Below, one piece after another: positions 1 through 64,000 of a stretch of 64,000 nucleotides of DNA. Position 1 is the stretch's first letter, and each line of letters starts with the position of its first letter. Source of the DNA: Neolewinella persica DSM 23188. Lineage in GTDB: Bacteria > Bacteroidota > Bacteroidia > Chitinophagales > Saprospiraceae. The translations under genes and the position numbers were made by a program. The DNA is taken from positions 131,399 to 195,398 of the forward strand of contig NZ_KB890413.1 of assembly GCF_000373105.1 (NCBI RefSeq), written 5' to 3'. The notes below the pieces were generated by a model, which worked only from the letters and a program-made list of their open reading frames with translations, had not been told where the DNA came from and ran no database searches.

Positions 1-35
1 TGTCGGGGTATCTAGTTGTCCCGACAATCCGACAA
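1..35. repeat. octamer-phased inverted array (cut by window edge)
   Basis: A T(G/A)TC word recurs at 1, 9 and 17, and GACAA, its complement-type partner, recurs at 23 and 31, so both halves step by exactly 8 bp. The layout matches the arrays at 862-1204, 7394-7556 and 11794-11868. The left part is probably missing beyond the window edge. By analogy it would mark the end of an upstream gene that is not visible. Confidence 0.55.
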
Positions 36-117
36 AATAACACCAATAAGATAATAAATAAAACTTATTTAAAGTATTTGGTAATAAATTCGTATCTTTA
101 GTTACAATCCTGCTATT

Positions 118-867
118 ATGATCGAGCACATCGACGCCACAAAAGTTCTCTTCCTTGACATCGAAACCGTAAGCGGTAAACCTACCTATGATGATCTGGA
201 CGATACCTTCAAGTATCTCTGGGGCCACAAGGCTCCCAGTGTCCTCAAACGCTATGGCGAAGAGTTGACGGAGGAAGAGCTCGCCGATAGCTACATCGAC
301 AAGGCGGCTATTTTCGCCGAATTTGGTAAAATCGTCTGCATCAGCGTTGGCGCGGTGTACCGCGACAAGGACAAGCGACTAAAGATCCGGTTGAAATCCT
401 TTGCTAATCGCGATGAGAAAATTCTTCTGCAGGATTTCAGTGCGATGCTGGACCAGTACTACGGCAACATCCACAAGCAATTTATCTGTGGCCACAATAT
501 CAAGGAATTTGATGTTCCCTACATGTGCCGTCGCCTGCTGGTCAACCAGCTCCCCATGCCGAAGATGCTCGACATTGCGGGGAAGAAGCCCTGGGAAACC
601 AACCACCTCGTAGACACCCTGACCCTTTGGAAATTTGGCGACTTCAAATCCTATACCTCGCTCAAGCTATTGGCTGGCGTATTGGGCTTCCCCACTCCGA
701 AAGACGATATCGACGGTAGCCAGGTCGGCCGCGTCTTCTGGGAAGAAGACGATCTGGAGCGCATCGCAACCTACTGCGAAAAGGACGTTTTGGCGACTAC
801 GCAGTTGTTCTTCCGGTACCAGCTGAAGCCTTTGTTGGAGGATGATCAGGTGCAAGTAGCGGAGTGA
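118..867 (+). CDS. PolB-like 3'-5' exonuclease (DnaQ fold)
   Basis: Predicted 3'-5' exonuclease of the family related to the proofreading domain of DNA polymerase B (DNA_pol_B_exo2 type). All three exonuclease motifs are visible. Exo I is LFLDIET with D14 and E16. Exo II is GHNIKEFDVPY. Exo III is the YCEKDVLAT block near residue 220, with the Y-x3-D spacing. At 249 aa the protein is close to the length of stand-alone members, with no polymerase domain attached. The first ATG is used, and a TATCTTTA element about 10 bp upstream resembles a Bacteroidota -7 box. The stop codon lies inside the first repeat unit of the element at 862-1204. A role in DNA repair or nucleic acid turnover is inferred from the family; the substrate is unknown. 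Confidence 0.85.
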   Translation: MIEHIDATKVLFLDIETVSGKPTYDDLDDTFKYLWGHKAPSVLKRYGEELTEEELADSYIDKAAIFAEFGKIVCISVGAVYRDKDKRLKIRLKSFANRDEKILLQDFSAMLDQYYGNIHKQFICGHNIKEFDVPYMCRRLLVNQLPMPKMLDIAGKKPWETNHLVDTLTLWKFGDFKSYTSLKLLAGVLGFPTPKDDIDGSQVGRVFWEEDDLERIATYCEKDVLATTQLFFRYQLKPLLEDDQVQVAE

Positions 868-1204
868 GTCGCTGAGTTAGGGAGTTGGTGAGTGGCTGCC
901 GCACGGGAGTGCTCGCTCCGCTCGTTTAGGTACGATCTGTTCCTTCCACCGCTGCTCCTTAAAACCTTTCTTTGCATCCTGCGGCCCCGCCCTTATTAGT
1001 CTTGTAGTTTAGTAGTTGGTCGTCTTGTAGTGCTACCGCACATGGCTGCTCGCTGCGCTCGTTTGGTCGCGTACCATTAACTAATCCCCGATTCCATTAT
1101 TCTCTCATTCGCCAAGGCGAGCGCCCGAAGGGCGGCGAACGGCACCTGCGGTAGCCACTCACCAACTCCCTAATTCACCAACTCAGTGACTCAGTGACTC
1201 ACTA
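862..1204. repeat. MITE-like inverted-repeat element with octamer-phased ends
   Basis: This fills the whole gap between two convergent genes. GAGT occurs at 866, 874, 882 and 890; ACTC-type words occur at 1157, 1165, 1173, 1181, 1189 and 1197, so both ends step by 8 bp. Positions 874-903 and 1147-1176 are near-perfect 30-bp inverted repeats with two mismatches. Inside are a variant of the dispersed 18-bp head (972-992), a TAGT array at 997-1031, and two copies of a GCTCGCTGCGCTCG-type palindromic word (about 910 and 1047). No ORF is credible inside. The outer units overlap the stop codons of both flanking genes. Confidence 0.7.
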
Positions 1205-3331
1205 AGCCAGCACCTGATACACCACCATAGCCGAAACGTAAGCCAGCGCCGTCATGAACGTAAACTGAATGATCGGCCACTTCCAGCCGCCGGTCTCCCG
1301 TTTCGTAACGGCCAGGGTCGACATACACATCATGGCAAAGACGTAAAAAACCAGGAGGCTCCAGGAGGTCGCCTGGTTATACACCGGCTGGCCCGTACGC
1401 GGGTTAATTTCTTCGGCCATGCGGTCCCTGATGCGCAATTCATCGTCAGCACTGCCTACTGAATAGATGGTAGCCATGGTGCCAACAAACACCTCGCGGG
1501 CGGCAAAACTGGTAAACAACGCAATGCCTATTTTCCAATCATAGCCAAGCGGGCGGATGACCGGCTCGATGAATTTGCCGACGTGCCCTGCATAGCTGGC
1601 TTCCAATCTTTCACTGGCCAGCAGATTTGCGGCTTCCGCCTCATCAAGGTTCTGCTCTTCGGTGAGTTGTTGCGTAATCACCCCGGCCTCCTCCATAGCT
1701 CCCGTAGGGCCATAAGTTGACAGGGCCCATAACACGATGCTGATCAGCAAGATAATCTTGCCTGCTTCCACCATAAAGGTTTTCACCTTCTGCCAAACGG
1801 TGACCACTACGTTGCGCCAAACCGGCGTACGATAATCGGGCATTTCCAGCATCAGAAAACTGCGTTCGCTGGTTTTCAGCACCAGCTTAAACACCAGGGC
1901 CGACAACATAGCGGAGATAATCCCCAGAAAATATAAGCCGGCAAAAGCCAGTCCCTGGTAGCCAAATCCCCAAAAGGTTTCTTCGGGTACTGCAAAGCTG
2001 ATGAGGATAACGTAGACGGGGATTCGCGCGGAGCAACTCGTCAGCGGTGTCACAAGAATAGTCAGTAATCGTTCTTTCCAGTTAGCAATGGTCCGGGTAC
2101 TCATGATGGCCGGAATGGCACAAGCGTGCCCGCTGATCAGGGCCACTACGGAGCGGCCGTTGAGGCCGAAGCGCTGCATCATGCTATCAAACATGTAGGC
2201 GGCGCGGGCCATATATCCCACTTCCTCCAGAATGGAGATAAAGAGGAAAAGGATCGCGATTTGCGGTACAAAAACCAGCACGCCCCCCAGACCGGCGATT
2301 ATGCCGTCGACCAGCAGGTCCGTCAGCCAACCGGCAGCCAGGTTTTCGCGCACGGCCGTTCCCATGTGTTCAAAGAACCATTCGATCCCGTCCATTGGCA
2401 AACTCGCCCAGGCGAACAATGCCTGAAAAAGAAGGAGCATCAGGCCAACAAAAATAATTGGGCCGAAAATGCGGTGGGTGAGGATCCCGTCGGCACGGTC
2501 GCTGGCAGAGGCCTTATCTCCGGCATAGCGCACCGTGTCTTGTACGATTGGCTCGAAAGCATCGTAGCGTTCCATCGTTTCCTCTACCTGCGCACGCAGG
2601 CTGTGAAACCCGTTTTTTACCCGGGCGTTCTGCACTTTATGGCGGAGTTGTTCGGGGATATGGCGCAGCCAGCTGGCGTGATGCGTGAGTAGTAACGCGT
2701 GGTAGTCGTTGCGGGCGGGAAGTTCCTGCCGAAGGTCTGCCAGGACATCCCGGGCGAGCGCGCCCGGCTCGTAGAATGGCTCTTCGGGCCGGTAGGCCTT
2801 GGGGTTGCGCAATAAGTTCTCGATGGCCTTTTTTAGTTCCTCTACCCCACGGCCTTCCCGGGCACTTACCGGAATCACGGGCACGGCGAGCTTTTTGCTT
2901 AGTTGAGCCACATCTACCTGAAGACCGTTTTCTCCGATCATGTCGGCCATATTCAACACCAGGATCATGGGAAGATCCAAATCCCGCAACTGGGTAAAAA
3001 GCAACAGGTGCTTGTCCAGCTTGGTCACATCGGCAACGTAAAGGATGGCGTCGGGGAAAAGATCACCTTCCGGGTTGGTTAGCTCCTGCACGACGAGGCG
3101 CTCGTCGAGGCTGGTTGGGTAGCAGCTATAAGCACCCGGGAAATCGACCAATTCCACGGGGGGAAGGTCGCCGATCTTCAGAATACCTGACTTCTTTTCC
3201 ACCGTTACGCCAGGGAAATTACCAATGCGCTGCCGCAGACCGGTCAGGAGGTTAAAAAGTGAGGATTTTCCGCTGTTGGGGTTACCGACCAGTCCGACGA
3301 CCGGCGCAGCATTTATTTGATCATTATGCAT
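1202..3331 (-). CDS. feoB: ferrous iron transport protein B
   Basis: Inner-membrane Fe(II) transporter with an N-terminal G domain. G1 is GNPNSGKS at residues 16-23. The NFPGVTVEKKSG switch region, the DFPGAYS G3 motif and the LNMADM G4 motif follow in order. After a helical spacer (about 170-270) come the Gate and Nucleos_tra/FeoB-C type membrane segments, including the conserved TSCSARIPVYVI stretch that lines the iron path. The 709-aa length is somewhat shorter than the E. coli protein but normal for the phylum. It overlaps feoA by 19 bp, so the two genes are probably translationally coupled. No FeoC-like gene is present. No Fur box was identified by eye. Confidence 0.95.
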   Translation of the reverse strand: MHNDQINAAPVVGLVGNPNSGKSSLFNLLTGLRQRIGNFPGVTVEKKSGILKIGDLPPVELVDFPGAYSCYPTSLDERLVVQELTNPEGDLFPDAILYVADVTKLDKHLLLFTQLRDLDLPMILVLNMADMIGENGLQVDVAQLSKKLAVPVIPVSAREGRGVEELKKAIENLLRNPKAYRPEEPFYEPGALARDVLADLRQELPARNDYHALLLTHHASWLRHIPEQLRHKVQNARVKNGFHSLRAQVEETMERYDAFEPIVQDTVRYAGDKASASDRADGILTHRIFGPIIFVGLMLLLFQALFAWASLPMDGIEWFFEHMGTAVRENLAAGWLTDLLVDGIIAGLGGVLVFVPQIAILFLFISILEEVGYMARAAYMFDSMMQRFGLNGRSVVALISGHACAIPAIMSTRTIANWKERLLTILVTPLTSCSARIPVYVILISFAVPEETFWGFGYQGLAFAGLYFLGIISAMLSALVFKLVLKTSERSFLMLEMPDYRTPVWRNVVVTVWQKVKTFMVEAGKIILLISIVLWALSTYGPTGAMEEAGVITQQLTEEQNLDEAEAANLLASERLEASYAGHVGKFIEPVIRPLGYDWKIGIALFTSFAAREVFVGTMATIYSVGSADDELRIRDRMAEEINPRTGQPVYNQATSWSLLVFYVFAMMCMSTLAVTKRETGGWKWPIIQFTFMTALAYVSAMVVYQVLA

Positions 3332-3546
3332 GCGAGCTCTTGCTTGCGGAGGGCCACACAGTGGCGGTCAATTTTCACGTACCAGCTGCCACCAAAGGGG
3401 CCTTTACGCACAATGCGCAAACGAGAGCCCGGGCGCACACCAATATCCAGCAGTTTTCCCGCCAGATTCTCGTTCGTGAACCGATCAATGGTACCGGACA
3501 TTCCGGCGACGAAGTTGGAAGCTGCAGTACTGCGAATAAATGGCAT
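3313..3546 (-). CDS. feoA: FeoA-family SH3-like iron transport accessory protein
   Basis: A 77-residue stand-alone FeoA with the family pattern: a LLDIGVRPGSRLRIV core followed by the GSWYVKIDRHCVALRKQEL segment that forms the small SH3-like barrel. FeoA is a cytoplasmic protein thought to support FeoB activity. The gene is upstream of feoB on the same strand and its end overlaps the feoB start, giving the order feoA-feoB. The intergenic side (3547 onward) would carry the promoter, but no clear TAnnTTTG box was found close to the start. Confidence 0.9.
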   Translation of the reverse strand: MPFIRSTAASNFVAGMSGTIDRFTNENLAGKLLDIGVRPGSRLRIVRKGPFGGSWYVKIDRHCVALRKQELACIMIK

Positions 3547-3639
3547 GGCTTGCTATTTAGCTGGTTCGACTAAAGATTGCAAATATAGGGAGGATTCGCC
3601 TATTTTGAGGTGGTCTAAATAAAAAATGACGAACTTCTG

Positions 3640-3754
3640 GCAAGAAGTAAAGAGATAAAAGGGAGAAGGGGGAAAGGAATAACCTTGATGTTTACCTCTC
3701 CTTTCTTCCTTTTCCCTTTCGTCCCTTTTTCAGGGCGCGGCCGCAGGTGCAGGG
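3640..3754. repeat. octamer-phased purine/pyrimidine inverted array plus head copy
   Basis: The left arm is purine-rich (about 3644-3680) and the right arm pyrimidine-rich (about 3695-3731). Each reads in 8-bp steps (AAAGAGAT, AAAAGGGA, then GAAGGGGG; on the other side CTCTCCTT, TCTTCCTT, TTCCCTTT). The arms are roughly complementary. An exact copy of the 18-bp head lies at 3734-3751 on the minus strand, directly against the array. The rest of the gap (3755-3854) holds only GC-rich short hairpins such as GGGCTTGAAGCCC and a partial head-like CCTGCGGCCCCG at 3831. Confidence 0.7.
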
Positions 3755-3854
3755 AACGGTTGAGGGCTTGAAGCCCGGGCAAGGGAGTGAGCGGTTTTGA
3801 CCGGTGTAACGCCGTGCCGCGCTCCGAGAGCCTGCGGCCCCGTTCGCGGTCGTA

Positions 3855-5369
3855 CTACAGGTCCTCAATCGGAAGGCGCTCCCCCCGCACCGTCAACAAC
3901 TTGCACCTCCCGTCGGTAAACTCCTGATCCATCGTATACCGATCAAACATATACTCCCAGGTTTTGGTGTGGCACACCACTACGCGTTCTCCGACGGAGA
4001 AGGCGGCATCGGCGGGTTGTTCGGTTACCACCAGCGGCGGGCGAAGCCGGCGCATCCGCTTGAGGGAGATGTCCTTACCCCGGCCTTTTTCACGTTCGAC
4101 GTAAAAGCGGGCGTTGGGGTGGTAGTCGTCGATCAGAACAGTGTACGGCGCCTTCACCAAATCACCCCGCCGCATGAAGGTTCGGAAGCCAGCTTTCCGG
4201 AGGGATGTTTCCTGATAATCCCTGGGATTCATGATTCGGTGCGAGATCAATACCATCGGAGCAATGAACAGACCGGCGAGCAGCGTAACAGCGACGAGTT
4301 TGCCTCTGGTGCTCCCGATCTTTTGCGCAAGCAGATCGGCCAAATGAAACATACCTGCGCCGACCAGCATACCCACCAATGGCAGCACCGGGTTTTTGTA
4401 CCAGTACAATTTGGTTGCGGCCGAGGAGATAATGACGAGGAAAACCGCTGCCGCAATGGCCAGCAGCGCCGCAGGGCGGCGTAATTCTTTATTGGTAAGC
4501 AGATAAACCAGTGCTGGCAGGAGTAATGGAATCAGGTATCCAAAAGCCCGGTCGGCAAATAGGGTTTGCAGGTAAAAGTAGAAGGGTCCCTGGTGGCTTT
4601 CATTGACGTCGTTGAACCTTCCACCCAGTTCATTATCCTTAACCAGATCGAGGTACCCGGGGTCCACCGTCTCCCGGAGGAAGTAGTATCCGACGACCAA
4701 AGCGATCGCTCCTCCGACAATACCATACAGGCCGGGGTGCAACAGTTTTCGCCGGGCTGCGCCGTCAACTAAGAACCAAAGCCCGATACCTGGCAGCAGG
4801 AAACCTCCAGCGACCCCCTTCGTCATTCCCCCCATAAAAACAGCAAGGCCAGCTAGCCACAACCATTTGATTTGATCGGTTTTCACCCAGCGGAATAAAA
4901 AAATGAGTTGTGCGGTTAGGAAAAGCACCAGGAGGGCGTCGAAATCTCCGGTGCGCGCGCCGTGGTTCCCCATATACTCCCAGTTGGAGAGCACTGCCAG
5001 CGCACCGAGTGCTCCGGCAAGGGGGCTGCCCCAATCCTTTTTCCCCCACCAGGTAAGGAGGAAACACAAAGCCAGGGTAGCCAGCGCGGAGGGCAACCGG
5101 ACGGCCAACTCCCCTACCCCGACAATCTTCATCCATGCCGCCTGACTCCAGACCAGCAGCGGCGGTTTAGTCCCCCAGTGGTCCGGTTCTCCGTAGTACG
5201 GCGGTGTGAGCAAAGAAGGGGCGTCTCCACGGGCCAACTCCAGGGCACTGACGGCCCTGCGGGCCTCGTCATAAATCTCCAGTTGCGGATCGTCCAGCAA
5301 TGTAAAGATCACAAAGCCGAAATAGGCAAAGAGGAGTCCCAGCAGGATGTTTGGTAAGCGATTCGGCAT
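3855..5369 (-). CDS. GT39/ArnT-type membrane glycosyltransferase
   Basis: Integral membrane glycosyltransferase of the PMT/ArnT superfamily (PMT_2 domain), which transfers sugars from lipid-linked donors on the outer face of the inner membrane. The N-terminal helix is followed by the LEIYDEARRA segment, whose D-E pair matches the catalytic acidic motif in the first periplasmic loop. KPPLLVW then matches the ArnT KPPL motif. At least ten hydrophobic segments follow up to about residue 380, and then a soluble C-terminal domain of about 120 residues with a PYTVLIDDYHPNARFYVER stretch. The acceptor (protein, lipid A or another lipid) cannot be told from sequence. A TACCTTTG box lies 8-15 bp upstream of the ATG. 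Confidence 0.85.
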   Translation of the reverse strand: MPNRLPNILLGLLFAYFGFVIFTLLDDPQLEIYDEARRAVSALELARGDAPSLLTPPYYGEPDHWGTKPPLLVWSQAAWMKIVGVGELAVRLPSALATLALCFLLTWWGKKDWGSPLAGALGALAVLSNWEYMGNHGARTGDFDALLVLFLTAQLIFLFRWVKTDQIKWLWLAGLAVFMGGMTKGVAGGFLLPGIGLWFLVDGAARRKLLHPGLYGIVGGAIALVVGYYFLRETVDPGYLDLVKDNELGGRFNDVNESHQGPFYFYLQTLFADRAFGYLIPLLLPALVYLLTNKELRRPAALLAIAAAVFLVIISSAATKLYWYKNPVLPLVGMLVGAGMFHLADLLAQKIGSTRGKLVAVTLLAGLFIAPMVLISHRIMNPRDYQETSLRKAGFRTFMRRGDLVKAPYTVLIDDYHPNARFYVEREKGRGKDISLKRMRRLRPPLVVTEQPADAAFSVGERVVVCHTKTWEYMFDRYTMDQEFTDGRCKLLTVRGERLPIEDL

Positions 5370-5376
5370 ACTGGGG

Positions 5377-5384
5377 CAAAGGTA
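5377..5384 (-). promoter_or_regulatory. TAnnTTTG -7 promoter element
   Basis: On the minus strand this reads TACCTTTG, an exact match to the Bacteroidota -7 consensus TAnnTTTG. It lies only 8 bp from the glycosyltransferase start codon, so the transcript would be leaderless or nearly so. No convincing -33 TTG partner was identified. Confidence 0.4.
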
Positions 5385-5586
5385 AGTTGTTGTTCGGGCA
5401 TATCATCGGGCCAGGTCTAAGCTTCTGGGCACGGCGGTTCGAATTATAGTGATTGTCCCTGATTTTATCTAAGCGACGGGATCTCAAACAATTTTTCTTA
5501 TCGCAATTATCCTGGATCTTACCTCCGGCCCACACCTAAACCGCTGTAAAAAACGTTAGCTTTACATCCCCCCAGAATTATACCAT

Positions 5587-7389
5587 ATGCGTTGGCTTTT
5601 ACTATCTCTTTTCCTCTCATTTACTACTTTGCTCACCGCTCAGAACAACCAGCTGGCGCAGCAATACTATCTCGACGGTGAATATGAGAAATCAGCGGAA
5701 CTCTATCTGGACCTGGCCAAAGAGAAGCCAGGCAACAGTTTCTATTTTGACCGTTACGTAACCAGCCTGCTGAAATTGCAACGGTTTGACGAAGCAGAAG
5801 ATGCGCTTAAAAAGCAGCTTCGTAAGCGCCCTGAAGAGGTGGCGTTATACGTTAAATATGGTCAGCTGCTGGAGGAAAAATTTGATGAAGCCGGGGCCAA
5901 AAAGCAATACCTCAAGGCCGTCGAAGAACTGCCATCCGACCAGTACCGCATTACTCAGCTGGCCAATGCCTTTATCGGAATGACGAAGTACGAGTATGCC
6001 ATAGCGGTGTATGAGAAGGGCGGTAAACTGCTTAAGAAAGAAGGATTGTTTAGTTATAATCTCGGTGACCTCTACCGTCGCAAAGGTGACGTGGAGCCGA
6101 TGATCAGCAACTACCTCGATGCGCTGAAAGCCCAACCAAAGCGGGAACGGCAGATCAAGTCCTACTTCCAGCGCTACCTCGATGAGGAGAGCTTGCTTGA
6201 AGCTCAGAAGCAGCTTTATGCCCGCATCCAGGAGGGAGACGACAAAGATCCGACTTACCCGGAAATGCTGGCCTGGGTTTTCATTCAACGAAAAGATTAT
6301 AAAGCAGCCTTGCGCCAGGCCCGCGCCCTGGACCGGCGACTGGACGAGAGCGGCGAACGCGTTCTACAAATTGGTCGGATGGCAGCCAACGCCAAAGATT
6401 ACGAAACGGCCATTAGTGCCTTCGATTATATTACGGACAATAAAAGTCCTGCCGATGTTTTCTATCTCGAGGCTAAGCGGGAAGGCTTGCTGACCCGTCG
6501 CCGGGCCATCACCGACGGTTATAACTATACGCGCGAAGACCTCATCATCCTGGAAACGGCTTACGAAGAGTTTCTAACTGAATTCGGCACCAACCCGGCA
6601 TCTGCTCGCATTGCCATTCAGTTGGCAGAACTGGAAGCGCTTTACCTCAACAATCTCGATAAAGCCGTAAGCATTCTTGACAATGTAGTAAAAACTCCAG
6701 GCGTACCGGATGACATTCAGGCGCGGGCCAAAATTGCCCTCGCTGATTACTACCTGATGCAGGGGGAGATTTGGGAATCCACCCTTTTGTACTCTCAGGT
6801 CGACAAAAAATTCAAGGAAGATATTCTCGGCCACGAAGCCCGCTTTCGCAACGCCCGGCTTAGCTACTTCCGGGGAGATTTTGACTGGGCGCAGTCTCAG
6901 TTTGACGTACTCAAAGCTTCCACTTCCCGCCTCATTGCGAATGACGCACTTGACCTTTCGGTATTTATCATTGACAACCTCGGGCTTGATACCAGCGCCC
7001 TTGCGCTACAGACTTATGCCGATGCGGAGCTGTTGGTATTCCAGAATCGCTACGACGAAGCCTTTGCTAAACTGGACAAGCTTAAAGTAGAATTTCCGGG
7101 CCATGAGCTGGAAGATGACATTGTGTACCTGAAGGCGCGTAGCTTCGTCAAACTTCGTCGTTACGACGAAGCCCTGGTCGCCTACCAGTCTATCCTCGAC
7201 AACTTCCCGGAGAGTATTCGCCTGGATAACAGCTTGTGGGCATTGGCCGGTCTTTATGAGAACCAACTTGGCGACAAAGCCAAGGCCCAGGAACTCTATG
7301 AGACGCTGTTTATCGACTACAGCGGCAGCATACTGGCGGTAGAGGCTCGGAAAAAATACCGGGAGCTACGGGGGGATGCGGTACAGTAA
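5587..7389 (+). CDS. exported tetratricopeptide repeat protein
   Basis: A 600-residue protein that begins with a clear signal peptide (MRWLLLSLFLSFTTLLTAQ) and is then almost wholly alpha-helical TPR repeats. Recognisable repeats include LAQQYYLDGEYEKSAELYLD near residue 25, VALYVKYGQLLEEKFDEAG near 80, YEYAIAVYEKGGKLL near 140, and FVKLRRYDEALVAYQSILD near 520. It probably acts as a periplasmic or outer-membrane-associated scaffold. Similar TPR proteins in the phylum support gliding, secretion or cell-envelope complexes, but nothing here fixes the partner. It is divergent from the glycosyltransferase. An octamer-phased array begins 5 bp after its stop codon. Confidence 0.8.
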   Translation: MRWLLLSLFLSFTTLLTAQNNQLAQQYYLDGEYEKSAELYLDLAKEKPGNSFYFDRYVTSLLKLQRFDEAEDALKKQLRKRPEEVALYVKYGQLLEEKFDEAGAKKQYLKAVEELPSDQYRITQLANAFIGMTKYEYAIAVYEKGGKLLKKEGLFSYNLGDLYRRKGDVEPMISNYLDALKAQPKRERQIKSYFQRYLDEESLLEAQKQLYARIQEGDDKDPTYPEMLAWVFIQRKDYKAALRQARALDRRLDESGERVLQIGRMAANAKDYETAISAFDYITDNKSPADVFYLEAKREGLLTRRRAITDGYNYTREDLIILETAYEEFLTEFGTNPASARIAIQLAELEALYLNNLDKAVSILDNVVKTPGVPDDIQARAKIALADYYLMQGEIWESTLLYSQVDKKFKEDILGHEARFRNARLSYFRGDFDWAQSQFDVLKASTSRLIANDALDLSVFIIDNLGLDTSALALQTYADAELLVFQNRYDEAFAKLDKLKVEFPGHELEDDIVYLKARSFVKLRRYDEALVAYQSILDNFPESIRLDNSLWALAGLYENQLGDKAKAQELYETLFIDYSGSILAVEARKKYRELRGDAVQ

Positions 7390-7393
7390 GAGC

Positions 7394-7556
7394 GTCAAGC
7401 AGTCAGGGCGTCAGACAATCCAGTGGGGATGCTCGCTGCGCTCTTGCGGGTATATCTTTTAAGCCGGGAAAAGTATTATTTTGAGCTCCGGGCGTACAAG
7501 CGCAGCTAGCTTCGGACACGGCCCTATTTGACTCCCCGACTCTTTGACTACGTGAC
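7394..7556. repeat. octamer-phased GTCA/TGAC inverted array
   Basis: GTCA lies at 7394, 7402 and 7410. (T/C)GAC, its complement, lies at 7529, 7537, 7545 and 7553. Both halves are in exact 8-bp steps. Between them is a GCTCGCTGCGCTC word (about 7431) shared with the element at 862-1204, and otherwise unremarkable sequence. The array starts 5 bp after the TPR gene stop codon. Confidence 0.65.
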
Positions 7557-7681
7557 TTTTAAGCTAAGGAACGGTGGTGTTTCGGATGGTAACGTAAAGA
7601 ACGATCCGGTAGCGTACACTTAACAATCGTTTAAATACGTTACCTTTCCGCCTATTATTTACCCATCACTTATAAGAACCC

Positions 7682-8332
7682 ATGTCATCCTTCAGAGAAC
7701 AGCTGCTAACCGACGTTAGCGGGCTTTGCCAACGGCTCTATGAGTCCCGCCTGGCAGTAGTCCGTACGCAACAGCTGGTTAGTGACGATTCTAAGCAAGA
7801 TATACTATTGCTTATTCTCCAACTTAACCAGCTGCGGGAATTGGATCCATTTCCTAAAGAAACGGAAGTAGACCTGGCCCCATTGAAAAAATTAAAAGCG
7901 GACATTGCTGCGGAAGACAGTGACCAGCAAGCCATTCAGGACGCACTCATGGATTGGGCGAAAAACGTTCACACTACCAGCGCGACCTCAGTCGCCGCTG
8001 AAAGAAGTCCGGAGGCTCCGTCCCCCATCAACCAACGGATGATCGACGACCTGAGTGTTCTACGATCTACCATTGATAAAACCAGGCTACGGTTGTTGCG
8101 TAATCATGACACATACGACAAGGACGAATACGTTGCTGCCCGCAATTCCTTCACCCTGGCGCGCGCCGTGTACCAAGAGCGATTGCTACTGAACCAGATC
8201 ACTGCCACCAATGCGGAGGCTGCGCGGATGGAACAAGTCATTACCCCGGCCATTGATCAGGCAACGGGGGCTACGTTCCCGCAAACGATTCAGGCGGGCG
8301 CTGATTTCATGAGTGATAAGATTTTTGTTTAG
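7682..8332 (+). CDS. hypothetical protein (helical, 216 aa)
   Basis: I do not recognise this protein. It is predicted to be soluble and mostly alpha-helical, with no signal peptide or membrane segment. It has two charged helical blocks (about 10-90 and 115-185) joined by an S/A/P-rich linker around residues 95-115. The composition (TRLRLLRNHDTYDKDEY, ARAVYQERLLLNQI) suggests coiled-coil packing. It lies 68 bp upstream of the 1128-aa gene on the same strand, so the two may be co-transcribed. A TACCTTTC element about 40 bp upstream of the start resembles a -7 box. Function unknown. Confidence 0.65.
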   Translation: MSSFREQLLTDVSGLCQRLYESRLAVVRTQQLVSDDSKQDILLLILQLNQLRELDPFPKETEVDLAPLKKLKADIAAEDSDQQAIQDALMDWAKNVHTTSATSVAAERSPEAPSPINQRMIDDLSVLRSTIDKTRLRLLRNHDTYDKDEYVAARNSFTLARAVYQERLLLNQITATNAEAARMEQVITPAIDQATGATFPQTIQAGADFMSDKIFV

Positions 8333-8400
8333 TTGTACGAAGAGAGCTTTTAGAGATTTATCTACCTACCAATCCCATCCACAGTATTATTGATTCCACT

Positions 8401-11400
8401 ATGATAACCGGTATGAAAAAGCTTTCATTTTTCCTCACCCTGCTTCTTGTCCCGTTGGCCTGCACCTGCGTCCTCGCCCAAAATATTGGCCTGGACTTGA
8501 AACGCATCGTCCGCCTAACACCTGACGCACGCGAAATTGGCACCCCCGACAATAACCCGGCGCTCGACACCATCGTCCTGACACTCGCCTATTACGGTGG
8601 AATGCCCCATGCTGAAAGGATCGAAGCATTGCTGTCTGGCCCGGAATTGCTGGCGCATTATTCCGCTAACGGACCGATTCGGACTTACCTGCTCAACGAA
8701 AAGCTGGATCGCCTCCTGGAAGAATATATACCGGCTGAAGGGCTCGAAGTTCCTTCGCGCCTGGACGTTGCCGACCGGGGTGCCTTCCTGCGAAAACTGC
8801 CCGGAGCCGAGCTTTTCAGCCGGAATGGGATGATCGACCTAGGTAAAATCCACAAGGTATTCTCTGCCCCTCCGGCCGACAACCTGAGCCTGAAGGCAGC
8901 CGCCAAAAGCGCCAATGACCAACCTACCGGGCTTTCCACCTCCAACCTGGTGGGGTCTGCCCTGGCTGGCCTAAGCGACTGGATCAGCCGACGGGCCCAG
9001 GAAGAACTGACATACACTTTCCTGACTAAATTGCGGGAGGATATTCAACGTAACGACCTTAACTATCTGTTCCCACAGACCAACGAATTTCTGCCAACGC
9101 TCGACCTGCTGAACTACAAGTCCATCCTGCCCAGCATTCGCAGAGCTTTTGTGGAAGACCTCAACGCCATTGCTTATAATTTCGGCAATTACCTCGATGC
9201 CCGCAACGAGGCAACGTTCCGCGATCCGGTGGTGTACAACGTCTTTCTCATTTACCGTATTCTGGACCTGGAGATGAGGGACGTTCCGCTGGCTGACATC
9301 CTGGCCTTCACCTACGGCGAACTGGAACGCACGCGTATTGATACACGCTGCGCCATTGATCTCCGAATGACTAAGGTCGATACGACCAACCCCGGCTACC
9401 AGGCCATTCTCCGTGCCTTTGATGGCCTGACCGTGGCCAATGCCAACCTAAACAATCGTTTCCTGGCAGCAAGGGACACCCTGAGCGAGCGGCTGTTCAA
9501 CCCGCTGCTGACCGAAATCGAAGAGGACGACTTCGCCAGCGCAAACTTCGATGCTTTCTTTGGCCGGATCGACAGCATTTACACGCCGGTTGATAACGCC
9601 CGGCTTCCCCTGAAAAATAACTACTGGGAGACGAACAGCAACCCGCCCGCCACCGGCATTGTACAAGCCTGGCTCCGCGGAGAAGAGGCCTATGAATTCT
9701 ACGAGGCCTACCCCAGCCTGGCCCGGTTTGATCAGCTTTTCGGGCCTGACGCGGATAGGCTGGGCCCCAACCAGCTCCGTGCTGCCGGCCTTACGGCTGT
9801 GCGCGAAGTACTTGCTCACCGAAAACAATTGAACGCCTACGAGGGCCAACTGAATCGCCTGCGCGCAGCGCAGGAGGGCCTCCAAAACATTAGGACTGAA
9901 ATACGGAGTCATCGTGCAGAAGCGGCGCTAAAAGCCCAATCCCTGGCCGAGACGCAAGCTCAGCTGCTGGCCGATATTCATGCGGAAGCCAACGTCTCCG
10001 ATGCTCCCGCCCTGCGCATGCTGGCCCGGCTGACCGAAGAAATACTTCCGGAAACTAAAGCTGGGAAACAGCGCCTGGCCTCCATTCGTCAGCGACTAAC
10101 CGAGTGGGTAAAAGTGGAAGGCAATGCCAACTCCCCCCTGGCCGCAAAAATGCGGGAAGCACCTAAACAGGCCGACTACTTCATCCCCCTGCAGCCCGCC
10201 ATTGAAAACGCCAGACTGGCCTATAACGACCTGGCTGCTGCCGTGGAAACTTACAGCGCCAACCAGGCCGACAGCCTTGTCCGGGCTTACCATAACCTCT
10301 CCACCTTCGAGACCGTTTTCGGAATGGCACAGCAGGTGTTTTTTCTGCTGTCCGTCGATGCGACCAGCAACGACAGACTTTTTGTCAACAACAACGAACT
10401 GGCTTTATTCCAGACCAACGCCAATGCCCGGCAGCTCTTTGCCGGTATCGGCATGGAACGGCTGAACCGGGTTCCGGACCTGGGTGAATTTTCCACCAAC
10501 GGCGTTACGGGTTTCCTTTTAGACTTTGGCCGTTATCTTTCTGAATTCCAGGCGGCTTCAGGCGGTAAACCCATGAACGGGCTGTCTCCAAAGCAACGCA
10601 AGCGTATTGCAGCAGTCAGCTTCATTACTCAAACAATGGAAAGCCTGCTGGAGGCTCCGGTTTTCAACACGAACGGCCAGGCTGGGAAGCCTGCTTCTTT
10701 AATTGAGCGGTTCCCTGCCTTTTCGGAAGTTCCCGCAGTGAGCAAGGAATTGAATGAACTGTTCCGGCTCAGTCAAACGGGAGAATACCGATACGCCGTC
10801 GATAACCTACTGAACCTTCTCCGGTTATTCGACGTAGCGCCAACGGCCAGCAAAAAACAGCAGCGGCTGGAGGACCGGCGAGATAAGCTACAAAATCTCA
10901 TTGAAGATTATGTTGTCAACCAGGACAAAGACCTGAAGGCCATTGGGCTGGCACCGCCAAATGCGGCGGCCTTACCTCTGGTCGGCGACGATAACCGAGA
11001 CAAATTGCTGATCTCCCGGTACGAGGCGGAGTTGAATACGCTGGGGCTTGACGTTTACGCGAAGCAGGATGCCGCCAACAGCATCCGTGACCTGAAAGTC
11101 CGCCGAATCCAGGAAGAGTTACAATTGATACAAAAAAAATTACGGAAGCTGAACCCTCAACGGGTCGACCGTTTTCAGGAAAAGCTGTTTAAGTACGGCA
11201 CCTTTATGGCCGACGTAGCGGCGGCGAACGATCCATCAGACTTCGAGGCGGCACTTACGGCGATTGCACTTCCGGTAGGTAGTTCGCAGATTAAGCGGAA
11301 CCGGCCGTCGAGCCTCGAGCTCGGGGCTTACTTTGGTCTTGCGCTGAGTCGTGAGCGGTTAATCTTTCCTCCCAACATCAACACAGAAGGCATTAAGGAA

Positions 11401-11787
11401 GAAGATTTTGGCGCGGCCTTGTTTGTCCCCGTTGGGTTTAGCTACAGCCGGAATATCGGTGGGCGTAAATCCATCACCTTCTTTGGCTCTATTCTTGACC
11501 TCGGAGCCATAACCGCCTTCCGCCTTGGCAGCCAACCCGATGGGCCTGCGAGCCCCAGAGTGGAACGGTTGCCGGTATTCCGCCCAGCCAACGTCATTGC
11601 ACCTGGCTTTCACCTGATGTATAACTTCCCCAAATCTCCCTTCACCTTAGGGCTGGGGGTACAGGATGGGCCGAGTGTACGCGAGTTCACAATTGCCAAT
11701 TCCACTAAAGTACGGGAAGCCCGTAGCGTACGGGGGATGCTGACGTTGAGCATTGATGTACCGGTGTTTCGGTTTTTTAATAAGTAG
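8401..11787 (+). CDS. large exported protein of unknown function with barrel-like C-terminus
   Basis: A 1128-residue protein with a signal peptide; the ATG at 8413 (MKKLSFFLTLLLVPLACTC) may be a better start than 8401. The PLACTCVLAQ stretch has a Cys that could be lipidated, but a conventional cleavage after LAQ is equally possible. Residues about 60-980 are helical, with long charged segments (for example around 480-560 and 870-960) that look like coiled coils. The last 150 residues alternate in a beta pattern (LELGAYFGLALSRERL, FGAALFVPVGFSYSR, SVRGMLTLSIDVPVFRFFNK) and end in aromatic residues, which suggests a small outer-membrane beta structure. No family was recognised. The gene follows the 216-aa ORF closely. 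Confidence 0.65.
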   Translation: MITGMKKLSFFLTLLLVPLACTCVLAQNIGLDLKRIVRLTPDAREIGTPDNNPALDTIVLTLAYYGGMPHAERIEALLSGPELLAHYSANGPIRTYLLNEKLDRLLEEYIPAEGLEVPSRLDVADRGAFLRKLPGAELFSRNGMIDLGKIHKVFSAPPADNLSLKAAAKSANDQPTGLSTSNLVGSALAGLSDWISRRAQEELTYTFLTKLREDIQRNDLNYLFPQTNEFLPTLDLLNYKSILPSIRRAFVEDLNAIAYNFGNYLDARNEATFRDPVVYNVFLIYRILDLEMRDVPLADILAFTYGELERTRIDTRCAIDLRMTKVDTTNPGYQAILRAFDGLTVANANLNNRFLAARDTLSERLFNPLLTEIEEDDFASANFDAFFGRIDSIYTPVDNARLPLKNNYWETNSNPPATGIVQAWLRGEEAYEFYEAYPSLARFDQLFGPDADRLGPNQLRAAGLTAVREVLAHRKQLNAYEGQLNRLRAAQEGLQNIRTEIRSHRAEAALKAQSLAETQAQLLADIHAEANVSDAPALRMLARLTEEILPETKAGKQRLASIRQRLTEWVKVEGNANSPLAAKMREAPKQADYFIPLQPAIENARLAYNDLAAAVETYSANQADSLVRAYHNLSTFETVFGMAQQVFFLLSVDATSNDRLFVNNNELALFQTNANARQLFAGIGMERLNRVPDLGEFSTNGVTGFLLDFGRYLSEFQAASGGKPMNGLSPKQRKRIAAVSFITQTMESLLEAPVFNTNGQAGKPASLIERFPAFSEVPAVSKELNELFRLSQTGEYRYAVDNLLNLLRLFDVAPTASKKQQRLEDRRDKLQNLIEDYVVNQDKDLKAIGLAPPNAAALPLVGDDNRDKLLISRYEAELNTLGLDVYAKQDAANSIRDLKVRRIQEELQLIQKKLRKLNPQRVDRFQEKLFKYGTFMADVAAANDPSDFEAALTAIALPVGSSQIKRNRPSSLELGAYFGLALSRERLIFPPNINTEGIKEEDFGAALFVPVGFSYSRNIGGRKSITFFGSILDLGAITAFRLGSQPDGPASPRVERLPVFRPANVIAPGFHLMYNFPKSPFTLGLGVQDGPSVREFTIANSTKVREARSVRGMLTLSIDVPVFRFFNK
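8461..8478 (+). repeat. divergent copy of the 18-bp head in a signal peptide
   Basis: Reads TGCACCTGCGTCCTCGCC, two changes from the head consensus, and encodes CTCVLA at the end of the signal peptide. The match may be chance, but two other genes carry closer head copies in the same frame at the same place (20442-20460 and 26009-26026). Confidence 0.3.
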
Positions 11788-11793
11788 GTTCGG

Positions 11794-11868
11794 GTTATCA
11801 GGTTATCGAGTTGTCAAGTTGTCGGGTTATCCGCTTATCTCGACAACCTGACAACTCGACGATCTGAT
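11794..11868. repeat. octamer-phased inverted array, likely bidirectional terminator-type structure
   Basis: GTT(A/G)TC words lie at 11794, 11802, 11810, 11818 and 11826, with CTTATC at 11834. GACAAC-type words lie at 11842, 11850 and 11858, with GATTTC at 11866. All ten units keep one 8-bp phase across the centre. The arms 11797-11824 and 11841-11868 pair with only about four mismatches in 28 bp. The array exactly fills the gap between two convergent stop codons, which suits a bidirectional transcription end, although it lacks a clean U-tract. Confidence 0.75.
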
Positions 11869-11869
11869 T

Positions 11870-12733
11870 TCACGCATCAGTCTCCTCCCGGTACTCCGTC
11901 GGTGTTATGCCGATGTACCGTTTAAACACCCGGCTGAAATAAGGTGCATCCCGGAATCCACAGGCATACATCACTTCCTGGATACTCTCCGGGCTATTTC
12001 CCAGTAGTTCTCTGGCCCGATCAAGTCGAAAATTATTGAGGAATACGGTGAATGGTTGATTGGTGTGTGCTTTAAAAAAGCGGCAAAACGAATTAGTCGT
12101 CATACCGATAGCCGCGGCCATGGAGGCGGAGGTCAACACCTGATCGTATTGTTCGTTGATGATCCGGAAGATGTGGTCGAGGCGTTTAAGTTCGGCCGGT
12201 TTCAGTTGTGCCGGGAGGTCGCCAGGGTTGGAAAACAGGGTACGTACGGCAGGATCGGCAGCCATGATCCGGAGACTTTCAAGAAAGAGCAATAATTGCC
12301 CTGCGCGATTTTGGCCCGGCATGGCTTCAAAATGCATTGCGACCTGGGCTTTTATGGCCTGGGAGAAAATCAGGCCATAACGGGATCGGCCGGTCAGTTC
12401 CATCAGCGGTTTAAATTCGGGAAATGCTGCTAGACGGCTCGTCACGAACGTCTCGTCGAACTGCACCACTACCTCTAGTTGGTCCGGCAAATCCGTATTT
12501 CCAAAAGCGGTGTGCGGCAAATCCGGTCCGATGAAGAGTAGGATGCCGTCGTCGTACTGAAGTTGTTTTGTACAGATATTTAGGGTACCCCGCCCATTCT
12601 TTATGTAGACGACCTCATACTCCGGGTGTACATGCCATCCCATGCCCGGGCAGACATGGCCACTGGGATAAATACCAACTTTCATCGATCTGGTTGGAGC
12701 AAGGCCAATTTGTTCGATTTTCATTTTTTTCAT
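11870..12733 (-). CDS. AraC-family transcriptional regulator
   Basis: Cytoplasmic DNA-binding regulator. The N-terminal half is a cupin-like sensor domain: WHVHPEYEVVYIKNGRGTL, then a second strand set ending GPDLPHTAF. The C-terminal half is a typical AraC double helix-turn-helix: SMAAAIGMTTNSFCRFFKAH, then the second helix and the signature CGFRDAPYFSRVFKRYIGITPTEYR (shown in parts of the family pattern). The frame is open upstream to 12877, but the added residues look unlike the family, so the ATG at 12733 is preferred (287 aa); 12724 is also possible. It is divergent from an MFS transporter and probably controls it. A TAGATTTG box lies at 12767-12774. The ligand is unknown; the cupin architecture suggests a sugar. 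Confidence 0.88.
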   Translation of the reverse strand: MKKMKIEQIGLAPTRSMKVGIYPSGHVCPGMGWHVHPEYEVVYIKNGRGTLNICTKQLQYDDGILLFIGPDLPHTAFGNTDLPDQLEVVVQFDETFVTSRLAAFPEFKPLMELTGRSRYGLIFSQAIKAQVAMHFEAMPGQNRAGQLLLFLESLRIMAADPAVRTLFSNPGDLPAQLKPAELKRLDHIFRIINEQYDQVLTSASMAAAIGMTTNSFCRFFKAHTNQPFTVFLNNFRLDRARELLGNSPESIQEVMYACGFRDAPYFSRVFKRYIGITPTEYREETDA

Positions 12734-12766
12734 TTGCCTCAAATTACCCAAAACACAGTCACACAT

Positions 12767-12774
12767 CAAATCTA
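12767..12774 (-). promoter_or_regulatory. TAnnTTTG -7 promoter element
   Basis: On the minus strand this reads TAGATTTG, an exact TAnnTTTG match, 34 bp upstream of the chosen AraC start codon. It lies upstream of 12733 but inside the longer open frame, which supports the shorter start. A TTG at 12789-12791 (minus strand) is closer than the usual -33 spacing. Confidence 0.35.
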
Positions 12775-12908
12775 CCGGATAAATCGGGCAACACATTGGA
12801 TAAATTCGCCTACTTCCTCCCGATTTTTTGCCGTCCCTTTGCACAAGTGCTTGAAGTAGTCTCCAAAATTTCCACACAAGCGCTAAAGTAACTGACTAAA
12901 TTGGCCCC

Positions 12909-14072
12909 ATGCATTCACTCCTCCTCATTCTTCGCAACCGCCGCTACCTCGCCCCGGCGTGGGTTTTTGCCTCTCTCAACATCATTGTTGGCACCTGGGC
13001 CTTGTACATTCCCTCCGTCAAGGTAAAACTACAGCTGGACGATGCGACCCTGGGGCTGGCCCTGCTGGCATTTTCAATCGGCATGCTGGTCATTATTCCG
13101 CTGTCTTCCCGCATCATTAAGAGCATAGGTTTGGGTCGGGTGACGCTGCTCGGCATCATCACCTTTGGCTTTGCGATGGTAGCTCCCGTGCTTGCGCCGA
13201 CGTTTCTGATCTTGTGCCTGGCACTTTTCGGAGCGGGGATGCTTACCTCATTAACGGACATTTCTATGAATGCGCTGATATCGGAACTTGAAAAAGAAGA
13301 CGACGTCAACATTATGTCGGCGGCGCACGGTTTCTTCAGTATGGGTGGGGTAATTGGCGCGGGCATTGGCAGTCTGTTGATCCCCTTATTTAGTGCTCCC
13401 TGGCAGCATGCGTTGTTAATTGGTGGATTTGTTTTGGGTACCAACCTGCTACTTTCGGGCAGTTATTCGGCCACAAAGAGCCCGGAGACCGACCGGGGCG
13501 AAGGGGGTTTCAACCTTGGGCTGCTTCGGCCGCTGTTGGGGCTGGCCATCATCAGTTTCATGATCATGGGCAGCGAGGGCGCCATCGAGCATTGGAGCAA
13601 ACTATACATGCTGGACATTGTAAAAATCGGATCTGATCAATTGGCAGGCTTTGGCTTTGTAGCGTTTTCGGCCACCATGATGCTGGGGCGTTTCCTGGGC
13701 GATGGCATTTCTTCCCGGATCGGCCCGCTGAAGATCATCATGGCCGGAACAGCCCTGGCGGCACTCGGTTTCCTGGCGGTACTGACGGCGGGGTATTGGT
13801 CAGCGCTGATCGGTTTTGCTTTGGTAGGACTGGGGTTTTCAGTCATCATTCCAGAGCTCTTTCGTCTGGCGGGAAAGACGAAGGGGGTTTCTTCTTCCGA
13901 AGGGATTGCGCTGGTGGCCGGCTTGGGGTACGTTGGCTTTCTGGCCAGTCCGGCCCTGCTGGGATTCCTCTCCGGTATTGGCTCGTTGCGGCTAAGTTTC
14001 ACTGCATTACTGGCAGTAGCGGTTGTAGCATTTATGATTGCGGGGGTGATGAAGCGAAGGCGAAAGGGTTAA
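12909..14072 (+). CDS. major facilitator superfamily transporter
   Basis: A 387-residue integral membrane protein with about 12 hydrophobic helices in two halves. The pattern resembles sugar/YbjJ-like MFS permeases: the opening helix WVFASLNIIVGTWALYIPSV, the SRIIKSIGLGRVTLLG loop after helix 2 in the position of the MFS motif A, and a charged tail (KRRRKG). The substrate is not deducible; a sugar or small organic compound is a guess based on the divergent cupin-AraC regulator. The ATG at 12909 lies shortly after a TAAATTGG near-match to the -7 box. The 3' end of the gene runs into an octamer-phased array. Confidence 0.85.
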   Translation: MHSLLLILRNRRYLAPAWVFASLNIIVGTWALYIPSVKVKLQLDDATLGLALLAFSIGMLVIIPLSSRIIKSIGLGRVTLLGIITFGFAMVAPVLAPTFLILCLALFGAGMLTSLTDISMNALISELEKEDDVNIMSAAHGFFSMGGVIGAGIGSLLIPLFSAPWQHALLIGGFVLGTNLLLSGSYSATKSPETDRGEGGFNLGLLRPLLGLAIISFMIMGSEGAIEHWSKLYMLDIVKIGSDQLAGFGFVAFSATMMLGRFLGDGISSRIGPLKIIMAGTALAALGFLAVLTAGYWSALIGFALVGLGFSVIIPELFRLAGKTKGVSSSEGIALVAGLGYVGFLASPALLGFLSGIGSLRLSFTALLAVAVVAFMIAGVMKRRRKG

Positions 14073-14250
14073 AGGGAGCAAAGGAGAAAGTGGCGCGGCC
14101 GCAGGTGCAGGGTAAGGTTTCAGTAGCAAATTAAAATCCCCTCCCAACCCTCCCCACGGGGGAGGGCCGGGGAGGAGATTTCATTTGGGCCATTAGGCGC
14201 CAATAACCTTGCTTTCAATACCCTTTACCCTTGCACCAGCGGCCCCGCCC
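14053..14250. repeat. inverted pair of heads enclosing a GC-rich hairpin
   Basis: Read on the minus strand, an exact head copy (14092-14109) is followed by an octamer-phased CTTTnnCC array that extends into the last codons of the MFS gene. About 120 bp on, a second head with two changes lies on the plus strand at 14231-14250, so the two heads face each other; their flanks (TTACCCTGCACC and TTACCCTTGCACC) also match. Between them is a strong G/C hairpin (about 14136-14181), AATCCCCTCCCAACCCTCCC paired with a GGGGGAGGGCCGGGGAGG strand. The remaining gap to 14400 holds no gene; the TonB receptor promoter should be there. Confidence 0.65.
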
Positions 14251-14400
14251 ACCTCCGAAAGAGGCAGCATCGTAAAAGTCGGCCTTTTGTAATTAACGCC
14301 GTCTTAACGTAGGCCGAGCAATCGAATCAGCCTCACATAACGTCTTGATAGGGTAAACCAAGCCCTCTACCCGTTGTTGGGCACCAAAGACCTCGACTAA

Positions 14401-16785
14401 ATGCGTAAATTTTACTTGTTCACCCTACTATTGGTAACCCTGGCGACGAGCCTCGCCGCCCAGGAGCGTGTAACCGTCAAAGGCTACGTCAAAGACGCCA
14501 GTAACGGAGAAACCCTGATTGGTGCCACCGTATTCCTAAACGGCACAACCAAGGGCACAGCGACCAACGAATATGGCTTTTATTCCCTGACCGTCGACCC
14601 GGGCAACTACACCCTGGTGGCTTCCTACCTCGGCTATGAGGACCAGCGCAGGGACGTAGAACTCCTGGGAAGTTTCACCGTCGATTTTGAACTGGGAGTA
14701 GCCGGTACACTGCTCAATGAGATTGTGGTTACGGCCGAAGAAGAGGATCAGAACGTGCGGGAAGTTCAGATGTCGGTGGAAAACCTGGACATGTCCACCA
14801 TCGAACGGCTGCCAGCCCTGCTTGGTGAAGTTGACGTGCTGAGGAGCATTCAACTCCTGCCCGGGGTAAGCTCGGTAGGGGAAGGTGCCGCAGGCTTCAA
14901 TGTCCGGGGTGGATCTATTGATCAGAACCTGGTGATTCTTGACGAAGCGCCCGTATTCAACTCCAGCCACCTATTCGGTTTCTTTTCCGTTTTCAACCCT
15001 GATGCGGTGAAAGGTGTAAAGCTGTACAAGGGTGGCATTCCGGCCCGGTATGGTGGCCGCCTGTCCTCCATCCTTGATGTCCGTATGAAAGAAGGTAACA
15101 ACAAGCAACTTGAAGTGCAGGGAGGTATCGGCACCATTTTTAGTCGCCTAAGTGTGGAAGCGCCAATTGTAAAAGACAAATCTTCCTTCCTGCTGGCGGG
15201 TCGCCGTTCTTACATTGATGTATTGGCCGCACCATTTCTGGGCGATAACCTCTCTGGCACCCGGCTCAATTTCTATGATCTTACGCTGAAGACCAACTAC
15301 AAATTCAGTGATAAAGACCAGGTTTTTCTTAGTGGTTATCTGGGCCGCGACGTCTTCGCTCCCGGTGACCAGGCGGGCTTCAGCTGGGGTAACACCACCG
15401 GTACGCTGCGTTGGAACCACCTGTTTAACGACCGGCTGTTCAGCAACCTGACATTCTATTATTCCGACTACGATTACGCCATCAATTTTGGCGACGACCC
15501 AGAGGAGGATGCTTTTGATTGGGATGCAAGCATCGTCAATTTCAGTGCCAAGCCGGAGTTTAGCTACTTCATTACGCCCGATAACGTCGTCCGTTTCGGC
15601 GGGCAGGGCATCTACTATCGCTTTGAGCCGGCCAACGCCATTGCCGTCAGCGACGGAGAAGAGATAGACATCAGCATTAACAACCAGTGGGCGGTGGAAA
15701 GCAGTGTCTTCCTGGAGAATGAGCTAGGTTTATTAAAAGGAAAAGTCAAGCTCAACTATGGTCTGCGGGCCAGCTATTTTGCTTACCTGGGCGGTCGCCC
15801 CGTCTACGAATTTGGCGAAGCGCCTGCAGAGGGGCTTGGCCGGCCATTGACCGGCGTCACGCAAACGGAGAAAGGAGAAACCATTAAGAACTGGTTTAAC
15901 CTGGAGCCCCGGGCTTCCATTCAATACCAACTCAACCCAACCAGTTCCCTCAAGGCCAGTTACCAGCGGACGGCGCAGTACATTCATCTACTGAGTAATA
16001 CGACCGCTTCCATCCCGCTCGACATCTGGACCCCAAGCACCAACAACATTGAACCCCAACTGGCCGACCAGGTAGCCCTCGGTTACTTCCGGAACTTCAA
16101 GGAAAACACTTATGAGGCCAGCTTCGAGGTCTACTATAAGGACTTCAATCAGCTGATCGACTACGTAGATGGTGCAGATCTGGTGCTGAACGAGCTGGTG
16201 GAAGGCCAAACCATTGAGGGGGACGGCCGCGCTTATGGTGCGGAATTCCAGGTCAAGAAGGTCAAAGGACGTTTCAACGGCTGGATCAGCTATACGCTGT
16301 CGAAGACCGAACGGCTTACCCCCGGGGTAAACAACAACGAGTACTACCCCAGCCGGTTTGACCAATTACACAACTTCAACGTCACCGGTTTCTACGACCT
16401 GAGCGACCGAGCCACCCTGAGCGCCACCTTCGTTTATAATACGGGAACACCCGTTACGCTGGCCAGCAGCGGGTATTACCAATTGGGTTACTTTGTACCA
16501 CACAACGAGGGTGGCGGGCGCAACAATTTCAGAATTCCGGACTACCATCGCCTCGATGTTTCGGTAACGCTTGACCCCAAGAAAGAGAACGCCAATAAGC
16601 GCTGGAAAGGGCAATGGGTATTTGGGGTGTACAACCTTTATGGTCGGCGCAACGCCTTCACGATCTCGGGCACCCAGAGTGAGGGTCGGCCGGTCATCGG
16701 AACGCCGATCATGACCGAATCCAACCAGCTGAGCGTAGTGGGTAGCATCATCCCGAGCATCAGTTACAACTTCAAATTTAAGTAA
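14401..16785 (+). CDS. TonB-dependent outer-membrane receptor with CarboxypepD_reg-like domain
   Basis: Outer-membrane TonB-dependent transporter of 794 aa. The signal peptide is MRKFYLFTLLLVTLATSLAA. Residues about 23-110 form a carboxypeptidase-regulatory-like beta sandwich (VKGYVKDASNGETLIGATVF). A plug follows with LRSIQLLPGVSSVGEGAAGF, NVRGGSIDQNLVILDEAPVF and PARYGGRLSSILDVRMKEGN. The rest is a beta-barrel that ends in SISYNFKFK. The gene is followed at once by a DUF4249 lipoprotein, a pairing common in Bacteroidota. It is not a SusC type, since there is no SusD partner. The substrate is unknown. Confidence 0.9.
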   Translation: MRKFYLFTLLLVTLATSLAAQERVTVKGYVKDASNGETLIGATVFLNGTTKGTATNEYGFYSLTVDPGNYTLVASYLGYEDQRRDVELLGSFTVDFELGVAGTLLNEIVVTAEEEDQNVREVQMSVENLDMSTIERLPALLGEVDVLRSIQLLPGVSSVGEGAAGFNVRGGSIDQNLVILDEAPVFNSSHLFGFFSVFNPDAVKGVKLYKGGIPARYGGRLSSILDVRMKEGNNKQLEVQGGIGTIFSRLSVEAPIVKDKSSFLLAGRRSYIDVLAAPFLGDNLSGTRLNFYDLTLKTNYKFSDKDQVFLSGYLGRDVFAPGDQAGFSWGNTTGTLRWNHLFNDRLFSNLTFYYSDYDYAINFGDDPEEDAFDWDASIVNFSAKPEFSYFITPDNVVRFGGQGIYYRFEPANAIAVSDGEEIDISINNQWAVESSVFLENELGLLKGKVKLNYGLRASYFAYLGGRPVYEFGEAPAEGLGRPLTGVTQTEKGETIKNWFNLEPRASIQYQLNPTSSLKASYQRTAQYIHLLSNTTASIPLDIWTPSTNNIEPQLADQVALGYFRNFKENTYEASFEVYYKDFNQLIDYVDGADLVLNELVEGQTIEGDGRAYGAEFQVKKVKGRFNGWISYTLSKTERLTPGVNNNEYYPSRFDQLHNFNVTGFYDLSDRATLSATFVYNTGTPVTLASSGYYQLGYFVPHNEGGGRNNFRIPDYHRLDVSVTLDPKKENANKRWKGQWVFGVYNLYGRRNAFTISGTQSEGRPVIGTPIMTESNQLSVVGSIIPSISYNFKFK

Positions 16786-16868
16786 AGGTGGAAAGGAGAA
16801 GGGGAAACAAAGAAGCCGCGGCTTCTCCCCCTCCTCTCCCTTCTTTCCCTGTCCTCCCTTCCTCCTTA
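16786..16868. repeat. purine/pyrimidine octamer-phased hairpin
   Basis: Starts right after the receptor stop codon. The purine arm (AAAGGAGA, AGGGGAAA, CAAAGAAG) faces a pyrimidine arm (CTTCTCCC, CCTCCTCT, CCCTTCTT), with a perfect AGAAGCCGCGGCTTCT palindrome at the centre. It lies between two genes that probably share function, so it could trim or attenuate the downstream message rather than end it. Confidence 0.55.
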
Positions 16869-16880
16869 AGTAAAGTGACC

Positions 16881-17789
16881 ATGAAATCACCATTCCGACT
16901 CCTCCTTTTAGCCCTTACCCCATTCTTCCTTTTCACCTGCGAAGACCCCGTCACCCTCGACTCCCGCTTCGAAGGTGCCGAACTCGTGGTGGAAGCCTGG
17001 GTGAACAACATCTCTGAACCGCAGACCATCACCCTTACGGAAACGCAGGATTACTACGACAATCGCCTCCCCACACCGGTTACCGACGCACAGGTCATCA
17101 TTTGCCAGACGGAAAATCAGTTGCCTACCGCCAACTGCTTTGTGTTTGATCACCAGGAATCTGGCAAATACGTCTGGACGCCGGCAGTAGCCGGCCAGAC
17201 CCTGGGGGAAGTAGGTACTGAATTTGGTCTCGGAATTCAGCGGGGTGACCAGCAGTACGCCGCCATTACTACTATGAACCGGACGGCGCAGCTGGACTCC
17301 ATCAGCTTCCAGTTTGAGGAAGAAGCCCTGGGCCTGGAGGAAGGTTTATACGCACAGTTGTACGCCCGTGATCCAGCGGGCCAGGGAGATGCTTATCTCA
17401 TCCGGAGTACGATCAACGACACCCTCCTGATTCGTCCATCGGAGCTGAACCTGGCCTTTGATGCAACTTTCAGCCCTGGCACCAATACTGATGGCATTGC
17501 CTTCATTTTCCCCATTCGCTTTGCCATCAATAAGCAGGACGATGATGGCTCCCCCATCCCACTGGTTGCCGGAGACAAGGTAGCCGTAGAGATTCTTTCC
17601 ATCAGCCAGGAAGCCTACCTTTTTCTGCGCATCGTACAGGAACAGGTCAATAACGGACAGAGTGGCCTTTTTGACCTACCGGTGGCCAATTCACCGGGGA
17701 ACGTATTCAATGTAGACACAGAGGAATCCATCCGTGGTTTTTTCAACGTCGCTGCTTCCGCACGCGCGGAGCGCGTTGTGGAGGAATAG
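16881..17789 (+). CDS. DUF4249-type lipoprotein
   Basis: A 302-residue lipoprotein. The ATG at 16881 starts a signal sequence MKSPFRLLLLALTPFFLFTC whose last Cys is the likely lipid anchor. An in-frame start at 16788 would only add a low-complexity sequence encoded by the hairpin repeat. The mature protein opens with VVEAWVNNISEPQTITLTET, matching the DUF4249 pattern (VEG.I...P..V.L..). DUF4249 proteins are usually encoded beside TonB receptors and are thought to sit on the outer membrane as partners of them. Here the gap to the receptor is under 100 bp. No enzymatic motif is seen. Confidence 0.8.
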   Translation: MKSPFRLLLLALTPFFLFTCEDPVTLDSRFEGAELVVEAWVNNISEPQTITLTETQDYYDNRLPTPVTDAQVIICQTENQLPTANCFVFDHQESGKYVWTPAVAGQTLGEVGTEFGLGIQRGDQQYAAITTMNRTAQLDSISFQFEEEALGLEEGLYAQLYARDPAGQGDAYLIRSTINDTLLIRPSELNLAFDATFSPGTNTDGIAFIFPIRFAINKQDDDGSPIPLVAGDKVAVEILSISQEAYLFLRIVQEQVNNGQSGLFDLPVANSPGNVFNVDTEESIRGFFNVAASARAERVVEE

Positions 17790-17936
17790 TAAGTACGATA
17801 AAAGATTTGTTTCTATATTGCGTGACCTTATCTAAATCTTAACGTCTCCATAACGATTGCCTGATCAACCTTCAGGAACGCGTTGAAACCTATTCGCCCA
17901 ATGATACGCGCCAGTCTTCATGGATGTCAGCCAGAA

Positions 17937-18497
17937 ATGGATGATAATGAGATCGTTGTTGCGTACCGTGAAAAACGTCACAGCACCTGCTTTCGCTTGT
18001 TACACGATCGGTATGCGAGTAAGATTTACGGAAAGGCACTGACCATGCTGAAAAAAGAGTCCGATGCGAAGGATGCTACGCAAGAGATTTTCACCAAAAT
18101 TTTTCTGAGCCTTGGTAAATTCCAGGGGCAGTCAAAGTTTTCAACCTGGGTCTACTCCGTCACGTACAATTACTGCATTGATATAATCCGTAAGGGAAAA
18201 CGTAGCAGAGATTTATTTGCCGAAGAAGTCGAGAACCCTCCAGACACAGAAGTTACCGAGGTAAGTGATGAAGCACTTACTACAATGAAAGTAAACGAAC
18301 TTCGGGAAGTACTTCGTAGTATTAGCGAGACAGACCGCCGACTCTTACTTTTGAAATACAAAGACGGCGTTAAGATTAAAGATATCGCCAGGATGTTCGA
18401 CAAGAATGAATCTGCGGTAAAGATGCAATTGAAACGTGCCAAGGAAAAGGCCAAACGCAAACACGAAGAAATATTCGGTGCCAACCGGGAACGATGA
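17937..18497 (+). CDS. ECF-type RNA polymerase sigma factor
   Basis: Sigma-70 family, ECF type. Region 2 includes FRLLHDRYASKIYGKALTML, then DAKDATQEIFTKIF and FSTWVYSVTYNYCIDIIRKG. Region 4 includes ETDRRLLLLKYKDGVKIKDI and the recognition helix KNESAVKMQLKRAKEKAK. The start is uncertain: the frame opens with a TTG at 17883 and has ATGs at 17901 and 17937. The last gives a 186-aa protein with the usual short lead into region 2. Its TGA overlaps the ATG of the next gene, so the two are translationally coupled. The downstream small protein and MscS-like channel suggest an envelope or osmotic stress regulon, which is inference. Confidence 0.88.
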   Translation: MDDNEIVVAYREKRHSTCFRLLHDRYASKIYGKALTMLKKESDAKDATQEIFTKIFLSLGKFQGQSKFSTWVYSVTYNYCIDIIRKGKRSRDLFAEEVENPPDTEVTEVSDEALTTMKVNELREVLRSISETDRRLLLLKYKDGVKIKDIARMFDKNESAVKMQLKRAKEKAKRKHEEIFGANRER

Positions 18498-18784
18498 TGA
18501 ACAGCTTTCTACTATTACAAAATGAGGATACCGGCGGATTCGTCGAAAAGTACCAGGATCAAGTCCGAAAGGAAGTTGAGAGCCGTGTGCGTACTGTCCA
18601 CCTCATTAGTGATTTAGTTGAACTGTTCTTCCCGAAATTAGCAGATACCGCCACCGTTCTGCTTGGCGGTGAAATAACTGACCTCGAAGAACTGTATCTT
18701 ACCATCGAAGAAGGATCTGATCAATCGCCTCCAGGACCGCCACCCCAACCGGGCGGCGTCAATGGCGATGACATTATACGCTAG
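18494..18784 (+). CDS. small hypothetical protein coupled to the ECF sigma factor
   Basis: A 96-residue protein whose ATGA overlaps the sigma factor stop codon. It has no membrane segment and no zinc-binding anti-sigma motif (no HxxxCxxC), so it is not a standard ZAS anti-sigma factor. Residues about 15-65 look helical (VEKYQDQVRKEVESRVRTVH, then LVELFFPKLADTATVLL); the tail is acidic and then proline-rich (SPPGPPPQPGG). Position makes a regulator of the sigma factor possible, but no family was recognised. The MscS-like gene starts 8 bp downstream. Confidence 0.65.
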   Translation: MMNSFLLLQNEDTGGFVEKYQDQVRKEVESRVRTVHLISDLVELFFPKLADTATVLLGGEITDLEELYLTIEEGSDQSPPGPPPQPGGVNGDDIIR

Positions 18785-18792
18785 ACAAACCC

Positions 18793-19650
18793 ATGGAAAG
18801 TATTCTGAACGCATTAAAGGAACAGGGCATTCTGATGCTCAACGTGATACCTGCTCTCATAAAAGGAGTGGTGATCCTGATCATTGGCTTCATTTTAGCC
18901 AAAGTTTTCTACCGGCTCATTCTCCGTTTCCTTGGTGCAATCGGTGTAGATAAGCTCGCGGACAAACTAATGAGCATCGAACTGTTTGAAAAATCAAGTT
19001 TTGAGCTGGTTCCGAGCAGCATCGTTGCCGGTAGTGTTTACTACTTCATTCTCATTGTTTTCGCCATGGCAGCGGTTGAGGCCATGGGTCTGAAAATTAT
19101 TTCGGACCTTTTGAAGGATCTCATCGAATACATCCCGAATGGTGTAACGGCATTCATTATCCTCATTTTCGGCATATTCCTTGCCGACGCCATCAAAAAA
19201 CTCGTTTATACAACCTGCCAGGCACTTGGCGTTTCCTCCGGCACCCTGATTGCCAACATCATCTTCTACTTCGTTTTACTCAACATGGTCCTCATCTCTT
19301 TGCGGCAAGCCAAGTTGCAAACCGAATTCATGGAAGACAACCTATCCATCATCCTGGCGGGCATCGCTGGTGCCTTCGCGATCGGCTACGGCCTCGCCAG
19401 CCGGCACACCATTAGTAGTTTACTGGCCTCTTTTTACCACCGGGATAAGTTCCACGTGGGGGACGAAGTAACCATTAACGGTAAGCGCGGCGAGGTCGTC
19501 ACCATCAACAACAACATCATCATTCTTCGATCACTGAATGAGGACAGCGAATTCGTTGTCCCCTACAGCAAGGTTGCCTCCGAGGGTGTCGAGATTCATA
19601 CCCGGAGAGATAAAGGGCCCGCTTTACCGCCGCACGAACAGGGAGCATAA
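18793..19650 (+). CDS. MscS-like mechanosensitive ion channel protein
   Basis: A 285-residue inner-membrane protein with four or five hydrophobic helices (about 18-45, 75-100, 118-140, 150-175, 190-210). It matches the conserved-TM-helix branch of the MscS superfamily. The pore-lining helix is represented by GIAGAFAIGYGLASRHTISS, followed by the beta domain FHVGDEVTINGKRGEVVTIN and the SEFVVPYSKVASEGVEIH segment. It releases solutes under membrane tension or serves as a related small channel. It is the third gene of the sigma operon and is followed by a strong terminator at 19666-19704. Confidence 0.8.
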   Translation: MESILNALKEQGILMLNVIPALIKGVVILIIGFILAKVFYRLILRFLGAIGVDKLADKLMSIELFEKSSFELVPSSIVAGSVYYFILIVFAMAAVEAMGLKIISDLLKDLIEYIPNGVTAFIILIFGIFLADAIKKLVYTTCQALGVSSGTLIANIIFYFVLLNMVLISLRQAKLQTEFMEDNLSIILAGIAGAFAIGYGLASRHTISSLLASFYHRDKFHVGDEVTINGKRGEVVTINNNIIILRSLNEDSEFVVPYSKVASEGVEIHTRRDKGPALPPHEQGA

Positions 19651-19665
19651 CCCATAATTAAAAGA

Positions 19666-19704
19666 AAAACCGCCCCGATGCAGTCATTGCACCGGGGCGG
19701 TTTT
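19666..19704. terminator. bidirectional intrinsic terminator
   Basis: Stem AAAACCGCCCCG pairs with CGGGGCGGTTTT around a 15-nt loop, flanked by A-rich and T-rich runs on the two sides. It serves the MscS-like gene on the plus strand and the lipoprotein gene ending at 19735 on the minus strand. Confidence 0.85.
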
Positions 19705-19734
19705 CGTTTTGATGGTAAGCACTTCAGACGCCGT

Positions 19735-20490
19735 CTACTCAATACGAATGCTTTCTTTAGAGTACCCATTATTGAACTTAAAATCCGCCCGGTACCGGGA
19801 ACTCCACTTCGCCTGCGGATCGAGGTCACCCTCCCAGTTAGCAGCAGCGCGCGACTGGCCGACAACAGGAAATTTAACGCCACCGGCAAAGGTGTCGTAG
19901 GTATATTTCATCATGATCGGGTCCTGGCGGCCTACGGCAGTGACGTTGAACAGGAATTGGTCCACCAGGTGAGTGTAGGGGTTGACGTACAGCAGGTAGC
20001 GGTCTTTCGCTACGCCAACGCCGTCTTCGAAGGTGACATCGACCAGTTCATAGTCGATACCTTCGAAGCTGCGAGTCCCTGCATAGGTATATACCAGACC
20101 AGGGTCCTTCATTTTCTGCATCATGGCCAGCCAGAAGTAATTGGTTTTGCGGCTAAAAAAAGCAGACTCAAGCGCTTTCTTATCGGTGGTTTCTTTTCCA
20201 TCTATCCAGACGCGCGCTTCGTCACCGTCGTAAAACTGAATCTGGGTTTCCCCCTCCTGAGTCTCGCTTTTTCCCCAGCTGATTTCCCCGTCGAAGATGT
20301 ACCGTTCCTCGCTGACTCCCCGGTAATTTCCGTAAGTGAAAGAAACGTCTTTAAGTTCGTGCATGCCGTTCACCCCGCCAACTGCTTCCACCATCAGATC
20401 GATGAGGGCTTTGGCTTTGGCGTCGGTTTGGGCCTTTACTTGGGCGGGGCCGCAGGTGCAAAAAAGGGCGATTAAGAGCAGTGTTCTCAT
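19735..20490 (-). CDS. exported LolA-like/DUF6503-type protein
   Basis: A 251-residue exported protein that starts MRTLLLIALFCTCGPAQVKA. The two Cys in LFCTC could make it a lipoprotein, while AQVKAQ offers an ordinary signal peptidase I site. The mature part is beta-rich with repeated patterns such as WIDGKETTDKKALESAFFSR and YLLYVNPYTHLVDQFLFNVT, reminiscent of the LolA/LppX half-barrel fold seen in Bacteroidota proteins annotated DUF6503; the assignment is tentative. No catalytic motif is visible. The signal peptide is encoded across a head-like repeat at 20442-20460. Confidence 0.65.
   Translation of the reverse strand: MRTLLLIALFCTCGPAQVKAQTDAKAKALIDLMVEAVGGVNGMHELKDVSFTYGNYRGVSEERYIFDGEISWGKSETQEGETQIQFYDGDEARVWIDGKETTDKKALESAFFSRKTNYFWLAMMQKMKDPGLVYTYAGTRSFEGIDYELVDVTFEDGVGVAKDRYLLYVNPYTHLVDQFLFNVTAVGRQDPIMMKYTYDTFAGGVKFPVVGQSRAAANWEGDLDPQAKWSSRYRADFKFNNGYSKESIRIE
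20442..20460 (-). repeat. near-exact 18-bp head inside a signal-peptide region
   Basis: Reads TGCACCTGCGGCCCCGCC on the minus strand, one change from the consensus, preceded by a T run. It encodes CTCGPA and so supplies the candidate lipobox or cleavage region of the protein at 19735-20490. Confidence 0.7.
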
Positions 20491-20603
20491 TGTTAGCTTT
20501 TGGTTTTATGCTTAAAGGTCGCTTTTCTGCTGGTTATTGGGCAGGATCCTGGCTATACTGTCTTAGGAAGACATATTCTACCTGAAGATCAGCACTGCCT
20601 CTA

Positions 20604-20695
20604 TCCCAAGTCCTTGCACCTGCGGCCGCGCCTGAAAAGTGAATACGTGAATTAGAGAAGGGGAGAATGGCTCCCGCTCTCATTCTACCCTTCTC
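20604..20695. repeat. head copy, short octamer array and hairpin
   Basis: An exact head lies at 20615-20632 (plus strand), preceded by CCAAGTCCT. It is followed by GTGAATAC at 20639 and GTGAATTA at 20647, an 8-bp step. A hairpin at 20655-20695 comes next (GAGAAGGG..GAATG pairing with CATTC..CCCTTCTC, one mismatch). The hairpin lies 5 bp beyond the stop of the methyltransferase gene on the minus strand and may end that transcript. Confidence 0.65.
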
Positions 20696-20699
20696 TCCT

Positions 20700-21443
20700 T
20701 CACTTCTTCTCCGCATACAGCACCGTCTCCCCTCCCCGCCAGCCATGCAGGTGGTTCGGCGGATAAGTGATTCCAGCCACCCGAAACCCAGCCTTCCTCA
20801 GCCGATCCGTCAAACCCGCTACGGAATAGACCCGAACATGGTCTTCCTGCCCGAAGGCCGCCAACCGATCAGCCGCTGTGGCGATGGAAGCATCTTCGTA
20901 AATGTCTCCCTCCCGAAACGGCGTCTGGATCAGGCACAGCCCACCCGGAGCCAACACCCGGTGCAGCTCCTGCATCGCGGCGGCATCGTCGGGAATATGC
21001 TCAAGCACATGGTAACAAATGATGAGATCGAACCGGCCATCAGGTTCATCAATGGCGGTAATGTCGTAAGATTTATCTGCGGTGAACTCCCCCTCAAAAT
21101 CCGTCGTTACGTACTCCGCCAGCGGGTACTCCCGCAGCTTGCCGGCTACGCTCGCCGATGGGCTAAAGTGTAGCACCTTCAGTCCCCTCACCTCCATCTC
21201 TTCACTCAAGACGTGCCACAGCCGCCGGCCACGCGGCAGGCTACCGCAGCGCGGGCAGAGTAAATCTCCACGTTCCAGCCTGACAAAGGTTGAGAGTCCG
21301 GTGCCGCACACGTTGCACCGGTAGGTACTGCCCGCATAGCGTAACGCTACCAGGCGGCGAAAGCGCTCTTCGTTGGCTTTCAGGAAAGCTGTGGGAAGGA
21401 GGTTTCGGGCTATGGATTTTAACTGATTGTACATAAATGTCAA
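20700..21443 (-). CDS. class I SAM-dependent methyltransferase with zinc ribbon
   Basis: A 247-residue cytoplasmic protein. A rubredoxin-like zinc ribbon lies at residues 41-66 with C43, C46, C63 and C66 (CNVC and CPRC). A Rossmann methyltransferase domain of the Methyltransf_11 type follows: LKVLHFSPSASVAGKL takes the place of motif I, then YDITAIDEPDGRFDLIICYH and VLEHIPDDAAAMQELHRVLA, the motif II-III region, then the ALRPGG-like LAPGGLCLIQTP. The motif I glycine run is weak, a feature of the sub-group of ribbon-bearing methyltransferases often found near polysaccharide genes. The substrate is unknown. Confidence 0.8.
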   Translation of the reverse strand: MTFMYNQLKSIARNLLPTAFLKANEERFRRLVALRYAGSTYRCNVCGTGLSTFVRLERGDLLCPRCGSLPRGRRLWHVLSEEMEVRGLKVLHFSPSASVAGKLREYPLAEYVTTDFEGEFTADKSYDITAIDEPDGRFDLIICYHVLEHIPDDAAAMQELHRVLAPGGLCLIQTPFREGDIYEDASIATAADRLAAFGQEDHVRVYSVAGLTDRLRKAGFRVAGITYPPNHLHGWRGGETVLYAEKK

Positions 21444-21452
21444 ATCTTGAAT

Positions 21453-21505
21453 GGTCTGTTGGTACTGTTGGTCTATTGATTACAGCCAAACAATACCAAC
21501 AGACC
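21453..21505. repeat. octamer-type inverted array after the GH3 gene
   Basis: GGTCTGTTGGTACTG (21453-21467) pairs with CAATACCAACAGACC (21491-21505) with one mismatch. Each arm repeats a TTGGTnnT or ACCAnnnn word in steps of 8 or 9 bp. It lies 12 bp beyond the stop codon of the gene at 21517-24501 and just upstream of the methyltransferase start. Confidence 0.55.
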
Positions 21506-21516
21506 AAAAAACCAAT

Positions 21517-24501
21517 CTAAGGCTCCTTACTAAACCCGTAAGCACCCACCTCAAACGACTTCCCCTTCAGGATCGACTCATAGCAAGCCGAGTGCAGGCG
21601 CAGTCGCGTGTCCAGCCGGCCGAAGAGGTTATTGTTCATATTGGGGTAGGTACGGTTGCTGAGGACAACAAACACGAGGTCCTCCACCGGGTCAGCCCAG
21701 GCGGCAATGCCGGTGAACCCGAGATGTCCAAAGGCGCGCTCGCTGGAGAAGGGCGAAAGGTTCATTTTCCGGTTCTCATTGAGTTGCTTCATGTCAAACC
21801 CGAGGCCGCGGCGGGTTTCACCGCTGTACCGATTGGTAAACAATCGCACGGTTTCCGGCCGTAGGTACTGCCGACCACCGTAGTTCCCCTCCTGCAGGAG
21901 CATCTGAAAAACCGTTGCCACATCGCGTGCAGAGCCAAACAACCCCGCGTGCCCGCTCACGCCACCCAGCATGGCGGCCCCCATATCATGGACCGTCCCC
22001 TGGATCCGCTGGTTACGGAAGTAATTATCGTTCTCCGTTGGCGGAATCCGGCTCTTGTTGAACTTGCGCAACGGGTGGTACGTCAGCGTCTCCAGCCCCA
22101 TCGGGCGGTAGAAATTGCGGGCGGCGAATTCATCCACCGTCAGCCCCGAAACCTGATCCACCAATTTGGCGGCGATGTAAAAACCCAGATCGCTGTAGCG
22201 GTACTGCCCCTGGTTGGGTAACTCGTTGGTGTACAATTTTTGCCAGATCGAATCCAGGTACACCTTGTGCATGAACATCTTTTCGGTGACGGGAACGACA
22301 AAGTCCCCCGTCCGTTGATTACGGTAATACTGCGAACTTGCTTTCCCCTGAGCGTTGAGGGTTTCGACGTAGAAAGGGATCCAACTACGCAGCCCCGCCC
22401 GGTGCGCGAGTATGGGCCGCAAGGTGAGGAATTCGACGGCAGTTCCTTCCAAACCCGGCAGGTAATTACTGATCGGGACGTCGAGGTTAAGTTTACCCTC
22501 GTCCACCAGTTTCATGATGCAGAGCGTGGTGGCCGTCACTTTGGTGAGGCTGGCCAGGTCGTAGATATCGCTGGGATGAACCGCCCGGTTTTTATTATAG
22601 GTATGGTAACCAAAGCCTTTCTCGTAAACAATTTTACCGTTACGGGCCACCAAAACCACCATCCCCGGAGTAGCTTTCTTGCGCAGGGCCTCCTGGGCCA
22701 GAACGTTGACTTTTGCGGCTAACTTATTGCCGTCGATGCCAACGGCCTCGGGTTCCGCGTAGCCCATCCGGAAGTTCGCGGCGGTTTCCAGACCGGCGTT
22801 AAAGGCTGCAGAAGGGCTGGCCGTGATCGGAAGCCTGCCACTGATTTTATTAGCGCCGAAGAGCCCCTGGGCGGCGGCATCCTGCGCTGAATCATCCCGG
22901 CTGTAGGCCATCAGGACCGTTCCGAAGCCATCAAGCGCACTCAGGCTGTAAGGGTTACCAAAAACGGTGATGATCAGCTCCGCTTTAGCGTCAAGCGCCC
23001 GCAGGAGGCCAAGTGCTTCAGGTCCGATTGGTACTTTTTCCAGGAAGCGGCTACCGTCGGAATACAGCGCGACCACCACTTTGTCTTCCGCATTTACGCC
23101 ATCAACAATCCGCTGGCGATCCGCCTTGCTTACCTGGTAGGAGGCGTTAAGGTGGGTCGCTTTGGTGTAGTCGTCGACCCGCCGGCTGAAGGCCGTTGGT
23201 GCGTTAGGCCCAAGATGAACCACCACCACTTTGCCCCGGTCGAGGGTTTTGATGGGTACCAGCCCTTCGCTGTCGCGGACCAGGGTCATTGCATTTTCGA
23301 ACAGCGTTTGTTTGAGGGCGTAAGCCTCGGGGCTGTTCAACTCACCACGGAGGTTGTCGGCGGAAGGGAAATTGGCCTTCGTTAGTCCCAGGCGATACTT
23401 ACTCAACAGGATTCGGCGGACTTTCCGCTCGATGTCGGCGGCAGAGATCTTACCCTCCTCCATGTAGCGCTTGATGGCGCTGATGGCGTCGGGCGTACTT
23501 TCAGGTAATAACAAGATATCGGAGCCAGCGGCGATCGCCTCCGCTTCCACTTCTCCGTTGCCGTAGTGGTTGGTTACCCCTTTCATTTCCAGTCCGTCGG
23601 TAAACACCAAACCGGTGAAGCCCATCTCCTGGCGGAGCAGGTCATATACGATGGGTTTACTCAGGCTGGAGGGGCGATTGAGGCGGTTATCCAGTGCTGG
23701 TATTTGCAGGTGCGCCGCCATGATGGAGCCGATACCGTAGCGGATCAGGGCCTGAAAGGGGTACAGCTCCAGGCTGTCGAGTCGGGCACGGTCATGCGCA
23801 ATAACGGGTAGGCTGTAGTGGCTGTCGCTTCCGGTATCGCCGTGGCCGGGGAAGTGCTTGGCACTGGCCAGGACACCATTCTCCTGCAGACCGCGCATGT
23901 ACTGGTAGCCCTTCATGGTCACGTTGTACCGGTCTTCGCCAAAACTACGGGTATTGATGACGGGGTTGTCCGGGTTATTATTAACGTCGAGCACGGGGCT
24001 AAAACTTACGTTGACTCCAAGGCGGTGCATCTCGCGGGCGATTTCTGCGCCCATGTCATAAATCAACTGATTATTCCGAATGGCCCCGAGGGCAAGCTGC
24101 TTGGGGAAGCTGATCGTTTGCTGGGGTAAGCGCATGCCCAGGCCCCACTCGGCGTCCATGCTCACCATCATTGGCAGGTCGGCAAGTCGCTGGTATTCGT
24201 TCGTCAGTTGCAACTGTTTTTCGGGAGTGCCCTGGAAAAAACACAGACCACCGACGTGGTATTTTTTGATTTCTGCCTTCACGTGCGCAATGTGGTCGGC
24301 GCCCAGGTCGGAGTGCGCACGCAACATAATAAGCTGTCCGATTTGCCGGTCGAGATTCATTGACTGGAAAACGGAATCGACCCAGACCTTTTCTGAAGCG
24401 GTGTGGGTGGACAAATCGCCTTTATAAGCACGCTGAGCGTGGGCGACGAAGCCGGTTATGATAGCCAGCGCAAGGAAAAGGATTCGGGACAACATGTTCA
24501 T
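21517..24501 (-). CDS. GH3 beta-N-acetylhexosaminidase fused to a serine beta-lactamase-like domain
   Basis: A 994-residue exported enzyme. The start is placed at 24501 (or 24495), where a signal peptide LSRILFLALAIITGFVAHAQ begins; the open frame to 24594 adds unlikely residues. Residues about 30-560 are a GH3 domain: AKHFPGHGDTGSDSHYSLPV is the NagZ-type motif carrying the catalytic His-Asp dyad, and VFTDGLEMKG carries the Asp nucleophile. Residues about 600-990 are a class C beta-lactamase/DD-peptidase fold with the SLTK (SxxK) nucleophile, a YSD in place of YxN, and HLGFTG in place of the KTG-type motif. A role in peptidoglycan turnover is inferred. This fusion is known in Bacteroidota. 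Confidence 0.9.
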   Translation of the reverse strand: MNMLSRILFLALAIITGFVAHAQRAYKGDLSTHTASEKVWVDSVFQSMNLDRQIGQLIMLRAHSDLGADHIAHVKAEIKKYHVGGLCFFQGTPEKQLQLTNEYQRLADLPMMVSMDAEWGLGMRLPQQTISFPKQLALGAIRNNQLIYDMGAEIAREMHRLGVNVSFSPVLDVNNNPDNPVINTRSFGEDRYNVTMKGYQYMRGLQENGVLASAKHFPGHGDTGSDSHYSLPVIAHDRARLDSLELYPFQALIRYGIGSIMAAHLQIPALDNRLNRPSSLSKPIVYDLLRQEMGFTGLVFTDGLEMKGVTNHYGNGEVEAEAIAAGSDILLLPESTPDAISAIKRYMEEGKISAADIERKVRRILLSKYRLGLTKANFPSADNLRGELNSPEAYALKQTLFENAMTLVRDSEGLVPIKTLDRGKVVVVHLGPNAPTAFSRRVDDYTKATHLNASYQVSKADRQRIVDGVNAEDKVVVALYSDGSRFLEKVPIGPEALGLLRALDAKAELIITVFGNPYSLSALDGFGTVLMAYSRDDSAQDAAAQGLFGANKISGRLPITASPSAAFNAGLETAANFRMGYAEPEAVGIDGNKLAAKVNVLAQEALRKKATPGMVVLVARNGKIVYEKGFGYHTYNKNRAVHPSDIYDLASLTKVTATTLCIMKLVDEGKLNLDVPISNYLPGLEGTAVEFLTLRPILAHRAGLRSWIPFYVETLNAQGKASSQYYRNQRTGDFVVPVTEKMFMHKVYLDSIWQKLYTNELPNQGQYRYSDLGFYIAAKLVDQVSGLTVDEFAARNFYRPMGLETLTYHPLRKFNKSRIPPTENDNYFRNQRIQGTVHDMGAAMLGGVSGHAGLFGSARDVATVFQMLLQEGNYGGRQYLRPETVRLFTNRYSGETRRGLGFDMKQLNENRKMNLSPFSSERAFGHLGFTGIAAWADPVEDLVFVVLSNRTYPNMNNNLFGRLDTRLRLHSACYESILKGKSFEVGAYGFSKEP

Positions 24502-24524
24502 AACTGGGAAAGACTTGAAAATAC

Positions 24525-24542
24525 GGCGCGAACGCAGGTGCA
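24525..24542 (-). repeat. variant head (GTT subtype) upstream of the GH3 gene
   Basis: Reads TGCACCTGCGTTCGCGCC on the minus strand, two changes from the consensus, followed by GTATTTTCAAG. The same subtype with the same GTATTTT tail occurs at 52955-52972. It ends 24 bp before the GH3 start codon, so it would lie in the promoter or leader. Confidence 0.6.
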
Positions 24543-24748
24543 GGGGAAGCGTGCAAACAGCAGGCGCGCTCCATAAGAACGCCGTCCCCCCCAAGCTTTA
24601 GTACCGACCGCTTACTGACAATAACAAAACAAAAACTATTGAGGGGAGGAAGGTACGGAAAAGGAAGGATTTGCAGAACTCGCAAAAACGACCGATCTTA
24701 TGCAGGATTTCATTTTGCATTTTAGTAAACTATACAACCTCTTAAACT

Positions 24749-25261
24749 ATGAGAAACCTTTTACTCCTTGCCGGCGTGCTCTTGCTCGCCGCGACTTTCT
24801 CCTCCTGCCTCGAAGAAACCGATTCCTTCATTAATTCCGAAGGCGTGGAACAGCTTTCCCGCTACGAAGCAGCCATCAACGGCACCGGCCTGCCCCGCGA
24901 AGCGGAGCTGCGCAATGCCGTATTCACTAACACCAAGAACGGCCAGTCCATCGAGGTTTCCCTCGGTCACATCCGCATCGGTTTTTTCCTTTGTGGAGAT
25001 TCCTGGTGCCGCGCGCGTACCGACGATTGCGGCCAGTCGGCCAACCTCGATTACCAGTACCGGGTCGAAGGCGACCAGGAAAAAATTGCTTTTCAGGATT
25101 TCGAATTTATCCCCATCTTTAAAGACTGGGCCGAAAATGCGGATTTCAACTTCAACCGTAACGGTGCTGACCTTAAATTCGATTGTACGGATTGCCCGGG
25201 CCGCACCAGCGACGGTTTTGAATTCACCGACCGGCGGGTGGTATTAAGAGTCATACAGTAA
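24749..25261 (+). CDS. hypothetical lipoprotein
   Basis: A 170-residue protein with a lipoprotein signal peptide, MRNLLLLAGVLLLAATFSSC, Cys 20 being the predicted anchor. The mature part contains four further Cys residues (LCGDSWCRARTDDCG and FDCTDCPGRTSD), perhaps two disulfides. No family was recognised. It is a single-gene unit with an intrinsic terminator at 25284-25320. Confidence 0.7.
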   Translation: MRNLLLLAGVLLLAATFSSCLEETDSFINSEGVEQLSRYEAAINGTGLPREAELRNAVFTNTKNGQSIEVSLGHIRIGFFLCGDSWCRARTDDCGQSANLDYQYRVEGDQEKIAFQDFEFIPIFKDWAENADFNFNRNGADLKFDCTDCPGRTSDGFEFTDRRVVLRVIQ

Positions 25262-25283
25262 AACTAACGCTTAGGGACGCCAT

Positions 25284-25320
25284 TATCCCCTCATCGCAAA
25301 AGTGGTGAGGGGATATTTTT
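25284..25320 (+). terminator. intrinsic terminator
   Basis: Stem TATCCCCTCA (25284-25293) pairs perfectly with TGAGGGGATA (25306-25315) and is followed by a T run. It ends the lipoprotein gene at 24749-25261. Confidence 0.85.
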
Positions 25321-25366
25321 ATAGTAGCAATTTGCAACTACCTTCTGCTATTGCCGTTAGGTCAGC

Positions 25367-25894
25367 ATGTTACTCTGGATCACCATTTTATTACTCGTTC
25401 AACCGGCTCCAATGACGCTATTTGACTTTACGCCCGAATCAGACATCAGCGATTGGCGTACCGTTGACGACACGGTTATGGGTGGCCGTTCAGACGGTAA
25501 TTTCCGCCTCAACGAGGCCGGACACGGCGAATACACCGGCTACGTCTCCCTGAAAAACAACGGAGGGTTCTCTTCCCTTCGCTACCGGATGCCGACGTTG
25601 CGGATTGAAGGGCTGACTAAGGTCAAGCTCCGCGTAAAGGGGGATGGCTCGCGTTATCAATTCCGGACCAAGACGAGCGATTACGACCGGTACAGCTACG
25701 TCACCTATTTTGAAACGACGGGCGAGTGGCAGGAAATCACCCTTGACCTGAAGACGATGAAACCCCAGTTCCGGGGGCGTGTGCTGGATCTTCCGGATTA
25801 TCCGGCGGAGATGCTTTCTGAGATTGCCATATTGATCGGCAATAAGGAGGAGCAGGATTTTAAGTTGGCGTTGGACTGGATTCGGTTGGAGTAA
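25367..25894 (+). CDS. CIA30-family protein
   Basis: A 175-residue protein matching the CIA30 (complex I intermediate-associated protein 30) beta-sandwich family. The hallmark opening is FDFTPESDISDWRTVDDTVM followed by GGRSDGNF. A YVSLKNNGGFSSLRYRM strand pair follows, and the C-terminal EIAILIGNKEEQDFKLALDW is also typical. Bacterial members are small, sometimes exported, carbohydrate-binding-like proteins of unknown role and need not relate to respiratory complex I. The first 15 residues (MLLWITILLLVQPAP) form a short hydrophobic lead that may be a signal peptide; an internal Met 16 gives the bare domain. Confidence 0.85.
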   Translation: MLLWITILLLVQPAPMTLFDFTPESDISDWRTVDDTVMGGRSDGNFRLNEAGHGEYTGYVSLKNNGGFSSLRYRMPTLRIEGLTKVKLRVKGDGSRYQFRTKTSDYDRYSYVTYFETTGEWQEITLDLKTMKPQFRGRVLDLPDYPAEMLSEIAILIGNKEEQDFKLALDWIRLE

Positions 25895-25969
25895 CCTCAT
25901 GACCCCGGAGGGGTCTTTTTAAATAGGAATATGCGCGCTAATCAGTAAATTCCATCAAATTCCAGCCCC

Positions 25970-26956
25970 ATGCGCCGCTTGTTCCCCCTGCTCCTTTTGT
26001 CCCTACTTTGCACCTGCGACCGCGCCCAGAAAAGTCAAACAGTCGGGGAGCCAAATAGTCAGGGAGCCAACGAAGCTGGCCTCGCTTCGCCGCCCCGCCA
26101 CAAATGGCCGCTGGAAAAACCCATCCGCCTGATCCTCGACTCAGACACGGCCAACGAAATAGACGATCTCTTTGCGATTGCCTACGTACTTCCCGACGAG
26201 ACCATTGACCTCCTAGGCCTGAGTTCCGCCCAGTGGTTTCACGTATGGAGTGGCGACAGCACGGTGTATCAAAGCCAGCAACTGAACGAAGACCTGCTGC
26301 GCATCGCCGGCCGGCTTGACCTTCCGCACCCGCTGGGTGCCGACATCATCATGGGTAAACCCTGGGGCGACTACGACGCGCGTGACAGCCCGGCCGCCCG
26401 GTTTATCATTGAGCAGGCGCAGGAAATCCCGGATGGCGAAAAACTGGCCGTAATGTGCATCGGTGCCGCCACCAACCTGGCCTCAGCCATCGCCCTGGAA
26501 CCTTCCATCACGGATAAGATCGTGGCCTATACGCTGGGCTTTCGCTATGACTTCGACGGAAAATTCTGGAATAAGGACGAGTTCAATATCCGCCGGGACC
26601 TCAATGCTGCCAACTATCTGCTCAACGCCGAAGGCCTTGAGCTGCACGTAATGCCCATCTCAGTTGCCATTAAGTACACCTGGGAAAGAGAAGCCACCTT
26701 CGCCCAATTAGAGACCGCGGGAGAAATTGGGGCGTACCTGCAAAAACGCTGGCAAAACCACGGCGGCCCCGACGCCGTAAAATGGACCATGTGGGACGTG
26801 GCCCTACTACAAGCCTTCCTGAAACCGGAACAAGCCAGCGAAGTTGCGGTATCTACCCCTCCGGAAAACACCCAACGCATGGTGTGGCTATATGATGATA
26901 TTGACCCGGGGGCCATGGAGAACGATTATTGGGCGAGACTAACGCGAACGGAATAA
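25970..26956 (+). CDS. nucleoside hydrolase-family lipoprotein
   Basis: An exported member of the inosine-uridine nucleoside N-ribohydrolase superfamily (328 aa). The calcium-binding motif is LILDSDTANEIDDLFAIAYV, the NH-family DxDxxxDD in the exported Bacteroidota variant. CIGAATNLASAIALEP and RRDLNAANYLLNAEGLELHV match later conserved blocks. The signal sequence MRRLFPLLLLSLLCTCDRAQ suggests a lipid anchor on the first or second Cys. Residues about 20-35 (KSQTVGEPNSQGANEAG) are encoded by a composite repeat: a head at 26009-26026 followed by an exact 8-bp array. The gene converges with and overlaps the T9SS gene by 18 bp. Confidence 0.85.
   Translation: MRRLFPLLLLSLLCTCDRAQKSQTVGEPNSQGANEAGLASPPRHKWPLEKPIRLILDSDTANEIDDLFAIAYVLPDETIDLLGLSSAQWFHVWSGDSTVYQSQQLNEDLLRIAGRLDLPHPLGADIIMGKPWGDYDARDSPAARFIIEQAQEIPDGEKLAVMCIGAATNLASAIALEPSITDKIVAYTLGFRYDFDGKFWNKDEFNIRRDLNAANYLLNAEGLELHVMPISVAIKYTWEREATFAQLETAGEIGAYLQKRWQNHGGPDAVKWTMWDVALLQAFLKPEQASEVAVSTPPENTQRMVWLYDDIDPGAMENDYWARLTRTE
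26009..26072 (+). repeat. head plus octamer array inside a coding sequence
   Basis: TGCACCTGCGACCGCGCC (26009-26026, one change from the head) is followed by AGTCAAAC at 26033, AGTCGGGG at 26041, AGCCAAAT at 26049, AGTCAGGG at 26057 and AGCCAACG at 26065: five units in exact 8-bp steps. It is translated as the lipobox and N-terminal linker of the nucleoside hydrolase. Confidence 0.8.
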
Positions 26957-29428
26957 ACGTATGCTATGACTTGCTCCGGAGGGTTCGATGATTTGCAAAA
27001 TTGTTACCCCGACAGGAAGTTCATTGGCCTCAAGTAATAGTTGATGATCGGTTGCTGCAGACAACCACCGGCTGGAAAGCAACCTTCCCGAAGCGTCAAA
27101 AAACCGGAGATCAAGGGTGGAAGCTGACGGGAGTTCGACGGTGAGTACCTGGGGGCCGGTCGACGGATTCGGAAACACCCTGACCTGACCTGAAAAGGGC
27201 CTTGCATTAGCCGTGTTCGTCGGATCATTATCGACCTTTGTGCTCAGTACAAACAGCTGGGCTGACCGTGTAATGAATTTGTTGGCCTGCCCATACAGCG
27301 CGATATAGCCGTTACTGGTGGGTAGTATATTTCTGGGGAGAAAGTCCTGGTAAGGAATCGGCTCTTCCACGGTTTCAATGACGTTGAAATCATCAGTCCT
27401 CAGGCGGAAGCTGCGCAGCAGGCTGGTGGAGTCGTCGGTAGTGACACTCGTCACAATAAGCGCGTCATTAGGGGTTAGGTAGGCCCCGACACCTTGCTCC
27501 GTAAATGGCGTAGGTTGTTCAAAAAACGCTGGCGCACTGATGCCTCCGGGAGGAGTTATGCGATAAAGGTTCAGGCCTTCGGGAGGAGATCCTGCTATGA
27601 AGGACAAGGTGATAGTCACCAGTGCGTAGTCTCCATTTGGCAGGAGGACTAGGTTCCTGGCGAAATCAACGGTGCCGGTGCTGGAATTGGGGCCCAGATT
27701 GCGGCTCCAGACTTCCTGCCGGGTGGTCAGGTCAAATTTTACGATGTGGACCCGGTCAGTACCGTCGCGGGATCTCCCCATCAGGAGCACGGTATTGTCC
27801 TCCAGCCTTTTCATGCCATTGGGATTAGATAGGTTGGGGAACGTAGTGCTGTACCGCCGGCTCCCGTCGGCACCGTAAAAATCCATGACGGTAACGTTTC
27901 CGTCAACCCGAAAAGTCAGTACTTGCCCCCCGCCTACCGGGAGGGCATCGTACCTGTTGCCCCGTGACTGCAGGCCTTCAAGTGATTCCGTTTTTTGAGG
28001 ATGCCGACGGACTCCATCGGGCCCAAGGACCTCCTGATAACTATTACCATTAGCATAGTGCTGAAGGAAAAGGAGCCCGTCTCCGCGAAAAGTCAGCTGG
28101 TGGGGTGTAGTAACCTGCCCCTCCGGGCCACGAAATCGTTTTACCCACACGGTGTCTCCCACCGGAGTGGTCTTGAGCACCGTTGTTACGATTTCCCGTT
28201 GGTCGGTGGTAGGGGAAGCACTCAACAGGTAGATATTTCCAAGCGGGTCTCTGCTAACAGCGATGGCTTCATCGTTGGTCAACCCACCACTAAGGCCAAG
28301 GCGTTGCTGCCAACTCGTTTGCGCCAGGTTGGTATTGGTGAGTAGGACATCCCGATCGTTGGTATTAATGAAGACTGCGGACAGGAAAAAGATTTCGTCG
28401 TTATCCACGATTCGGTTGATCCCGTTGACTGGTTGGCCGTTGAATTGTGGCAGACCGGTTAACGGTAAAAGTACATCTCCGCTCTGTTCATAATTTCGGT
28501 GAACAAACAGGCCTACGTTGAAAAAAAGCCAGACGAGATCGCCCTGGGGAGATACCCCCTGAAGAAAAATATTGTTCTCTCCCCCCATCGGTGCCAGGTC
28601 ATGGGGCGTGCCTGGAATGCCATTTTCGTCGAATGGAAAAATGACCGGTTGCAGCGGGAAGTCCTGGCTGATGAATCGGCGAAGTACCAGGCTGATCTGA
28701 TTGTTTTCCGGATGCTGGACAAAGCGACCGGTGCTAAAGGTTTGTAGTCCGTTAGAGCCCTCCATCTCGTATGCGGTAACGGAATCTCCATTTTCTGCAT
28801 CAATCACAAAGGCGGTGTAACCATCTCCGATGGCGGCAGACTGAAAGGTCAGATAATCACCACTGGGGAGTACGGTGAAGTCCTGAAAAGAGGGGCCACC
28901 TGATTCATAGACGGTAGTACGCCCGATCGCCAGCGCAGAGGTGAGACTAAAGAAATCTACTTGTTCGGAAGAAATAGCGGCAAGGACTATTTTCCCATCA
29001 AGCGTTTCCTTGAGGGAAATGCGCTGTGGAGAAAATCCGGTAGTAGACAGGGTATCCGTGGCGATTAACCTGGCATCGTTGCGATATTTTGAGACCAGGA
29101 TGTGGCCGTTGGGTAATATATAAGTGGTGACCAGGGCCTGGTCGCTGGTTACAATGGCTGCTAACGCGTTGGGCGAATAAGGAAACATGGTCCGGAAGCT
29201 GTCTTGCGGAGCACCCGTTTCCCGGTCAAAGCGGGCAAAAACCAGTTGTTCGACGCCGGAAGCCCCGCCTTCTTCCCGATATACGGCCGTTATGAATGAG
29301 GTGTCTGCCAGCAGGCTCGTCGCTTCTTCATTACTTCTATTGTCTACGGGTCCATATTCTTTTAAGAAAGGTGTCTGGGCAGAAAGAAAGGAAAAGGACA
29401 AAAAATATAAAATGATCAGGAGTCGCAT
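26939..29428 (-). CDS. T9SS type A cargo protein with propeller-like repeats
   Basis: An 829-residue secreted protein. The signal peptide is MRLLIILYFLSFSFLSAQ. The body (about 30-740) is beta-rich with repeated blocks such as PSGDYLTFQSAAIGDGYTAF, PLGNIYLLSASPTTDQREIV and LVLLPNGDYALVTITLSF, the spacing expected of a beta-propeller. The last 80 residues are a type IX secretion type A sorting domain: VFPNPSTGPQVLTVELP, LDLRFFDASGRLL, and a final LQIIEPSGASHSIRLFRSR. The protein should cross the outer membrane and be released or anchored to lipopolysaccharide. No enzymatic domain was recognised. Confidence 0.85.
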   Translation of the reverse strand: MRLLIILYFLSFSFLSAQTPFLKEYGPVDNRSNEEATSLLADTSFITAVYREEGGASGVEQLVFARFDRETGAPQDSFRTMFPYSPNALAAIVTSDQALVTTYILPNGHILVSKYRNDARLIATDTLSTTGFSPQRISLKETLDGKIVLAAISSEQVDFFSLTSALAIGRTTVYESGGPSFQDFTVLPSGDYLTFQSAAIGDGYTAFVIDAENGDSVTAYEMEGSNGLQTFSTGRFVQHPENNQISLVLRRFISQDFPLQPVIFPFDENGIPGTPHDLAPMGGENNIFLQGVSPQGDLVWLFFNVGLFVHRNYEQSGDVLLPLTGLPQFNGQPVNGINRIVDNDEIFFLSAVFINTNDRDVLLTNTNLAQTSWQQRLGLSGGLTNDEAIAVSRDPLGNIYLLSASPTTDQREIVTTVLKTTPVGDTVWVKRFRGPEGQVTTPHQLTFRGDGLLFLQHYANGNSYQEVLGPDGVRRHPQKTESLEGLQSRGNRYDALPVGGGQVLTFRVDGNVTVMDFYGADGSRRYSTTFPNLSNPNGMKRLEDNTVLLMGRSRDGTDRVHIVKFDLTTRQEVWSRNLGPNSSTGTVDFARNLVLLPNGDYALVTITLSFIAGSPPEGLNLYRITPPGGISAPAFFEQPTPFTEQGVGAYLTPNDALIVTSVTTDDSTSLLRSFRLRTDDFNVIETVEEPIPYQDFLPRNILPTSNGYIALYGQANKFITRSAQLFVLSTKVDNDPTNTANARPFSGQVRVFPNPSTGPQVLTVELPSASTLDLRFFDASGRLLSSRWLSAATDHQLLLEANELPVGVTILQIIEPSGASHSIRLFRSR

Positions 29429-29593
29429 AGGGTGTTCTTATGTATGTACTTTAACTGGAGGGTATAAATTGAAAAGGGGTGGTTGGTTAAATGTTCATTT
29501 TCGGAAGAAATGAAGATGTTTACTCCTGTATTATCTTTACTGCTAATGCTTTACCGGAAATTCCCTGCCGGAGCCCCTTTATCAACTGATCTC

Positions 29594-30142
29594 ATGCAAG
29601 CTAATAATCGCGTTTACATTGCCACCAGCCTCGATGGTTTTATTTCCGACAGAAACGGTGGTCTGGCCTGGCTGGATAGTGTTGAAAACCCGGAAGGCGA
29701 TGATATGGGGTATGGAAATTTCATGGCAAATACCGATGCCCTACTGATGGGACGTACCACCTTCGAAACCGTTTGCGGATTTGATGTCGAATGGCCTTAC
29801 ACCAAGCCGGTTTACGTTTTAAGTAATTCGTTGACGAAGGTCCCGGCGGAGTACGAGGGTAAAGTTTGGCTGGTTAAAGGCAAGCTGCCTGAAGTGTTAC
29901 AATATATCCACGAAAGGGGGCATTTAAGCCTGTACATCGATGGTGGACAAACCATCACCAACTTTCTGGCACAAGGTCTGATTGACGAAATGATCCTCAC
30001 CGTTTTCCCCGTGCTGCTGGGTGGAGGACATCCTCTGTTCGGCGACCTCCCGGTAGCGCAAGACTTCGAATTGGTGAATTCGAAGGTGTGCCTGGGTAAG
30101 CTGGTTCAGAGTCACTACCGACGAAAAACCGGAAGACCTTAA
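29594..30142 (+). CDS. dihydrofolate reductase-like (RibD C-terminal) protein
   Basis: A 182-residue cytoplasmic protein of the RibD-C/DHFR-like family. The typical start is VYIATSLDGFISDRNGGLAW, followed by DALLMGRTTFETV, PVYVLSNSLTKVPAEYEGKV, LYIDGGQTITNFLAQGLIDE and FPVLLGGGHPLFGDLP, all in family order. The frame is open back to 29483, but the ATG at 29594 fits the family start best. Members reduce small pteridine- or pyrimidine-like substrates with NADPH; most are uncharacterised. It reads divergently from the T9SS gene. Confidence 0.85.
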   Translation: MQANNRVYIATSLDGFISDRNGGLAWLDSVENPEGDDMGYGNFMANTDALLMGRTTFETVCGFDVEWPYTKPVYVLSNSLTKVPAEYEGKVWLVKGKLPEVLQYIHERGHLSLYIDGGQTITNFLAQGLIDEMILTVFPVLLGGGHPLFGDLPVAQDFELVNSKVCLGKLVQSHYRRKTGRP

Positions 30143-30216
30143 TATTTTCCCCTGCCTTTCTTCATTTTTCGGGGTTGTTTTGCCCTGTTGCCTTTTAGCT
30201 TGTTTAATATTCCCCT

Positions 30217-30684
30217 ATGAAAATTCTTGTTGTTTGCCTCGGCAATATTTGCCGCTCCCCCCTCGCTGAAGGTCTTCTTAAACGTGAAGCGGAAAAACGT
30301 GGCCTTGACTGGGAAGTAGCCAGTGGAGGAACGGCCAAGTACCACATTGGAAAACCACCGGATCCGCGCAGCATCGCCATTGCGCGGGAGCATGGGCTAG
30401 ACATCAGCGCGCAACGCAGCCATCATGTGACCACTGCTGATTTAACGGCATATGACCTGGTGTTAGCGATGGACCGGCAGAACGCCCAGGACCTCCGGGC
30501 CCGTGCTGAAACGGCCACAGATCGGGAAAAAATTCATGTCTTTCTGGAATATGCTGGGGTTGCAGCTGAATTCGGCACGGATGTCTTCGATCCATATTAT
30601 GATGACGAGGCCTATGAAGGTGTTTATAAAACGGTAGAAAACGCAGCTAAAGGGGTTGCGGACCGACTGGAAGCCAAGGAATGA
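30217..30684 (+). CDS. low-molecular-weight protein tyrosine phosphatase
   Basis: A 155-residue cytoplasmic phosphatase. The P-loop CLGNICRS with C7 and R13 sits at the N-terminus, and the DP acid loop is in VFDPYYDD near residue 125. The length is the usual one for the family. Bacterial members dephosphorylate BY-kinases of capsule or EPS systems or act on arginine phosphate; no kinase or EPS cluster is adjacent, so the target is open. It is a single gene located between the reductase and the giant HYR gene. Confidence 0.93.
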   Translation: MKILVVCLGNICRSPLAEGLLKREAEKRGLDWEVASGGTAKYHIGKPPDPRSIAIAREHGLDISAQRSHHVTTADLTAYDLVLAMDRQNAQDLRARAETATDREKIHVFLEYAGVAAEFGTDVFDPYYDDEAYEGVYKTVENAAKGVADRLEAKE

Positions 30685-30722
30685 GCTAACGATCAAGGCA
30701 ACTGGAGAAAGTAAAAGGTAAA

Positions 30723-30738
30723 TAAATTTGTACCTTTG
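30723..30738 (+). promoter_or_regulatory. two adjoining TAnnTTTG boxes before the giant gene
   Basis: TAAATTTG (30723-30730) and TACCTTTG (30731-30738) are both exact matches to the Bacteroidota -7 consensus, back to back and 34-49 bp ahead of the GTG start. A matching -33 TTG was not found, so which one is used is open. Confidence 0.45.
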
Positions 30739-30771
30739 GAGAGCGTTCTCTCATCTCATGATTTATAAGCT

Positions 30772-33700
30772 GTGTCTCTCTCAACAACCTGCCGTGGGCT
30801 TGTGCTCATTCTCTTTTTTTTCGCCCCCTCTTTGGCTTTTAGTCAGGAGACTAACTGTGGTGATGGTATCGACAACGACGGAGATGGCCTCATCGATTGC
30901 TTTGATGACGATTGTGCCGGCATCGCCAGCTGCGAAGATTTCTTCTTCGGCCAGCCAGAGCCTGATTGTAATTACCAGCCGCCGGAACTGGAAGAAATTA
31001 GATTGAACCTGCTGTTTAAAACCGATGAGGTTCGTTACCCCATCGAACAGCGCTGTGGAGTGATGGTTGGTGATATGAACGGCGACGGCGTACCCGATTT
31101 GGTTGCCCGCGACAATAATCCCGCACGCATCCATATTTTCAGCGGGGACGATGGACGTATCCTCCAGAGCATCGTAACGCCAAGTACCCACCCTTTCGGT
31201 CAGGTCGCCATTGCCGATGTGGACGCCGACGGTCTTGGAGATGTATTCCACATTGAATCGACAGGGGGCCTTGCCCGGTACGAATTTGGCAACCCTAACG
31301 CCGTTTGGCGCACCGCGAACAACGTAGGAGATGACAACGTCGTCTCCACCCCCCAATTGGCGGATATTAATCAAGATGGGGTAGCTGAGGTCTTCGTAGG
31401 TAAAAGAATATTTAATGCGCTTACCGGCCTGCGCTACGCAAACGGCAGCAATACTGTCAACGTCGGAGGGTATGCAACCGGTGGAAACGCCGACCGATAC
31501 CCTGTTTTCTTCGACCTTTTTAAGCAGGGAGACCCCAAACCAGGAGGGGGAACTTTTGGTGCGGAGGCCAATGGGATGGAGTACATCGCTGGCAACCAGG
31601 TATGGACCGTTGCTTTCAATACTACCGGCACTGCCGATAATGGTACTTTTCTGCTCGCAGCACAGCTTTCGGCCACCAATAACGAGAGAGATGGATTTAC
31701 GTCCATCGCAGACATCAACGGAGATGGCCGGATGGACGTGGCCGTAATGGCCGCAGGACGTGTGTACGCCTGGGATCCCTACACCAACCAACAAATTGGG
31801 TCCACTTACAGCGTTCCGGGAACGTCTGCCGGGGGACGTATAAACATCGGAGACTTCGATGGGGATGGAGACGTGGAATTAGGCTTTGCCGGAAACGACA
31901 TCTACATTGTCCGGAATTACGTTGATAACAACGGAGACGCCAACCTAAACAACGGCACCTGGTCCACCCTTTGGCAAAAAGACAACCTTGATGACGGTTC
32001 GGAAAGAACGGGGTCTACCCTCTTTGATTTCGACGGCAACGGGACCGTGGAAGTTGTTTATTCCGAAGAAGAAAACCTGTTCATCTACGACGGACCGACC
32101 GGAAACGAACTATTTCGTATCCAGAGTCGTGCCGGCACCCGGACGGAATATCCACTTGTCGCTGATGTAAACGGTGACGGCACCGCCGAGATCATCGTAA
32201 CGGCACAGGCACAAAACGGCCCGTCTTTTTCCGGCTCCGATTGGATCAGTGTCTACGAAAGCGCCAACCAGCCCTGGGTACCCGCCCGAAAAGTCTGGAA
32301 TCAGCACGGCTACCATGTCACCAACGTCAATAACGACCTGACTATCCCCAGGTTTCAGCAGAACAACCTGAACCCTGCCCTGGGCCAACGGTACAATAAT
32401 TTCCTGGTGCAGACGGCCGTTGGTGGTGGATCCGAAGCCAATATTCGCTACCCGGCTCCAGACGCCATCATCATGGTACAGATCGGGTCGGACGGGCTTC
32501 CGGTAATTGATTTCACCGGCTGCCCGAACGAGATAATTGCCACCTTGGTCATCGACAATGAGGGCGCTGCTCCCCTACCCGCCTCTACCCCAATTTCCTA
32601 CTACATCGGCGACCCAAGGGTAACCATGGCCACCCTGATACAGACCACCAGGATCAACACTCAGGTGGAAGCCGGCGGACAGGTTATCGTACAGGTGGCG
32701 ATACCAGTGGGCGTTGTCCCGGCAGGTTCCCGGATCTACCTGAGTGTAAACGACCCCGGCTTCGCTATGGCCGACCTACCTTTCGAAGAGAGCGACTTCC
32801 CCCTAACGGGCACTCCGGAATGCATCTACAGTAACAACGTCAATTTCCTGGGTAATGTCCGTTGTGGCGAAGTCTGTAATGACGGGATAGATAACGACGG
32901 TGACGGCCTCATTGATGAGCCCAACCTGACTCAGTTTGAAAATACTGGCTGCCCGGGAGATGTGCTGCAGGCCATCACCAACGACTCCCCTGGCGGCACC
33001 TACAGCGTGCTCGGCGGCAGCGTCATTGGCACAACGGTGGACCAAAATGGGGTAGTAACCCTTGGCAACAACTTTACCGGAACCCCCGTGACGGAGACCA
33101 TTCGCTACGACGACGGGATTTGCGTGGAGGACGTGATGGTAACCACCGTTGATAATGAAGCACCGAAAATTGCCTGTCCGGGGAACGCTGCAGTCAATGT
33201 AGACGCAAATTGTACAACGCCTTTGAGCAGCTATATCATGGCTACACAGAGCAGCGACAACTGCTCCGCTACCGGCAACATCGTGATTACCCAAGCACCT
33301 GCCATCGGTAGTAACCTGACCTTAGGGGCGAATACTGTCACCATGACGGCAACGGATCAAAGCGGCAACGCTGCTACCTGCACATTTACGGTGACGGCAG
33401 TTGATCGCATCGCGCCCGTCCCGGTTTGTCCGGCGGCCACAACGGCCATGCTTACGGCCAACTGTTCTTACACAATTCCGGACCTGACGAATATTAGCAG
33501 CAGCGATAATTGTTCGGCTGAGGCTGCTCTTATTTTGGCGCAGACGCCGGTGCAGGGAACGGTTTTTAATGGCAATGGAACCAACGTGATGGTCACCATC
33601 ACCGCTAAAGACGAATCCGGCAACTCCGGCAACTGTACCTACGTCATCACCCTCGCCGACAACACACCGCCCGCCATCACCTGCCCGGGTAATCAAACCC

Positions 33701-36700
33701 GGGACGTCTCCGCCAACGATTGCACGCTCAGCGTACCCGACTTCCGGGGCCAGGCTGGCCGGCAAGACAATTGTTCCGGCTTCAACCAGATCACCGTTAC
33801 CCAAAACCCCGCCCCAGGAACCTCCGTTGGGCCGGGCGTAACCACCATTACCCTTACGGCCACCGATGCGGCGGGGAATATGGCCGACTGCTCCTTCACC
33901 CTCACGGGCATAGATCGTACACCGCCAATGATCACCTGCCCGGGGAACATCACCGTCGACGCAGACCCGGTAATGTGTGCCGGGACGGTGACCGACGTGA
34001 CTGGCCTCGCGATGGCCACCGACAATTGTGGTAGCGGCGGTCTGACGATCACCCAAACCCCAGCCGCCGGGACCACCTTTACGAGCAGCACCCAGAACGT
34101 AGTGGTCACCGCGACCGATGCGGCCGGAAATACCCGCCAGTGTAACGTCACTTTCATCAAGCGGGACGTTACCCCGCCAACGCTTACTTGCGTTGGTCCG
34201 CAAACCCTTGTCGTAGACGCCAACAACTGTCTGGCGATCCTGCCAAACTATATGAACAACGTGGCCAGCGATGCCTGCGGCGGTGTGTCAGTCGTGCAGG
34301 AGCCCGGGCCGGGCACCAACCTAAGTAACAACGTTGTCGTAACGATAACGGCTACGGATAACGTGGGCCAGCAAACGACCTGCACCATCGATGTAACCGT
34401 TGTGGACCAGACGCCTCCCAGCATCCTCTGCCCTTCCCCCCAAACGATTGCGGTAGACGGCACCTGCGAGGTCCCCCTGCCCGACTACACCGGTCAGGCG
34501 AGTACTTCAGACAACTGTGACCCGCGTAAGGGACCAGTTTCAGTAAGCCAATCGCCCGCCGCCAATACGATGTACGACATCAACGACAGCCCCGTCACGG
34601 TTACCCTCACCGCGACCGATGCCAGTGGCAATATGGGAACCTGTACTTTCCAGGTGGAACTGATGGACAACCAGCCGCCTCAGATCTCCTGCCCGGTCAG
34701 TCCCCAAATTGATCAACTGGACGGAGATTGCGATGCAATGGTCCCGGACTTCAGGAACCAGACCATGGTCAGCTCAACCTGTACGATGGATGGGTTTACC
34801 CTGGTGCAAGTACCCGCACCGGGAACGGTGGTGAGTGTAGAAAGTACCACCTCAATCACCATTACCGCGACAGACATCAACGGCAACTCCGTAAGTTGTT
34901 CGTTTGATTATGTAACGGAGGACGTAACGTCGCCGACCATTACCTGCCCTGCTCCACAGACGGCATCTTTGGATAGCGGCTGTGATTTCGCCATACCCGA
35001 TTATTCCGGCATGGCGACGGTAGCCGACAATTGCTCTAGCCTTGCACCTGCGGCCCCGCCCATATTGACCCTGACGCAAAGCCCCGTTGCCGGCACGGTC
35101 GTATCTGAAGACGGCACCGTCACTCAGATAATGCTGACCGCAACTGATGCCGCCGGCAACTCCACCAGCTGCACTTTCAGGCTTACCACTGAGGACAACA
35201 CCCCCCCGGCGCTCACCTGCCCAACTGATCAGACAGAAAACGTTGACGATGGCTGTGCCTTCGTATTACCAGATTACACCCCCCAGGTAACCGCCGTAGA
35301 GAACTGTACTATTCCGGGGCCAGTCTCCTACACCCAAAGCCCACCTGCCGGCACCCAAATTACCGGCGATGGAACGACAACCTTAATTACGATCACCGCG
35401 ACGGACGCTGCCGGCAACGTCGCTTCCTGCGACTTCACCCTCACGCTGGAGGACAATACCGATCCGGAAATTACCTGCCCTCAGGCCATCACCATTGCCG
35501 TTGACGCCGACTGTAGGGCGTCCGTCCCCAACCTGATCAGTGGTGCAACGGTAACCGACAACTGTCAGGGCAGTAACCCCCTGCTCGTTAGCCAGGATAT
35601 TCCGGCAGGCACGATGCTGATGGGCGATGGCACCACCCAAATAGTTACACTAACGGCTGACGATGGGAACGGGAACACTGCCAATTGTACCGTAGTGTTG
35701 ACACTGGACGATACAACACCACCTACGGTTTCCTGCCCGGCGGCCCAGGACCTGAACCTTGACATGACGGGTTGCTCTGCAACCCTCCCTGACTTTTCAA
35801 CTCAGTTGACCCTGGCCGATAACTGTACGGCTCCCGGTACTTTAGCGGTGCAGCAAATGCCAGTACCCGGCGCGGTCGTCTCCGGTGCAAATACCGTGGA
35901 GACGGTTACTTTTAACGTAGATGATGGTAATGGCAACAGCACCAGTTGCAGCTTCGACATTACGTTGCGCGACGTTACCAGCCCGACGATCGTTTGTCCC
36001 GCTCCCGCCACTCTGGCGTTGGGTAGCGATTGTTCCGTTGCATTACCGGATTATACCAGCCAAACGGTGGCCACGGACGATTGCGCGATGACCGCCGCCA
36101 TTACGCTGACCCAAAGCCCGGCTGCGGGAACAGAATTGTCATTCGACGGTGAGCAAGTAATGGTTACCATCACCGCCGCTGACGGTAACGGGAATACCAC
36201 CAGCTGCACCTTCCCCGTAACGGCAGAAGACCAGACACTGCCGATGGTCATTTGTCCGGCGGACCGCAATGAGCCGGTGAGCGGCAACTGTGACTTCACT
36301 TTACCCGATTACACCGGCGAAGCCGGTGTGATGGACAACTGCTCTGAAGCCGCAGCGATTACCATCACTCAATCCCCAGCGGTAGGGACGGTCATCCCGG
36401 AAGCACAACTTAACCAACCTCAAACAATCACCCTGACGGCTACGGATGCTGCGGGAAATAGCCAATCCTGCACCTTCGCCATCACACCGGTAGACGAAAC
36501 CAACCCCACCATCGTCTGTCCAGAGGCCCAATCCATTCTGCTCGACGCAGTGGGTTGTGAAGCGGTGCTGGGAGATTACACCGGCCTTGGTGCCACGATG
36601 GATAATTGTACGGATGCACCTGCCATCGGCGTAACACAGAACATTGCCGCAGGAACGGTGTACAGCGGGCTTACCCTGCCAATCATTGACGTAGTACTAA

Positions 36701-39700
36701 CGGCTACGGATGCTTCGGGGAATACCGCCGACTGTTCGTTTAAGGTGTATATCCTTGATGAAATCGATCCCACAGTCGACTGTGCAGCGGCTAACCAAAC
36801 GGTAGCCCTGGATGAAAACTGTAACGGAGAGATTCCAGACCTGATTCCAGACCTGGTGACCAACGACAACTGCTCGGCAAATGCCCTGACGATCCTGCAA
36901 TCTCCGGCTGCCGGTGCGGCCTACGGTGGCAACGGAACTACGGTGGACGTGACCTTCACCGTAATGGATGCCAGTGGTAATACGGTCTCCTGCGTGGCAA
37001 CAATAACCTTCGAAGACCAATCTCCTCCAAATCCGGTGATCTGTCCCGGAGACCAGGACTTGAACGTGGATGATGTTTGTGCAGTCTCCTTACCAAATTA
37101 TACTGGTGGTGCGACCGTGATTGACAATTGCCGGGCACAAGGAAATATTATCATCACTCAAAGCCCACTACCCGGCACCATGGTGGCGGGGGATGGTACC
37201 GTCATCCCGGTTACCCTGACCGCCGACGACGGGAACGGGAATACAGCGACTTGTACATTTGACGTAACTCTCCGGGATGAAAATGCGCTGGACGTTACCT
37301 GTCCTGGTGGGCAGATCGTCATCGCCAGCAGCGATGATTGCGACGGAGAATACGGCGATTACACCGGGCTGGTGACGGCAGTAAACCAATGTATGTCTCC
37401 AGCTGCGGGCGTAACTTACGTACAGTCTCCGGCAGCAGGCACTCCGCTGTTCCCTGCCGATCTCGACGTGTCCCAGACGGTGACCATTACCGCCATTGAC
37501 CTGAACGGTAACCCTTCCAGCTGCACCTTTCAGGTTACGCTGGTGGATACCCTGGCTCCCGTGATCGTTTGCCCGGCCAACGATGCGCAGATCGTGGATG
37601 CGAGTTGCAGTCACCTCGTACTGGATTACCGTTCTGATGCGACCATAACAGACAACTGTGCGGCGCTGGGCGAACTGATCGTGACACAGGAGCCCATGCC
37701 CGGTGCACCGATTACCGGTCCCGATGCTATCCGAACGGTTACCATCTCTGCTGTAGACCCCAGCGGGAACCAATCACAGTGCGCCTTCCAACTTGAGGTC
37801 AGTGACGGCATTGCACCCGTTTTGGCCTGTCCTGAACCAGACACGCTGCTTACCAATGGTGCCTGTCAGGTAACCATCGGCGATTACACCAGCGAAGCGC
37901 TGGCCGATGATGATTGTACGCTACGAGAGGACATTGTCTTTTCCCAGGTACCGCCATCGGGGACCGTCATTTCCGGTCATCTGACGACCCAAACAATTAC
38001 GATTACGGCCACTGACGCCAGCGGCAATAGCAGCAGCTGTGATTTTACCGTGACGGCGAAAGACGCCATCGCCCCCACGGTATTGTGCACCGGCGACAAG
38101 GTTGTAAGGCCTGATGCGAATTGTGAAGCCTTGATGCCGGATTACCGGGGGGACGTCCGAACCTTCGACAACTGTGCGGCGAACAGTGCCATTACACTCA
38201 CCCAAAGACCAGCACCGGGATCTCCGCTATCGGGCCAGGGTAATGCCAAGACCGTTACCATCATTGCCGACGACGGGAACGGAAACCGGGACAGCTGCAC
38301 ATTTGTGGTTAGGCTGGAAGACGACCTTCCGCCGGAGATCACCTGTCCGGCAGCTAAGTTGGTCGACGCAGACGCAGACTGCACTTACGACCTCGAAGAC
38401 TTAACGATCCAGGCAATCGTGACCGATAACTGTACGAACCCGGCGATGATCATCGTAACCCAGAACATCGGGATTGGGCAGACCTATTCCGGTGACGGAA
38501 CGGAGGTATTGGTGACGCTGACCGCCGATGACCGGAACGGTAATACGGCACAGTGTACGACAACCATCACCCTCGAGGATAATACCGATCCGACCATTAC
38601 GTGTCCGGCAGACCAGACAATACTCGTAGACACCGGCTGTGGGGCGTTGGTGCCGGATTACCGGTCGGCTGACGTAATCGACAATTGCACGGCTCCTACG
38701 GACATCACGGTGACCCAGACATTGGCACCGGGAGCATCGCTGACGGGACATAACGAGGTGTCGGTCGTAACGCTGACGGCTGATGACGGGCATGGAAATA
38801 CGGCAAGTTGCAGCTTCAATCTGACCTTATTGGATGAAACGCCGCCGGCGATTACCTGTCCGCCAGCGCAGGAGATATTCGTAGATGGCAGTTGCGAAAC
38901 GGTGCTACCGGACTACGTTGGTCTGACCACTGCTTCTGACAATTGTTCGCCTGCGCCTGCGATCGCGCAAAATAATCCTGCCGGAACACCCCTGACCGGC
39001 CTGGGCACCCAAACCGTGACCATGACCGCCGATGATGGTAATGGAAATACGACAACTTGTGATTTCACGGTGACGGTGAGCGACAACACACCGCCTGAAT
39101 TGACGTGTCCGCCACTAAGCATCATTGCCGGTAACGCCACCTGTACCATAAATCTGGCAGACTACCGGGACAGCATCATGGTTGCCGATAATTGTGGGCC
39201 GACCAGCGTTCAGAATGGGGCGCTGACGCTGGTGCAAAGTCCATTGGAAGGAGCCATGATCAGTGGCCTGGGTACTACGCAAACGGTGACCATCACCGCT
39301 ACCGACCCCTCGGGCAACACGACGGACTGCCTGATTACCGTCGAAGTGGCGGATACGACGCGCCCAACCATCGTTTGCCCGAATGATACAACCCTGGCAG
39401 TCGACATAGCCTGTGCTACGATTGTACCAGATTACACGGGCCTTCCGATAGTGATGGATAACTGTAACGACGCTACCGGTATCTCGGTGACGCAAACCCC
39501 GGTCGCCGGGACGATGGTCAGCGATGAAGCCAACCTGATTACCGTCACCCTGACGGCCACCGACGAGAGTGGAAACACCATCAGCTGTGATTTCAACGTG
39601 CAGTTGATCGACAGCATCCCTCCAATGGTTGTCTGCCCGGCGGATGATGTGATCAGTGTGGATGGCACCTGCGAAGTCCTGCTGCCCGACTACCGCCCAA

Positions 39701-42700
39701 ATGCCGGGCCAACGGACAACTGCTCCGACCCGGCAGCCATCACCCTGACACAGAGGCCCGCCCCCGGCGAACCACTTAGCGGAGACGGCACCACCCGGGA
39801 AGTCACCATAATTGTGACCGACGAAAGTGGCAATCAGGACAGCTGTAAGCTGACCGTAACGCTGGAAGACAGTACCGAACCGATGATCATCTGCCCGGCC
39901 GATCAGGAACTGACGGCGGATGATGACTGTGAAATAGTCATCCCGGACTACACCAGTGAGGCCATCGCAAGCAGTACTTGTGATCAGAGCGCCATCACCA
40001 TCACCCAGCTACCTGCCATTGGCACCACCATCAGCGGCCACAATACCACGCAAACGGTAACCCTGACGGCGGAGGACGCCAGTGGCAATATGGTCAGCTG
40101 TTCTTTCGAGGTTACATTACTGGACCGTGAAGCGCCAGAGATTACCGTGTGCCAAAACGATACCATCGGTGTGCTTTCGGCTGCTTGCACCTATACCTTG
40201 CCCGACTATTGGGTCATTGGACCTGCGACCGCGCAAGACAATTGTCGGCCTACGGGAACTACCTCAACTTCCGCCACCGGCGACCAAATCATCTACACCC
40301 AGGTACCCATACCCGGTACGGTTTTGATGGATGCCTTCACCACGACGACCATCACCCTCACAGCTGATGACGGCAACGGAAATACCATCAGCTGTGACTT
40401 TGAACTGACCCTGACGGATACGACCTCTCCCACGATTACCTGTCCGGCAGACACCGTGGCCAACCCTGACGCTGGTTGTGATTTCGCCCTGGAAGACTAT
40501 ACCGGCCGGGCCATAATTGCAGACAATTGCACCAATCCTGCGGACCTGGTAGTGACGCAAAGCCCGGCAGCAGGAACGGTCATCAGCGGACAATCCACCA
40601 GTCAGGACATTATCCTGACGGTCGAAGACCCAAGTGGGAACATCGCTTCCTGCACCTTTAACCTAATGTTGCAGGACACCACCTCGCCGACCATCGTTTG
40701 CCCTGACGCCCAGGTAGAGACCCTCACCGCCACCTGCGAATTCATCGTACCGGATTACACCGGTGAAGCCGTGACGGACGACAACTGTACGGACGTAACA
40801 AACATAATAGTAACCCAGGACCCGGAAGCAGGAACCGTTATTGCCGTTGAAGGAGAGGGCGATATCTTTACCATCACCCTGACGGCCGACGATGGCAACG
40901 GGAACACGGCCGACTGTGCGTTCAACATCACGCTGGACGACGTGACCCCGCCCGTCATTACCTGCCCGGCAGACCCGACAATATTTGTTGATGCTGGTTG
41001 TAATGCACTGCTACCTGACCTCGTCGCCGTTACTACCGCTACAGACAACTGTGAGAACGCGACCGCCGGAAGTGGCATCACCATTACACAATCGCCACTG
41101 GCAATGGCAATGTTCAGCAATGACGATACGGAGGTAGTCGTCACCCTGACGGCCGATGATGGCAACGGCAACACCAGCCAGTGTCAGGTCACCGTGACGC
41201 TTCAGGACACCATCAGCCCAATGATCATGTGTCCGGACAACGAGGTGCTGCTCACCAATGAGAACTGTGAAGTGATGGTACCTGATTACCGTGCGCAGGC
41301 CATAAAATCTGACAATTGCACGACCAGTGGGGAGATTTTGGTTACCCAGGACATTGCGCCGGGAACGGTCTTAAGCGAAGACGGGACAACGCAGGTCGTC
41401 ACCCTCACCGCCGACGACGGAAACGGAAATACGGCCAACTGTACGCTACAGCTTACTGTCGACGACAATAGGCCACCAACCATCGCCTGCCCGATGCCCC
41501 AAACCCAATTTACGGACGCAAACTGTATGGTGGTTATCGCTGATTATTCCGGTCTTGGGATGACGGACGATAACTGTACGGACATGGCTACAACTACCGT
41601 GACGCAGACGCCTGCTCCCGGCACGGTCTTTACCGGAGTTCAGGACGTCGTCGTCACACTATTGGCCGATGATGGCAACCGGAATACGGCTACTTGTGAC
41701 TTTGTCTTGTCCATACGGGATAATACGGCACCTGACCTGGCATGTCCGGCCACCCAGCAGGAAACCGCCAATGCAAACTGCGTGGCCACCCTCGGTGATT
41801 ACACTGGCCTGGCGACGGTGACGGACAACTGTTCCACGCTGGGCGATGCCAACGGCAACGGGATCACCGTGACGCAATCGCCACCGGCAGGAACGACGAT
41901 TATGGGTTTCGACCAGGCGATTACCGTGACGCTGACGGCAACGGACAGCAGCGGGAATGTTGCTACTTGTACTTTCCAGGTGGAACTGATCGACGGAACG
42001 GATCCTACGATTGTTTGCCCTGCGGCGCAGGAAATCAACGCCGGTACGGATTGTGGCTTCACGATTCCTGACTACCGGAGCTTAGGCATAGTGGATGACA
42101 ACTGTGGTCCGGGTATGCTGACCGTTGCGCAGTCACCAGATATTAATTCGGTACTGACCAATCTGGGGACCACCCAGGAAGTGACCTTGACGGTGACTGA
42201 GGCAAGTGGTAATAGTGCCAATTGTTCCTTTACGGTTACCACCACCAGCGCTACGCCGCCGCCAGCGCAGGCAACGGTGACCCTGGCCGTGGTAAATCGC
42301 CCAACGGGCTCCGGCACGGTCAACCTGTTGGATGCCTTTGACGACGCTGCGGAGAGTAACCTCAGCAATACGGACCTGGATCAGATGATGGACCAAGCCG
42401 TTGGGCCCTACAACGTGACCTTCTACCTGAACATGGCGGATGCCGATGGAGAGCAAAATGATGTATCGCCGTTTACTTACGACCCGGCGGTAAACGGAGA
42501 AGTGGTGCTGGTTCGGATCGAAGATCCGACGACGGGCTGCTTCACGCTGAGCCAAATATTGATTGAGGTGCGGGAGCCGGGCATTAGTAATGCTATGGAC
42601 TCCACCTTCTGCAGCAAGCCGGGGGTAACCCTCAAGGTGGATGGCCGGCCGCAGGCCGGCGGGCAGGGCTCCACCATCGTCCGCCACCAATGGACGATCA

Positions 42701-42924
42701 TCAGCATCGGCACCACCCGCCTGCCCGCCGACCGGGTGATGAGCTCCGATCAGCAGACCGTCATGATCAATACGGCCGGGCTGCGCTCCGGCTCCATCGT
42801 ACTGGAGTACCAGTTCTTTGAAGATTATGGGGATGGGGCGTTGGTGGGCAGTGTGCCCCGGCGGGTTGTGATGGAGGTTTTGCAGGTAGGGAGTGGGGAT
42901 TTCTTTTGGGATGGCAGGAATTAG
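30772..42924 (+). CDS. giant secreted HYR-repeat protein with FG-GAP-like head
   Basis: A 4050-residue secreted protein. A GTG start gives a signal peptide ending LFFFAPSLAFSQ; an in-frame TAA lies just upstream. Residues about 27-40 hold CGDGIDNDGDGLIDCFDDDC, a Cys-flanked acidic EF-hand-like motif that recurs near residue 700. Residues about 80-530 carry FG-GAP/VCBS-like blocks (GDMNGDGVPDLVARD, ADVDADGLGDVFH, ADINGDGRMDVAV, GDFDGDGDVELGF, ADVNGDGTAEIIV), the integrin-type calcium propeller. Then come about 35 HYR-type repeats of roughly 86 residues, each with a TCP start, a DNC centre and a TATDxxGN or TADDGNGN end. The last 220 residues form a different beta domain. No T9SS sorting domain is seen at the C-terminus, which is unusual. 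A role in adhesion or surface layers is inferred. Confidence 0.88.
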   Translation: MSLSTTCRGLVLILFFFAPSLAFSQETNCGDGIDNDGDGLIDCFDDDCAGIASCEDFFFGQPEPDCNYQPPELEEIRLNLLFKTDEVRYPIEQRCGVMVGDMNGDGVPDLVARDNNPARIHIFSGDDGRILQSIVTPSTHPFGQVAIADVDADGLGDVFHIESTGGLARYEFGNPNAVWRTANNVGDDNVVSTPQLADINQDGVAEVFVGKRIFNALTGLRYANGSNTVNVGGYATGGNADRYPVFFDLFKQGDPKPGGGTFGAEANGMEYIAGNQVWTVAFNTTGTADNGTFLLAAQLSATNNERDGFTSIADINGDGRMDVAVMAAGRVYAWDPYTNQQIGSTYSVPGTSAGGRINIGDFDGDGDVELGFAGNDIYIVRNYVDNNGDANLNNGTWSTLWQKDNLDDGSERTGSTLFDFDGNGTVEVVYSEEENLFIYDGPTGNELFRIQSRAGTRTEYPLVADVNGDGTAEIIVTAQAQNGPSFSGSDWISVYESANQPWVPARKVWNQHGYHVTNVNNDLTIPRFQQNNLNPALGQRYNNFLVQTAVGGGSEANIRYPAPDAIIMVQIGSDGLPVIDFTGCPNEIIATLVIDNEGAAPLPASTPISYYIGDPRVTMATLIQTTRINTQVEAGGQVIVQVAIPVGVVPAGSRIYLSVNDPGFAMADLPFEESDFPLTGTPECIYSNNVNFLGNVRCGEVCNDGIDNDGDGLIDEPNLTQFENTGCPGDVLQAITNDSPGGTYSVLGGSVIGTTVDQNGVVTLGNNFTGTPVTETIRYDDGICVEDVMVTTVDNEAPKIACPGNAAVNVDANCTTPLSSYIMATQSSDNCSATGNIVITQAPAIGSNLTLGANTVTMTATDQSGNAATCTFTVTAVDRIAPVPVCPAATTAMLTANCSYTIPDLTNISSSDNCSAEAALILAQTPVQGTVFNGNGTNVMVTITAKDESGNSGNCTYVITLADNTPPAITCPGNQTRDVSANDCTLSVPDFRGQAGRQDNCSGFNQITVTQNPAPGTSVGPGVTTITLTATDAAGNMADCSFTLTGIDRTPPMITCPGNITVDADPVMCAGTVTDVTGLAMATDNCGSGGLTITQTPAAGTTFTSSTQNVVVTATDAAGNTRQCNVTFIKRDVTPPTLTCVGPQTLVVDANNCLAILPNYMNNVASDACGGVSVVQEPGPGTNLSNNVVVTITATDNVGQQTTCTIDVTVVDQTPPSILCPSPQTIAVDGTCEVPLPDYTGQASTSDNCDPRKGPVSVSQSPAANTMYDINDSPVTVTLTATDASGNMGTCTFQVELMDNQPPQISCPVSPQIDQLDGDCDAMVPDFRNQTMVSSTCTMDGFTLVQVPAPGTVVSVESTTSITITATDINGNSVSCSFDYVTEDVTSPTITCPAPQTASLDSGCDFAIPDYSGMATVADNCSSLAPAAPPILTLTQSPVAGTVVSEDGTVTQIMLTATDAAGNSTSCTFRLTTEDNTPPALTCPTDQTENVDDGCAFVLPDYTPQVTAVENCTIPGPVSYTQSPPAGTQITGDGTTTLITITATDAAGNVASCDFTLTLEDNTDPEITCPQAITIAVDADCRASVPNLISGATVTDNCQGSNPLLVSQDIPAGTMLMGDGTTQIVTLTADDGNGNTANCTVVLTLDDTTPPTVSCPAAQDLNLDMTGCSATLPDFSTQLTLADNCTAPGTLAVQQMPVPGAVVSGANTVETVTFNVDDGNGNSTSCSFDITLRDVTSPTIVCPAPATLALGSDCSVALPDYTSQTVATDDCAMTAAITLTQSPAAGTELSFDGEQVMVTITAADGNGNTTSCTFPVTAEDQTLPMVICPADRNEPVSGNCDFTLPDYTGEAGVMDNCSEAAAITITQSPAVGTVIPEAQLNQPQTITLTATDAAGNSQSCTFAITPVDETNPTIVCPEAQSILLDAVGCEAVLGDYTGLGATMDNCTDAPAIGVTQNIAAGTVYSGLTLPIIDVVLTATDASGNTADCSFKVYILDEIDPTVDCAAANQTVALDENCNGEIPDLIPDLVTNDNCSANALTILQSPAAGAAYGGNGTTVDVTFTVMDASGNTVSCVATITFEDQSPPNPVICPGDQDLNVDDVCAVSLPNYTGGATVIDNCRAQGNIIITQSPLPGTMVAGDGTVIPVTLTADDGNGNTATCTFDVTLRDENALDVTCPGGQIVIASSDDCDGEYGDYTGLVTAVNQCMSPAAGVTYVQSPAAGTPLFPADLDVSQTVTITAIDLNGNPSSCTFQVTLVDTLAPVIVCPANDAQIVDASCSHLVLDYRSDATITDNCAALGELIVTQEPMPGAPITGPDAIRTVTISAVDPSGNQSQCAFQLEVSDGIAPVLACPEPDTLLTNGACQVTIGDYTSEALADDDCTLREDIVFSQVPPSGTVISGHLTTQTITITATDASGNSSSCDFTVTAKDAIAPTVLCTGDKVVRPDANCEALMPDYRGDVRTFDNCAANSAITLTQRPAPGSPLSGQGNAKTVTIIADDGNGNRDSCTFVVRLEDDLPPEITCPAAKLVDADADCTYDLEDLTIQAIVTDNCTNPAMIIVTQNIGIGQTYSGDGTEVLVTLTADDRNGNTAQCTTTITLEDNTDPTITCPADQTILVDTGCGALVPDYRSADVIDNCTAPTDITVTQTLAPGASLTGHNEVSVVTLTADDGHGNTASCSFNLTLLDETPPAITCPPAQEIFVDGSCETVLPDYVGLTTASDNCSPAPAIAQNNPAGTPLTGLGTQTVTMTADDGNGNTTTCDFTVTVSDNTPPELTCPPLSIIAGNATCTINLADYRDSIMVADNCGPTSVQNGALTLVQSPLEGAMISGLGTTQTVTITATDPSGNTTDCLITVEVADTTRPTIVCPNDTTLAVDIACATIVPDYTGLPIVMDNCNDATGISVTQTPVAGTMVSDEANLITVTLTATDESGNTISCDFNVQLIDSIPPMVVCPADDVISVDGTCEVLLPDYRPNAGPTDNCSDPAAITLTQRPAPGEPLSGDGTTREVTIIVTDESGNQDSCKLTVTLEDSTEPMIICPADQELTADDDCEIVIPDYTSEAIASSTCDQSAITITQLPAIGTTISGHNTTQTVTLTAEDASGNMVSCSFEVTLLDREAPEITVCQNDTIGVLSAACTYTLPDYWVIGPATAQDNCRPTGTTSTSATGDQIIYTQVPIPGTVLMDAFTTTTITLTADDGNGNTISCDFELTLTDTTSPTITCPADTVANPDAGCDFALEDYTGRAIIADNCTNPADLVVTQSPAAGTVISGQSTSQDIILTVEDPSGNIASCTFNLMLQDTTSPTIVCPDAQVETLTATCEFIVPDYTGEAVTDDNCTDVTNIIVTQDPEAGTVIAVEGEGDIFTITLTADDGNGNTADCAFNITLDDVTPPVITCPADPTIFVDAGCNALLPDLVAVTTATDNCENATAGSGITITQSPLAMAMFSNDDTEVVVTLTADDGNGNTSQCQVTVTLQDTISPMIMCPDNEVLLTNENCEVMVPDYRAQAIKSDNCTTSGEILVTQDIAPGTVLSEDGTTQVVTLTADDGNGNTANCTLQLTVDDNRPPTIACPMPQTQFTDANCMVVIADYSGLGMTDDNCTDMATTTVTQTPAPGTVFTGVQDVVVTLLADDGNRNTATCDFVLSIRDNTAPDLACPATQQETANANCVATLGDYTGLATVTDNCSTLGDANGNGITVTQSPPAGTTIMGFDQAITVTLTATDSSGNVATCTFQVELIDGTDPTIVCPAAQEINAGTDCGFTIPDYRSLGIVDDNCGPGMLTVAQSPDINSVLTNLGTTQEVTLTVTEASGNSANCSFTVTTTSATPPPAQATVTLAVVNRPTGSGTVNLLDAFDDAAESNLSNTDLDQMMDQAVGPYNVTFYLNMADADGEQNDVSPFTYDPAVNGEVVLVRIEDPTTGCFTLSQILIEVREPGISNAMDSTFCSKPGVTLKVDGRPQAGGQGSTIVRHQWTIISIGTTRLPADRVMSSDQQTVMINTAGLRSGSIVLEYQFFEDYGDGALVGSVPRRVVMEVLQVGSGDFFWDGRN
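33157..42240 (+). repeat. tandem array of about 35 HYR-coding units
   Basis: About 35 units averaging near 260 bp, counted from the recurring (I/V)xCP starts. Units vary in sequence and slightly in length, mainly in the loop after DNC. They therefore look like an old expansion rather than recent identical copies. Frequent shared blocks encode QSPAAGT and TADDGNGN. Confidence 0.8.
35043..35060 (+). repeat. near-exact head inside the HYR gene
   Basis: TGCACCTGCGGCCCCGCC, one change from the consensus, preceded by CCT as at other copies. It is read as APAAP within the loop after a DNC motif, making that loop longer than in most neighbouring HYR units. More distant look-alikes in the same loop lie at 38952-38969 and 40221-40236. 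Confidence 0.65.
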
Positions 42925-42965
42925 TCGGTAGTTTTATCTTCTATAAAGTCACCCAACTTAGCCTG

Positions 42966-43502
42966 ATGAAAATGAACCCAATAGCAATAAAGCATCGCGA
43001 CAGCTGGCCGGACAACACTGAAACGTTTGTACTGGACCACAAGAAAGTTAAGCTCGTTGTTTTCCACGGGACAATGTTTAGTGACGATGATGTGGACGTA
43101 TATGGGATTATAGAAGCTACCGAAATTCAATATTGGATCAACACTCGTTTTTTAAGAAATGGTGACTATACTGTTTTCACCAATTGGCTAAAAACATACT
43201 TCAATACTATTTCTGTTTTGAACAATTGTAGCCCGCCCACAATAGTATGGCCTACTAAGCTTGCGGGAACTGAATACTTCGAGTCGTCACTGAAAGGGAA
43301 GTTGATCGGTGCATTCTTGGTGTTTCCTGGGTGTTACGAGAAGAGGGAGGTTAAGAAGGATGTACAAATAATAGGTAGCTCCATGGAGTTCATCGCAAAA
43401 CCACCTCATCCAAAAACACCCACCCCACTTCCCCCGCCCCCGGATGCCAATCCGGAATCCGGCTCAGGCAAACAACCTCCACCAGCACCCGAGCAGCATT
43501 AA
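42966..43502 (+). CDS. hypothetical protein, AT-rich, proline-rich tail
   Basis: A 178-residue protein from the ATG at 42966 (the frame opens at 42906 inside the HYR gene end). I do not recognise it. The first 140 residues look like a compact soluble domain (KVKLVVFHGTMFSDDDVDVY, YTVFTNWLKTYFNTISVL). The tail PHPKTPTPLPPPPDANPESG is low complexity and is encoded in 113 bp that overlap the 3' end of the convergent lipoprotein gene. The first 400 bp are clearly more AT-rich than the neighbours, which suggests foreign origin. No signal peptide or membrane helix is seen. Confidence 0.55.
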   Translation: MKMNPIAIKHRDSWPDNTETFVLDHKKVKLVVFHGTMFSDDDVDVYGIIEATEIQYWINTRFLRNGDYTVFTNWLKTYFNTISVLNNCSPPTIVWPTKLAGTEYFESSLKGKLIGAFLVFPGCYEKREVKKDVQIIGSSMEFIAKPPHPKTPTPLPPPPDANPESGSGKQPPPAPEQH

Positions 43503-44184
43503 CCTCCTCCGTGTTCACCCGTAAAAACCGGAAATGGCTCCCGCTTTTCTCTACTTCCGTTGGGTAATCTACCTGGCCGGAGGCGATTTCTTTACCAGCT
43601 TCGTCGTAGAAGGTGGCTTGCAACGATGCCGGAGCAAAAATCCAACTCGCCTGGTCTTCGAGCACGGAGACGGCGATGCCATTGATGGGGCCGCCGGGCA
43701 AAGAGAACTCGAAGGTCAGGAGGCTGTCCTGATAACCGAGCCAGTCTGTTTCCCGGAAATTCTTTCCGGCTTTGGCCCGGTCGGCCAGAACGGTATCGGG
43801 GACTTGGTTGTAGGGTGGAGCGGCTGGTGTGGCGCTGATCAGCGTCAGACGTTGGGCAGGAAGTTTCAGGACTTCTACTTCGACCGGTTCGCTTGGGAGG
43901 AAGCCGCCGCCCAGGGTTCGGAAAGTCAGGACCTGAGATTTATCGACAGACATTTCCCTTTCGGCCGCAGGGCTTTCCACGGTCGGAACAGTCCCGTCAA
44001 CGGTATAACGCACCCGGCTTCCCCCTTGCGTCTCCCCTACCGAGATCGACGCCGTTTCGGTGAAGAAGGTATTCTCTACCCGGATTACCGGCGGGCTGAG
44101 GGCTACGGCATCTGCCTGGAGAAAGGGAGGCTGACTGCAAGACGTGACGATTAGGAAGAGGGCAACAGAAAAGATTGTTTTCAT
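43390..44184 (-). CDS. lipoprotein with Fn3-associated and discoidin-like domains
   Basis: A 264-residue lipoprotein: MKTIFSVALFLIVTSC ends in the anchor Cys 16. Residues about 30-105 look like a chitobiase/beta-hexosaminidase C-terminal-type (Fn3-associated) domain, with FFTETASISVGETQGGSRVR and YTVDGTVPTVESPA. Residues about 120-264 resemble an F5/8 (discoidin) sandwich with GISVSVLEDQ-like and FRFLRVNTEEVNAARVLVEV strands and the closing GWVFLDEVVLR. Such architecture usually goes with carbohydrate-binding proteins. No catalytic domain is attached. The 3' end overlaps a convergent gene. Confidence 0.7.
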   Translation of the reverse strand: MKTIFSVALFLIVTSCSQPPFLQADAVALSPPVIRVENTFFTETASISVGETQGGSRVRYTVDGTVPTVESPAAEREMSVDKSQVLTFRTLGGGFLPSEPVEVEVLKLPAQRLTLISATPAAPPYNQVPDTVLADRAKAGKNFRETDWLGYQDSLLTFEFSLPGGPINGIAVSVLEDQASWIFAPASLQATFYDEAGKEIASGQVDYPTEVEKSGSHFRFLRVNTEEVNAARVLVEVVCLSRIPDWHPGAGEVGWVFLDEVVLR

Positions 44185-44187
44185 GGC

Positions 44188-44209
44188 TGGGTCAGGTTGT
44201 CGGGTTGTC
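44188..44209. repeat. short octamer array
   Basis: GTTGTC at 44196 and 44204, with a weaker TGGGTC at 44188, step by 8 bp. The core word equals that at 11794-11868. It lies just upstream of the lipoprotein start codon, and no complementary second half is seen. Confidence 0.45.
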
Positions 44210-44274
44210 GGATTTAATGAGGGTATTTTTTTGCGGAAGTGTTGCTTCCTCCTCGACGCACAGCGTCTCGCCCT

Positions 44275-45330
44275 TTATACCCGGTGTAGTTTGATGGGAT
44301 AGACCTGCCCGGCATTCCACTGCGGAATGTACAGATTCTCATCATCGTCGACGCAGACATCGTGGGGGTGCTTGAAGAGGGTAATGGCCTGGGAGACGGG
44401 GGACAACTTCCCTCCGGTGTAGGTCGGCTCTAAGCCGCCGGGGGCGGAGACCAGGCGGTTGTTTCGGTCCAGAACACTCACGAAGCCGGTGTTGCTGCCA
44501 CCGTCGCCCGACCAGATGGTGGCCAGATACACCTCCGTATTTCGGACAACGGGCCTACAGATGAAGGCGCCGGGCAGATCAATGGTGGAGAGGTAATTGC
44601 CGGCCATATCAAAGTACTTCAGCTGGTTTTTCTTGCGGGCGGTGATCAGCAGTTTGGGGGTGCCATCGCGTTCGTCGATGGCGATGCCGTGGGCATTGTG
44701 GAACTGGTCATCGGCCGGGCCGGGGCCGCCGAACTCTTGCTTTAGGTTGCCCTGTTGATCGTAGACGTAGATGTACTGGCTGCCATAACCATCGGCTACG
44801 TAAATATCCCCGTTTTCGGCAATGGCGGTCTCGGTGGGGAGGAAGGGGCGGAGGTTTCCTTCAGCGTCCTTCAGCTTTGGGTTCTGGATACGGAGCACCT
44901 CCCGTCCGTCCGGCGTCGTCTTGATAACCTGGTGCAATTCGGTGTCGGTGAGGTAGAGGAAATCTTCGCCGCCTTCGTCCTTCAGTGTCAGGCCGTGCGC
45001 GCCTGGGAAGCTGTCGCCCCAGCTGTTGAGTAGCTTACCGTCTTTGTTGTAGATGATGACGTTGTTGCGGGTGTGGTTGGTCAGCAGGATGAGGCGGCCG
45101 AGCCGGTCCTGCACCATTTCGTGGCAGTCTTTGACGGGGGTGGCCTGATCTAGCTTACCCCATTCTGCGTCCACTTTGTAGCGAAAATCACCGTGGCCGA
45201 TGATGAGGTCTTTGGTGGGCGAAGCCGCCATAGATGGGAGGAGGCCGAAGCCGCCGGCGAGGAGGGTACTTTGTTGGAGGAAGTTGCGTCGGTTGATGGT
45301 GGTATGGGTTTGCTTAGGGCTAAAATACAA
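44275..45330 (-). CDS. Tat-exported six-bladed beta-propeller (NHL-type) protein
   Basis: A 351-residue protein with a Tat-type signal: INRRNFLQQSTLLAGGFGLL, where RRNFLQ is the twin-arginine motif. The rest is an NHL-like propeller with blades such as DRLGRLILLTNHTRNNVIIY, GEDFLYLTDTELHQVIKT, NGDIYVADGYGSQYIYVYD and DDDENLYIPQWNAGQVYPIK. Similar proteins are often annotated as 6-bladed beta-propeller or peptidylglycine-lyase-like. The start codon is TTG, and an in-frame stop lies two codons upstream, so no ATG start is available before the Tat motif. A deleted second copy of this gene is at 52838-52953. Confidence 0.8.
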   Translation of the reverse strand: MYFSPKQTHTTINRRNFLQQSTLLAGGFGLLPSMAASPTKDLIIGHGDFRYKVDAEWGKLDQATPVKDCHEMVQDRLGRLILLTNHTRNNVIIYNKDGKLLNSWGDSFPGAHGLTLKDEGGEDFLYLTDTELHQVIKTTPDGREVLRIQNPKLKDAEGNLRPFLPTETAIAENGDIYVADGYGSQYIYVYDQQGNLKQEFGGPGPADDQFHNAHGIAIDERDGTPKLLITARKKNQLKYFDMAGNYLSTIDLPGAFICRPVVRNTEVYLATIWSGDGGSNTGFVSVLDRNNRLVSAPGGLEPTYTGGKLSPVSQAITLFKHPHDVCVDDDENLYIPQWNAGQVYPIKLHRV

Positions 45331-45365
45331 TGCTTAGTCTTTCCTTGCTGCTTCATTCTAATTTT

Positions 45366-45417
45366 TGCACCTGCGGCCGCGCCTTATTAGTACATAGTCA
45401 TGTAGTCGATAGTCTCG
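45366..45417 (+). repeat. exact head followed by TAGT(C) octamer array
   Basis: An exact 18-bp head at 45366-45383, then TTATTAGT and AGTC words at 45396, 45404 and 45411. The same head-TTATTAGT join is found at 972-1031. It lies 36 bp upstream of the TTG start of the propeller gene. Confidence 0.7.
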
Positions 45418-45523
45418 CGAGACTTCCAACCATTTGACTAAAGCGTTACGACTGGAGGTTCAAGGGAGCATTGAAAGGGGCAGTATTATCCATTGTCTCC
45501 TCGAGACTAGGCGTGAACCATCT

Positions 45524-45580
45524 CATGTACGCTAATTTGATTTGTACGTTTACCTACTGTATTGTACTTTAGCGTACATG
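45524..45580. promoter_or_regulatory. perfect 12-bp inverted repeat, likely AbiEi operator
   Basis: CATGTACGCTAA (45524-45535) and TTAGCGTACATG (45569-45580) are exact reverse complements, 33 bp apart. The second arm contains the ATG of the antitoxin gene. Two further GTAC words lie between the arms. AbiEi antitoxins are known to bind inverted repeats and repress their own operon, so this is a good candidate operator. Confidence 0.65.
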
Positions 45581-46570
45581 GAGCACGAGATTTTGCAGCT
45601 AGCCTTGGCCGGTTTTCTTAAAACAACGGGATTCAACCTGAAGATTGTCAAGTTGAAAGGTGATAATCATGGCGATGCCGTTTTACAGTTTGCCCAAAAA
45701 GGGCATAAGGCGGATTTCGTTGTTGCGGTAAAAAAGCGGCTGACCAATGATAAGTTACCATCACTTCGAAAGTTTTTAGAGGAAGCAGTGTGCCCTCTAC
45801 TCGTCTCGGACTACATACCAATGCCTCTAAAGTCCTATTTCAGAGAACAAGGAATCTGTTATCTGGACGCTGCTGGAAATGCTTACCTAGACGACGGAAA
45901 GGGGCTTTTTCTCTTTGTTGAGACAAATAAAAATCACACCGTAGAGGATAGGAAATCTGGTCGGGCTTTTTCTAAAGCGGGATTGAAAGTTGTCTTTCAA
46001 ATACTAAAAAACGAAGATGTCGTAAACGAACCGTATCGAAATATCAGTGCAAAAGCAGGAGTTTCTATTGACACCGTAGGAAAAGTAATCAAGGAATTAT
46101 TGCAAGATAAATACCTTGTCAAGGTTAGCACTAAGGAGTACAAAATCTACGACTACAGTAGATTGCTTCAGGAATGGGTAGTCTTGTTCAATAAAGTGTT
46201 GCGGCCTAAACTTCGTCAGCGGAAATTTTCTTTGGTTGATGCTGGGGTTTCAGGAATTGTTGACAGTGGACTTAAAGACAGCCTGGGTGGAGAACTTGGC
46301 GCTGAATTATTGACAACTTACTTGACAGCCGAGTCTTCGTTAGTTTACACCAACAGGTCTTTTGTTGACGTCGCTAAAGAATTGGGGCTAAGGCCATACA
46401 AGAAAGGGGAAGTTACTTTAATTGAGAAGTTTTGGCAGGATGATGATCGGGTAGGCGAAAGCACTGTCCATCCGTTGTTAGTTTATGCAGATCTTCTGGA
46501 TATCCCCACACCCCGGAATTTAGAAGCTGCAAACATAATTTACCAGGAGCATGTCGAAGATAATTTATGA
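45578..46570 (+). CDS. AbiEi-like antitoxin / transcriptional regulator
   Basis: A 330-residue protein placed in the type IV toxin-antitoxin AbiEi-like group from its layout and its partner. An N-terminal block (1-120) resembles a nuclease-like or regulator fold (FKTTGFNLKIVKLK-type, then YFREQGICYLDAAGNAYLDD). A winged helix follows around 135-195 (AGLKVVFQILKNEDVVNEPY, then ISAKAGVSIDTVGKVIKELL), and a C-terminal domain ends near PLLVYADLLDI. The ATG at 45578 is chosen because the operator arm overlaps it; an ATG at 45542 is also open. The gene overlaps the next by 20 bp. Both genes are more AT-rich than the surroundings. Confidence 0.7.
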   Translation: MEHEILQLALAGFLKTTGFNLKIVKLKGDNHGDAVLQFAQKGHKADFVVAVKKRLTNDKLPSLRKFLEEAVCPLLVSDYIPMPLKSYFREQGICYLDAAGNAYLDDGKGLFLFVETNKNHTVEDRKSGRAFSKAGLKVVFQILKNEDVVNEPYRNISAKAGVSIDTVGKVIKELLQDKYLVKVSTKEYKIYDYSRLLQEWVVLFNKVLRPKLRQRKFSLVDAGVSGIVDSGLKDSLGGELGAELLTTYLTAESSLVYTNRSFVDVAKELGLRPYKKGEVTLIEKFWQDDDRVGESTVHPLLVYADLLDIPTPRNLEAANIIYQEHVEDNL

Positions 46571-47390
46571 TGCGCTGAGGTCTCCTTACCTCAAGCAAAT
46601 ATTGAGTGATGTAAAAATGGTTGCTGACCAGCTAAGTGTAGACTTCTTTGGCGTCGGAGCTTTTGCGCGTAATGTTTGGTACGTTGCGAATGATGAACCT
46701 TCAAGAGGTACAAAGGATGTTGACTTTGGGGTTTATGTTTCGAACGAGAAAATCTATTCTCGCATGAGAGGTTTGCTCATTGAAAAGCATGGATATGAGG
46801 CAGCATCAAATAATGCCTTTTGCCTGATTTCTCCCTATGGCATCCCTTTAGATTTGCTCCCCTTTGGTGAAATTGAGCGGGATGGACGTGTGTTAATTGA
46901 GGGAAAAGGAATTGTTTCTATTAGTCTGGACGGATTTCGAGAGACCTATAAAAGTGCTTTGGTTGAAACCGAGATTGAAGGAGACACAGTAAAGGTTTGT
47001 TCGATCCCAGCCGTAGTGCTTTTAAAGCTTATTGCTTACGATGACCGTCCGGAGAATCGGTCAAAAGACCCGATGGATATTAGTTCCATTTTTTCTCATT
47101 ACCCAAGTATCGAGACTGATCTGATTTGGGACGAGTACAACTTTCTTTACGATCAAGAATTGAAGCACGAAGAGATTGGAGTAATGGTGCTAGGCTACGA
47201 AGTTGGGAAGATAATTAAGGCTAATCAGCACCTCTCTGGCCGGGTACTTACTATTCTAGATAAGGCTATAAAGCTTGAGTCTAAACTTGCGGAACGAATG
47301 ATACTTGATCCAATGAAAAGTACCATTACTGATCAGGTTAGGCTTCTTTCGTTATTGCGGGTTGGAATTGTTAAGGAGTTGGTTGACTAA
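46551..47390 (+). CDS. AbiEii-like nucleotidyltransferase toxin
   Basis: A 279-residue predicted nucleotidyltransferase. GVGAFARNVWYV followed by RGTKDVDFGVYV matches the GxxA-x-R...DxD arrangement of the polymerase-beta-type fold; the two Asp of DVDF are the likely metal ligands. LLKLIAYDDRPENRSKDPMD matches the later K...D..R..KD block seen in AbiEii/MNT proteins. AbiEii-type toxins transfer nucleotides to target molecules and arrest growth, and so can give phage defence or stabilise the locus. The 20-bp overlap with the antitoxin gene gives coupled expression. Activity is inferred. Confidence 0.7.
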   Translation: MSKIIYDALRSPYLKQILSDVKMVADQLSVDFFGVGAFARNVWYVANDEPSRGTKDVDFGVYVSNEKIYSRMRGLLIEKHGYEAASNNAFCLISPYGIPLDLLPFGEIERDGRVLIEGKGIVSISLDGFRETYKSALVETEIEGDTVKVCSIPAVVLLKLIAYDDRPENRSKDPMDISSIFSHYPSIETDLIWDEYNFLYDQELKHEEIGVMVLGYEVGKIIKANQHLSGRVLTILDKAIKLESKLAERMILDPMKSTITDQVRLLSLLRVGIVKELVD

Positions 47391-47409
47391 TTCTACTACC
47401 TTAGTGGCA

Positions 47410-47682
47410 ATGAAAGCTGTAGACAAAATCCCCTCAAAAAAGAAGTTGGCCGCATACATTTTCCTAAGTATTCTCGCAGCCTGTTTGTTGGAAGTGATTG
47501 TCAATTCGGGAAACGAAATCGTTTTCTGGAGTTATTTCGGACTTATGGTTGTCTCTGTCTTTATAGGGCGTTGGTATGGATTTGACATATCAAAAGGAAT
47601 GGTGATCCACGCTTTCAGCCATATGGGATTAGTGTTTTCATTCTCATTTTTGATCTGGGGAATATTTCGCTTCCTACTATAA
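47410..47682 (+). CDS. small hypothetical membrane protein
   Basis: A 90-residue protein from the ATG at 47410, with three hydrophobic helices (AAYIFLSILAACLLEVIV, FWSYFGLMVVSVFIG, FSHMGLVFSFSFLIWGIF). It shares the AT-rich composition of the preceding toxin-antitoxin pair and starts 19 bp after it. It may be a passenger of that island. No family was recognised. Confidence 0.6.
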   Translation: MKAVDKIPSKKKLAAYIFLSILAACLLEVIVNSGNEIVFWSYFGLMVVSVFIGRWYGFDISKGMVIHAFSHMGLVFSFSFLIWGIFRFLL

Positions 47683-47740
47683 GATTTTCTGCTACTATAC
47701 CTCTTCCTTTATTCTTGCTTATCCCCCCTACCTTCCCCCC

Positions 47741-47951
47741 ATGAACCTCCACTCCAAACTCCCCAACGTAGGCACCACCATTTTCTCCATCATGTCTCAG
47801 TTGGCGGCGAAGCATGGTGCCATCAACCTCTCCCAGGGACTTCCCAATTTTGAGGTAGACCAGCAGTTGAAGGACCTAATCAATCACTACGTCCAGGGTG
47901 GGAACAACCTGAATGCGCCAATGGCCGGTTTGATGCACCTGCGGCCGCGCC
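47741..47951 (+). pseudogene. 5' fragment of an aminotransferase gene ending at a head copy
   Basis: The first 64 codons closely match the starts of the two intact aminotransferases at 48864 and 51554 (KLPNVGTTIFSIMSQLAAKH, then GAINLSQGLPNFEVDQQLKD). Similarity runs to GLMxLR, where GELR-type sequence becomes MHLRPRP, encoded by an exact head (47934-47951). After that the frame is unrelated and stops at 48022. The whole PLP-binding domain, including the lysine, is missing, so the product cannot be active. The head supplies the CTGCGG that lines up with the Leu-Arg codons of intact copies, so joining through short shared sequence is likely. Confidence 0.75.
47934..47951 (+). repeat. exact head at a gene breakpoint
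   Basis: An exact TGCACCTGCGGCCGCGCC, followed by CTTATTGG as in other copies. It marks the point at which the aminotransferase fragment loses similarity to its intact paralogues. Confidence 0.85.
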
Positions 47952-48018
47952 CTTATTGGCCCAATGATGCTCGAATAGCTACCTTCAGAACACCTACCCT
48001 AATGCCAAAGAAGAAACC

Positions 48019-48837
48019 ATGAGGAAACTACTTTTCACCCTTGTCTTATGCCTTAACCTGGCCCCCCTTTCCGCTTAGGAAGTTTTTTGCAATCAACCAG
48101 GGATTAAGCATGAAATCAAATCTGAAATCCTCGATGAAACACGTGAATTTTGGGTAAGTCTTCCTCTCTGGTATTCCGACACGGTCAACTATCCCGTAGT
48201 GTATGTATTCGACGCCGAATGGCGGTTTAATCTAACGCGACACATCCTATTTGACCAAGGGGCCAATGGCGTGATCCAGCAAGCAATTGTAGTGGGCATT
48301 CCTCATGTCGAAGTAGAAAACAAGCGAGGAGTTGACCTTACATTTAGCCAGTCGAGAATGGAATACGACGGAGAAGTGGTGGATTCCACCCGATACAACA
48401 GTGGTAATTCCGGTGGTGCCGCTAAGTTTTACCAATATCTCCTTACGGAATTGATCCCACAAGTAAATGAGGCCTATCCCACCAACGGCCACGAGACCTT
48501 AATTGGTCACTCCTTTGGTGGTTATTTCGGTAGCTACCTCCTTTCTTTGGAGCATCCCTTTGAGGTAATCCATATGTACGACCCTTCCATTTGGTTCAGC
48601 GACGGAGAGGTCATAGATCGACTCAAAGGTATCCGTGAGAAGAATAATTCACTGGTGAAAGTACACATCACTTACCAGGATAAAACTAAGTTTCATATGG
48701 ACAAGGTTGAAGAATTTATCGGTGAGCTGGAAGAATTAGATTGGATTCAATTAACGAAAGGGTTCTATCCGGGATTTACGCACAACTCACTTTTCCTAGA
48801 CAGCTTCTACCAAGGGATTAAGCTGACGAATAAATAA
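48019..48837 (+). pseudogene. esterase (alpha/beta hydrolase) interrupted by an amber codon
   Basis: Translation from the ATG at 48019 gives the signal peptide MRKLLFTLVLCLNLAPLSA, then TAG at 48076-48078, then an unbroken frame to 48837. The blocked codon is where such exported proteins usually carry Gln after the cleavage site, so a single CAG to TAG change explains it. The rest is a complete esterase-D-like hydrolase: VVYVFDAEWRF, the nucleophile elbow LIGHSFGGYFGSYLL with the catalytic Ser, and a late FTHNSLF His. Without read-through or sequencing error the gene is dead, or makes only a cytoplasmic product from an internal start such as the GTG at 48199. Confidence 0.75.
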
Positions 48838-48863
48838 CGAGAAGCAACTATCTTCCCCCCCCC

Positions 48864-50009
48864 ATGCAACTAACCTCCAAACTCCCCAACGTAACCACCA
48901 CCATTTTCTCCATCATGTCGCAACTAGCGGCAAAGCACGGCGCCATCAACCTCTCCCAGGGCTTCCCCAACTTTGAGGTGGACCAGCAGATGAAAGACCT
49001 GATCAATCACTACGTCCAGGGCGGTTTCAACCAGTATGCACCGATGCCTGGCCTGATGGAACTACGGCAAGCCATCGCTAAGAAGAAGGAGTTACTTTAC
49101 GGTTGTTCTCTTGATCCGGACACAGAGATCACCATCACTAATGGTGCCACGGAGGCCATCTTCAGTGCCATCACCGCGCTCATCCGGCCGGGAGACGAGG
49201 TCATCGTCTTCGAACCGGCTTACGACAGCTACGTGCCGTCCGTCGAAGTAAATGGCGGAGTGGCCGTGCCGCTGCGCCTGAAAAGCCCGGATTACCGGAT
49301 CGATTGGGATCAGGTCCGGGACATGGTCAGCCCGAAGACCCGGATGATCATGATCAATACGCCGCACAACCCTACGGGGACGGTACTCGGACAGGAAGAC
49401 ATGGAAGCGTTGAGCCAAATCGTATCGGGCACCGACATCCTGGTGCTGTCCGACGAAGTCTACCAACACCTGATCTACGACGGCCGCGAACACGAAAGTG
49501 TATTGCGGTACCCGGACCTGTACCGGCGCTCCATTATCACCATGTCGTTTGGCAAAACCTTCCACGCTACGGGTTGGCGCATTGGCTATGCGATCGCGCC
49601 GCCGGAAATCACGGAAGAGATCAGGAAGGTCCACCAGTTCAATACCTTCAGCATTAATCGGCCGCTACAGCACGCCCTGGCCGATTACCTCGCCACGCCG
49701 GAGAATTACCTTTCCCTGCCCGACTTCTTCCAGCGGAAGCGTGACCTTTTTCTGCATGCGATGGCCGACACGCCCTTTGAGTTCCTCGATTGCGCCGGAA
49801 CTTACTTCGTCCTGGCCTCCTATCGTAATATTTCCGATCTCGGTGATCAAGCGTTTGCCCGCTGGCTCACTACGGAAAGAGGCGTTGCCGTCATTCCCAT
49901 TTCTTCGTTTTATTCTGACGGGACGGATGAAAAGATTATCCGGTTTTGCTTTGCTAAGACGGAAGAGTTATTGCTGGGGGCGGGCGGAAAGTTGAATCTG
50001 CGATTGTAA
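48864..50009 (+). CDS. methionine-type PLP aminotransferase (YbdL-like), copy 1
   Basis: A fold-type I PLP aminotransferase of 381 aa, close in pattern to E. coli YbdL (methionine/KMTB aminotransferase). Conserved blocks are NLSQGFPNF, ITNGATEAIFSAI, FEPAYDSYVPSVEV, NTPHNPTG, LSDEVYQHL and SFGKTFHATGWRIGY, in which Lys binds PLP. The C-terminal GVAVIPISSFY and RFCFAK carry the substrate-carboxylate Arg. YbdL-type enzymes use glutamine or methionine with keto acids such as KMTB. An omega-amidase gene downstream fits the glutamine transaminase-omega-amidase route. A nearly identical paralogue is at 51554. Confidence 0.88.
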   Translation: MQLTSKLPNVTTTIFSIMSQLAAKHGAINLSQGFPNFEVDQQMKDLINHYVQGGFNQYAPMPGLMELRQAIAKKKELLYGCSLDPDTEITITNGATEAIFSAITALIRPGDEVIVFEPAYDSYVPSVEVNGGVAVPLRLKSPDYRIDWDQVRDMVSPKTRMIMINTPHNPTGTVLGQEDMEALSQIVSGTDILVLSDEVYQHLIYDGREHESVLRYPDLYRRSIITMSFGKTFHATGWRIGYAIAPPEITEEIRKVHQFNTFSINRPLQHALADYLATPENYLSLPDFFQRKRDLFLHAMADTPFEFLDCAGTYFVLASYRNISDLGDQAFARWLTTERGVAVIPISSFYSDGTDEKIIRFCFAKTEELLLGAGGKLNLRL

Positions 50010-50021
50010 CTACTTTACACC

Positions 50022-51275
50022 TTGCTACAACTTAAAAAGCTCACTAAATTGTCTACTTCTTCCGCCAAAACTCCCCGCCTACACGCGCTTGATTCCATGC
50101 GTGCAATCATGATGTTACTGGGCTTAGTTTTGCACACGGGCCTGACTTATAACGTGACCAAACATGGAGACAGCTGGGGCATAAACCAAACGGTGGACAC
50201 AAACATAATAACAGATTTTCTGGTTTTGCTGATCCATATTTTCAGAATGCCAGCCTTTTTCATGATTGCCGGTTTTTTCGGTGCGTTGCTTTTCTACGAG
50301 CGTGGAGTAGCCGTTATGGTGAAGAATCGAATTTCGCGTATTCTGTGGCCATTCATTGTTTTTCTGGTACTGCTTTTACCAATCATACGTTTTTGTTTCC
50401 GCTATACGGAGGAGGCGTATGCAGGAGGCGAAAGTCCCTGGACTTTTGCCCTAGATTACTTCAATGGACTGGCAGGCTTCTGGCCGGACCAGACTTCTCA
50501 CCTGTGGTTTCTTTATTACCTGATGATGTTTACTGCTGGTGGAGTGGTACTGGCACTTGTTTTTGCTAAAACACCTAAGCTGTCCAGATTAATTAATGGC
50601 GCTTTTCGAGTGGTTTTCGCACGTCCAATCTTGCGGCTACTGATCTTTAGTGGTATGACTTATGGTCTGCTGAGTTTGCTCGGTACTTCGATGGTTGATG
50701 CCTCTGGTAGTCTGACTCCTCAAGGGCCCACGTTTTTATGGTTCGGCTTTTTTTATGCTGTGGGTTGGGTGCTTTATTTTTCCAGAGATATTCTTTCTGA
50801 TCTAATTAAATTCGATTGGTTGTTTGCCCTACTTGGGGTGGTGCTGGTAGCTGTTCAGGGTATCATCATTCTCTGGTCTGACGGAGAGCTGGAGCCGAAT
50901 GCTGCAACTCCACTAATGCTCAGCTTCGCATCCCTTACCGTATGGCTATTCGTATTTGGCATCACCGGTCTGTTTCTGCGCTACGCAAACGGATATTCTC
51001 CATTAATGCGCTACATATCTGATGCATCCTACTGGGTATACCTGATCCACTTGCCGCTGACGGCACTATTGCCCGGATTTATTGCTGAGTGGCCTTTCCC
51101 CGCGCTCCTCAAATTCCTGATCGTTTTATCGTTGGCGACGGTAATCTGTTTTGTTACCTACCATTACTTCGTTCGCAATACCTTCATCGGGCAATTTCTT
51201 AACGGGCGGAAGTATGACCGCAGACTGCCCAGGATACAACCGGCCAGTTATACTCCTCTCGGTCACCAGAAGTGA
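50022..51275 (+). CDS. membrane acyltransferase 3-family protein
   Basis: A 417-residue integral membrane protein of the acyltransferase 3 (OpgC/OafA-like) family. The conserved opening is LHALDSMRAIMMLLGLVLHTG, with the catalytic-type His, followed by about ten hydrophobic helices (for example MPAFFMIAGFFGALLFYERG, LWFLYYLMMFTAGGVVLALV, YWVYLIHLPLTALLPGFI). It probably acylates a surface or periplasmic glycan. The frame opens with TTG at 50022, 12 bp after the aminotransferase stop; there is no ATG before the family motif, so a TTG start here or at 50049 is needed. Located between two aminotransferase copies; a functional link is not evident. Confidence 0.82.
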   Translation: MLQLKKLTKLSTSSAKTPRLHALDSMRAIMMLLGLVLHTGLTYNVTKHGDSWGINQTVDTNIITDFLVLLIHIFRMPAFFMIAGFFGALLFYERGVAVMVKNRISRILWPFIVFLVLLLPIIRFCFRYTEEAYAGGESPWTFALDYFNGLAGFWPDQTSHLWFLYYLMMFTAGGVVLALVFAKTPKLSRLINGAFRVVFARPILRLLIFSGMTYGLLSLLGTSMVDASGSLTPQGPTFLWFGFFYAVGWVLYFSRDILSDLIKFDWLFALLGVVLVAVQGIIILWSDGELEPNAATPLMLSFASLTVWLFVFGITGLFLRYANGYSPLMRYISDASYWVYLIHLPLTALLPGFIAEWPFPALLKFLIVLSLATVICFVTYHYFVRNTFIGQFLNGRKYDRRLPRIQPASYTPLGHQK

Positions 51276-51442
51276 AAAGTATTTGCAGCTAATCAATCTT
51301 GAAAAGGACGGTTCGTTCACTATTTTAAATCGATGTCTCTAAGTACTCCGCCAGTCATTAGGCGTGGCTTGCAGGCTATTTTTTGCCCAGAAATTGGAAT
51401 GCAATGCATGGCTTGGCACTTCTCTGTTTTAATTCTTTTCTC

Positions 51443-51460
51443 TGCACCTGCGGCCGCGCC
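51443..51460 (+). repeat. exact head in the 51276-51553 gap
   Basis: An exact copy, preceded by TTCTTTTCTC and followed by CTCACTGATG, 93 bp upstream of the second aminotransferase. The rest of the gap holds no gene or clear hairpin. Confidence 0.85.
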
Positions 51461-51553
51461 CTCACTGATGCTCAGCTGAATAATGGGCCTCAAAAAAGGA
51501 CCGCCGGTGCCATCGGATGAGTTTACCGAGAACGGTATGACTACCTTACCAAA

Positions 51554-52729
51554 ATGCAAATCACCTCAAAACTACCTAATGTAACTACCACTATCTTCAC
51601 CATAATGTCCCAGCTCGCGGCGAAGCACGGCGCCATCAACCTCTCCCAGGGCTACCCAAATTTTGAGGTCGACCAGCAGCTGAAGGACCTCGTCAACCAC
51701 TACATACAGGCCGGATTCAACCAGTACGCACCGATGGCTGGGGTACTGGCCCTGCGCCAGGCCATAGCCCGGAAAAAGGAAGTACTTTACGGCTGTTCGC
51801 TGAACCCGAAAACGGAGATAACCATCACCAACGGCGCTACCGAAGCCATCTACAGCACCATTTCCGCCCTGGTCGGCGCGGGCGACGAAGTCATCATCTT
51901 CGAACCAGCTTACGACAGCTACGTGCCGTCCATCGAAGTCAACGGTGGCGTAGTAGTGGCTCTCCGTCTGAAAAGCCCGGACTTCCGCATAGACTGGGAG
52001 CAGGTCAAAGACGCGGTTACGCCCAAAACGCGGATGATCATGGTCAATTCTCCCCATAATCCTTCGGGGGTTATGCTCCGGCACGAAGACCTGGCGGCCC
52101 TGCAGGAAATTGTGGCGGACACCAATATCCTGGTCCTTTCCGACGAAGTTTACCAACATTTGATCTACGAAGGCCGCCGGCACGAGAGCGCGCTGCGCTA
52201 TCCGGACCTGTTCCGGCGCTCCATCATCACGATGTCGTTTGGCAAAACCTTCCACGTTACGGGCTGGCGCATCGGCTACGTAATTGCGCCACCGGAAATC
52301 ACCACCGAGATCAGAAAGGTCCACCAGTCTAATACCTTCGGCATCAACCGGCCGCTACAGCACGCCCTGGCAGATTATCTGGCTACCCCGGAGCATTATC
52401 TTTCCTTACCCGCTTTTTACCAACAAAAGCGTGATCTTTTCTTTGAGCTTATGGCCGATACGCCTTTCGAGTTCCTGGAATGTAGGGGGACCTACTTCGC
52501 CCTGGCTTCGTACCGGAAAATATCGGATATGGGCGATCAGGAATTTGCCCGCTGGCTAACCAGGGAGAAAGGGGTTGCCGTAATACCAATTTCCTCCTTT
52601 TATTCCGACGGAACCGACGAGAAAATCGTCCGTTTCTGCTTTGCTAAGACGGATAAGATGTTGGCGGCGGCGGCGGAGAAGCTGGTTGGGATTGAGGAGT
52701 TGTCGCCTGCTCACAGCTGCCTGGTTTGA
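51554..52729 (+). CDS. methionine-type PLP aminotransferase (YbdL-like), copy 2
   Basis: A 391-residue paralogue of the gene at 48864, identical in most positions by eye and in every catalytic block: NGATEAIYSTI, FEPAYDSYVPSIEV, NSPHNPSG, LSDEVYQHL, and SFGKTFHVTGWRIGY with the PLP lysine. It differs most at the C-terminus, which has an extra Ala-rich stretch and ends SPAHSCLV. Two intact copies and one truncated copy in 5 kb point to tandem duplication. Substrate preference may have shifted (for example HNPTG to HNPSG), but this cannot be judged from sequence. Confidence 0.88.
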   Translation: MQITSKLPNVTTTIFTIMSQLAAKHGAINLSQGYPNFEVDQQLKDLVNHYIQAGFNQYAPMAGVLALRQAIARKKEVLYGCSLNPKTEITITNGATEAIYSTISALVGAGDEVIIFEPAYDSYVPSIEVNGGVVVALRLKSPDFRIDWEQVKDAVTPKTRMIMVNSPHNPSGVMLRHEDLAALQEIVADTNILVLSDEVYQHLIYEGRRHESALRYPDLFRRSIITMSFGKTFHVTGWRIGYVIAPPEITTEIRKVHQSNTFGINRPLQHALADYLATPEHYLSLPAFYQQKRDLFFELMADTPFEFLECRGTYFALASYRKISDMGDQEFARWLTREKGVAVIPISSFYSDGTDEKIVRFCFAKTDKMLAAAAEKLVGIEELSPAHSCLV

Positions 52730-52837
52730 TCTGTGCCCGGGCTATCCGCTTTGGGATGAAATTCTGCGAATTGCAGGAAGGTAGGTTAAGGTGGGCGCAA
52801 AACGGTGCGAACAGACAGGTGGCTAATAGCAGCAGCT

Positions 52838-52953
52838 TCATACCCGGTGTAATTTAATCGGATAAACCCGCATCGCATTCCAGTGAGGAGGCTGGCTTGT
52901 TGGAGGAAGTAGCGTCTTTTGGGGGTATGGTGGTTTTGCCTGGGCTTAAAATA
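52838..52953 (-). pseudogene. internally deleted copy of the Tat propeller gene
   Basis: The minus strand encodes YFKPRQNHHTPKRRYFLQQA followed by SLL, matching YFSPKQTHTTINRRNFLQQS-TLL of the intact gene at 44275-45330. It then jumps, with a frame change, to WNAMRVYPIKLHRV and a stop, matching the intact end WNAGQVYPIKLHRV. About 900 bp between these ends are missing. The start codon region is replaced by a variant head whose GTATTTT tail runs into the second codon. The remnant cannot make a propeller. Confidence 0.75.
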
Positions 52954-52954
52954 C

Positions 52955-52972
52955 GGCGCGAACGCGGGTGCA
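52955..52972 (-). repeat. variant head (GTT subtype) abutting the propeller remnant
   Basis: Reads TGCACCCGCGTTCGCGCC on the minus strand, three changes from the consensus, followed by GTATTTT as at 24525-24542. It sits where the start codon of the propeller gene should be. Confidence 0.6.
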
Positions 52973-53029
52973 AGGGGAGGTAAAAGCCGCGATTCAAAAA
53001 CCAACCATAAAGTCCGTAATTTACCACCC

Positions 53030-53806
53030 ATGACCGATCTCCACGTAACCATCATCCAATCCGCCATAGCCTGGGAAAACCCAGCCGCCAACCTAACCCA
53101 CTATGCGGAACTGATGGCTGATCTGGAGGGGGCCACCGACCTGATTGTCCTGCCCGAAATGTTCACCACCGGCTTCACCATGAACCCCTCCGCCAATGCG
53201 GAAAAAATGGACGGAACGGCGGTGCAGTGGATGACGAAGCAAGCCGCCAAAATAAATGCCGTAATCACTGGCAGCCTGGTGATCGAAGAGGGGGGGAAAT
53301 ACTACAACCGCCTGATTTGGATGCGCCCCGACGGTACGTACGCCACCTACAACAAGCGTCACCTCTTCGTCATGGCCGGAGAGCACGAGCAATACGTAGC
53401 GGGACGCGCACGGCTGGTGGTGAAGCTAAAGGACTGGCGCGTATGCCCCATGGTTTGCTACGATCTGCGCTTCCCCGTCTGGGCCCGCAACGACGGCGCC
53501 TATGATTTGCTGATCTACACGGCCAACTGGCCCAATAAACGGGCGTATGATTGGAACACCTTACTCAAAGCCAGGGCCATCGAGAACCAGTGCTACGTGG
53601 TGGGCGTAAATCGGGTGGGTACCGATGCGAACGGGCATGTCTACAATGGCGACAGCTGCGTGATCGATCCGGGGTGGCGGCAGACGCTCTACCACGTGGA
53701 AGAGGAGGAGGCAGTATACACCGAGACGCTTTCAATGAAGCACCTGCTGGAAGTTCGGCGGCGTCTGCCGTTTCTGCAGGACCGTGACGGGTTTACCATT
53801 TCTTAG
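53030..53806 (+). CDS. omega-amidase (YafV/Nit2-like carbon-nitrogen hydrolase)
   Basis: A 258-residue cytoplasmic nitrilase-superfamily amidase. The catalytic triad is visible: E43 in LPEMFTTGF, K109 in YNKRHLF and C143 in VCYDLRFPVW. The closing KHLLEVRRRLPFLQDRD segment is typical of YafV. Omega-amidases hydrolyse alpha-ketoglutaramate and alpha-ketosuccinamate, the products of glutamine and asparagine transamination, which fits the two YbdL-like aminotransferases just upstream. The frame is open to 52919, but the ATG at 53030 matches the family start. A head copy begins at its stop codon. Confidence 0.9.
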   Translation: MTDLHVTIIQSAIAWENPAANLTHYAELMADLEGATDLIVLPEMFTTGFTMNPSANAEKMDGTAVQWMTKQAAKINAVITGSLVIEEGGKYYNRLIWMRPDGTYATYNKRHLFVMAGEHEQYVAGRARLVVKLKDWRVCPMVCYDLRFPVWARNDGAYDLLIYTANWPNKRAYDWNTLLKARAIENQCYVVGVNRVGTDANGHVYNGDSCVIDPGWRQTLYHVEEEEAVYTETLSMKHLLEVRRRLPFLQDRDGFTIS

Positions 53807-53823
53807 GCGGGGCCGCAGGTGCG
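53806..53823 (-). repeat. head copy directly after a stop codon
   Basis: Reads CGCACCTGCGGCCCCGCC on the minus strand, two changes from the consensus. Its last base is shared with the TAG of the omega-amidase gene. Confidence 0.6.
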
Positions 53824-53859
53824 GGGGGAAGGTAGATAAGCAAGCAATTCATCCAAGCA

Positions 53860-54009
53860 TTACTCTTTCGCCGGCCACCATAAGGGCCCGACGGCGAGCA
53901 AGGGAACGATCACGTTAAAAAAGGCATTCTGGAAATTTACCAGCAGCAAACAGACAAGGAAATTACTGGTTGTGCCATCAAAAACAAGGCGTATTCCCGG
54001 GAGGATGAC
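53860..54009 (-). pseudogene. possible C-terminal remnant of a membrane protein
   Basis: The minus strand has 49 open codons with no start, preceded by an in-frame TAG and ending at a TAA. They encode a hydrophobic sequence (TTSNFLVCLLLVNFQNAFFN, then VIVPLLAVGPLWWPAKE) that looks like the last one or two helices of a membrane protein. No family was recognised, and it could be chance. It fills most of the 53807-54122 gap, between head copies at 53806 and 54039. Confidence 0.3.
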
Positions 54010-54038
54010 CTAGCGCCCCTGCTCCTTTACCGTTTCCT

Positions 54039-54056
54039 TGCACCTGCGGCCGCGCC
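54039..54056 (+). repeat. exact head upstream of the epimerase gene
   Basis: An exact copy preceded by CCTTTACCGTTTCCT, the longest upstream match to other copies (compare the reverse strand at 3734-3751), and followed by CTGAAATAC. It ends 66 bp before the epimerase start. Confidence 0.85.
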
Positions 54057-54122
54057 CTGAAATACAAAGCAATATAGTAGCAAAACCATTCCCCCCACCA
54101 TCCGTTTTACGACAAAAGTCCC

Positions 54123-55034
54123 ATGCCCAATAAAGTAGTCATCACTGGAGGTACCGGTTTCGTCGGCCGGTCCCTGGCCAACCAATTATCCGAAGCTGGT
54201 TACGCCTGCACCCTGATCGGCAGACACCGCCCCAATAACCTGAACGGACATGGCTTTGCCCAATGGGATGGTCGGACGACAGGCCCGTGGATAAAAGAAC
54301 TGGAAGGTGTTGCGGGGGTGGTTAACCTGGCCGGCCGCTCCGTTGACTGCATTAAGACGCCGGATAACGTCGATCAGATCCTGCGATCACGGGTAGAATC
54401 TACCGCTGCCATCGGCGAGGCGCTACGGCAAGTCAAAAGTCCGCCGCCGGTTTGGGTTCAAATGAGCACCGCACACCTTTATGGAGATTCACCAGACGTG
54501 ACCTGTACCGAAAAATCTCCGTTCGGCTATGGTTTGGCACCTTACGTAGGGCAACAATGGGAAAAGGCCTTCCACGAGGCGCTGCCCGATCAAATCCGGG
54601 GGGTGATCGTCCGGACCAGTTTCGTCTTAGGCAAAAACGGAGGTGCGCTAGGCTCACTCATGCGCATCACTAAGTTAGGTTTGGGCGGAACCGTCGGCAA
54701 CGGCAAACAGGGCATGAGCTGGATTCACGAATACGACATGAACGCCATCCTGCAGCGAGGTATTGAAAATGAAGCTATGTCCGGAGCCTACATCGCCTCC
54801 ACCCCCAACCCCGTCAATAATAAAGACTTCATGAAGGCGCTGCGTGTGGCGGCGGGAATTCCGATTGGTTTGCCAGCCCCCGCTCTGCTGGTACGGTTTG
54901 GCGCAAAAAACGTCTTTCGTACGGACCCCGAACTAGCTCTGTATGGTCGCTACGTCGTTCCGGAACGGCTACTGACCGAAGGCTTCAGGTTTAAATTTCC
55001 GGAATTGAAGGATGCGCTAGCAGAATTGGTGTAA
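54123..55034 (+). CDS. TIGR01777-family NAD-dependent epimerase (YfcH-like)
   Basis: A 303-residue extended-SDR protein. The NAD motif GGTGFVGRSLANQL is at the N-terminus. GVVNLAGRSVD and LRSRVESTAAIGEAL follow, and then MSTAHLYGDS, the place of the family MSTAVGYYG. VIVRTSFVLGKNGGALGSLM, GNGKQGMSWIHEYDM and the C-terminal RFGAKNVFRTDPELALYGRY with PERLLTEGFRFKFPEL complete the YfcH/TIGR01777 pattern. The biochemical role of the family is poorly defined. It stands alone on the plus strand. Confidence 0.9.
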   Translation: MPNKVVITGGTGFVGRSLANQLSEAGYACTLIGRHRPNNLNGHGFAQWDGRTTGPWIKELEGVAGVVNLAGRSVDCIKTPDNVDQILRSRVESTAAIGEALRQVKSPPPVWVQMSTAHLYGDSPDVTCTEKSPFGYGLAPYVGQQWEKAFHEALPDQIRGVIVRTSFVLGKNGGALGSLMRITKLGLGGTVGNGKQGMSWIHEYDMNAILQRGIENEAMSGAYIASTPNPVNNKDFMKALRVAAGIPIGLPAPALLVRFGAKNVFRTDPELALYGRYVVPERLLTEGFRFKFPELKDALAELV

Positions 55035-55076
55035 ATACATTGACACCACTCTTCTCAGTTGTTAAATATAAATTTT

Positions 55077-55092
55077 TGATTAAATTTAATCA
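55077..55092. promoter_or_regulatory. 16-bp perfect palindrome in an AT-rich leader
   Basis: TGATTAAATTTAATCA is its own reverse complement. It lies about 120 bp upstream of the ECF sigma gene in strongly AT-rich DNA. It could be a regulator-binding site; no regulator is identified. Confidence 0.35.
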
Positions 55093-55145
55093 TTTTTAAA
55101 TAAGCTAAATATACCTAAATTCACTGATTATCAGTAAGTTATAAG

Positions 55146-55163
55146 TTTGGCACGGTATTTGAA
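55146..55163 (+). promoter_or_regulatory. sigma-54-like promoter candidate
   Basis: TTTGGCACGGTATTTGAA resembles the -24/-12 consensus TGGCACG-N4-TTGC. It has the GG at 55149-55150, exact 10-bp spacing, and GA in place of the usual GC at 55161-55162. It lies 50 bp upstream of the ECF sigma gene. The -12 mismatch makes it only a candidate. Confidence 0.35.
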
Positions 55164-55212
55164 TGAATAATGGCACACGCTTTTTTATTTTAATTCAGAC
55201 AACAGATTACAA

Positions 55213-55722
55213 ATGACTAACCAAGAATTCATCTCCAAGACTAAAGAACTTAATAACCTTCTTTTCGCTTTTGCACTTCGCCTTACCCGCAGCCGCCAGG
55301 ACGCGGAAGACCTGATGCAGGAAACAGCCATTAAAGCTTACAAGTATCGCGATAAGTTTGCCAAAGGAACTAACTTCAAAAGCTGGATCTCAACCATTAT
55401 GCGGAATACCTTTATTAATAACTACCGCAAAGCAAAGACCCGTCGTCACCTGAACCATACTGCCGATGAGGTTACTGAGAATATTGAGGTAAAAAATGTT
55501 GTTGCCAACTCTGGTGAGCAAAATCTACGGATGCAGGAGATGCAGCGCATGCTAAAAAGTATCGGCGAACTATACTCTATTCCTTTCCTGATGTTTTATA
55601 AAGGATATGAGTATCAGGAGATCGCTGCTCAGTTACAGATTCCGATCGGAACCGTGAAGAGCCGGATCTTTAGTGCCCGGGTTAAGATGAAGCAAATTCT
55701 TGGTAAGCGCAGTGCCGCTTAA
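55213..55722 (+). CDS. ECF-type RNA polymerase sigma factor (second)
   Basis: A 169-residue ECF sigma factor. Region 2 is FAFALRLTRSRQDAEDLMQE followed by TAIKAYKYRDKFAKGTNFKS and WISTIMRNTFINNYRK. Region 4 is LMFYKGYEYQEIAAQLQIPI followed by GTVKSRIFSARVKMKQIL. This form is common and well conserved in Bacteroidota, usually as a lone gene without an anti-sigma partner, as here. The long AT-rich leader holds a palindrome and a sigma-54-like site, and a strong terminator follows, so it is an independent unit with potentially complex control. Confidence 0.92.
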   Translation: MTNQEFISKTKELNNLLFAFALRLTRSRQDAEDLMQETAIKAYKYRDKFAKGTNFKSWISTIMRNTFINNYRKAKTRRHLNHTADEVTENIEVKNVVANSGEQNLRMQEMQRMLKSIGELYSIPFLMFYKGYEYQEIAAQLQIPIGTVKSRIFSARVKMKQILGKRSAA

Positions 55723-55749
55723 GATTTAAGTCAAAGAAAAATTTTGGAT

Positions 55750-55788
55750 CCCCGAAGCGGCTATTGCTGCTTCGGGGTTCTTTTTTTT
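55750..55788 (+). terminator. intrinsic terminator
   Basis: CCCCGAAGC (55750-55758) pairs perfectly with GCTTCGGGG (55769-55777), followed by TTC and eight T. It ends the ECF sigma gene. Confidence 0.92.
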
Positions 55789-55831
55789 GCCCCGCCTGCT
55801 CAAGGTATAGAACAAATTATACAGGTCATAA

Positions 55832-55887
55832 GTCGTCAGACCAACTTTTGTCCGGCTACGCCCGGTTAAAAGAATTGGTCTGACGAC
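55832..55887. repeat. perfect 13-bp stem with 30-nt loop
   Basis: GTCGTCAGACCAA (55832-55844) and TTGGTCTGACGAC (55875-55887) are exact reverse complements. It lies beyond a good terminator and 128 bp before the sulfatase start, so it is not needed to end the sigma gene. The arms contain GTC words like other arrays but show no clear 8-bp step. Confidence 0.55.
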
Positions 55888-56015
55888 CGCTCCAACTCAT
55901 TGTTCGCCGTCTTAGCTAGCAGGTAGGTGCAATTTGTTACGTATACGCCTCCCTCACTCCTTACCCGATTGATAAGAGTTTCCTTAAGTTTACCAACTCC
56001 ACCAATCTTTGGACC

Positions 56016-57446
56016 ATGCCTCGTTTCTTCGTTCTAATTGCCTGTTGTGCCTGCTTATTCTCTACCTGTGTCGACGTAGACATTCCAGGCTCGGCGGAAG
56101 TCGTAAAAGAACGGTCAGCCCCCCCCAACATTATTTTCATCCTCACCGATGACCAGGGTTACGGCGACCTTTCCTGCTACGGTTCCTCCCGTATTTATTC
56201 CCCGAACCTCGACCAGATGGCCACCGAAGGGATCAAACTGACCAGCTTCTATGCATTTCCTTCCTGCTCACCGAGTCGGGCGGCGTTGATGACGGGGTGC
56301 TACCCACCCCGCGTCGGCATTCCCGATGTGGTGGGTCCTCCGGGAGTAGCCTGGACGGCCAATAAGCAATATGGCCTGCACCCACAGGAGACGACCTTGC
56401 CCGAGGCACTCAAATCCGTTGGCTACGTTACTGCGATGGTGGGAAAATGGCACTTGGGCCACTTTCCGGAAACAATGCCGCAAAAGCATGGTTTTGACCA
56501 ATTCTTTGGCCTGCCCTACAGCAACGATATGCTGCCGGAAAAAGGCTACGGGAACCTCAGCCTGATGCGGAACACGGATACGCTGGAGGTCAACCCCGAC
56601 CAAACCCAGCTGGTAAAACGGTACACCGCCGAAGCGTTGGACTTCATCCGCCAGAAACGCGACGTTCCCTTTTTCCTGTACCTGGCACACAGCATGCCCC
56701 ACGTCCCGATCTTCGCCTCCGACGATTTCCTGGAAAAGAGCGGACGGGGCCTCTACGCCGACGTGATCGCAGAAATAGACGCCTCCGTTGGCACCCTTCT
56801 GGCGGAGCTGAAAGTGCAGGGTATAGACGAAAACACGCTGGTAATTTTCACTTCAGACAACGGCCCCTGGTTAACCTACGGCAACCACGCCGGCAGCGCC
56901 GGCCCCTTTCGGGAGGGCAAGGGAACCACCTGGGAAGGCGGTATGCGGGTGCCGATGATCGCCCGTTGGCCAGGTAAAATCAGTGCGGGTAGCGTAAGCC
57001 ACCATCCGGCCTCCCTAACGGACATCCTCCCTACCCTCGTAAGCATTGCCGGCGCCGGGTTACCGGAAAAAAAGATCGATGGCCGGGACCTCACGGCTCA
57101 TTTAACCTCCCCTGCACCTGCGGCCGCGCCCCCACCCGATGCCCCCATGTGCTACTACCGATCCGGCAATCTTGACGCTGTGCGGGTAGGCAAATGGAAG
57201 CTCCACGTACCCCACAGTTTCCGCTACGTAGACATAGTGGGAAACGATGCAGTTTCGGGAAACTATGCCTACCGCGACACCGGATTGGAATTGTACGACC
57301 TGGAAGGTGACCCGGGAGAAAAGTACAATGTTGCCGAAAAATTTCCAGAAAAGACGGAGGAGTTACGGGCGCTGATCGAACGGTTACAAGCAGAAATGGA
57401 GACGGAGAAGCGGGCGCCCTTCCGGCCTGGTGAGGGAGTAAGTTAG
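56016..57446 (+). CDS. arylsulfatase-type sulfatase lipoprotein
   Basis: A 476-residue exported sulfatase. The signal sequence ends LFSTC, so it is probably lipid-anchored at Cys 18. The metal ligands D45 and D46 are in IIFILTDDQGYGDLSCYG. The formylglycine motif is C84-S-P-S-R followed by AALMTG. VGKWHLGH and LVIFTSDNGPW are the further active-site blocks. It should hydrolyse sulfate esters, perhaps on algal polysaccharides. It needs a formylglycine-generating enzyme, which is not in this window. Residues around 366-372 (PAPAAAP) are encoded by an exact head copy and look like an insertion in a loop before MCYYRSGNLDAVRVGKWKLH. Confidence 0.92.
   Translation: MPRFFVLIACCACLFSTCVDVDIPGSAEVVKERSAPPNIIFILTDDQGYGDLSCYGSSRIYSPNLDQMATEGIKLTSFYAFPSCSPSRAALMTGCYPPRVGIPDVVGPPGVAWTANKQYGLHPQETTLPEALKSVGYVTAMVGKWHLGHFPETMPQKHGFDQFFGLPYSNDMLPEKGYGNLSLMRNTDTLEVNPDQTQLVKRYTAEALDFIRQKRDVPFFLYLAHSMPHVPIFASDDFLEKSGRGLYADVIAEIDASVGTLLAELKVQGIDENTLVIFTSDNGPWLTYGNHAGSAGPFREGKGTTWEGGMRVPMIARWPGKISAGSVSHHPASLTDILPTLVSIAGAGLPEKKIDGRDLTAHLTSPAPAAAPPPDAPMCYYRSGNLDAVRVGKWKLHVPHSFRYVDIVGNDAVSGNYAYRDTGLELYDLEGDPGEKYNVAEKFPEKTEELRALIERLQAEMETEKRAPFRPGEGVS
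57113..57130 (+). repeat. exact head inside the sulfatase gene
   Basis: An exact copy, read as APAAAP in a loop between two conserved sulfatase blocks. It keeps the frame open. Confidence 0.85.
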
Positions 57447-57492
57447 TGAAGGAGTGAGTCACTGAGTGGCTCTTCAACTCAGAAACTCACTA
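57436..57492. repeat. octamer-phased GAGT/ACTC array at the sulfatase stop
   Basis: (G/T)AGT words at 57436, 57444 and 57452, then 57456 and 57464 after a half-step, face ACTC at 57477 and 57485. The array covers the stop codon at 57444-57446 and the gap to the next gene. The core is the same as at 862-1204. Confidence 0.6.
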
Positions 57493-57507
57493 TGGTGTTC
57501 CCCTCTC

Positions 57508-58560
57508 ATGACCACAACTGAAACACTCATCATTGGCGCCGGGCTGACCGGTCTGACTGCCGCCTACGAACTCCACAAAGCCGGTAAGCCTTTTCTGCTT
57601 ATCGAAGCTCGTGACCGAATCGGTGGCCGAATCCTCACTTCTCGTACAGATGGAGGTGCAGCGCTCGAACTAGGCGCCACCTGGCTCGGCAAAAAACACC
57701 AGGAACTGATCAGCTTGCTGTCCGAACTGGGCATTGGCGTCTTTGAACAGGTTACCGGCGGTCGTGCCATCTACGAAGCCATTTCCACCAGCCCGCCTCA
57801 GGTAGTCCAGCTGCCGCACAACGATGAGCCCAGCTATCGGATCGCTGGCGGAAGTGAGATGTTCATCCGGGAACTTCGGAGCAAAATCCTATCAACGTCT
57901 GTTCGTCTGGATGAAGCGGTGCTGGCGCTGAAGGGGACGCCAGACTACGTGGAAGTGACAACGGCCAAAGGCGTTTACCACGCCGGAATAGTCATCTCTA
58001 CCCTACCCCCTCACCTCTTCACGTCGAAGATTCAGGTCAGCCCGGCCCTGCCCTCCCAGCTGCTCAATATTGCGCAGCAAACCCATACCTGGATGGGGGA
58101 ATCCATTAAAGTGGGCCTGCGCTACGCCAAGCCATTCTGGCGGGAAGACGGCGCACCCGGCGGCACCATCTTCAGCAACGTTGGCCCCGTTTCTGAGATG
58201 TATGATCACACCAACATCGAAGAAAGTAAGTACGCCCTCAAAGGTTTTCTAAACAGCGCTTATCACTCCCTTACCCGGGAAGAGCGACGGGATATGGTCT
58301 TAACCCAACTCCGAAAATATTTTGGAGACGTTGTCGATGATTACCTGGCCTATGAGGAAGGCGTCTGGCGGCAAGAGCCCTACACCTTCGTCCCCTACGC
58401 AAGCCACGTATTACCGCACCAGCACAACGGCCATCCGATCTTCCGGGACACCTACCTGGACGGACGGCTCCTGCTGGCCGGATCGGAAACTGCCGTGGTT
58501 TACCCGGGGTATATGGATGGGGCGGTACGGAGTGGAAAGCGCGTGGCGCTTTTGGTGTAA
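57508..58560 (+). CDS. FAD-dependent amine oxidase-like oxidoreductase
   Basis: A 350-residue flavin amine oxidase-family protein. The N-terminal dinucleotide fold is LIIGAGLTGLTAAYELHKAG followed by LLIEARDRIGGRI. The substrate region starts LELGATWLGKKHQELISLL. The C-terminal FAD-binding block is GRLLLAGSETAVVYPGYMDG followed by AVRSGKRVA. It is a little shorter than typical monoamine oxidases. The ATG at 57508 is preferred, since the open frame from 57466 runs through the array. The substrate (an amine, amino acid or carotenoid-like compound) is unknown. Confidence 0.85.
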   Translation: MTTTETLIIGAGLTGLTAAYELHKAGKPFLLIEARDRIGGRILTSRTDGGAALELGATWLGKKHQELISLLSELGIGVFEQVTGGRAIYEAISTSPPQVVQLPHNDEPSYRIAGGSEMFIRELRSKILSTSVRLDEAVLALKGTPDYVEVTTAKGVYHAGIVISTLPPHLFTSKIQVSPALPSQLLNIAQQTHTWMGESIKVGLRYAKPFWREDGAPGGTIFSNVGPVSEMYDHTNIEESKYALKGFLNSAYHSLTREERRDMVLTQLRKYFGDVVDDYLAYEEGVWRQEPYTFVPYASHVLPHQHNGHPIFRDTYLDGRLLLAGSETAVVYPGYMDGAVRSGKRVALLV

Positions 58561-58610
58561 CTCATCAGGAGCTCTTGATAAAAGGTGACCACGGAGTGGT
58601 CTAACTTTTA

Positions 58611-58657
58611 TTTGCCCCGGATGAAAGGTCGAAAAGCGACCTTTTACCCGGGGTAAA
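58611..58657. terminator. long hairpin between convergent genes
   Basis: AAAGGTCG and CGACCTTT form a perfect inner stem around AAAAG, extended by CCCCGG and CCGGGG outer arms, with TTT and AAA at the ends. It lies between the convergent amine oxidase and kbl genes. A second short hairpin (GATCCCTCCGGGATC, about 58760) lies nearer kbl. Confidence 0.6.
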
Positions 58658-58810
58658 TGGTCATTCCTTAGCTTTTGCGGCACTTCGCGCCGCCATGTTA
58701 AAAACCCATTCTTAAACCCCGGGTTTCGGCATACCGCCTTACCCGTAGCAAATACAATTCGATCCCTCCGGGATCTATTGCATAGGAAAGCCAAAAAAGG
58801 TTATCGTGGT

Positions 58811-59998
58811 CTACGAGACTACTCCAAGCTCCTTCCCAACCTTAATAAAAGCAGCAATCGCCTTATCAAGATGCTCCGTTTCATGCGCAGCGGAAAGCTG
58901 TACCCGGATACGGGCTTTGCCTTTGGGGACAACGGGGTAAAAGAACCCGATGACGTAGATGCCTTCTTCCAGTAAACGGCTGGCGTAGGTCTGCGCCAAC
59001 GGCGCATCGTAGAGCATTACCGGAACGATCGGGTGGTCTCCGGGAATGATGTCAAAGCCTGCCTCGGTCATCCCTTTGCGGAAATATTTGGTATTGGCCT
59101 CCAGCTTGTCGCGCAAGCCAGTTGACTCCGTTAACATGTCGACGGCTTTGATGGACGCGCCGACGATGCTTGGGGCGAGGGTATTGGAGAAGAGGTAAGG
59201 GCGGGAGCGCTGCCGGAGGATATCAACAATCTCTTTGCGGGCGGCGGTGAAGCCGCCGGAGGCACCACCAAGTGCCTTACCGTAAGTGCCGGTTATGATG
59301 TCGACACGGCCCATGACGCCACGGTATTCGTGGACGCCGCGTCCGGTTTTACCGATAAAACCAGTGGAGTGGCATTCATCCACCATCACCATCGCATCGT
59401 ACTTGTCGGCTAGATCACAGATTTTGTCGAGCTGGGCGATGGTGCCGTCCATAGAGAAAGACCCGTCGGTTACGATGAGTTTGCGGCGGGCGCCGGAAGC
59501 CTTCTTCAGTTCTTCTTCGAGCGCCGCCATATCATTGTGCGCGTAGCGGTGGCGCTGCGCCTTACATAAGCGGATACCGTCGATGATGGAGGCGTGGTTC
59601 AGGGCATCAGAGATGATGGCGTCTTCGGCGGTGAGAATGGGCTCGAAGAGACCGCCGTTAGCATCAAAGGCAGCGGCGTAGAGGATACAGTCTTCCATGC
59701 CGAGGAACTCGGCGGTCTTCCGTTCCAGCTCTTTGTGGATATCCTGGGTTCCACAAATGAACCGGACCGAGGAAAGGCCAAAGCCGTGGGTATCGATGGT
59801 GGCCTTACTGGCCTTCAACAACGCCGGGTGAGCGGAGAGCCCCAGGTAATTATTAGCGCAAAAATTGAGGACGTGGGAAGTATTTACGGTGTCAATTTCC
59901 GCTCCCTGCGGAGTAGTAATTACACGTTCTTCTTTATAAACGCCGGCGACCTTCATGGCGTCGAGTTCCTCCTGGAGAGCTTCTTGGATATTGTACAT
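58811..59998 (-). CDS. kbl: glycine C-acetyltransferase (2-amino-3-ketobutyrate CoA ligase)
   Basis: A PLP enzyme of 395 aa that cleaves 2-amino-3-ketobutyrate with CoA into glycine and acetyl-CoA. Conserved blocks are [87 protein letters not shown] and [13 protein letters not shown], in which Lys binds PLP. Length and sequence fit Kbl rather than other alpha-oxoamine synthases. It lies 48 bp downstream of the threonine dehydrogenase gene on the same strand, which confirms the role. Confidence 0.95.
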
Positions 59999-60046
59999 TT
60001 AGTAGAGAGTTTATATTTATGAGACTTGGCGCGCGTCTATAAGGTT

Positions 60047-61027
60047 TCAAGCCGCTGCCTGGTTCTTGCCAATGCGAGGATTGGGATTATTATACTTTTT
60101 CTGCAGGTTTTCAATCATGGCTGTCACCAGTTGTTGCAGGTCGAAGCCAGGTTCCCATCCCCAATCTTCACGAGCTGGTGTGTCATCAATGCTGTCGGGC
60201 CATTTTGAGGCAATTTCCTGACGAAAGTCAGGGGCAAAATCCACCTGAAAATCGGGGTACACCACCTTGATGGCCGCCACTAGATCAGCGGGGCAAAAGC
60301 TAAGACCGGAAAGGTTATAAGAGGTCCTGATTTTGATACCTTCACTAGGAGCCTCCATCAGTTCGATGGTTGCCCGAATGGCATCATCCATAAAAATCAT
60401 CGGCAGCATTTCATCTTCCTGCAGGAAACAGGTGTAGGGCTTGCCCAAAACAGCCTTGTGGAAAATATCCACGGCATAATCGGTAGTACCGCCGCCGGGA
60501 TCAGATTGGTAGCCGATAACGCCCGGATAACGAACGGACCGGACATCGAGGCCATACTTAACAAAGTAGTACTGTGCCCAATTCTCTCCGGCAGCTTTAC
60601 TGATGCCGTAAGCAGTGAGTGGGTCGAGGAAGCTGTCGTTCGGTGTATTCGTTAATTGAGCACTCTCCCCGAAAACGGCAATAGTACTGGGGTAGAAGAC
60701 CTTTTCTACGTTCGCTTTTCGGGCCACCTCCAATACGTTCAGTAAGGCCGTCATATTGATGCGCCAGGTACGCAGCGGGTCCTGCTCTCCACTTGCGGAC
60801 AAAATAGCCGCCAGGTGATAAATTTGAGTAACCCCGTTATCCCTGACTACCTCCGCTAAACGATCCTCATTCGTAGCGTCGATCACCTCGAACCGGCCAG
60901 TATAGGCTGCGGCCGGACGCAAGTCAGAAGCAATTACGTTGTCCGTACCATAACGGATACGCAGGGCGGGAATCAGGACAGTTCCCAACTGGCCGTTAGC
61001 GCCAGTAACTAATATGGTTGGTTTCAT
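60047..61027 (-). CDS. tdh: NAD-dependent L-threonine 3-dehydrogenase (SDR type)
   Basis: A 326-residue extended short-chain dehydrogenase. It has ILVTGANGQLGTVLIPALR with the GxxGxxG NAD motif, HLAAILSASGEQDP, STIAVFGESAQLTNTP, YGISKAAGE with the catalytic Tyr and Lys, and VRYPGVIGYQSDPGGGTTDY. This matches the UDP-galactose-epimerase-like threonine dehydrogenases described in Flavobacterium, not the zinc alcohol-dehydrogenase type of E. coli. It oxidises threonine to 2-amino-3-ketobutyrate, the Kbl substrate. The ATG at 61027 is chosen because the frame upstream to 61150 adds non-family sequence. The order is tdh-kbl. Confidence 0.9.
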   Translation of the reverse strand: MKPTILVTGANGQLGTVLIPALRIRYGTDNVIASDLRPAAAYTGRFEVIDATNEDRLAEVVRDNGVTQIYHLAAILSASGEQDPLRTWRINMTALLNVLEVARKANVEKVFYPSTIAVFGESAQLTNTPNDSFLDPLTAYGISKAAGENWAQYYFVKYGLDVRSVRYPGVIGYQSDPGGGTTDYAVDIFHKAVLGKPYTCFLQEDEMLPMIFMDDAIRATIELMEAPSEGIKIRTSYNLSGLSFCPADLVAAIKVVYPDFQVDFAPDFRQEIASKWPDSIDDTPAREDWGWEPGFDLQQLVTAMIENLQKKYNNPNPRIGKNQAAA

Positions 61028-61085
61028 GCTTAATACTGGATTAGAGCTGTCCAGTAAAATTAGGGCACGCCATGATTTCACGCTG

Positions 61086-61100
61086 CATTTTGACAAAATG
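61086..61100. promoter_or_regulatory. palindrome between tdh and the Lrp gene
   Basis: CATTTTGACAAAATG is a perfect 7-bp inverted repeat around one base. It lies 58 bp from tdh and 91 bp from the Lrp-type gene. Lrp/AsnC proteins bind AT-rich palindromes of about 15 bp, so it is a candidate site for the divergent regulator. Confidence 0.5.
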
Positions 61101-61191
61101 AGCGAATAATAACGGTTAATTGCAAATATTCCCGTTTTTTTACTCCGCAAAACAGTTGTCTGACTAACAATCCGCGAAAATTCTTGTGTCC

Positions 61192-61656
61192 ATGCAGTTA
61201 AAAATTGACGAAACAGACCTTATCATTCTACGCATCCTACAGGAAGACTCCAAGAAGACGGCCAAGGAAATTGCGGCACGCCTCAACCTGACGGCATCAC
61301 CCGTTTATGACCGGATCAAACGGCTGGAGAAGCAGGGGTTTATTAAAAAGTACGTGGTTATCCTGGATAAAAAGCTTTTTGATCTTCCGGTGACGGCCTT
61401 CTGTCAGGTCTCCATGCGGTACCACGATAAAACTTTCATCGAGCAGTTTGAGGACCAAATTCAGGCCCTGGAGGAAGTCCAGGAGTGTTATCACATGGCG
61501 GGGAGAGTGGACTTCATCCTGAAGGTTAACAGCCGGAGCCTTGAAGACTACCACAACTTTATTAAGAACAAGCTTTCTAAAATCGAGAACATTGGGGAAC
61601 TGAACAGCACCTTCGTACTGAAGGACATCAAGCATACCTCGGCGCTGAACATCTAG
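61192..61656 (+). CDS. Lrp/AsnC-family transcriptional regulator
   Basis: A 154-residue regulator. The N-terminal winged helix is DETDLIILRILQEDSKKTAK followed by EIAARLNLTASPVYDRIKRL. A RAM (amino-acid-binding) domain follows with AFCQVSMRYHDKTFIEQFED, VQECYHMAGRVDFILKVNSR and the closing STFVLKDIKHTSAL. A GTG two codons upstream (61186) is an alternative start. It is divergent from tdh-kbl, so it probably senses an amino acid such as threonine, glycine or leucine and controls that operon, as Lrp does for tdh-kbl in E. coli; this is inference. Confidence 0.92.
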   Translation: MQLKIDETDLIILRILQEDSKKTAKEIAARLNLTASPVYDRIKRLEKQGFIKKYVVILDKKLFDLPVTAFCQVSMRYHDKTFIEQFEDQIQALEEVQECYHMAGRVDFILKVNSRSLEDYHNFIKNKLSKIENIGELNSTFVLKDIKHTSALNI

Positions 61657-61690
61657 AGTGACTCACTCCTTCAACTACTCACTCATTCGG
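61656..61690. repeat. octamer-phased ACTC array filling a convergent gap
   Basis: ACTC at 61661 and 61677, with CTTC at 61669 and ATTC at 61685, keep an 8-bp step; a single GAGT lies at 61656. The array spans exactly the gap between the Lrp-type stop codon and the stop codon of the acetate kinase fusion. Confidence 0.55.
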
Positions 61691-63505
61691 CTAACCAACC
61701 ATCACCCGCCGCTTCCGCAGCGTCCCCTGTTGCCCGGTCTCCTCCAATACGCCCTCGTCGCCGGAGTTAATTTCCGCAGCGTTCCCCTCGTCGGTATCAA
61801 TGTGCATTTCCAGTTTATACTTTGGGGATACCCGGATGAGGACGTTGCCGAAGGTCAGGCTACGCTCGCCGCTACCGACGGCCACCTCGACGATGTCGCG
61901 GTCAGCGACACCAAATATGGCGGCATCCTCCGGCGTCATGTGGATGTGCCGCCAGGCACATATTACTCCGTCCTCCAGATTGAATTCACCGGCGGGCCCA
62001 ATCAGCTTGCAACCAGGCGTATTCTCCACCTTTCCGGATTCCCGGACCGGGGCATCGATGCCCAGGAAAAATTCATCCGTCCGACTGATTTCAAGCTGGT
62101 CTTTGCTGCGGACAGGGCCTAGCACGCGCACACGTTCGATGGTGTTTCGTGGGCCAACCACCGTCACGGTCTCCTCCGCCGCAAACTGGCCCGGCTGGCT
62201 CAACCATTTCCGCACCTTTAACTCGTGGCCTTTACCGAAAAGCGCCTCTACAGTCTCTTGCCGAAGGTGAATGTGCCGGGCAGAGATGGCAACGGGGATG
62301 GTTGGCAGGGTATTCACGGCATCGGCCTTTTCGATCAGCTTACCGCATTCCCGGGCGATGGCAAGTTGCTCGTCGGTCCGTACTGCCAGCAACTTCACAC
62401 GGCTGTGCTGCATGCTAAAGTCCACTACCGGTGTAGTTTCAGAAAGCTCAACAGAGTGGTTTTTGTCTTCGTTAATGATGGCCCCCAGATAATCCAGCCG
62501 CTGGCTGGCCCGGTGGCGGACTACGGCGCTGTTCTCCCCAACTCCTCCGGTGAATACGATGGCATCGACACCGCCCATAACGGCGGCGTAGGCACCAATG
62601 TACTTTCGGATTCGGTGCGTATAGACTTGTAGCGCAAGCTGACAATCGGCGTCTCCTTCGGAAGCTTTTTCCAGGATGGTACGCATATCGCTGCCTACCC
62701 CGGACAAACCAGCGAGCCCACTTTCGCGATTCAACAGGTGATCTATTTCGCCGGTATTCAAGTCCGCCTGTTCGTGAAGGTAATGGATGATGCCAGGGTC
62801 AATATCCCCCGACCTGGTCCCCATCACCAGGCCTTCCAGCGGCGTCATGCCCATGCTCGTTTCGATAGAACGGCCGAATTCGATCGCCGTAACGCTGCCA
62901 CCACTACCGAGGTGACAGGTGATGATGCGGAGGTCATGAGGAGAGCTGCCGAGGAATTTAGCGGCGGTAGCTGCCACGTATTTATGGCTGGTACCGTGGA
63001 ACCCGTAGCGGCGAATGCCGTGTTGAGCCATCAATTCCTTTGGCAAAGCGTAAGTCTTGGCCCGGCGGGGCAGGCTTTGGTGGAAGGCTGTGTCGAAAAC
63101 GGCGAAATGGTCAATATCCGGGAACAGCTCCCTGGCTGCGCGGATACCGCGCAGGTTGACGGGGTTGTGCAGCGGGGCCAGCTTGCTCAATTGTTCGATC
63201 TTTGCTTCTACGTCCGCGCCCACCAAAGTTGCCCGGTCAAAATCTTCTCCTCCATGGACAACACGGTGGCCAACACCAGCAATTTCGGTCCCACTCAGTT
63301 TATCTTTCAGGGCCTCCAGGCAGACAGAAATGGTACGTTCCGCCCCCTTATTTTCCAGCTCGATGGTGGTACCGTCGGAAAAGGTGATCACCGGCTGATC
63401 AAGCAGGCGTTCGGCCAGCATTTCCAGGTGACGTTTTCCTGTGTCAGGGTCGATGACGGCAGCTTTTACAGAGGAAGAACCGGCGTTGATAACGAGAATG
63501 TGCAT
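61691..63505 (-). CDS. acetate kinase fused to PduL-type phosphotransacylase
   Basis: A 604-residue two-domain enzyme. Residues 1 to about 395 are acetate kinase: VINAGSSSVK with N7, GVGHRVVHGG, FDTAFHQSLP, RYGFHGTSHKYV, CHLGSGGSVTAIEFGRSIET and FTGGVGENSA. Residues about 405-604 are a PduL phosphotransacylase: VAISARHIHL carries the first zinc HxH pair, VTVVGPRNTIERVRVLGPVR follows, and VICAWRHIHMTPEDAAIFGV is the second His pair. Together they interconvert acetyl-CoA and acetate with ATP formation through acetyl phosphate, in one polypeptide. No separate pta is present. The domain boundary is a short linker near KADAVNTLPTIP. Confidence 0.93.
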   Translation of the reverse strand: MHILVINAGSSSVKAAVIDPDTGKRHLEMLAERLLDQPVITFSDGTTIELENKGAERTISVCLEALKDKLSGTEIAGVGHRVVHGGEDFDRATLVGADVEAKIEQLSKLAPLHNPVNLRGIRAARELFPDIDHFAVFDTAFHQSLPRRAKTYALPKELMAQHGIRRYGFHGTSHKYVAATAAKFLGSSPHDLRIITCHLGSGGSVTAIEFGRSIETSMGMTPLEGLVMGTRSGDIDPGIIHYLHEQADLNTGEIDHLLNRESGLAGLSGVGSDMRTILEKASEGDADCQLALQVYTHRIRKYIGAYAAVMGGVDAIVFTGGVGENSAVVRHRASQRLDYLGAIINEDKNHSVELSETTPVVDFSMQHSRVKLLAVRTDEQLAIARECGKLIEKADAVNTLPTIPVAISARHIHLRQETVEALFGKGHELKVRKWLSQPGQFAAEETVTVVGPRNTIERVRVLGPVRSKDQLEISRTDEFFLGIDAPVRESGKVENTPGCKLIGPAGEFNLEDGVICAWRHIHMTPEDAAIFGVADRDIVEVAVGSGERSLTFGNVLIRVSPKYKLEMHIDTDEGNAAEINSGDEGVLEETGQQGTLRKRRVMVG

Positions 63506-63631
63506 GCGTAAGGTGGACGTAATTAAGGTAAAAGGGATGAAGTATTTAGTGACCTAACATTGCGCTTGCTGTGGGGTTTAGTTCAGTGGATAAGTTTAGC
63601 GCTGCGCTTGCTGGTGCTGGCATATTAGGGT

Positions 63632-64000
63632 TTAAGCATTACGCTCCAACCACTCCACAAACAACCGCATCCCAAACCCGGTGGCCTGCCGGTCCTTGGC
63701 GTAAGGACCTTGCTTCAGTGCTACCCCGGCGATGTCGAAATGGATAAAGGCTGGATGATCGCCAGTGAAGAATTCCAGAAATTTAAAGGCATCGATGGCG
63801 CCATTGATCGGTCGGCCGGAGTAGTTTTTGATGTCGGCCACATCGCTGTCCAATCCGGACATATAGTCGTCCCAGGTCGGCAATGGCCAAACGCGTTCGC
63901 CGCAAGCTGTTCCCGCCTTGGTAAAAGACTTCACCAGCGCGTTGTTCTTGCTCATCATCGCTCCGCACTCGTAACCGAAGGTCCGTACGGCACTGCCCGT
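63632..64000 (-). CDS. M17 leucyl aminopeptidase-family protein (C-terminal part)
   Basis: Runs off the right edge; 122 codons are visible in frame from 64000 to the stop. The sequence TGSAVRTFGYECGAMMSKNN followed by ALVKSFTKAGTACGERVWPL matches the M17 catalytic domain after its metal centre. Then come KNYSGRPINGAIDAFKFLEF and FIHFDIAGVALKQGPYAKDR, with a closing GFGMRLFVEWLE. The apparent internal ATG at 63958 is not the real start. M17 enzymes are cytoplasmic hexameric zinc or manganese aminopeptidases. Variant residues (AIDA, HFDIAG) are usual for Bacteroidota members. Confidence 0.88.
   Translation of the reverse strand, partial: TGSAVRTFGYECGAMMSKNNALVKSFTKAGTACGERVWPLPTWDDYMSGLDSDVADIKNYSGRPINGAIDAFKFLEFFTGDHPAFIHFDIAGVALKQGPYAKDRQATGFGMRLFVEWLERNA

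Follow-up and report, generated by a model that had tools for sequence, protein, structure and literature searches.

Introduction

Several gaps between genes in one 64,000-nt window of the Neolewinella persica DSM 23188 genome (the window being the whole stretch of DNA that was analysed) are occupied by short words that recur at steps of about 8 bp and return as their reverse complement, which raises the question of whether such tracts are signals at transcript ends or products of DNA copying. The initial annotation, which described octamer-phased inverted arrays at gene ends, is partly confirmed: the arrays are real, but their description needs correction. The reading developed here, given about an even chance of being right, is that these are intergenic fold-back tandem-repeat tracts, namely degenerate direct repeats of 7–9 bp (mostly 8), about half of them paired as inverted arms on either side of a spacer, which would be made and rewritten at the DNA level by slippage, arm-to-arm template switching and selection.

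Period and abundance of the tracts

Sequence identity at fixed lags was computed over 41 stretches covering 853 kb of the source genome. Intergenic identity was 0.284 at lag 8 (0.271 and 0.265 at lags 7 and 9), 0.275 at lag 16 (0.263 and 0.258 at lags 15 and 17), 0.271 at lag 24 (0.257 and 0.260 at lags 23 and 25) and 0.263 at lag 32 (0.256 and 0.254 at lags 31 and 33), with smaller peaks at lags 7, 14 and 21. Coding DNA of the same 853 kb displayed only 3-periodicity, without excess at lags 8, 16, 24 or 32 (0.246 at lag 8). Array segments with a score of at least 10 were also counted against the mean of 20 dinucleotide shuffles, and amounted to 83 against 1.8 at period 8, 36 against 1.6 at period 7, 16 against 1.65 at period 9, 5 against 1.45 at period 10, and 2 each against 1.25 to 1.45 at periods 11–13; a masked run of N inflates these counts by about 1, in real and shuffled sequence equally. 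The expected lag-8 excess of intergenic DNA over coding DNA and over shuffles is thus present genome-wide.

Across 61 stretches (1.25 Mb), 175 arrays of period 7 or 8 were found in 179 kb of intergenic DNA and 14 in 1,004 kb of coding DNA, which corresponds to densities of 98 and 1.4 per 100 kb. An array of period 7–9 occurs in 190 of the 863 gaps of these stretches, and period 8 is the commonest (154 of 263 arrays). In a neutral sample, 232 of 281 gaps are array-free.

Loci in the window

For each locus, p values for the array and for the inverted repeat (IR) were obtained from dinucleotide shuffles, together with a separate z score for RNA folding. Two of the eight arrays initially listed are graded good. 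The first is a GTTRTC-word fold-back that fills the convergent gap at 11788–11869, between gene 8401–11787 and an AraC-type gene ending at 11870; it has an array score of 20, its 11794–11868 portion has array and IR p values of 0.005 each and a fold z of -7.3, and the tract has 68 BLAST matches listed in its own genome, counting itself and both strands. The second, at 862–1204, begins with a G-rich arm of the GAGT word (862–900, plus strand) that runs over the stop codon of the exonuclease-like gene 118–867, continues through a spacer (901–1156) in which GGCTGCCGCA and GCTCGCTNCGCTCG were recognised by eye as inner modules, along with TAGT-rich sequence, and closes with a C-rich, period-8 arm of the ACTC word (1157–1201, minus strand, array score 17.2) that ends at the stop of the feoB-like gene 1202–3331, which carries a Pfam FeoB_N match. 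The inverted-repeat arm at 865–903 pairs with 1147–1185, matching at 35 of 39 positions. Array and IR p values for this locus are both 0.016, the floor of 60 shuffles, and the RNA fold of 862–1206 gives a z of -8.5.

Four further arrays are fair. A GTTRTC-word tract at 1–40, forward then reverse (TGTCGGGGTATCTAGTTGTC / CCGACAATCCGACAA), is cut by the window edge (array p 0.005, IR p 0.05). A purine-rich AAGG arm folds back on a CCTT arm at 3640–3731 (IR score 18, p 0.005; array p 0.04; fold z -2.3), and a similar purine-rich AAGG/CCTT fold-back at 16786–16868 follows the TonB-plug gene 14401–16785 (array p 0.025, IR p 0.04, fold z -1.6). The GAGT/ACTC fold-back at 57436–57492 overlaps the stop of the sulfatase gene 56016–57446 (array p 0.03, IR p 0.015, fold z -1.0). 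The locus at 7394–7556, whose GTCA arm follows the stop codon of the TPR gene 5587–7389, with a TGAC arm at the far side and GCTCGCTGCGCTC in the spacer, is weak as an array (array p 0.06, IR p 0.01, fold z -1.8), and the short GAGT...ACTC stretch in the 34-bp convergent gap at 61656–61690 has an array score of 0 and is not significant alone (IR p 0.05, fold z -1.35). One tract had been missed, namely an unpaired GTTGTC tract at 44185–44214 (plus strand) next to the predicted start of gene 43390–44184, which lies on the minus strand; the tract has an array score of 11.6 at 44191–44214 (array p 0.005) and no inverted partner (IR p 0.92). A search of Rfam 15 returned no matches at gathering score within the window.

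Core words

The core word had been thought to differ at each locus. Nine core words in fact recur across loci, with 4 to 64 arrays per word, and a class of TCAG-core heptamers with otherwise variable positions comprises 18 arrays. The related proposal that selection or copying acts on spacing and not on sequence is therefore only half right, given these recurring words and the occurrence of some of them at two periods (GTTGCA at 7 and 9). Same-word pairs inside stretches total 17 against 24.6 expected, that is, no local clustering, although the test is weak because many stretches were chosen for one word. The sharing of words in trans without local clustering is unexplained by local slippage alone.

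Within arrays, variation is concentrated in particular columns in 28 of 95 cases (p<0.05), which exceeds what uniform decay predicts; block duplication could give the same pattern. Perfect multi-unit arrays, such as five and a half units of AGTCTGGT and nine of CCGACAAC, suggest recent expansion by whole units.

Position and strand polarity

Of the arrays lying within 12 bp of a gene boundary, 54 belong to stops (826 in the sample) and 53 to starts (900 in the sample), so that the supposed special link to stop codons was not confirmed. What is nearly constant is the strand. Opposite arrays of the same word are arranged G-rich then C-rich (FR) in 68 array pairs and RF in 1, and among arrays within 30 bp of a gene the G-rich strand points outward in ratios of 59:7 at stops (1 tie) and 68:6 at starts (2 ties). 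In 18 stretches not chosen for arrays the ratios are 14:2 and 21:1 for stops and starts, respectively. The same polarity is found in divergent gaps (16:0 at period 8, 6:3 at period 7) and in convergent gaps (12:0 at period 8, 3:0 at period 9, 5:2 at period 7).

A polarity of this kind, with inverted pairing, was described for the GGGNATC heptamers of Xanthomonas and Nostoc, for which G-quadruplex formation was proposed (PMC4692102). For the present genome that explanation is largely refuted and scarcely credible, since at least four GGG tracts occur in just 12 of 261 arrays, and the polarity persists in GGG-free arrays, with ratios of 28:6 for those at stops and 33:4 for those at starts.

Another reading is that the tracts serve as arrays of binding sites for a DNA- or RNA-binding protein acting in trans, or as a translation-leader element, in which the C/A-rich strand right before the start is selected and the paired arm follows. 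A small common set of core words whose spacer positions vary would suit it, as would the start-side background, which already favours C over G in mRNA sense (outward skew 0.35), and a translational role was proposed for TAACTGA tracts by MacGregor 2015 (PMC4679880). The argC|argD junction lends it further support: in 6 of 13 same-genus species a period-8 tract lies 1–8 bp before argD, with the C-rich strand in all six, right before the same start codon. However, the words of these tracts differ between species. Moreover, convergent gaps, which have no starts, obey the same polarity, there is hardly any background skew at stops (0.04), and most gaps of the neutral sample contain no array at all. 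The binding or leader reading is thus considered unlikely.

Tests of a role in RNA

The transcript-end role suggested by the initial annotation would make the tracts RNA hairpins selected as terminators or 3'-end stabilisers, and the strong RNA folds of two window loci agree with this, as do strong inverted repeats in 82% of 22 array-bearing convergent gaps. However, stem mismatches on the transcript strand of 65 tandem array loci comprised 103 G·U and 100 A·C, with no wobble excess (107:115, 90:93 and 66:70 at other cut-offs), unlike the acceptor stems of 22 tRNAs used as control (15:0). The same test in the cyanobacterium Moorena bouillonii gave 27:26. A T-tract, scored as 5 or more T among the 8 nt after the hairpin, was present in 4 of 62 tandem cases and in 0 of 14 convergent ones, against a background of 5.5%. 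With starts adjoined as often as stops, and divergent gaps sharing the polarity, a transcript-end role is not supported and is regarded as distinctly unlikely. The tracts look more like products of DNA copying than like RNA signals.

Inverted pairing and a proposed DNA-level origin

Partner arms have their word in common far more than permuted arms do, with a value of 0.577 over 32 pairs compared with 0.228 after permutation (maximum over 2000 permutations 0.379). Furthermore, an arm resembles the partner at its own locus more closely than it does arms of that word at other loci (z 5.1, mean percentile 0.72; 44 of 55 loci could be tested). The corresponding test in Moorena was not significant (z 1.5, 10 of 16 loci testable). 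Inverted repeats were surveyed in the 767 of 863 gaps that contain no N and do not exceed 400 bp. Repeats with a score of at least 16 were present in 52% of the 168 gaps with arrays and in 10% of the 599 without, and one shuffle of each gap gave none. Unpaired arrays are also common (126 of 261).

These features are consistent with a mechanism in three steps. Whole units would be gained and lost through replication slippage; template switching between the inverted arms (quasi-palindrome mutagenesis) would hold both arms to the same word; and selection would chiefly purge tracts that enter genes or spoil start regions, which, as proposed here, would leave tracts lying against gene boundaries. 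The polarity would follow if fold-back begins at nascent 3' ends rich in G/T or G/A, since such ends may self-mispair more easily than those rich in C/A; this reason is speculative. The slippage and template-switch steps are what we infer from the perfect arrays and from the likeness of each arm to its own partner, and on both grounds an origin of this type, also raised initially, fits better than a role at transcript ends. The argC|argD junction also speaks for this reading: the six period-8 tracts there are of different words, and 5 of the 13 species have a tract-free junction of 25–44 bp. On the other side, simple arm copying predicts a mirrored unit order, unless erased by slippage, and none was detected (37 loci, z 0.84, no locus below 0.05), in a test that is weak with 3–8 units. 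Template switching is an established mechanism for creating and mending inverted arms, and the likeness to the present tracts lies in this DNA-level creation and homogenising, although when taken alone it leaves the 8-bp tandem units, the common words and the strand polarity unexplained (PMC8794818 for the mechanism).

Two other DNA-level readings were weighed. Mobile fold-back (MITE-like) elements ending in arrays would account for inverted ends with intrinsic polarity, for recurring inner modules and for tracts at junctions that are short in relatives, such as the gap after tatC, which is array-bearing and 123 bp long in the source genome, and array-free and 49 bp long in two relatives (G002 and G009). 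Nevertheless, the end words of fold-back tracts differ between loci, one inner module was found by eye with different array words, and many arrays are unpaired, which makes such elements quite improbable. Alternatively, a hypothetical telomerase-like or terminal-addition activity could extend 3' ends at intergenic breaks with a few core words, which would place the same G-rich word on each side of a gap. G-rich arrays facing inward from both sides, degenerate words common in trans and arms that differ independently in the order of their units would all result, but two arms of one locus resemble each other more than they do arms with that word at other loci, and this activity is held to be very improbable.

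Known systems and wider meaning

The remark in the initial annotation that it knew of no such description fails in general, since single-word heptamer versions have been published (PMC4692102; PMC4679880). In Xanthomonas and Nostoc sp. PCC 7120, GGGNATC and GGGGA(C/T)T heptamers are mostly intergenic, lie closer to the 5' neighbouring ORF in any orientation, and mostly occupy the non-coding strand in the 50 bp ahead of an ORF or the coding strand in the 50 bp past a stop; inverted convergent pairs number 70 and 75 in two Xanthomonas genomes, while few are described for Nostoc (PMC4692102). Polarity and inverted pairing are thus already known for one heptamer in Xanthomonas, with the same outward G-rich strand and convergent pairing as found here, and the present tracts form a variant in which the units are mainly octamers and at least nine core words stand in place of one word family of period 7. 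Neither GGGNATC nor GGGGA(C/T)T tandem pairs occur on either strand of the 61 stretches.

Direct repeats of TAACTGA, in turn, are known from Beggiatoaceae, Cyanobacteria and some Bacteroidetes. In one Beggiatoaceae genome they are mostly forward and right before start codons, with one inverted repeat reported; one Bacteroidetes set has them in reverse orientation directly after the stop, orientation is mixed in one cyanobacterium, and the nearest relatives of some loci lack tracts (PMC4679880). The polarity of the Beggiatoaceae and Bacteroidetes cases is that found here, and the TAACTGA repeats differ by their single word and period 7. Tandem TAACTGA pairs were likewise absent from both strands of the 61 stretches.

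Two cyanobacterial systems are also similar. The STRR sequences of heterocystous cyanobacteria are degenerate short intergenic tandem repeats with several words per genome, as here, but with a period of 7 instead of 8. In the tRNA-Leu(UAA) intron of cyanobacteria, the P6b stem holds degenerate heptanucleotide repeats of more than one core class in two inverted arms, thought to vary through slipped-strand mispairing; these resemble the present arms but lie inside one structured intron and have period 7. A Moorena sample, taken as a stand-in for STRR, contained period-7 tracts of the same, less strict polarity.

One polarity rule therefore holds for many words, mainly at period 8, in one genome, and also in a cyanobacterium for its own words, which makes explanations bound to a single word, such as quadruplex formation or one regulator per heptamer, unlikely to be general. 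A broader and tentative idea, which we regard as rather doubtful, is that a strand-polarised DNA-writing process not bound to one sequence acts in intergenic DNA across phyla (Bacteroidota, Cyanobacteria and perhaps Acidobacteriota). It would lay down 7–9-mer tracts from a small species-specific vocabulary on either flank of a gap, so oriented that the G-rich strand is the 3' strand pointing inward. With time one word would give way to another at a given junction, while the period, position and polarity of the tract would persist. The differing words at one orthologous junction offer a means to measure the rate at which tracts of this kind are rewritten, and the wobble test helps to tell DNA-level from RNA-level upkeep of stem-forming repeats by sequence alone. 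If such a polarised process exists, the single-word repeats already in the literature would be examples of it.

Sampling and gene prediction

The window was located in a genome of 7.08 Mb in 84 contigs (the source genome), which was sampled first as 41 stretches (853 kb) and later as 61 stretches (1.25 Mb, 863 gaps of at least 20 bp), namely the window and 60 more, 42 of these 60 having been picked for GTTRTC arrays. The window and 17 other stretches (404 kb) serve as the neutral set. Here, an array is a degenerate tandem repeat of period 7-9, its core word read on the G-rich strand, and arms are two inverted arrays around a spacer; G and L handles denote compared genomes and fetched stretches, respectively. 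Genes were predicted with a simple dicodon model and start sites may be wrong: judging by relatives, the predicted tatC start lies about 35 codons too early. Window 30772-42924 is a single reading frame, open for about 4,050 codons.

Periodicity, core words and polarity of the arrays

The 8-bp spacing noticed in the initial annotation proved real when the lag autocorrelation check was run. Across the 853 kb, lag-8 identity reaches 0.284 in intergenic DNA; lags 16, 24 and 32 peak as well, and 7, 14 and 21 do so to a smaller extent. Coding DNA has no counterpart of this excess and shows 3-periodicity only. Array segments numbered 36, 83 and 16 at periods 7, 8 and 9, against fewer than 2 in shuffles, and counts were near chance at periods 11-13. 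Over the 1.25 Mb, period-7 and period-8 arrays have a density of 98 per 100 kb in intergenic DNA versus 1.4 in coding DNA, and in the neutral set at least one array is present in 49 of 281 gaps. The eight places listed by that annotation fared unevenly, two being strong and four fair, with one weak and one unsupported.

Fixed simple rules assigned the arrays to the words GTTRTC (64 arrays in 51 gaps), GTTGCA (23 in 21), TCAG (18 in 14), AGTCA (15 in 11), AAGG (11 in 9), GAAT (10 in 10), TAGTC (9 in 8), TTGG (6 in 6) and GAGT (4 in 4), leaving 100 of 261 arrays outside the classes, a number of them visible variants. GTTGCA arrays have period 7 or 9 and TAGTC arrays 7 or 8, so that neither the word nor the spacing is constant by itself. 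In 28 of 95 arrays, variation is concentrated on particular columns. No sign of same-word clustering was found inside 20-kb stretches, in a weak test, many stretches having been picked for GTTRTC.

What the arrays share is a polarity, being G-rich outward from the nearest gene. Of the arrays no more than 12 bp from a gene boundary, 49 of the 54 at stops and 49 of the 53 at starts obey this rule, as do 33 of 35 and 40 of 40, respectively, when only period 8 is counted; period-7 arrays within 30 bp are less strict in the source genome (29 of 39; obeying to violating, 14:3 at stops and 15:6 at starts). For stop-nearest arrays the rule is weaker at any distance (82:34) than within 30 bp (59:7). 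Paired arrays within 30 bp show no exceptions (39 at stops, 23 at starts), and unpaired ones mostly obey (20:7 and 45:6). In a check for a link to promoters, TAnnTTTG was found between array and start in 16 of 136 start-side arrays lying within 150 bp of the start.

At starts, one of the arms could be fixed by a leader requirement, and the array-masked background skew over the first 20 bp is clear at starts (0.35) and almost absent at stops (0.04). However, convergent gaps, which have no starts, follow the polarity too: period-8 arrays within 30 bp obey it in 12 of 12 cases there, as in 16 of 16 in divergent and 61 of 64 in tandem gaps.

Inverted arms and other modules

The inverted-repeat scan covered 767 gaps of up to 400 bp without N, and a repeat scoring at least 16 was found in 52% of the 168 gaps with arrays and 10% of the 599 without; the shuffles gave no such repeat. 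Counted as pairs rather than independent loci, opposite arrays of the same word in one gap have the G-rich array first (FR) in 68 cases and second (RF) in 1, the order being weaker for different words (32 and 8). Word agreement between left and right arms lies far above permutation, and an arm is fitted better by its own partner than by same-word arms at other loci (z 5.1). Mirrored unit order between arms was not measurable (z 0.84), which does not bear out simple arm copying with unit order preserved; some loci do have the look of a direct inverted copy, for example window 865-903 versus 1147-1185.

Other elements were noticed as well. The module GCGGCCGCAGGTGCAGG is exact at window 3737-3753, 14095-14111 and 57111-57127, and the window holds 12 matches with up to two mismatches (nine of them near) against 0.01 expected. 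It forms inverted pairs in stretches L022 and L028, and variants immediately following the tatC stop were seen by eye in G004, G008, G011 and G012; unlike the array words, this module seems common to the genus. Another inner module, in which GGCTRCCGCA precedes GTACCGTTCGC or GCTCGCTNCGCTCG, was recognised by eye at the inner end of arms built of different array words (window 895-925, 1030-1065 and 7427-7445; L037 10176-10452; L041 9322-9667). Window 14130-14185 holds a CCCCTCCCAACCCTCCCCACGGGGGAGGG hairpin that lacks long octamer arrays, and a hairpin family, TTGTTCCCCGGCACTTGTGCCGG, with nearly perfect arms and loops of 9-14 nt, occurs in gaps of L018, L021, L022, L030, L068 and L074. In the convergent gap at L010 1633-2060, where part of the sequence is masked, a block containing ATTCTCGATT heptamers recurs six times at distances of 73 to 96 bp, and the divergent gap at L096 6376-6530 (G002) carries a long tract of GGTTGCA heptamers 14 bp upstream of a start.

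Corresponding junctions and other lineages

The argC/argD junction was compared in 13 species of the genus, from 20 genomes searched. A C-rich period-8 array ends 1-8 bp upstream of argD in 6 of the 13, its units resembling GACAACTC in the source genome, ACCAACAG in G009, CCAAAAGACTAACAGA in G002, CCTTATCTC in G001 and CCCCTTAA in G008, and reading ATTCACCC in G006, where the array is short (score 7); G009 and G002 have a left arm in common that is recognisable by eye. No array is present in the 25-44 bp of G004, G005, G010, G011 and G012, and the gaps of about 120 bp in G003 and G007 hold fold-backs of other sequence (by eye) and at most one score-6 segment. At the tatC junction, GTTGCA heptamers occur in the source genome and G003; 8 of the 9 other species having it show 38-55 bp without arrays, and G007 shows 114 bp without. 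These two comparisons indicate that tracts come and go, their words differing while place and polarity stay. At the alanine-dehydrogenase junction the downstream gene is kept in 3 of 12 species, and arrays were scored in the source genome only. A fold-back matching the best locus, window 11788-11869, was seen in none of seven orthologous gaps inspected (L050-L055, L057), among which L057 alone has a short array.

The GTTRTC triple pattern was found in 3 of 60 genomes, with 141 overlapping matches in the source genome, 225 in G023 and 3 in G006; the remaining sampled relatives have other words or few arrays, G014 having none in 40 kb. With small counts, G023 (5:0 at stops, 6:2 at starts) and G002 (4:0 and 1:1) are in line with the rule. 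Beyond these relatives, three units of GACAACC were found in 83 stretches when a collection of species genomes was scanned, with Algoriphagus, Moorena, Limnofasciculus and one assembly from the acidobacteria among them. Moorena bouillonii has 154 period-7 arrays in 300 kb, and its period 7-9 arrays follow the rule more weakly (41:7 at stops, 16:5 at starts), with FR and RF orders of 29 and 8 for the same word and 35 and 15 for different words, and with 18 hairpins G-first, 8 C-first and 1 tied. Acidobacterial loci gave 8:2 and 3:0, and the ratios were 2:2 and 2:0 at four loci from cyanobacteria. Results for Algoriphagus and kin are mixed: loci picked for GACAACC arrays gave 3:2 at stops and 6:2 at starts, with FR and RF orders of 11 and 4 (same word) and 35 and 13 (different words), and five arbitrary stretches held one near-boundary array, which goes against the rule.

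Relation to known repeats and upkeep of the arrays

Known repeats include the cyanobacterial STRR and the heptanucleotide stems of the tRNA-Leu intron. For GGGNATC-type heptamers of Xanthomonas and Nostoc, one study reports the same position and strand rule, with inverted pairs in Xanthomonas and a proposed quadruplex link (PMC4692102). TAACTGA tracts before starts are described, in another, for Beggiatoaceae and a few Bacteroidetes, one set being reversed after a stop; there, heptamer repeats are said to possibly reflect polymerase slippage (Mrazek 2007, as reported in PMC4679880). No description of octamer versions in Saprospirales was found among the matches listed in a literature search made largely without subscription papers, and none of the ten papers listed there for repeats in Lewinella names that genus. 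The layout of the arrays is partly described before; its cause is not.

If the stems were kept for their RNA, G·U would be expected to prevail over A·C among mismatches on the transcribed strand. The two numbered 103 and 100 at 65 tandem array loci, 74 and 78 in 64 non-array inverted repeats, and 27 and 26 in Moorena stems, versus 15 and 0 in the control, the acceptor stems of 22 tRNAs encoded in the source-genome stretches. The part in transcript ends considered by the initial annotation is not supported, and a terminator role is rejected: wobble bias is absent, no T-tract follows the array stems in the source-genome stretches, and arrays are equal at starts and stops. A quadruplex role is also rejected for the source genome. 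Fold-back priming from G-rich 3' ends, offered as a proposal only, would yield the rule everywhere. The best-supported reading attributes the arrays to a process that rewrites tolerated intergenic sequence at the level of DNA.
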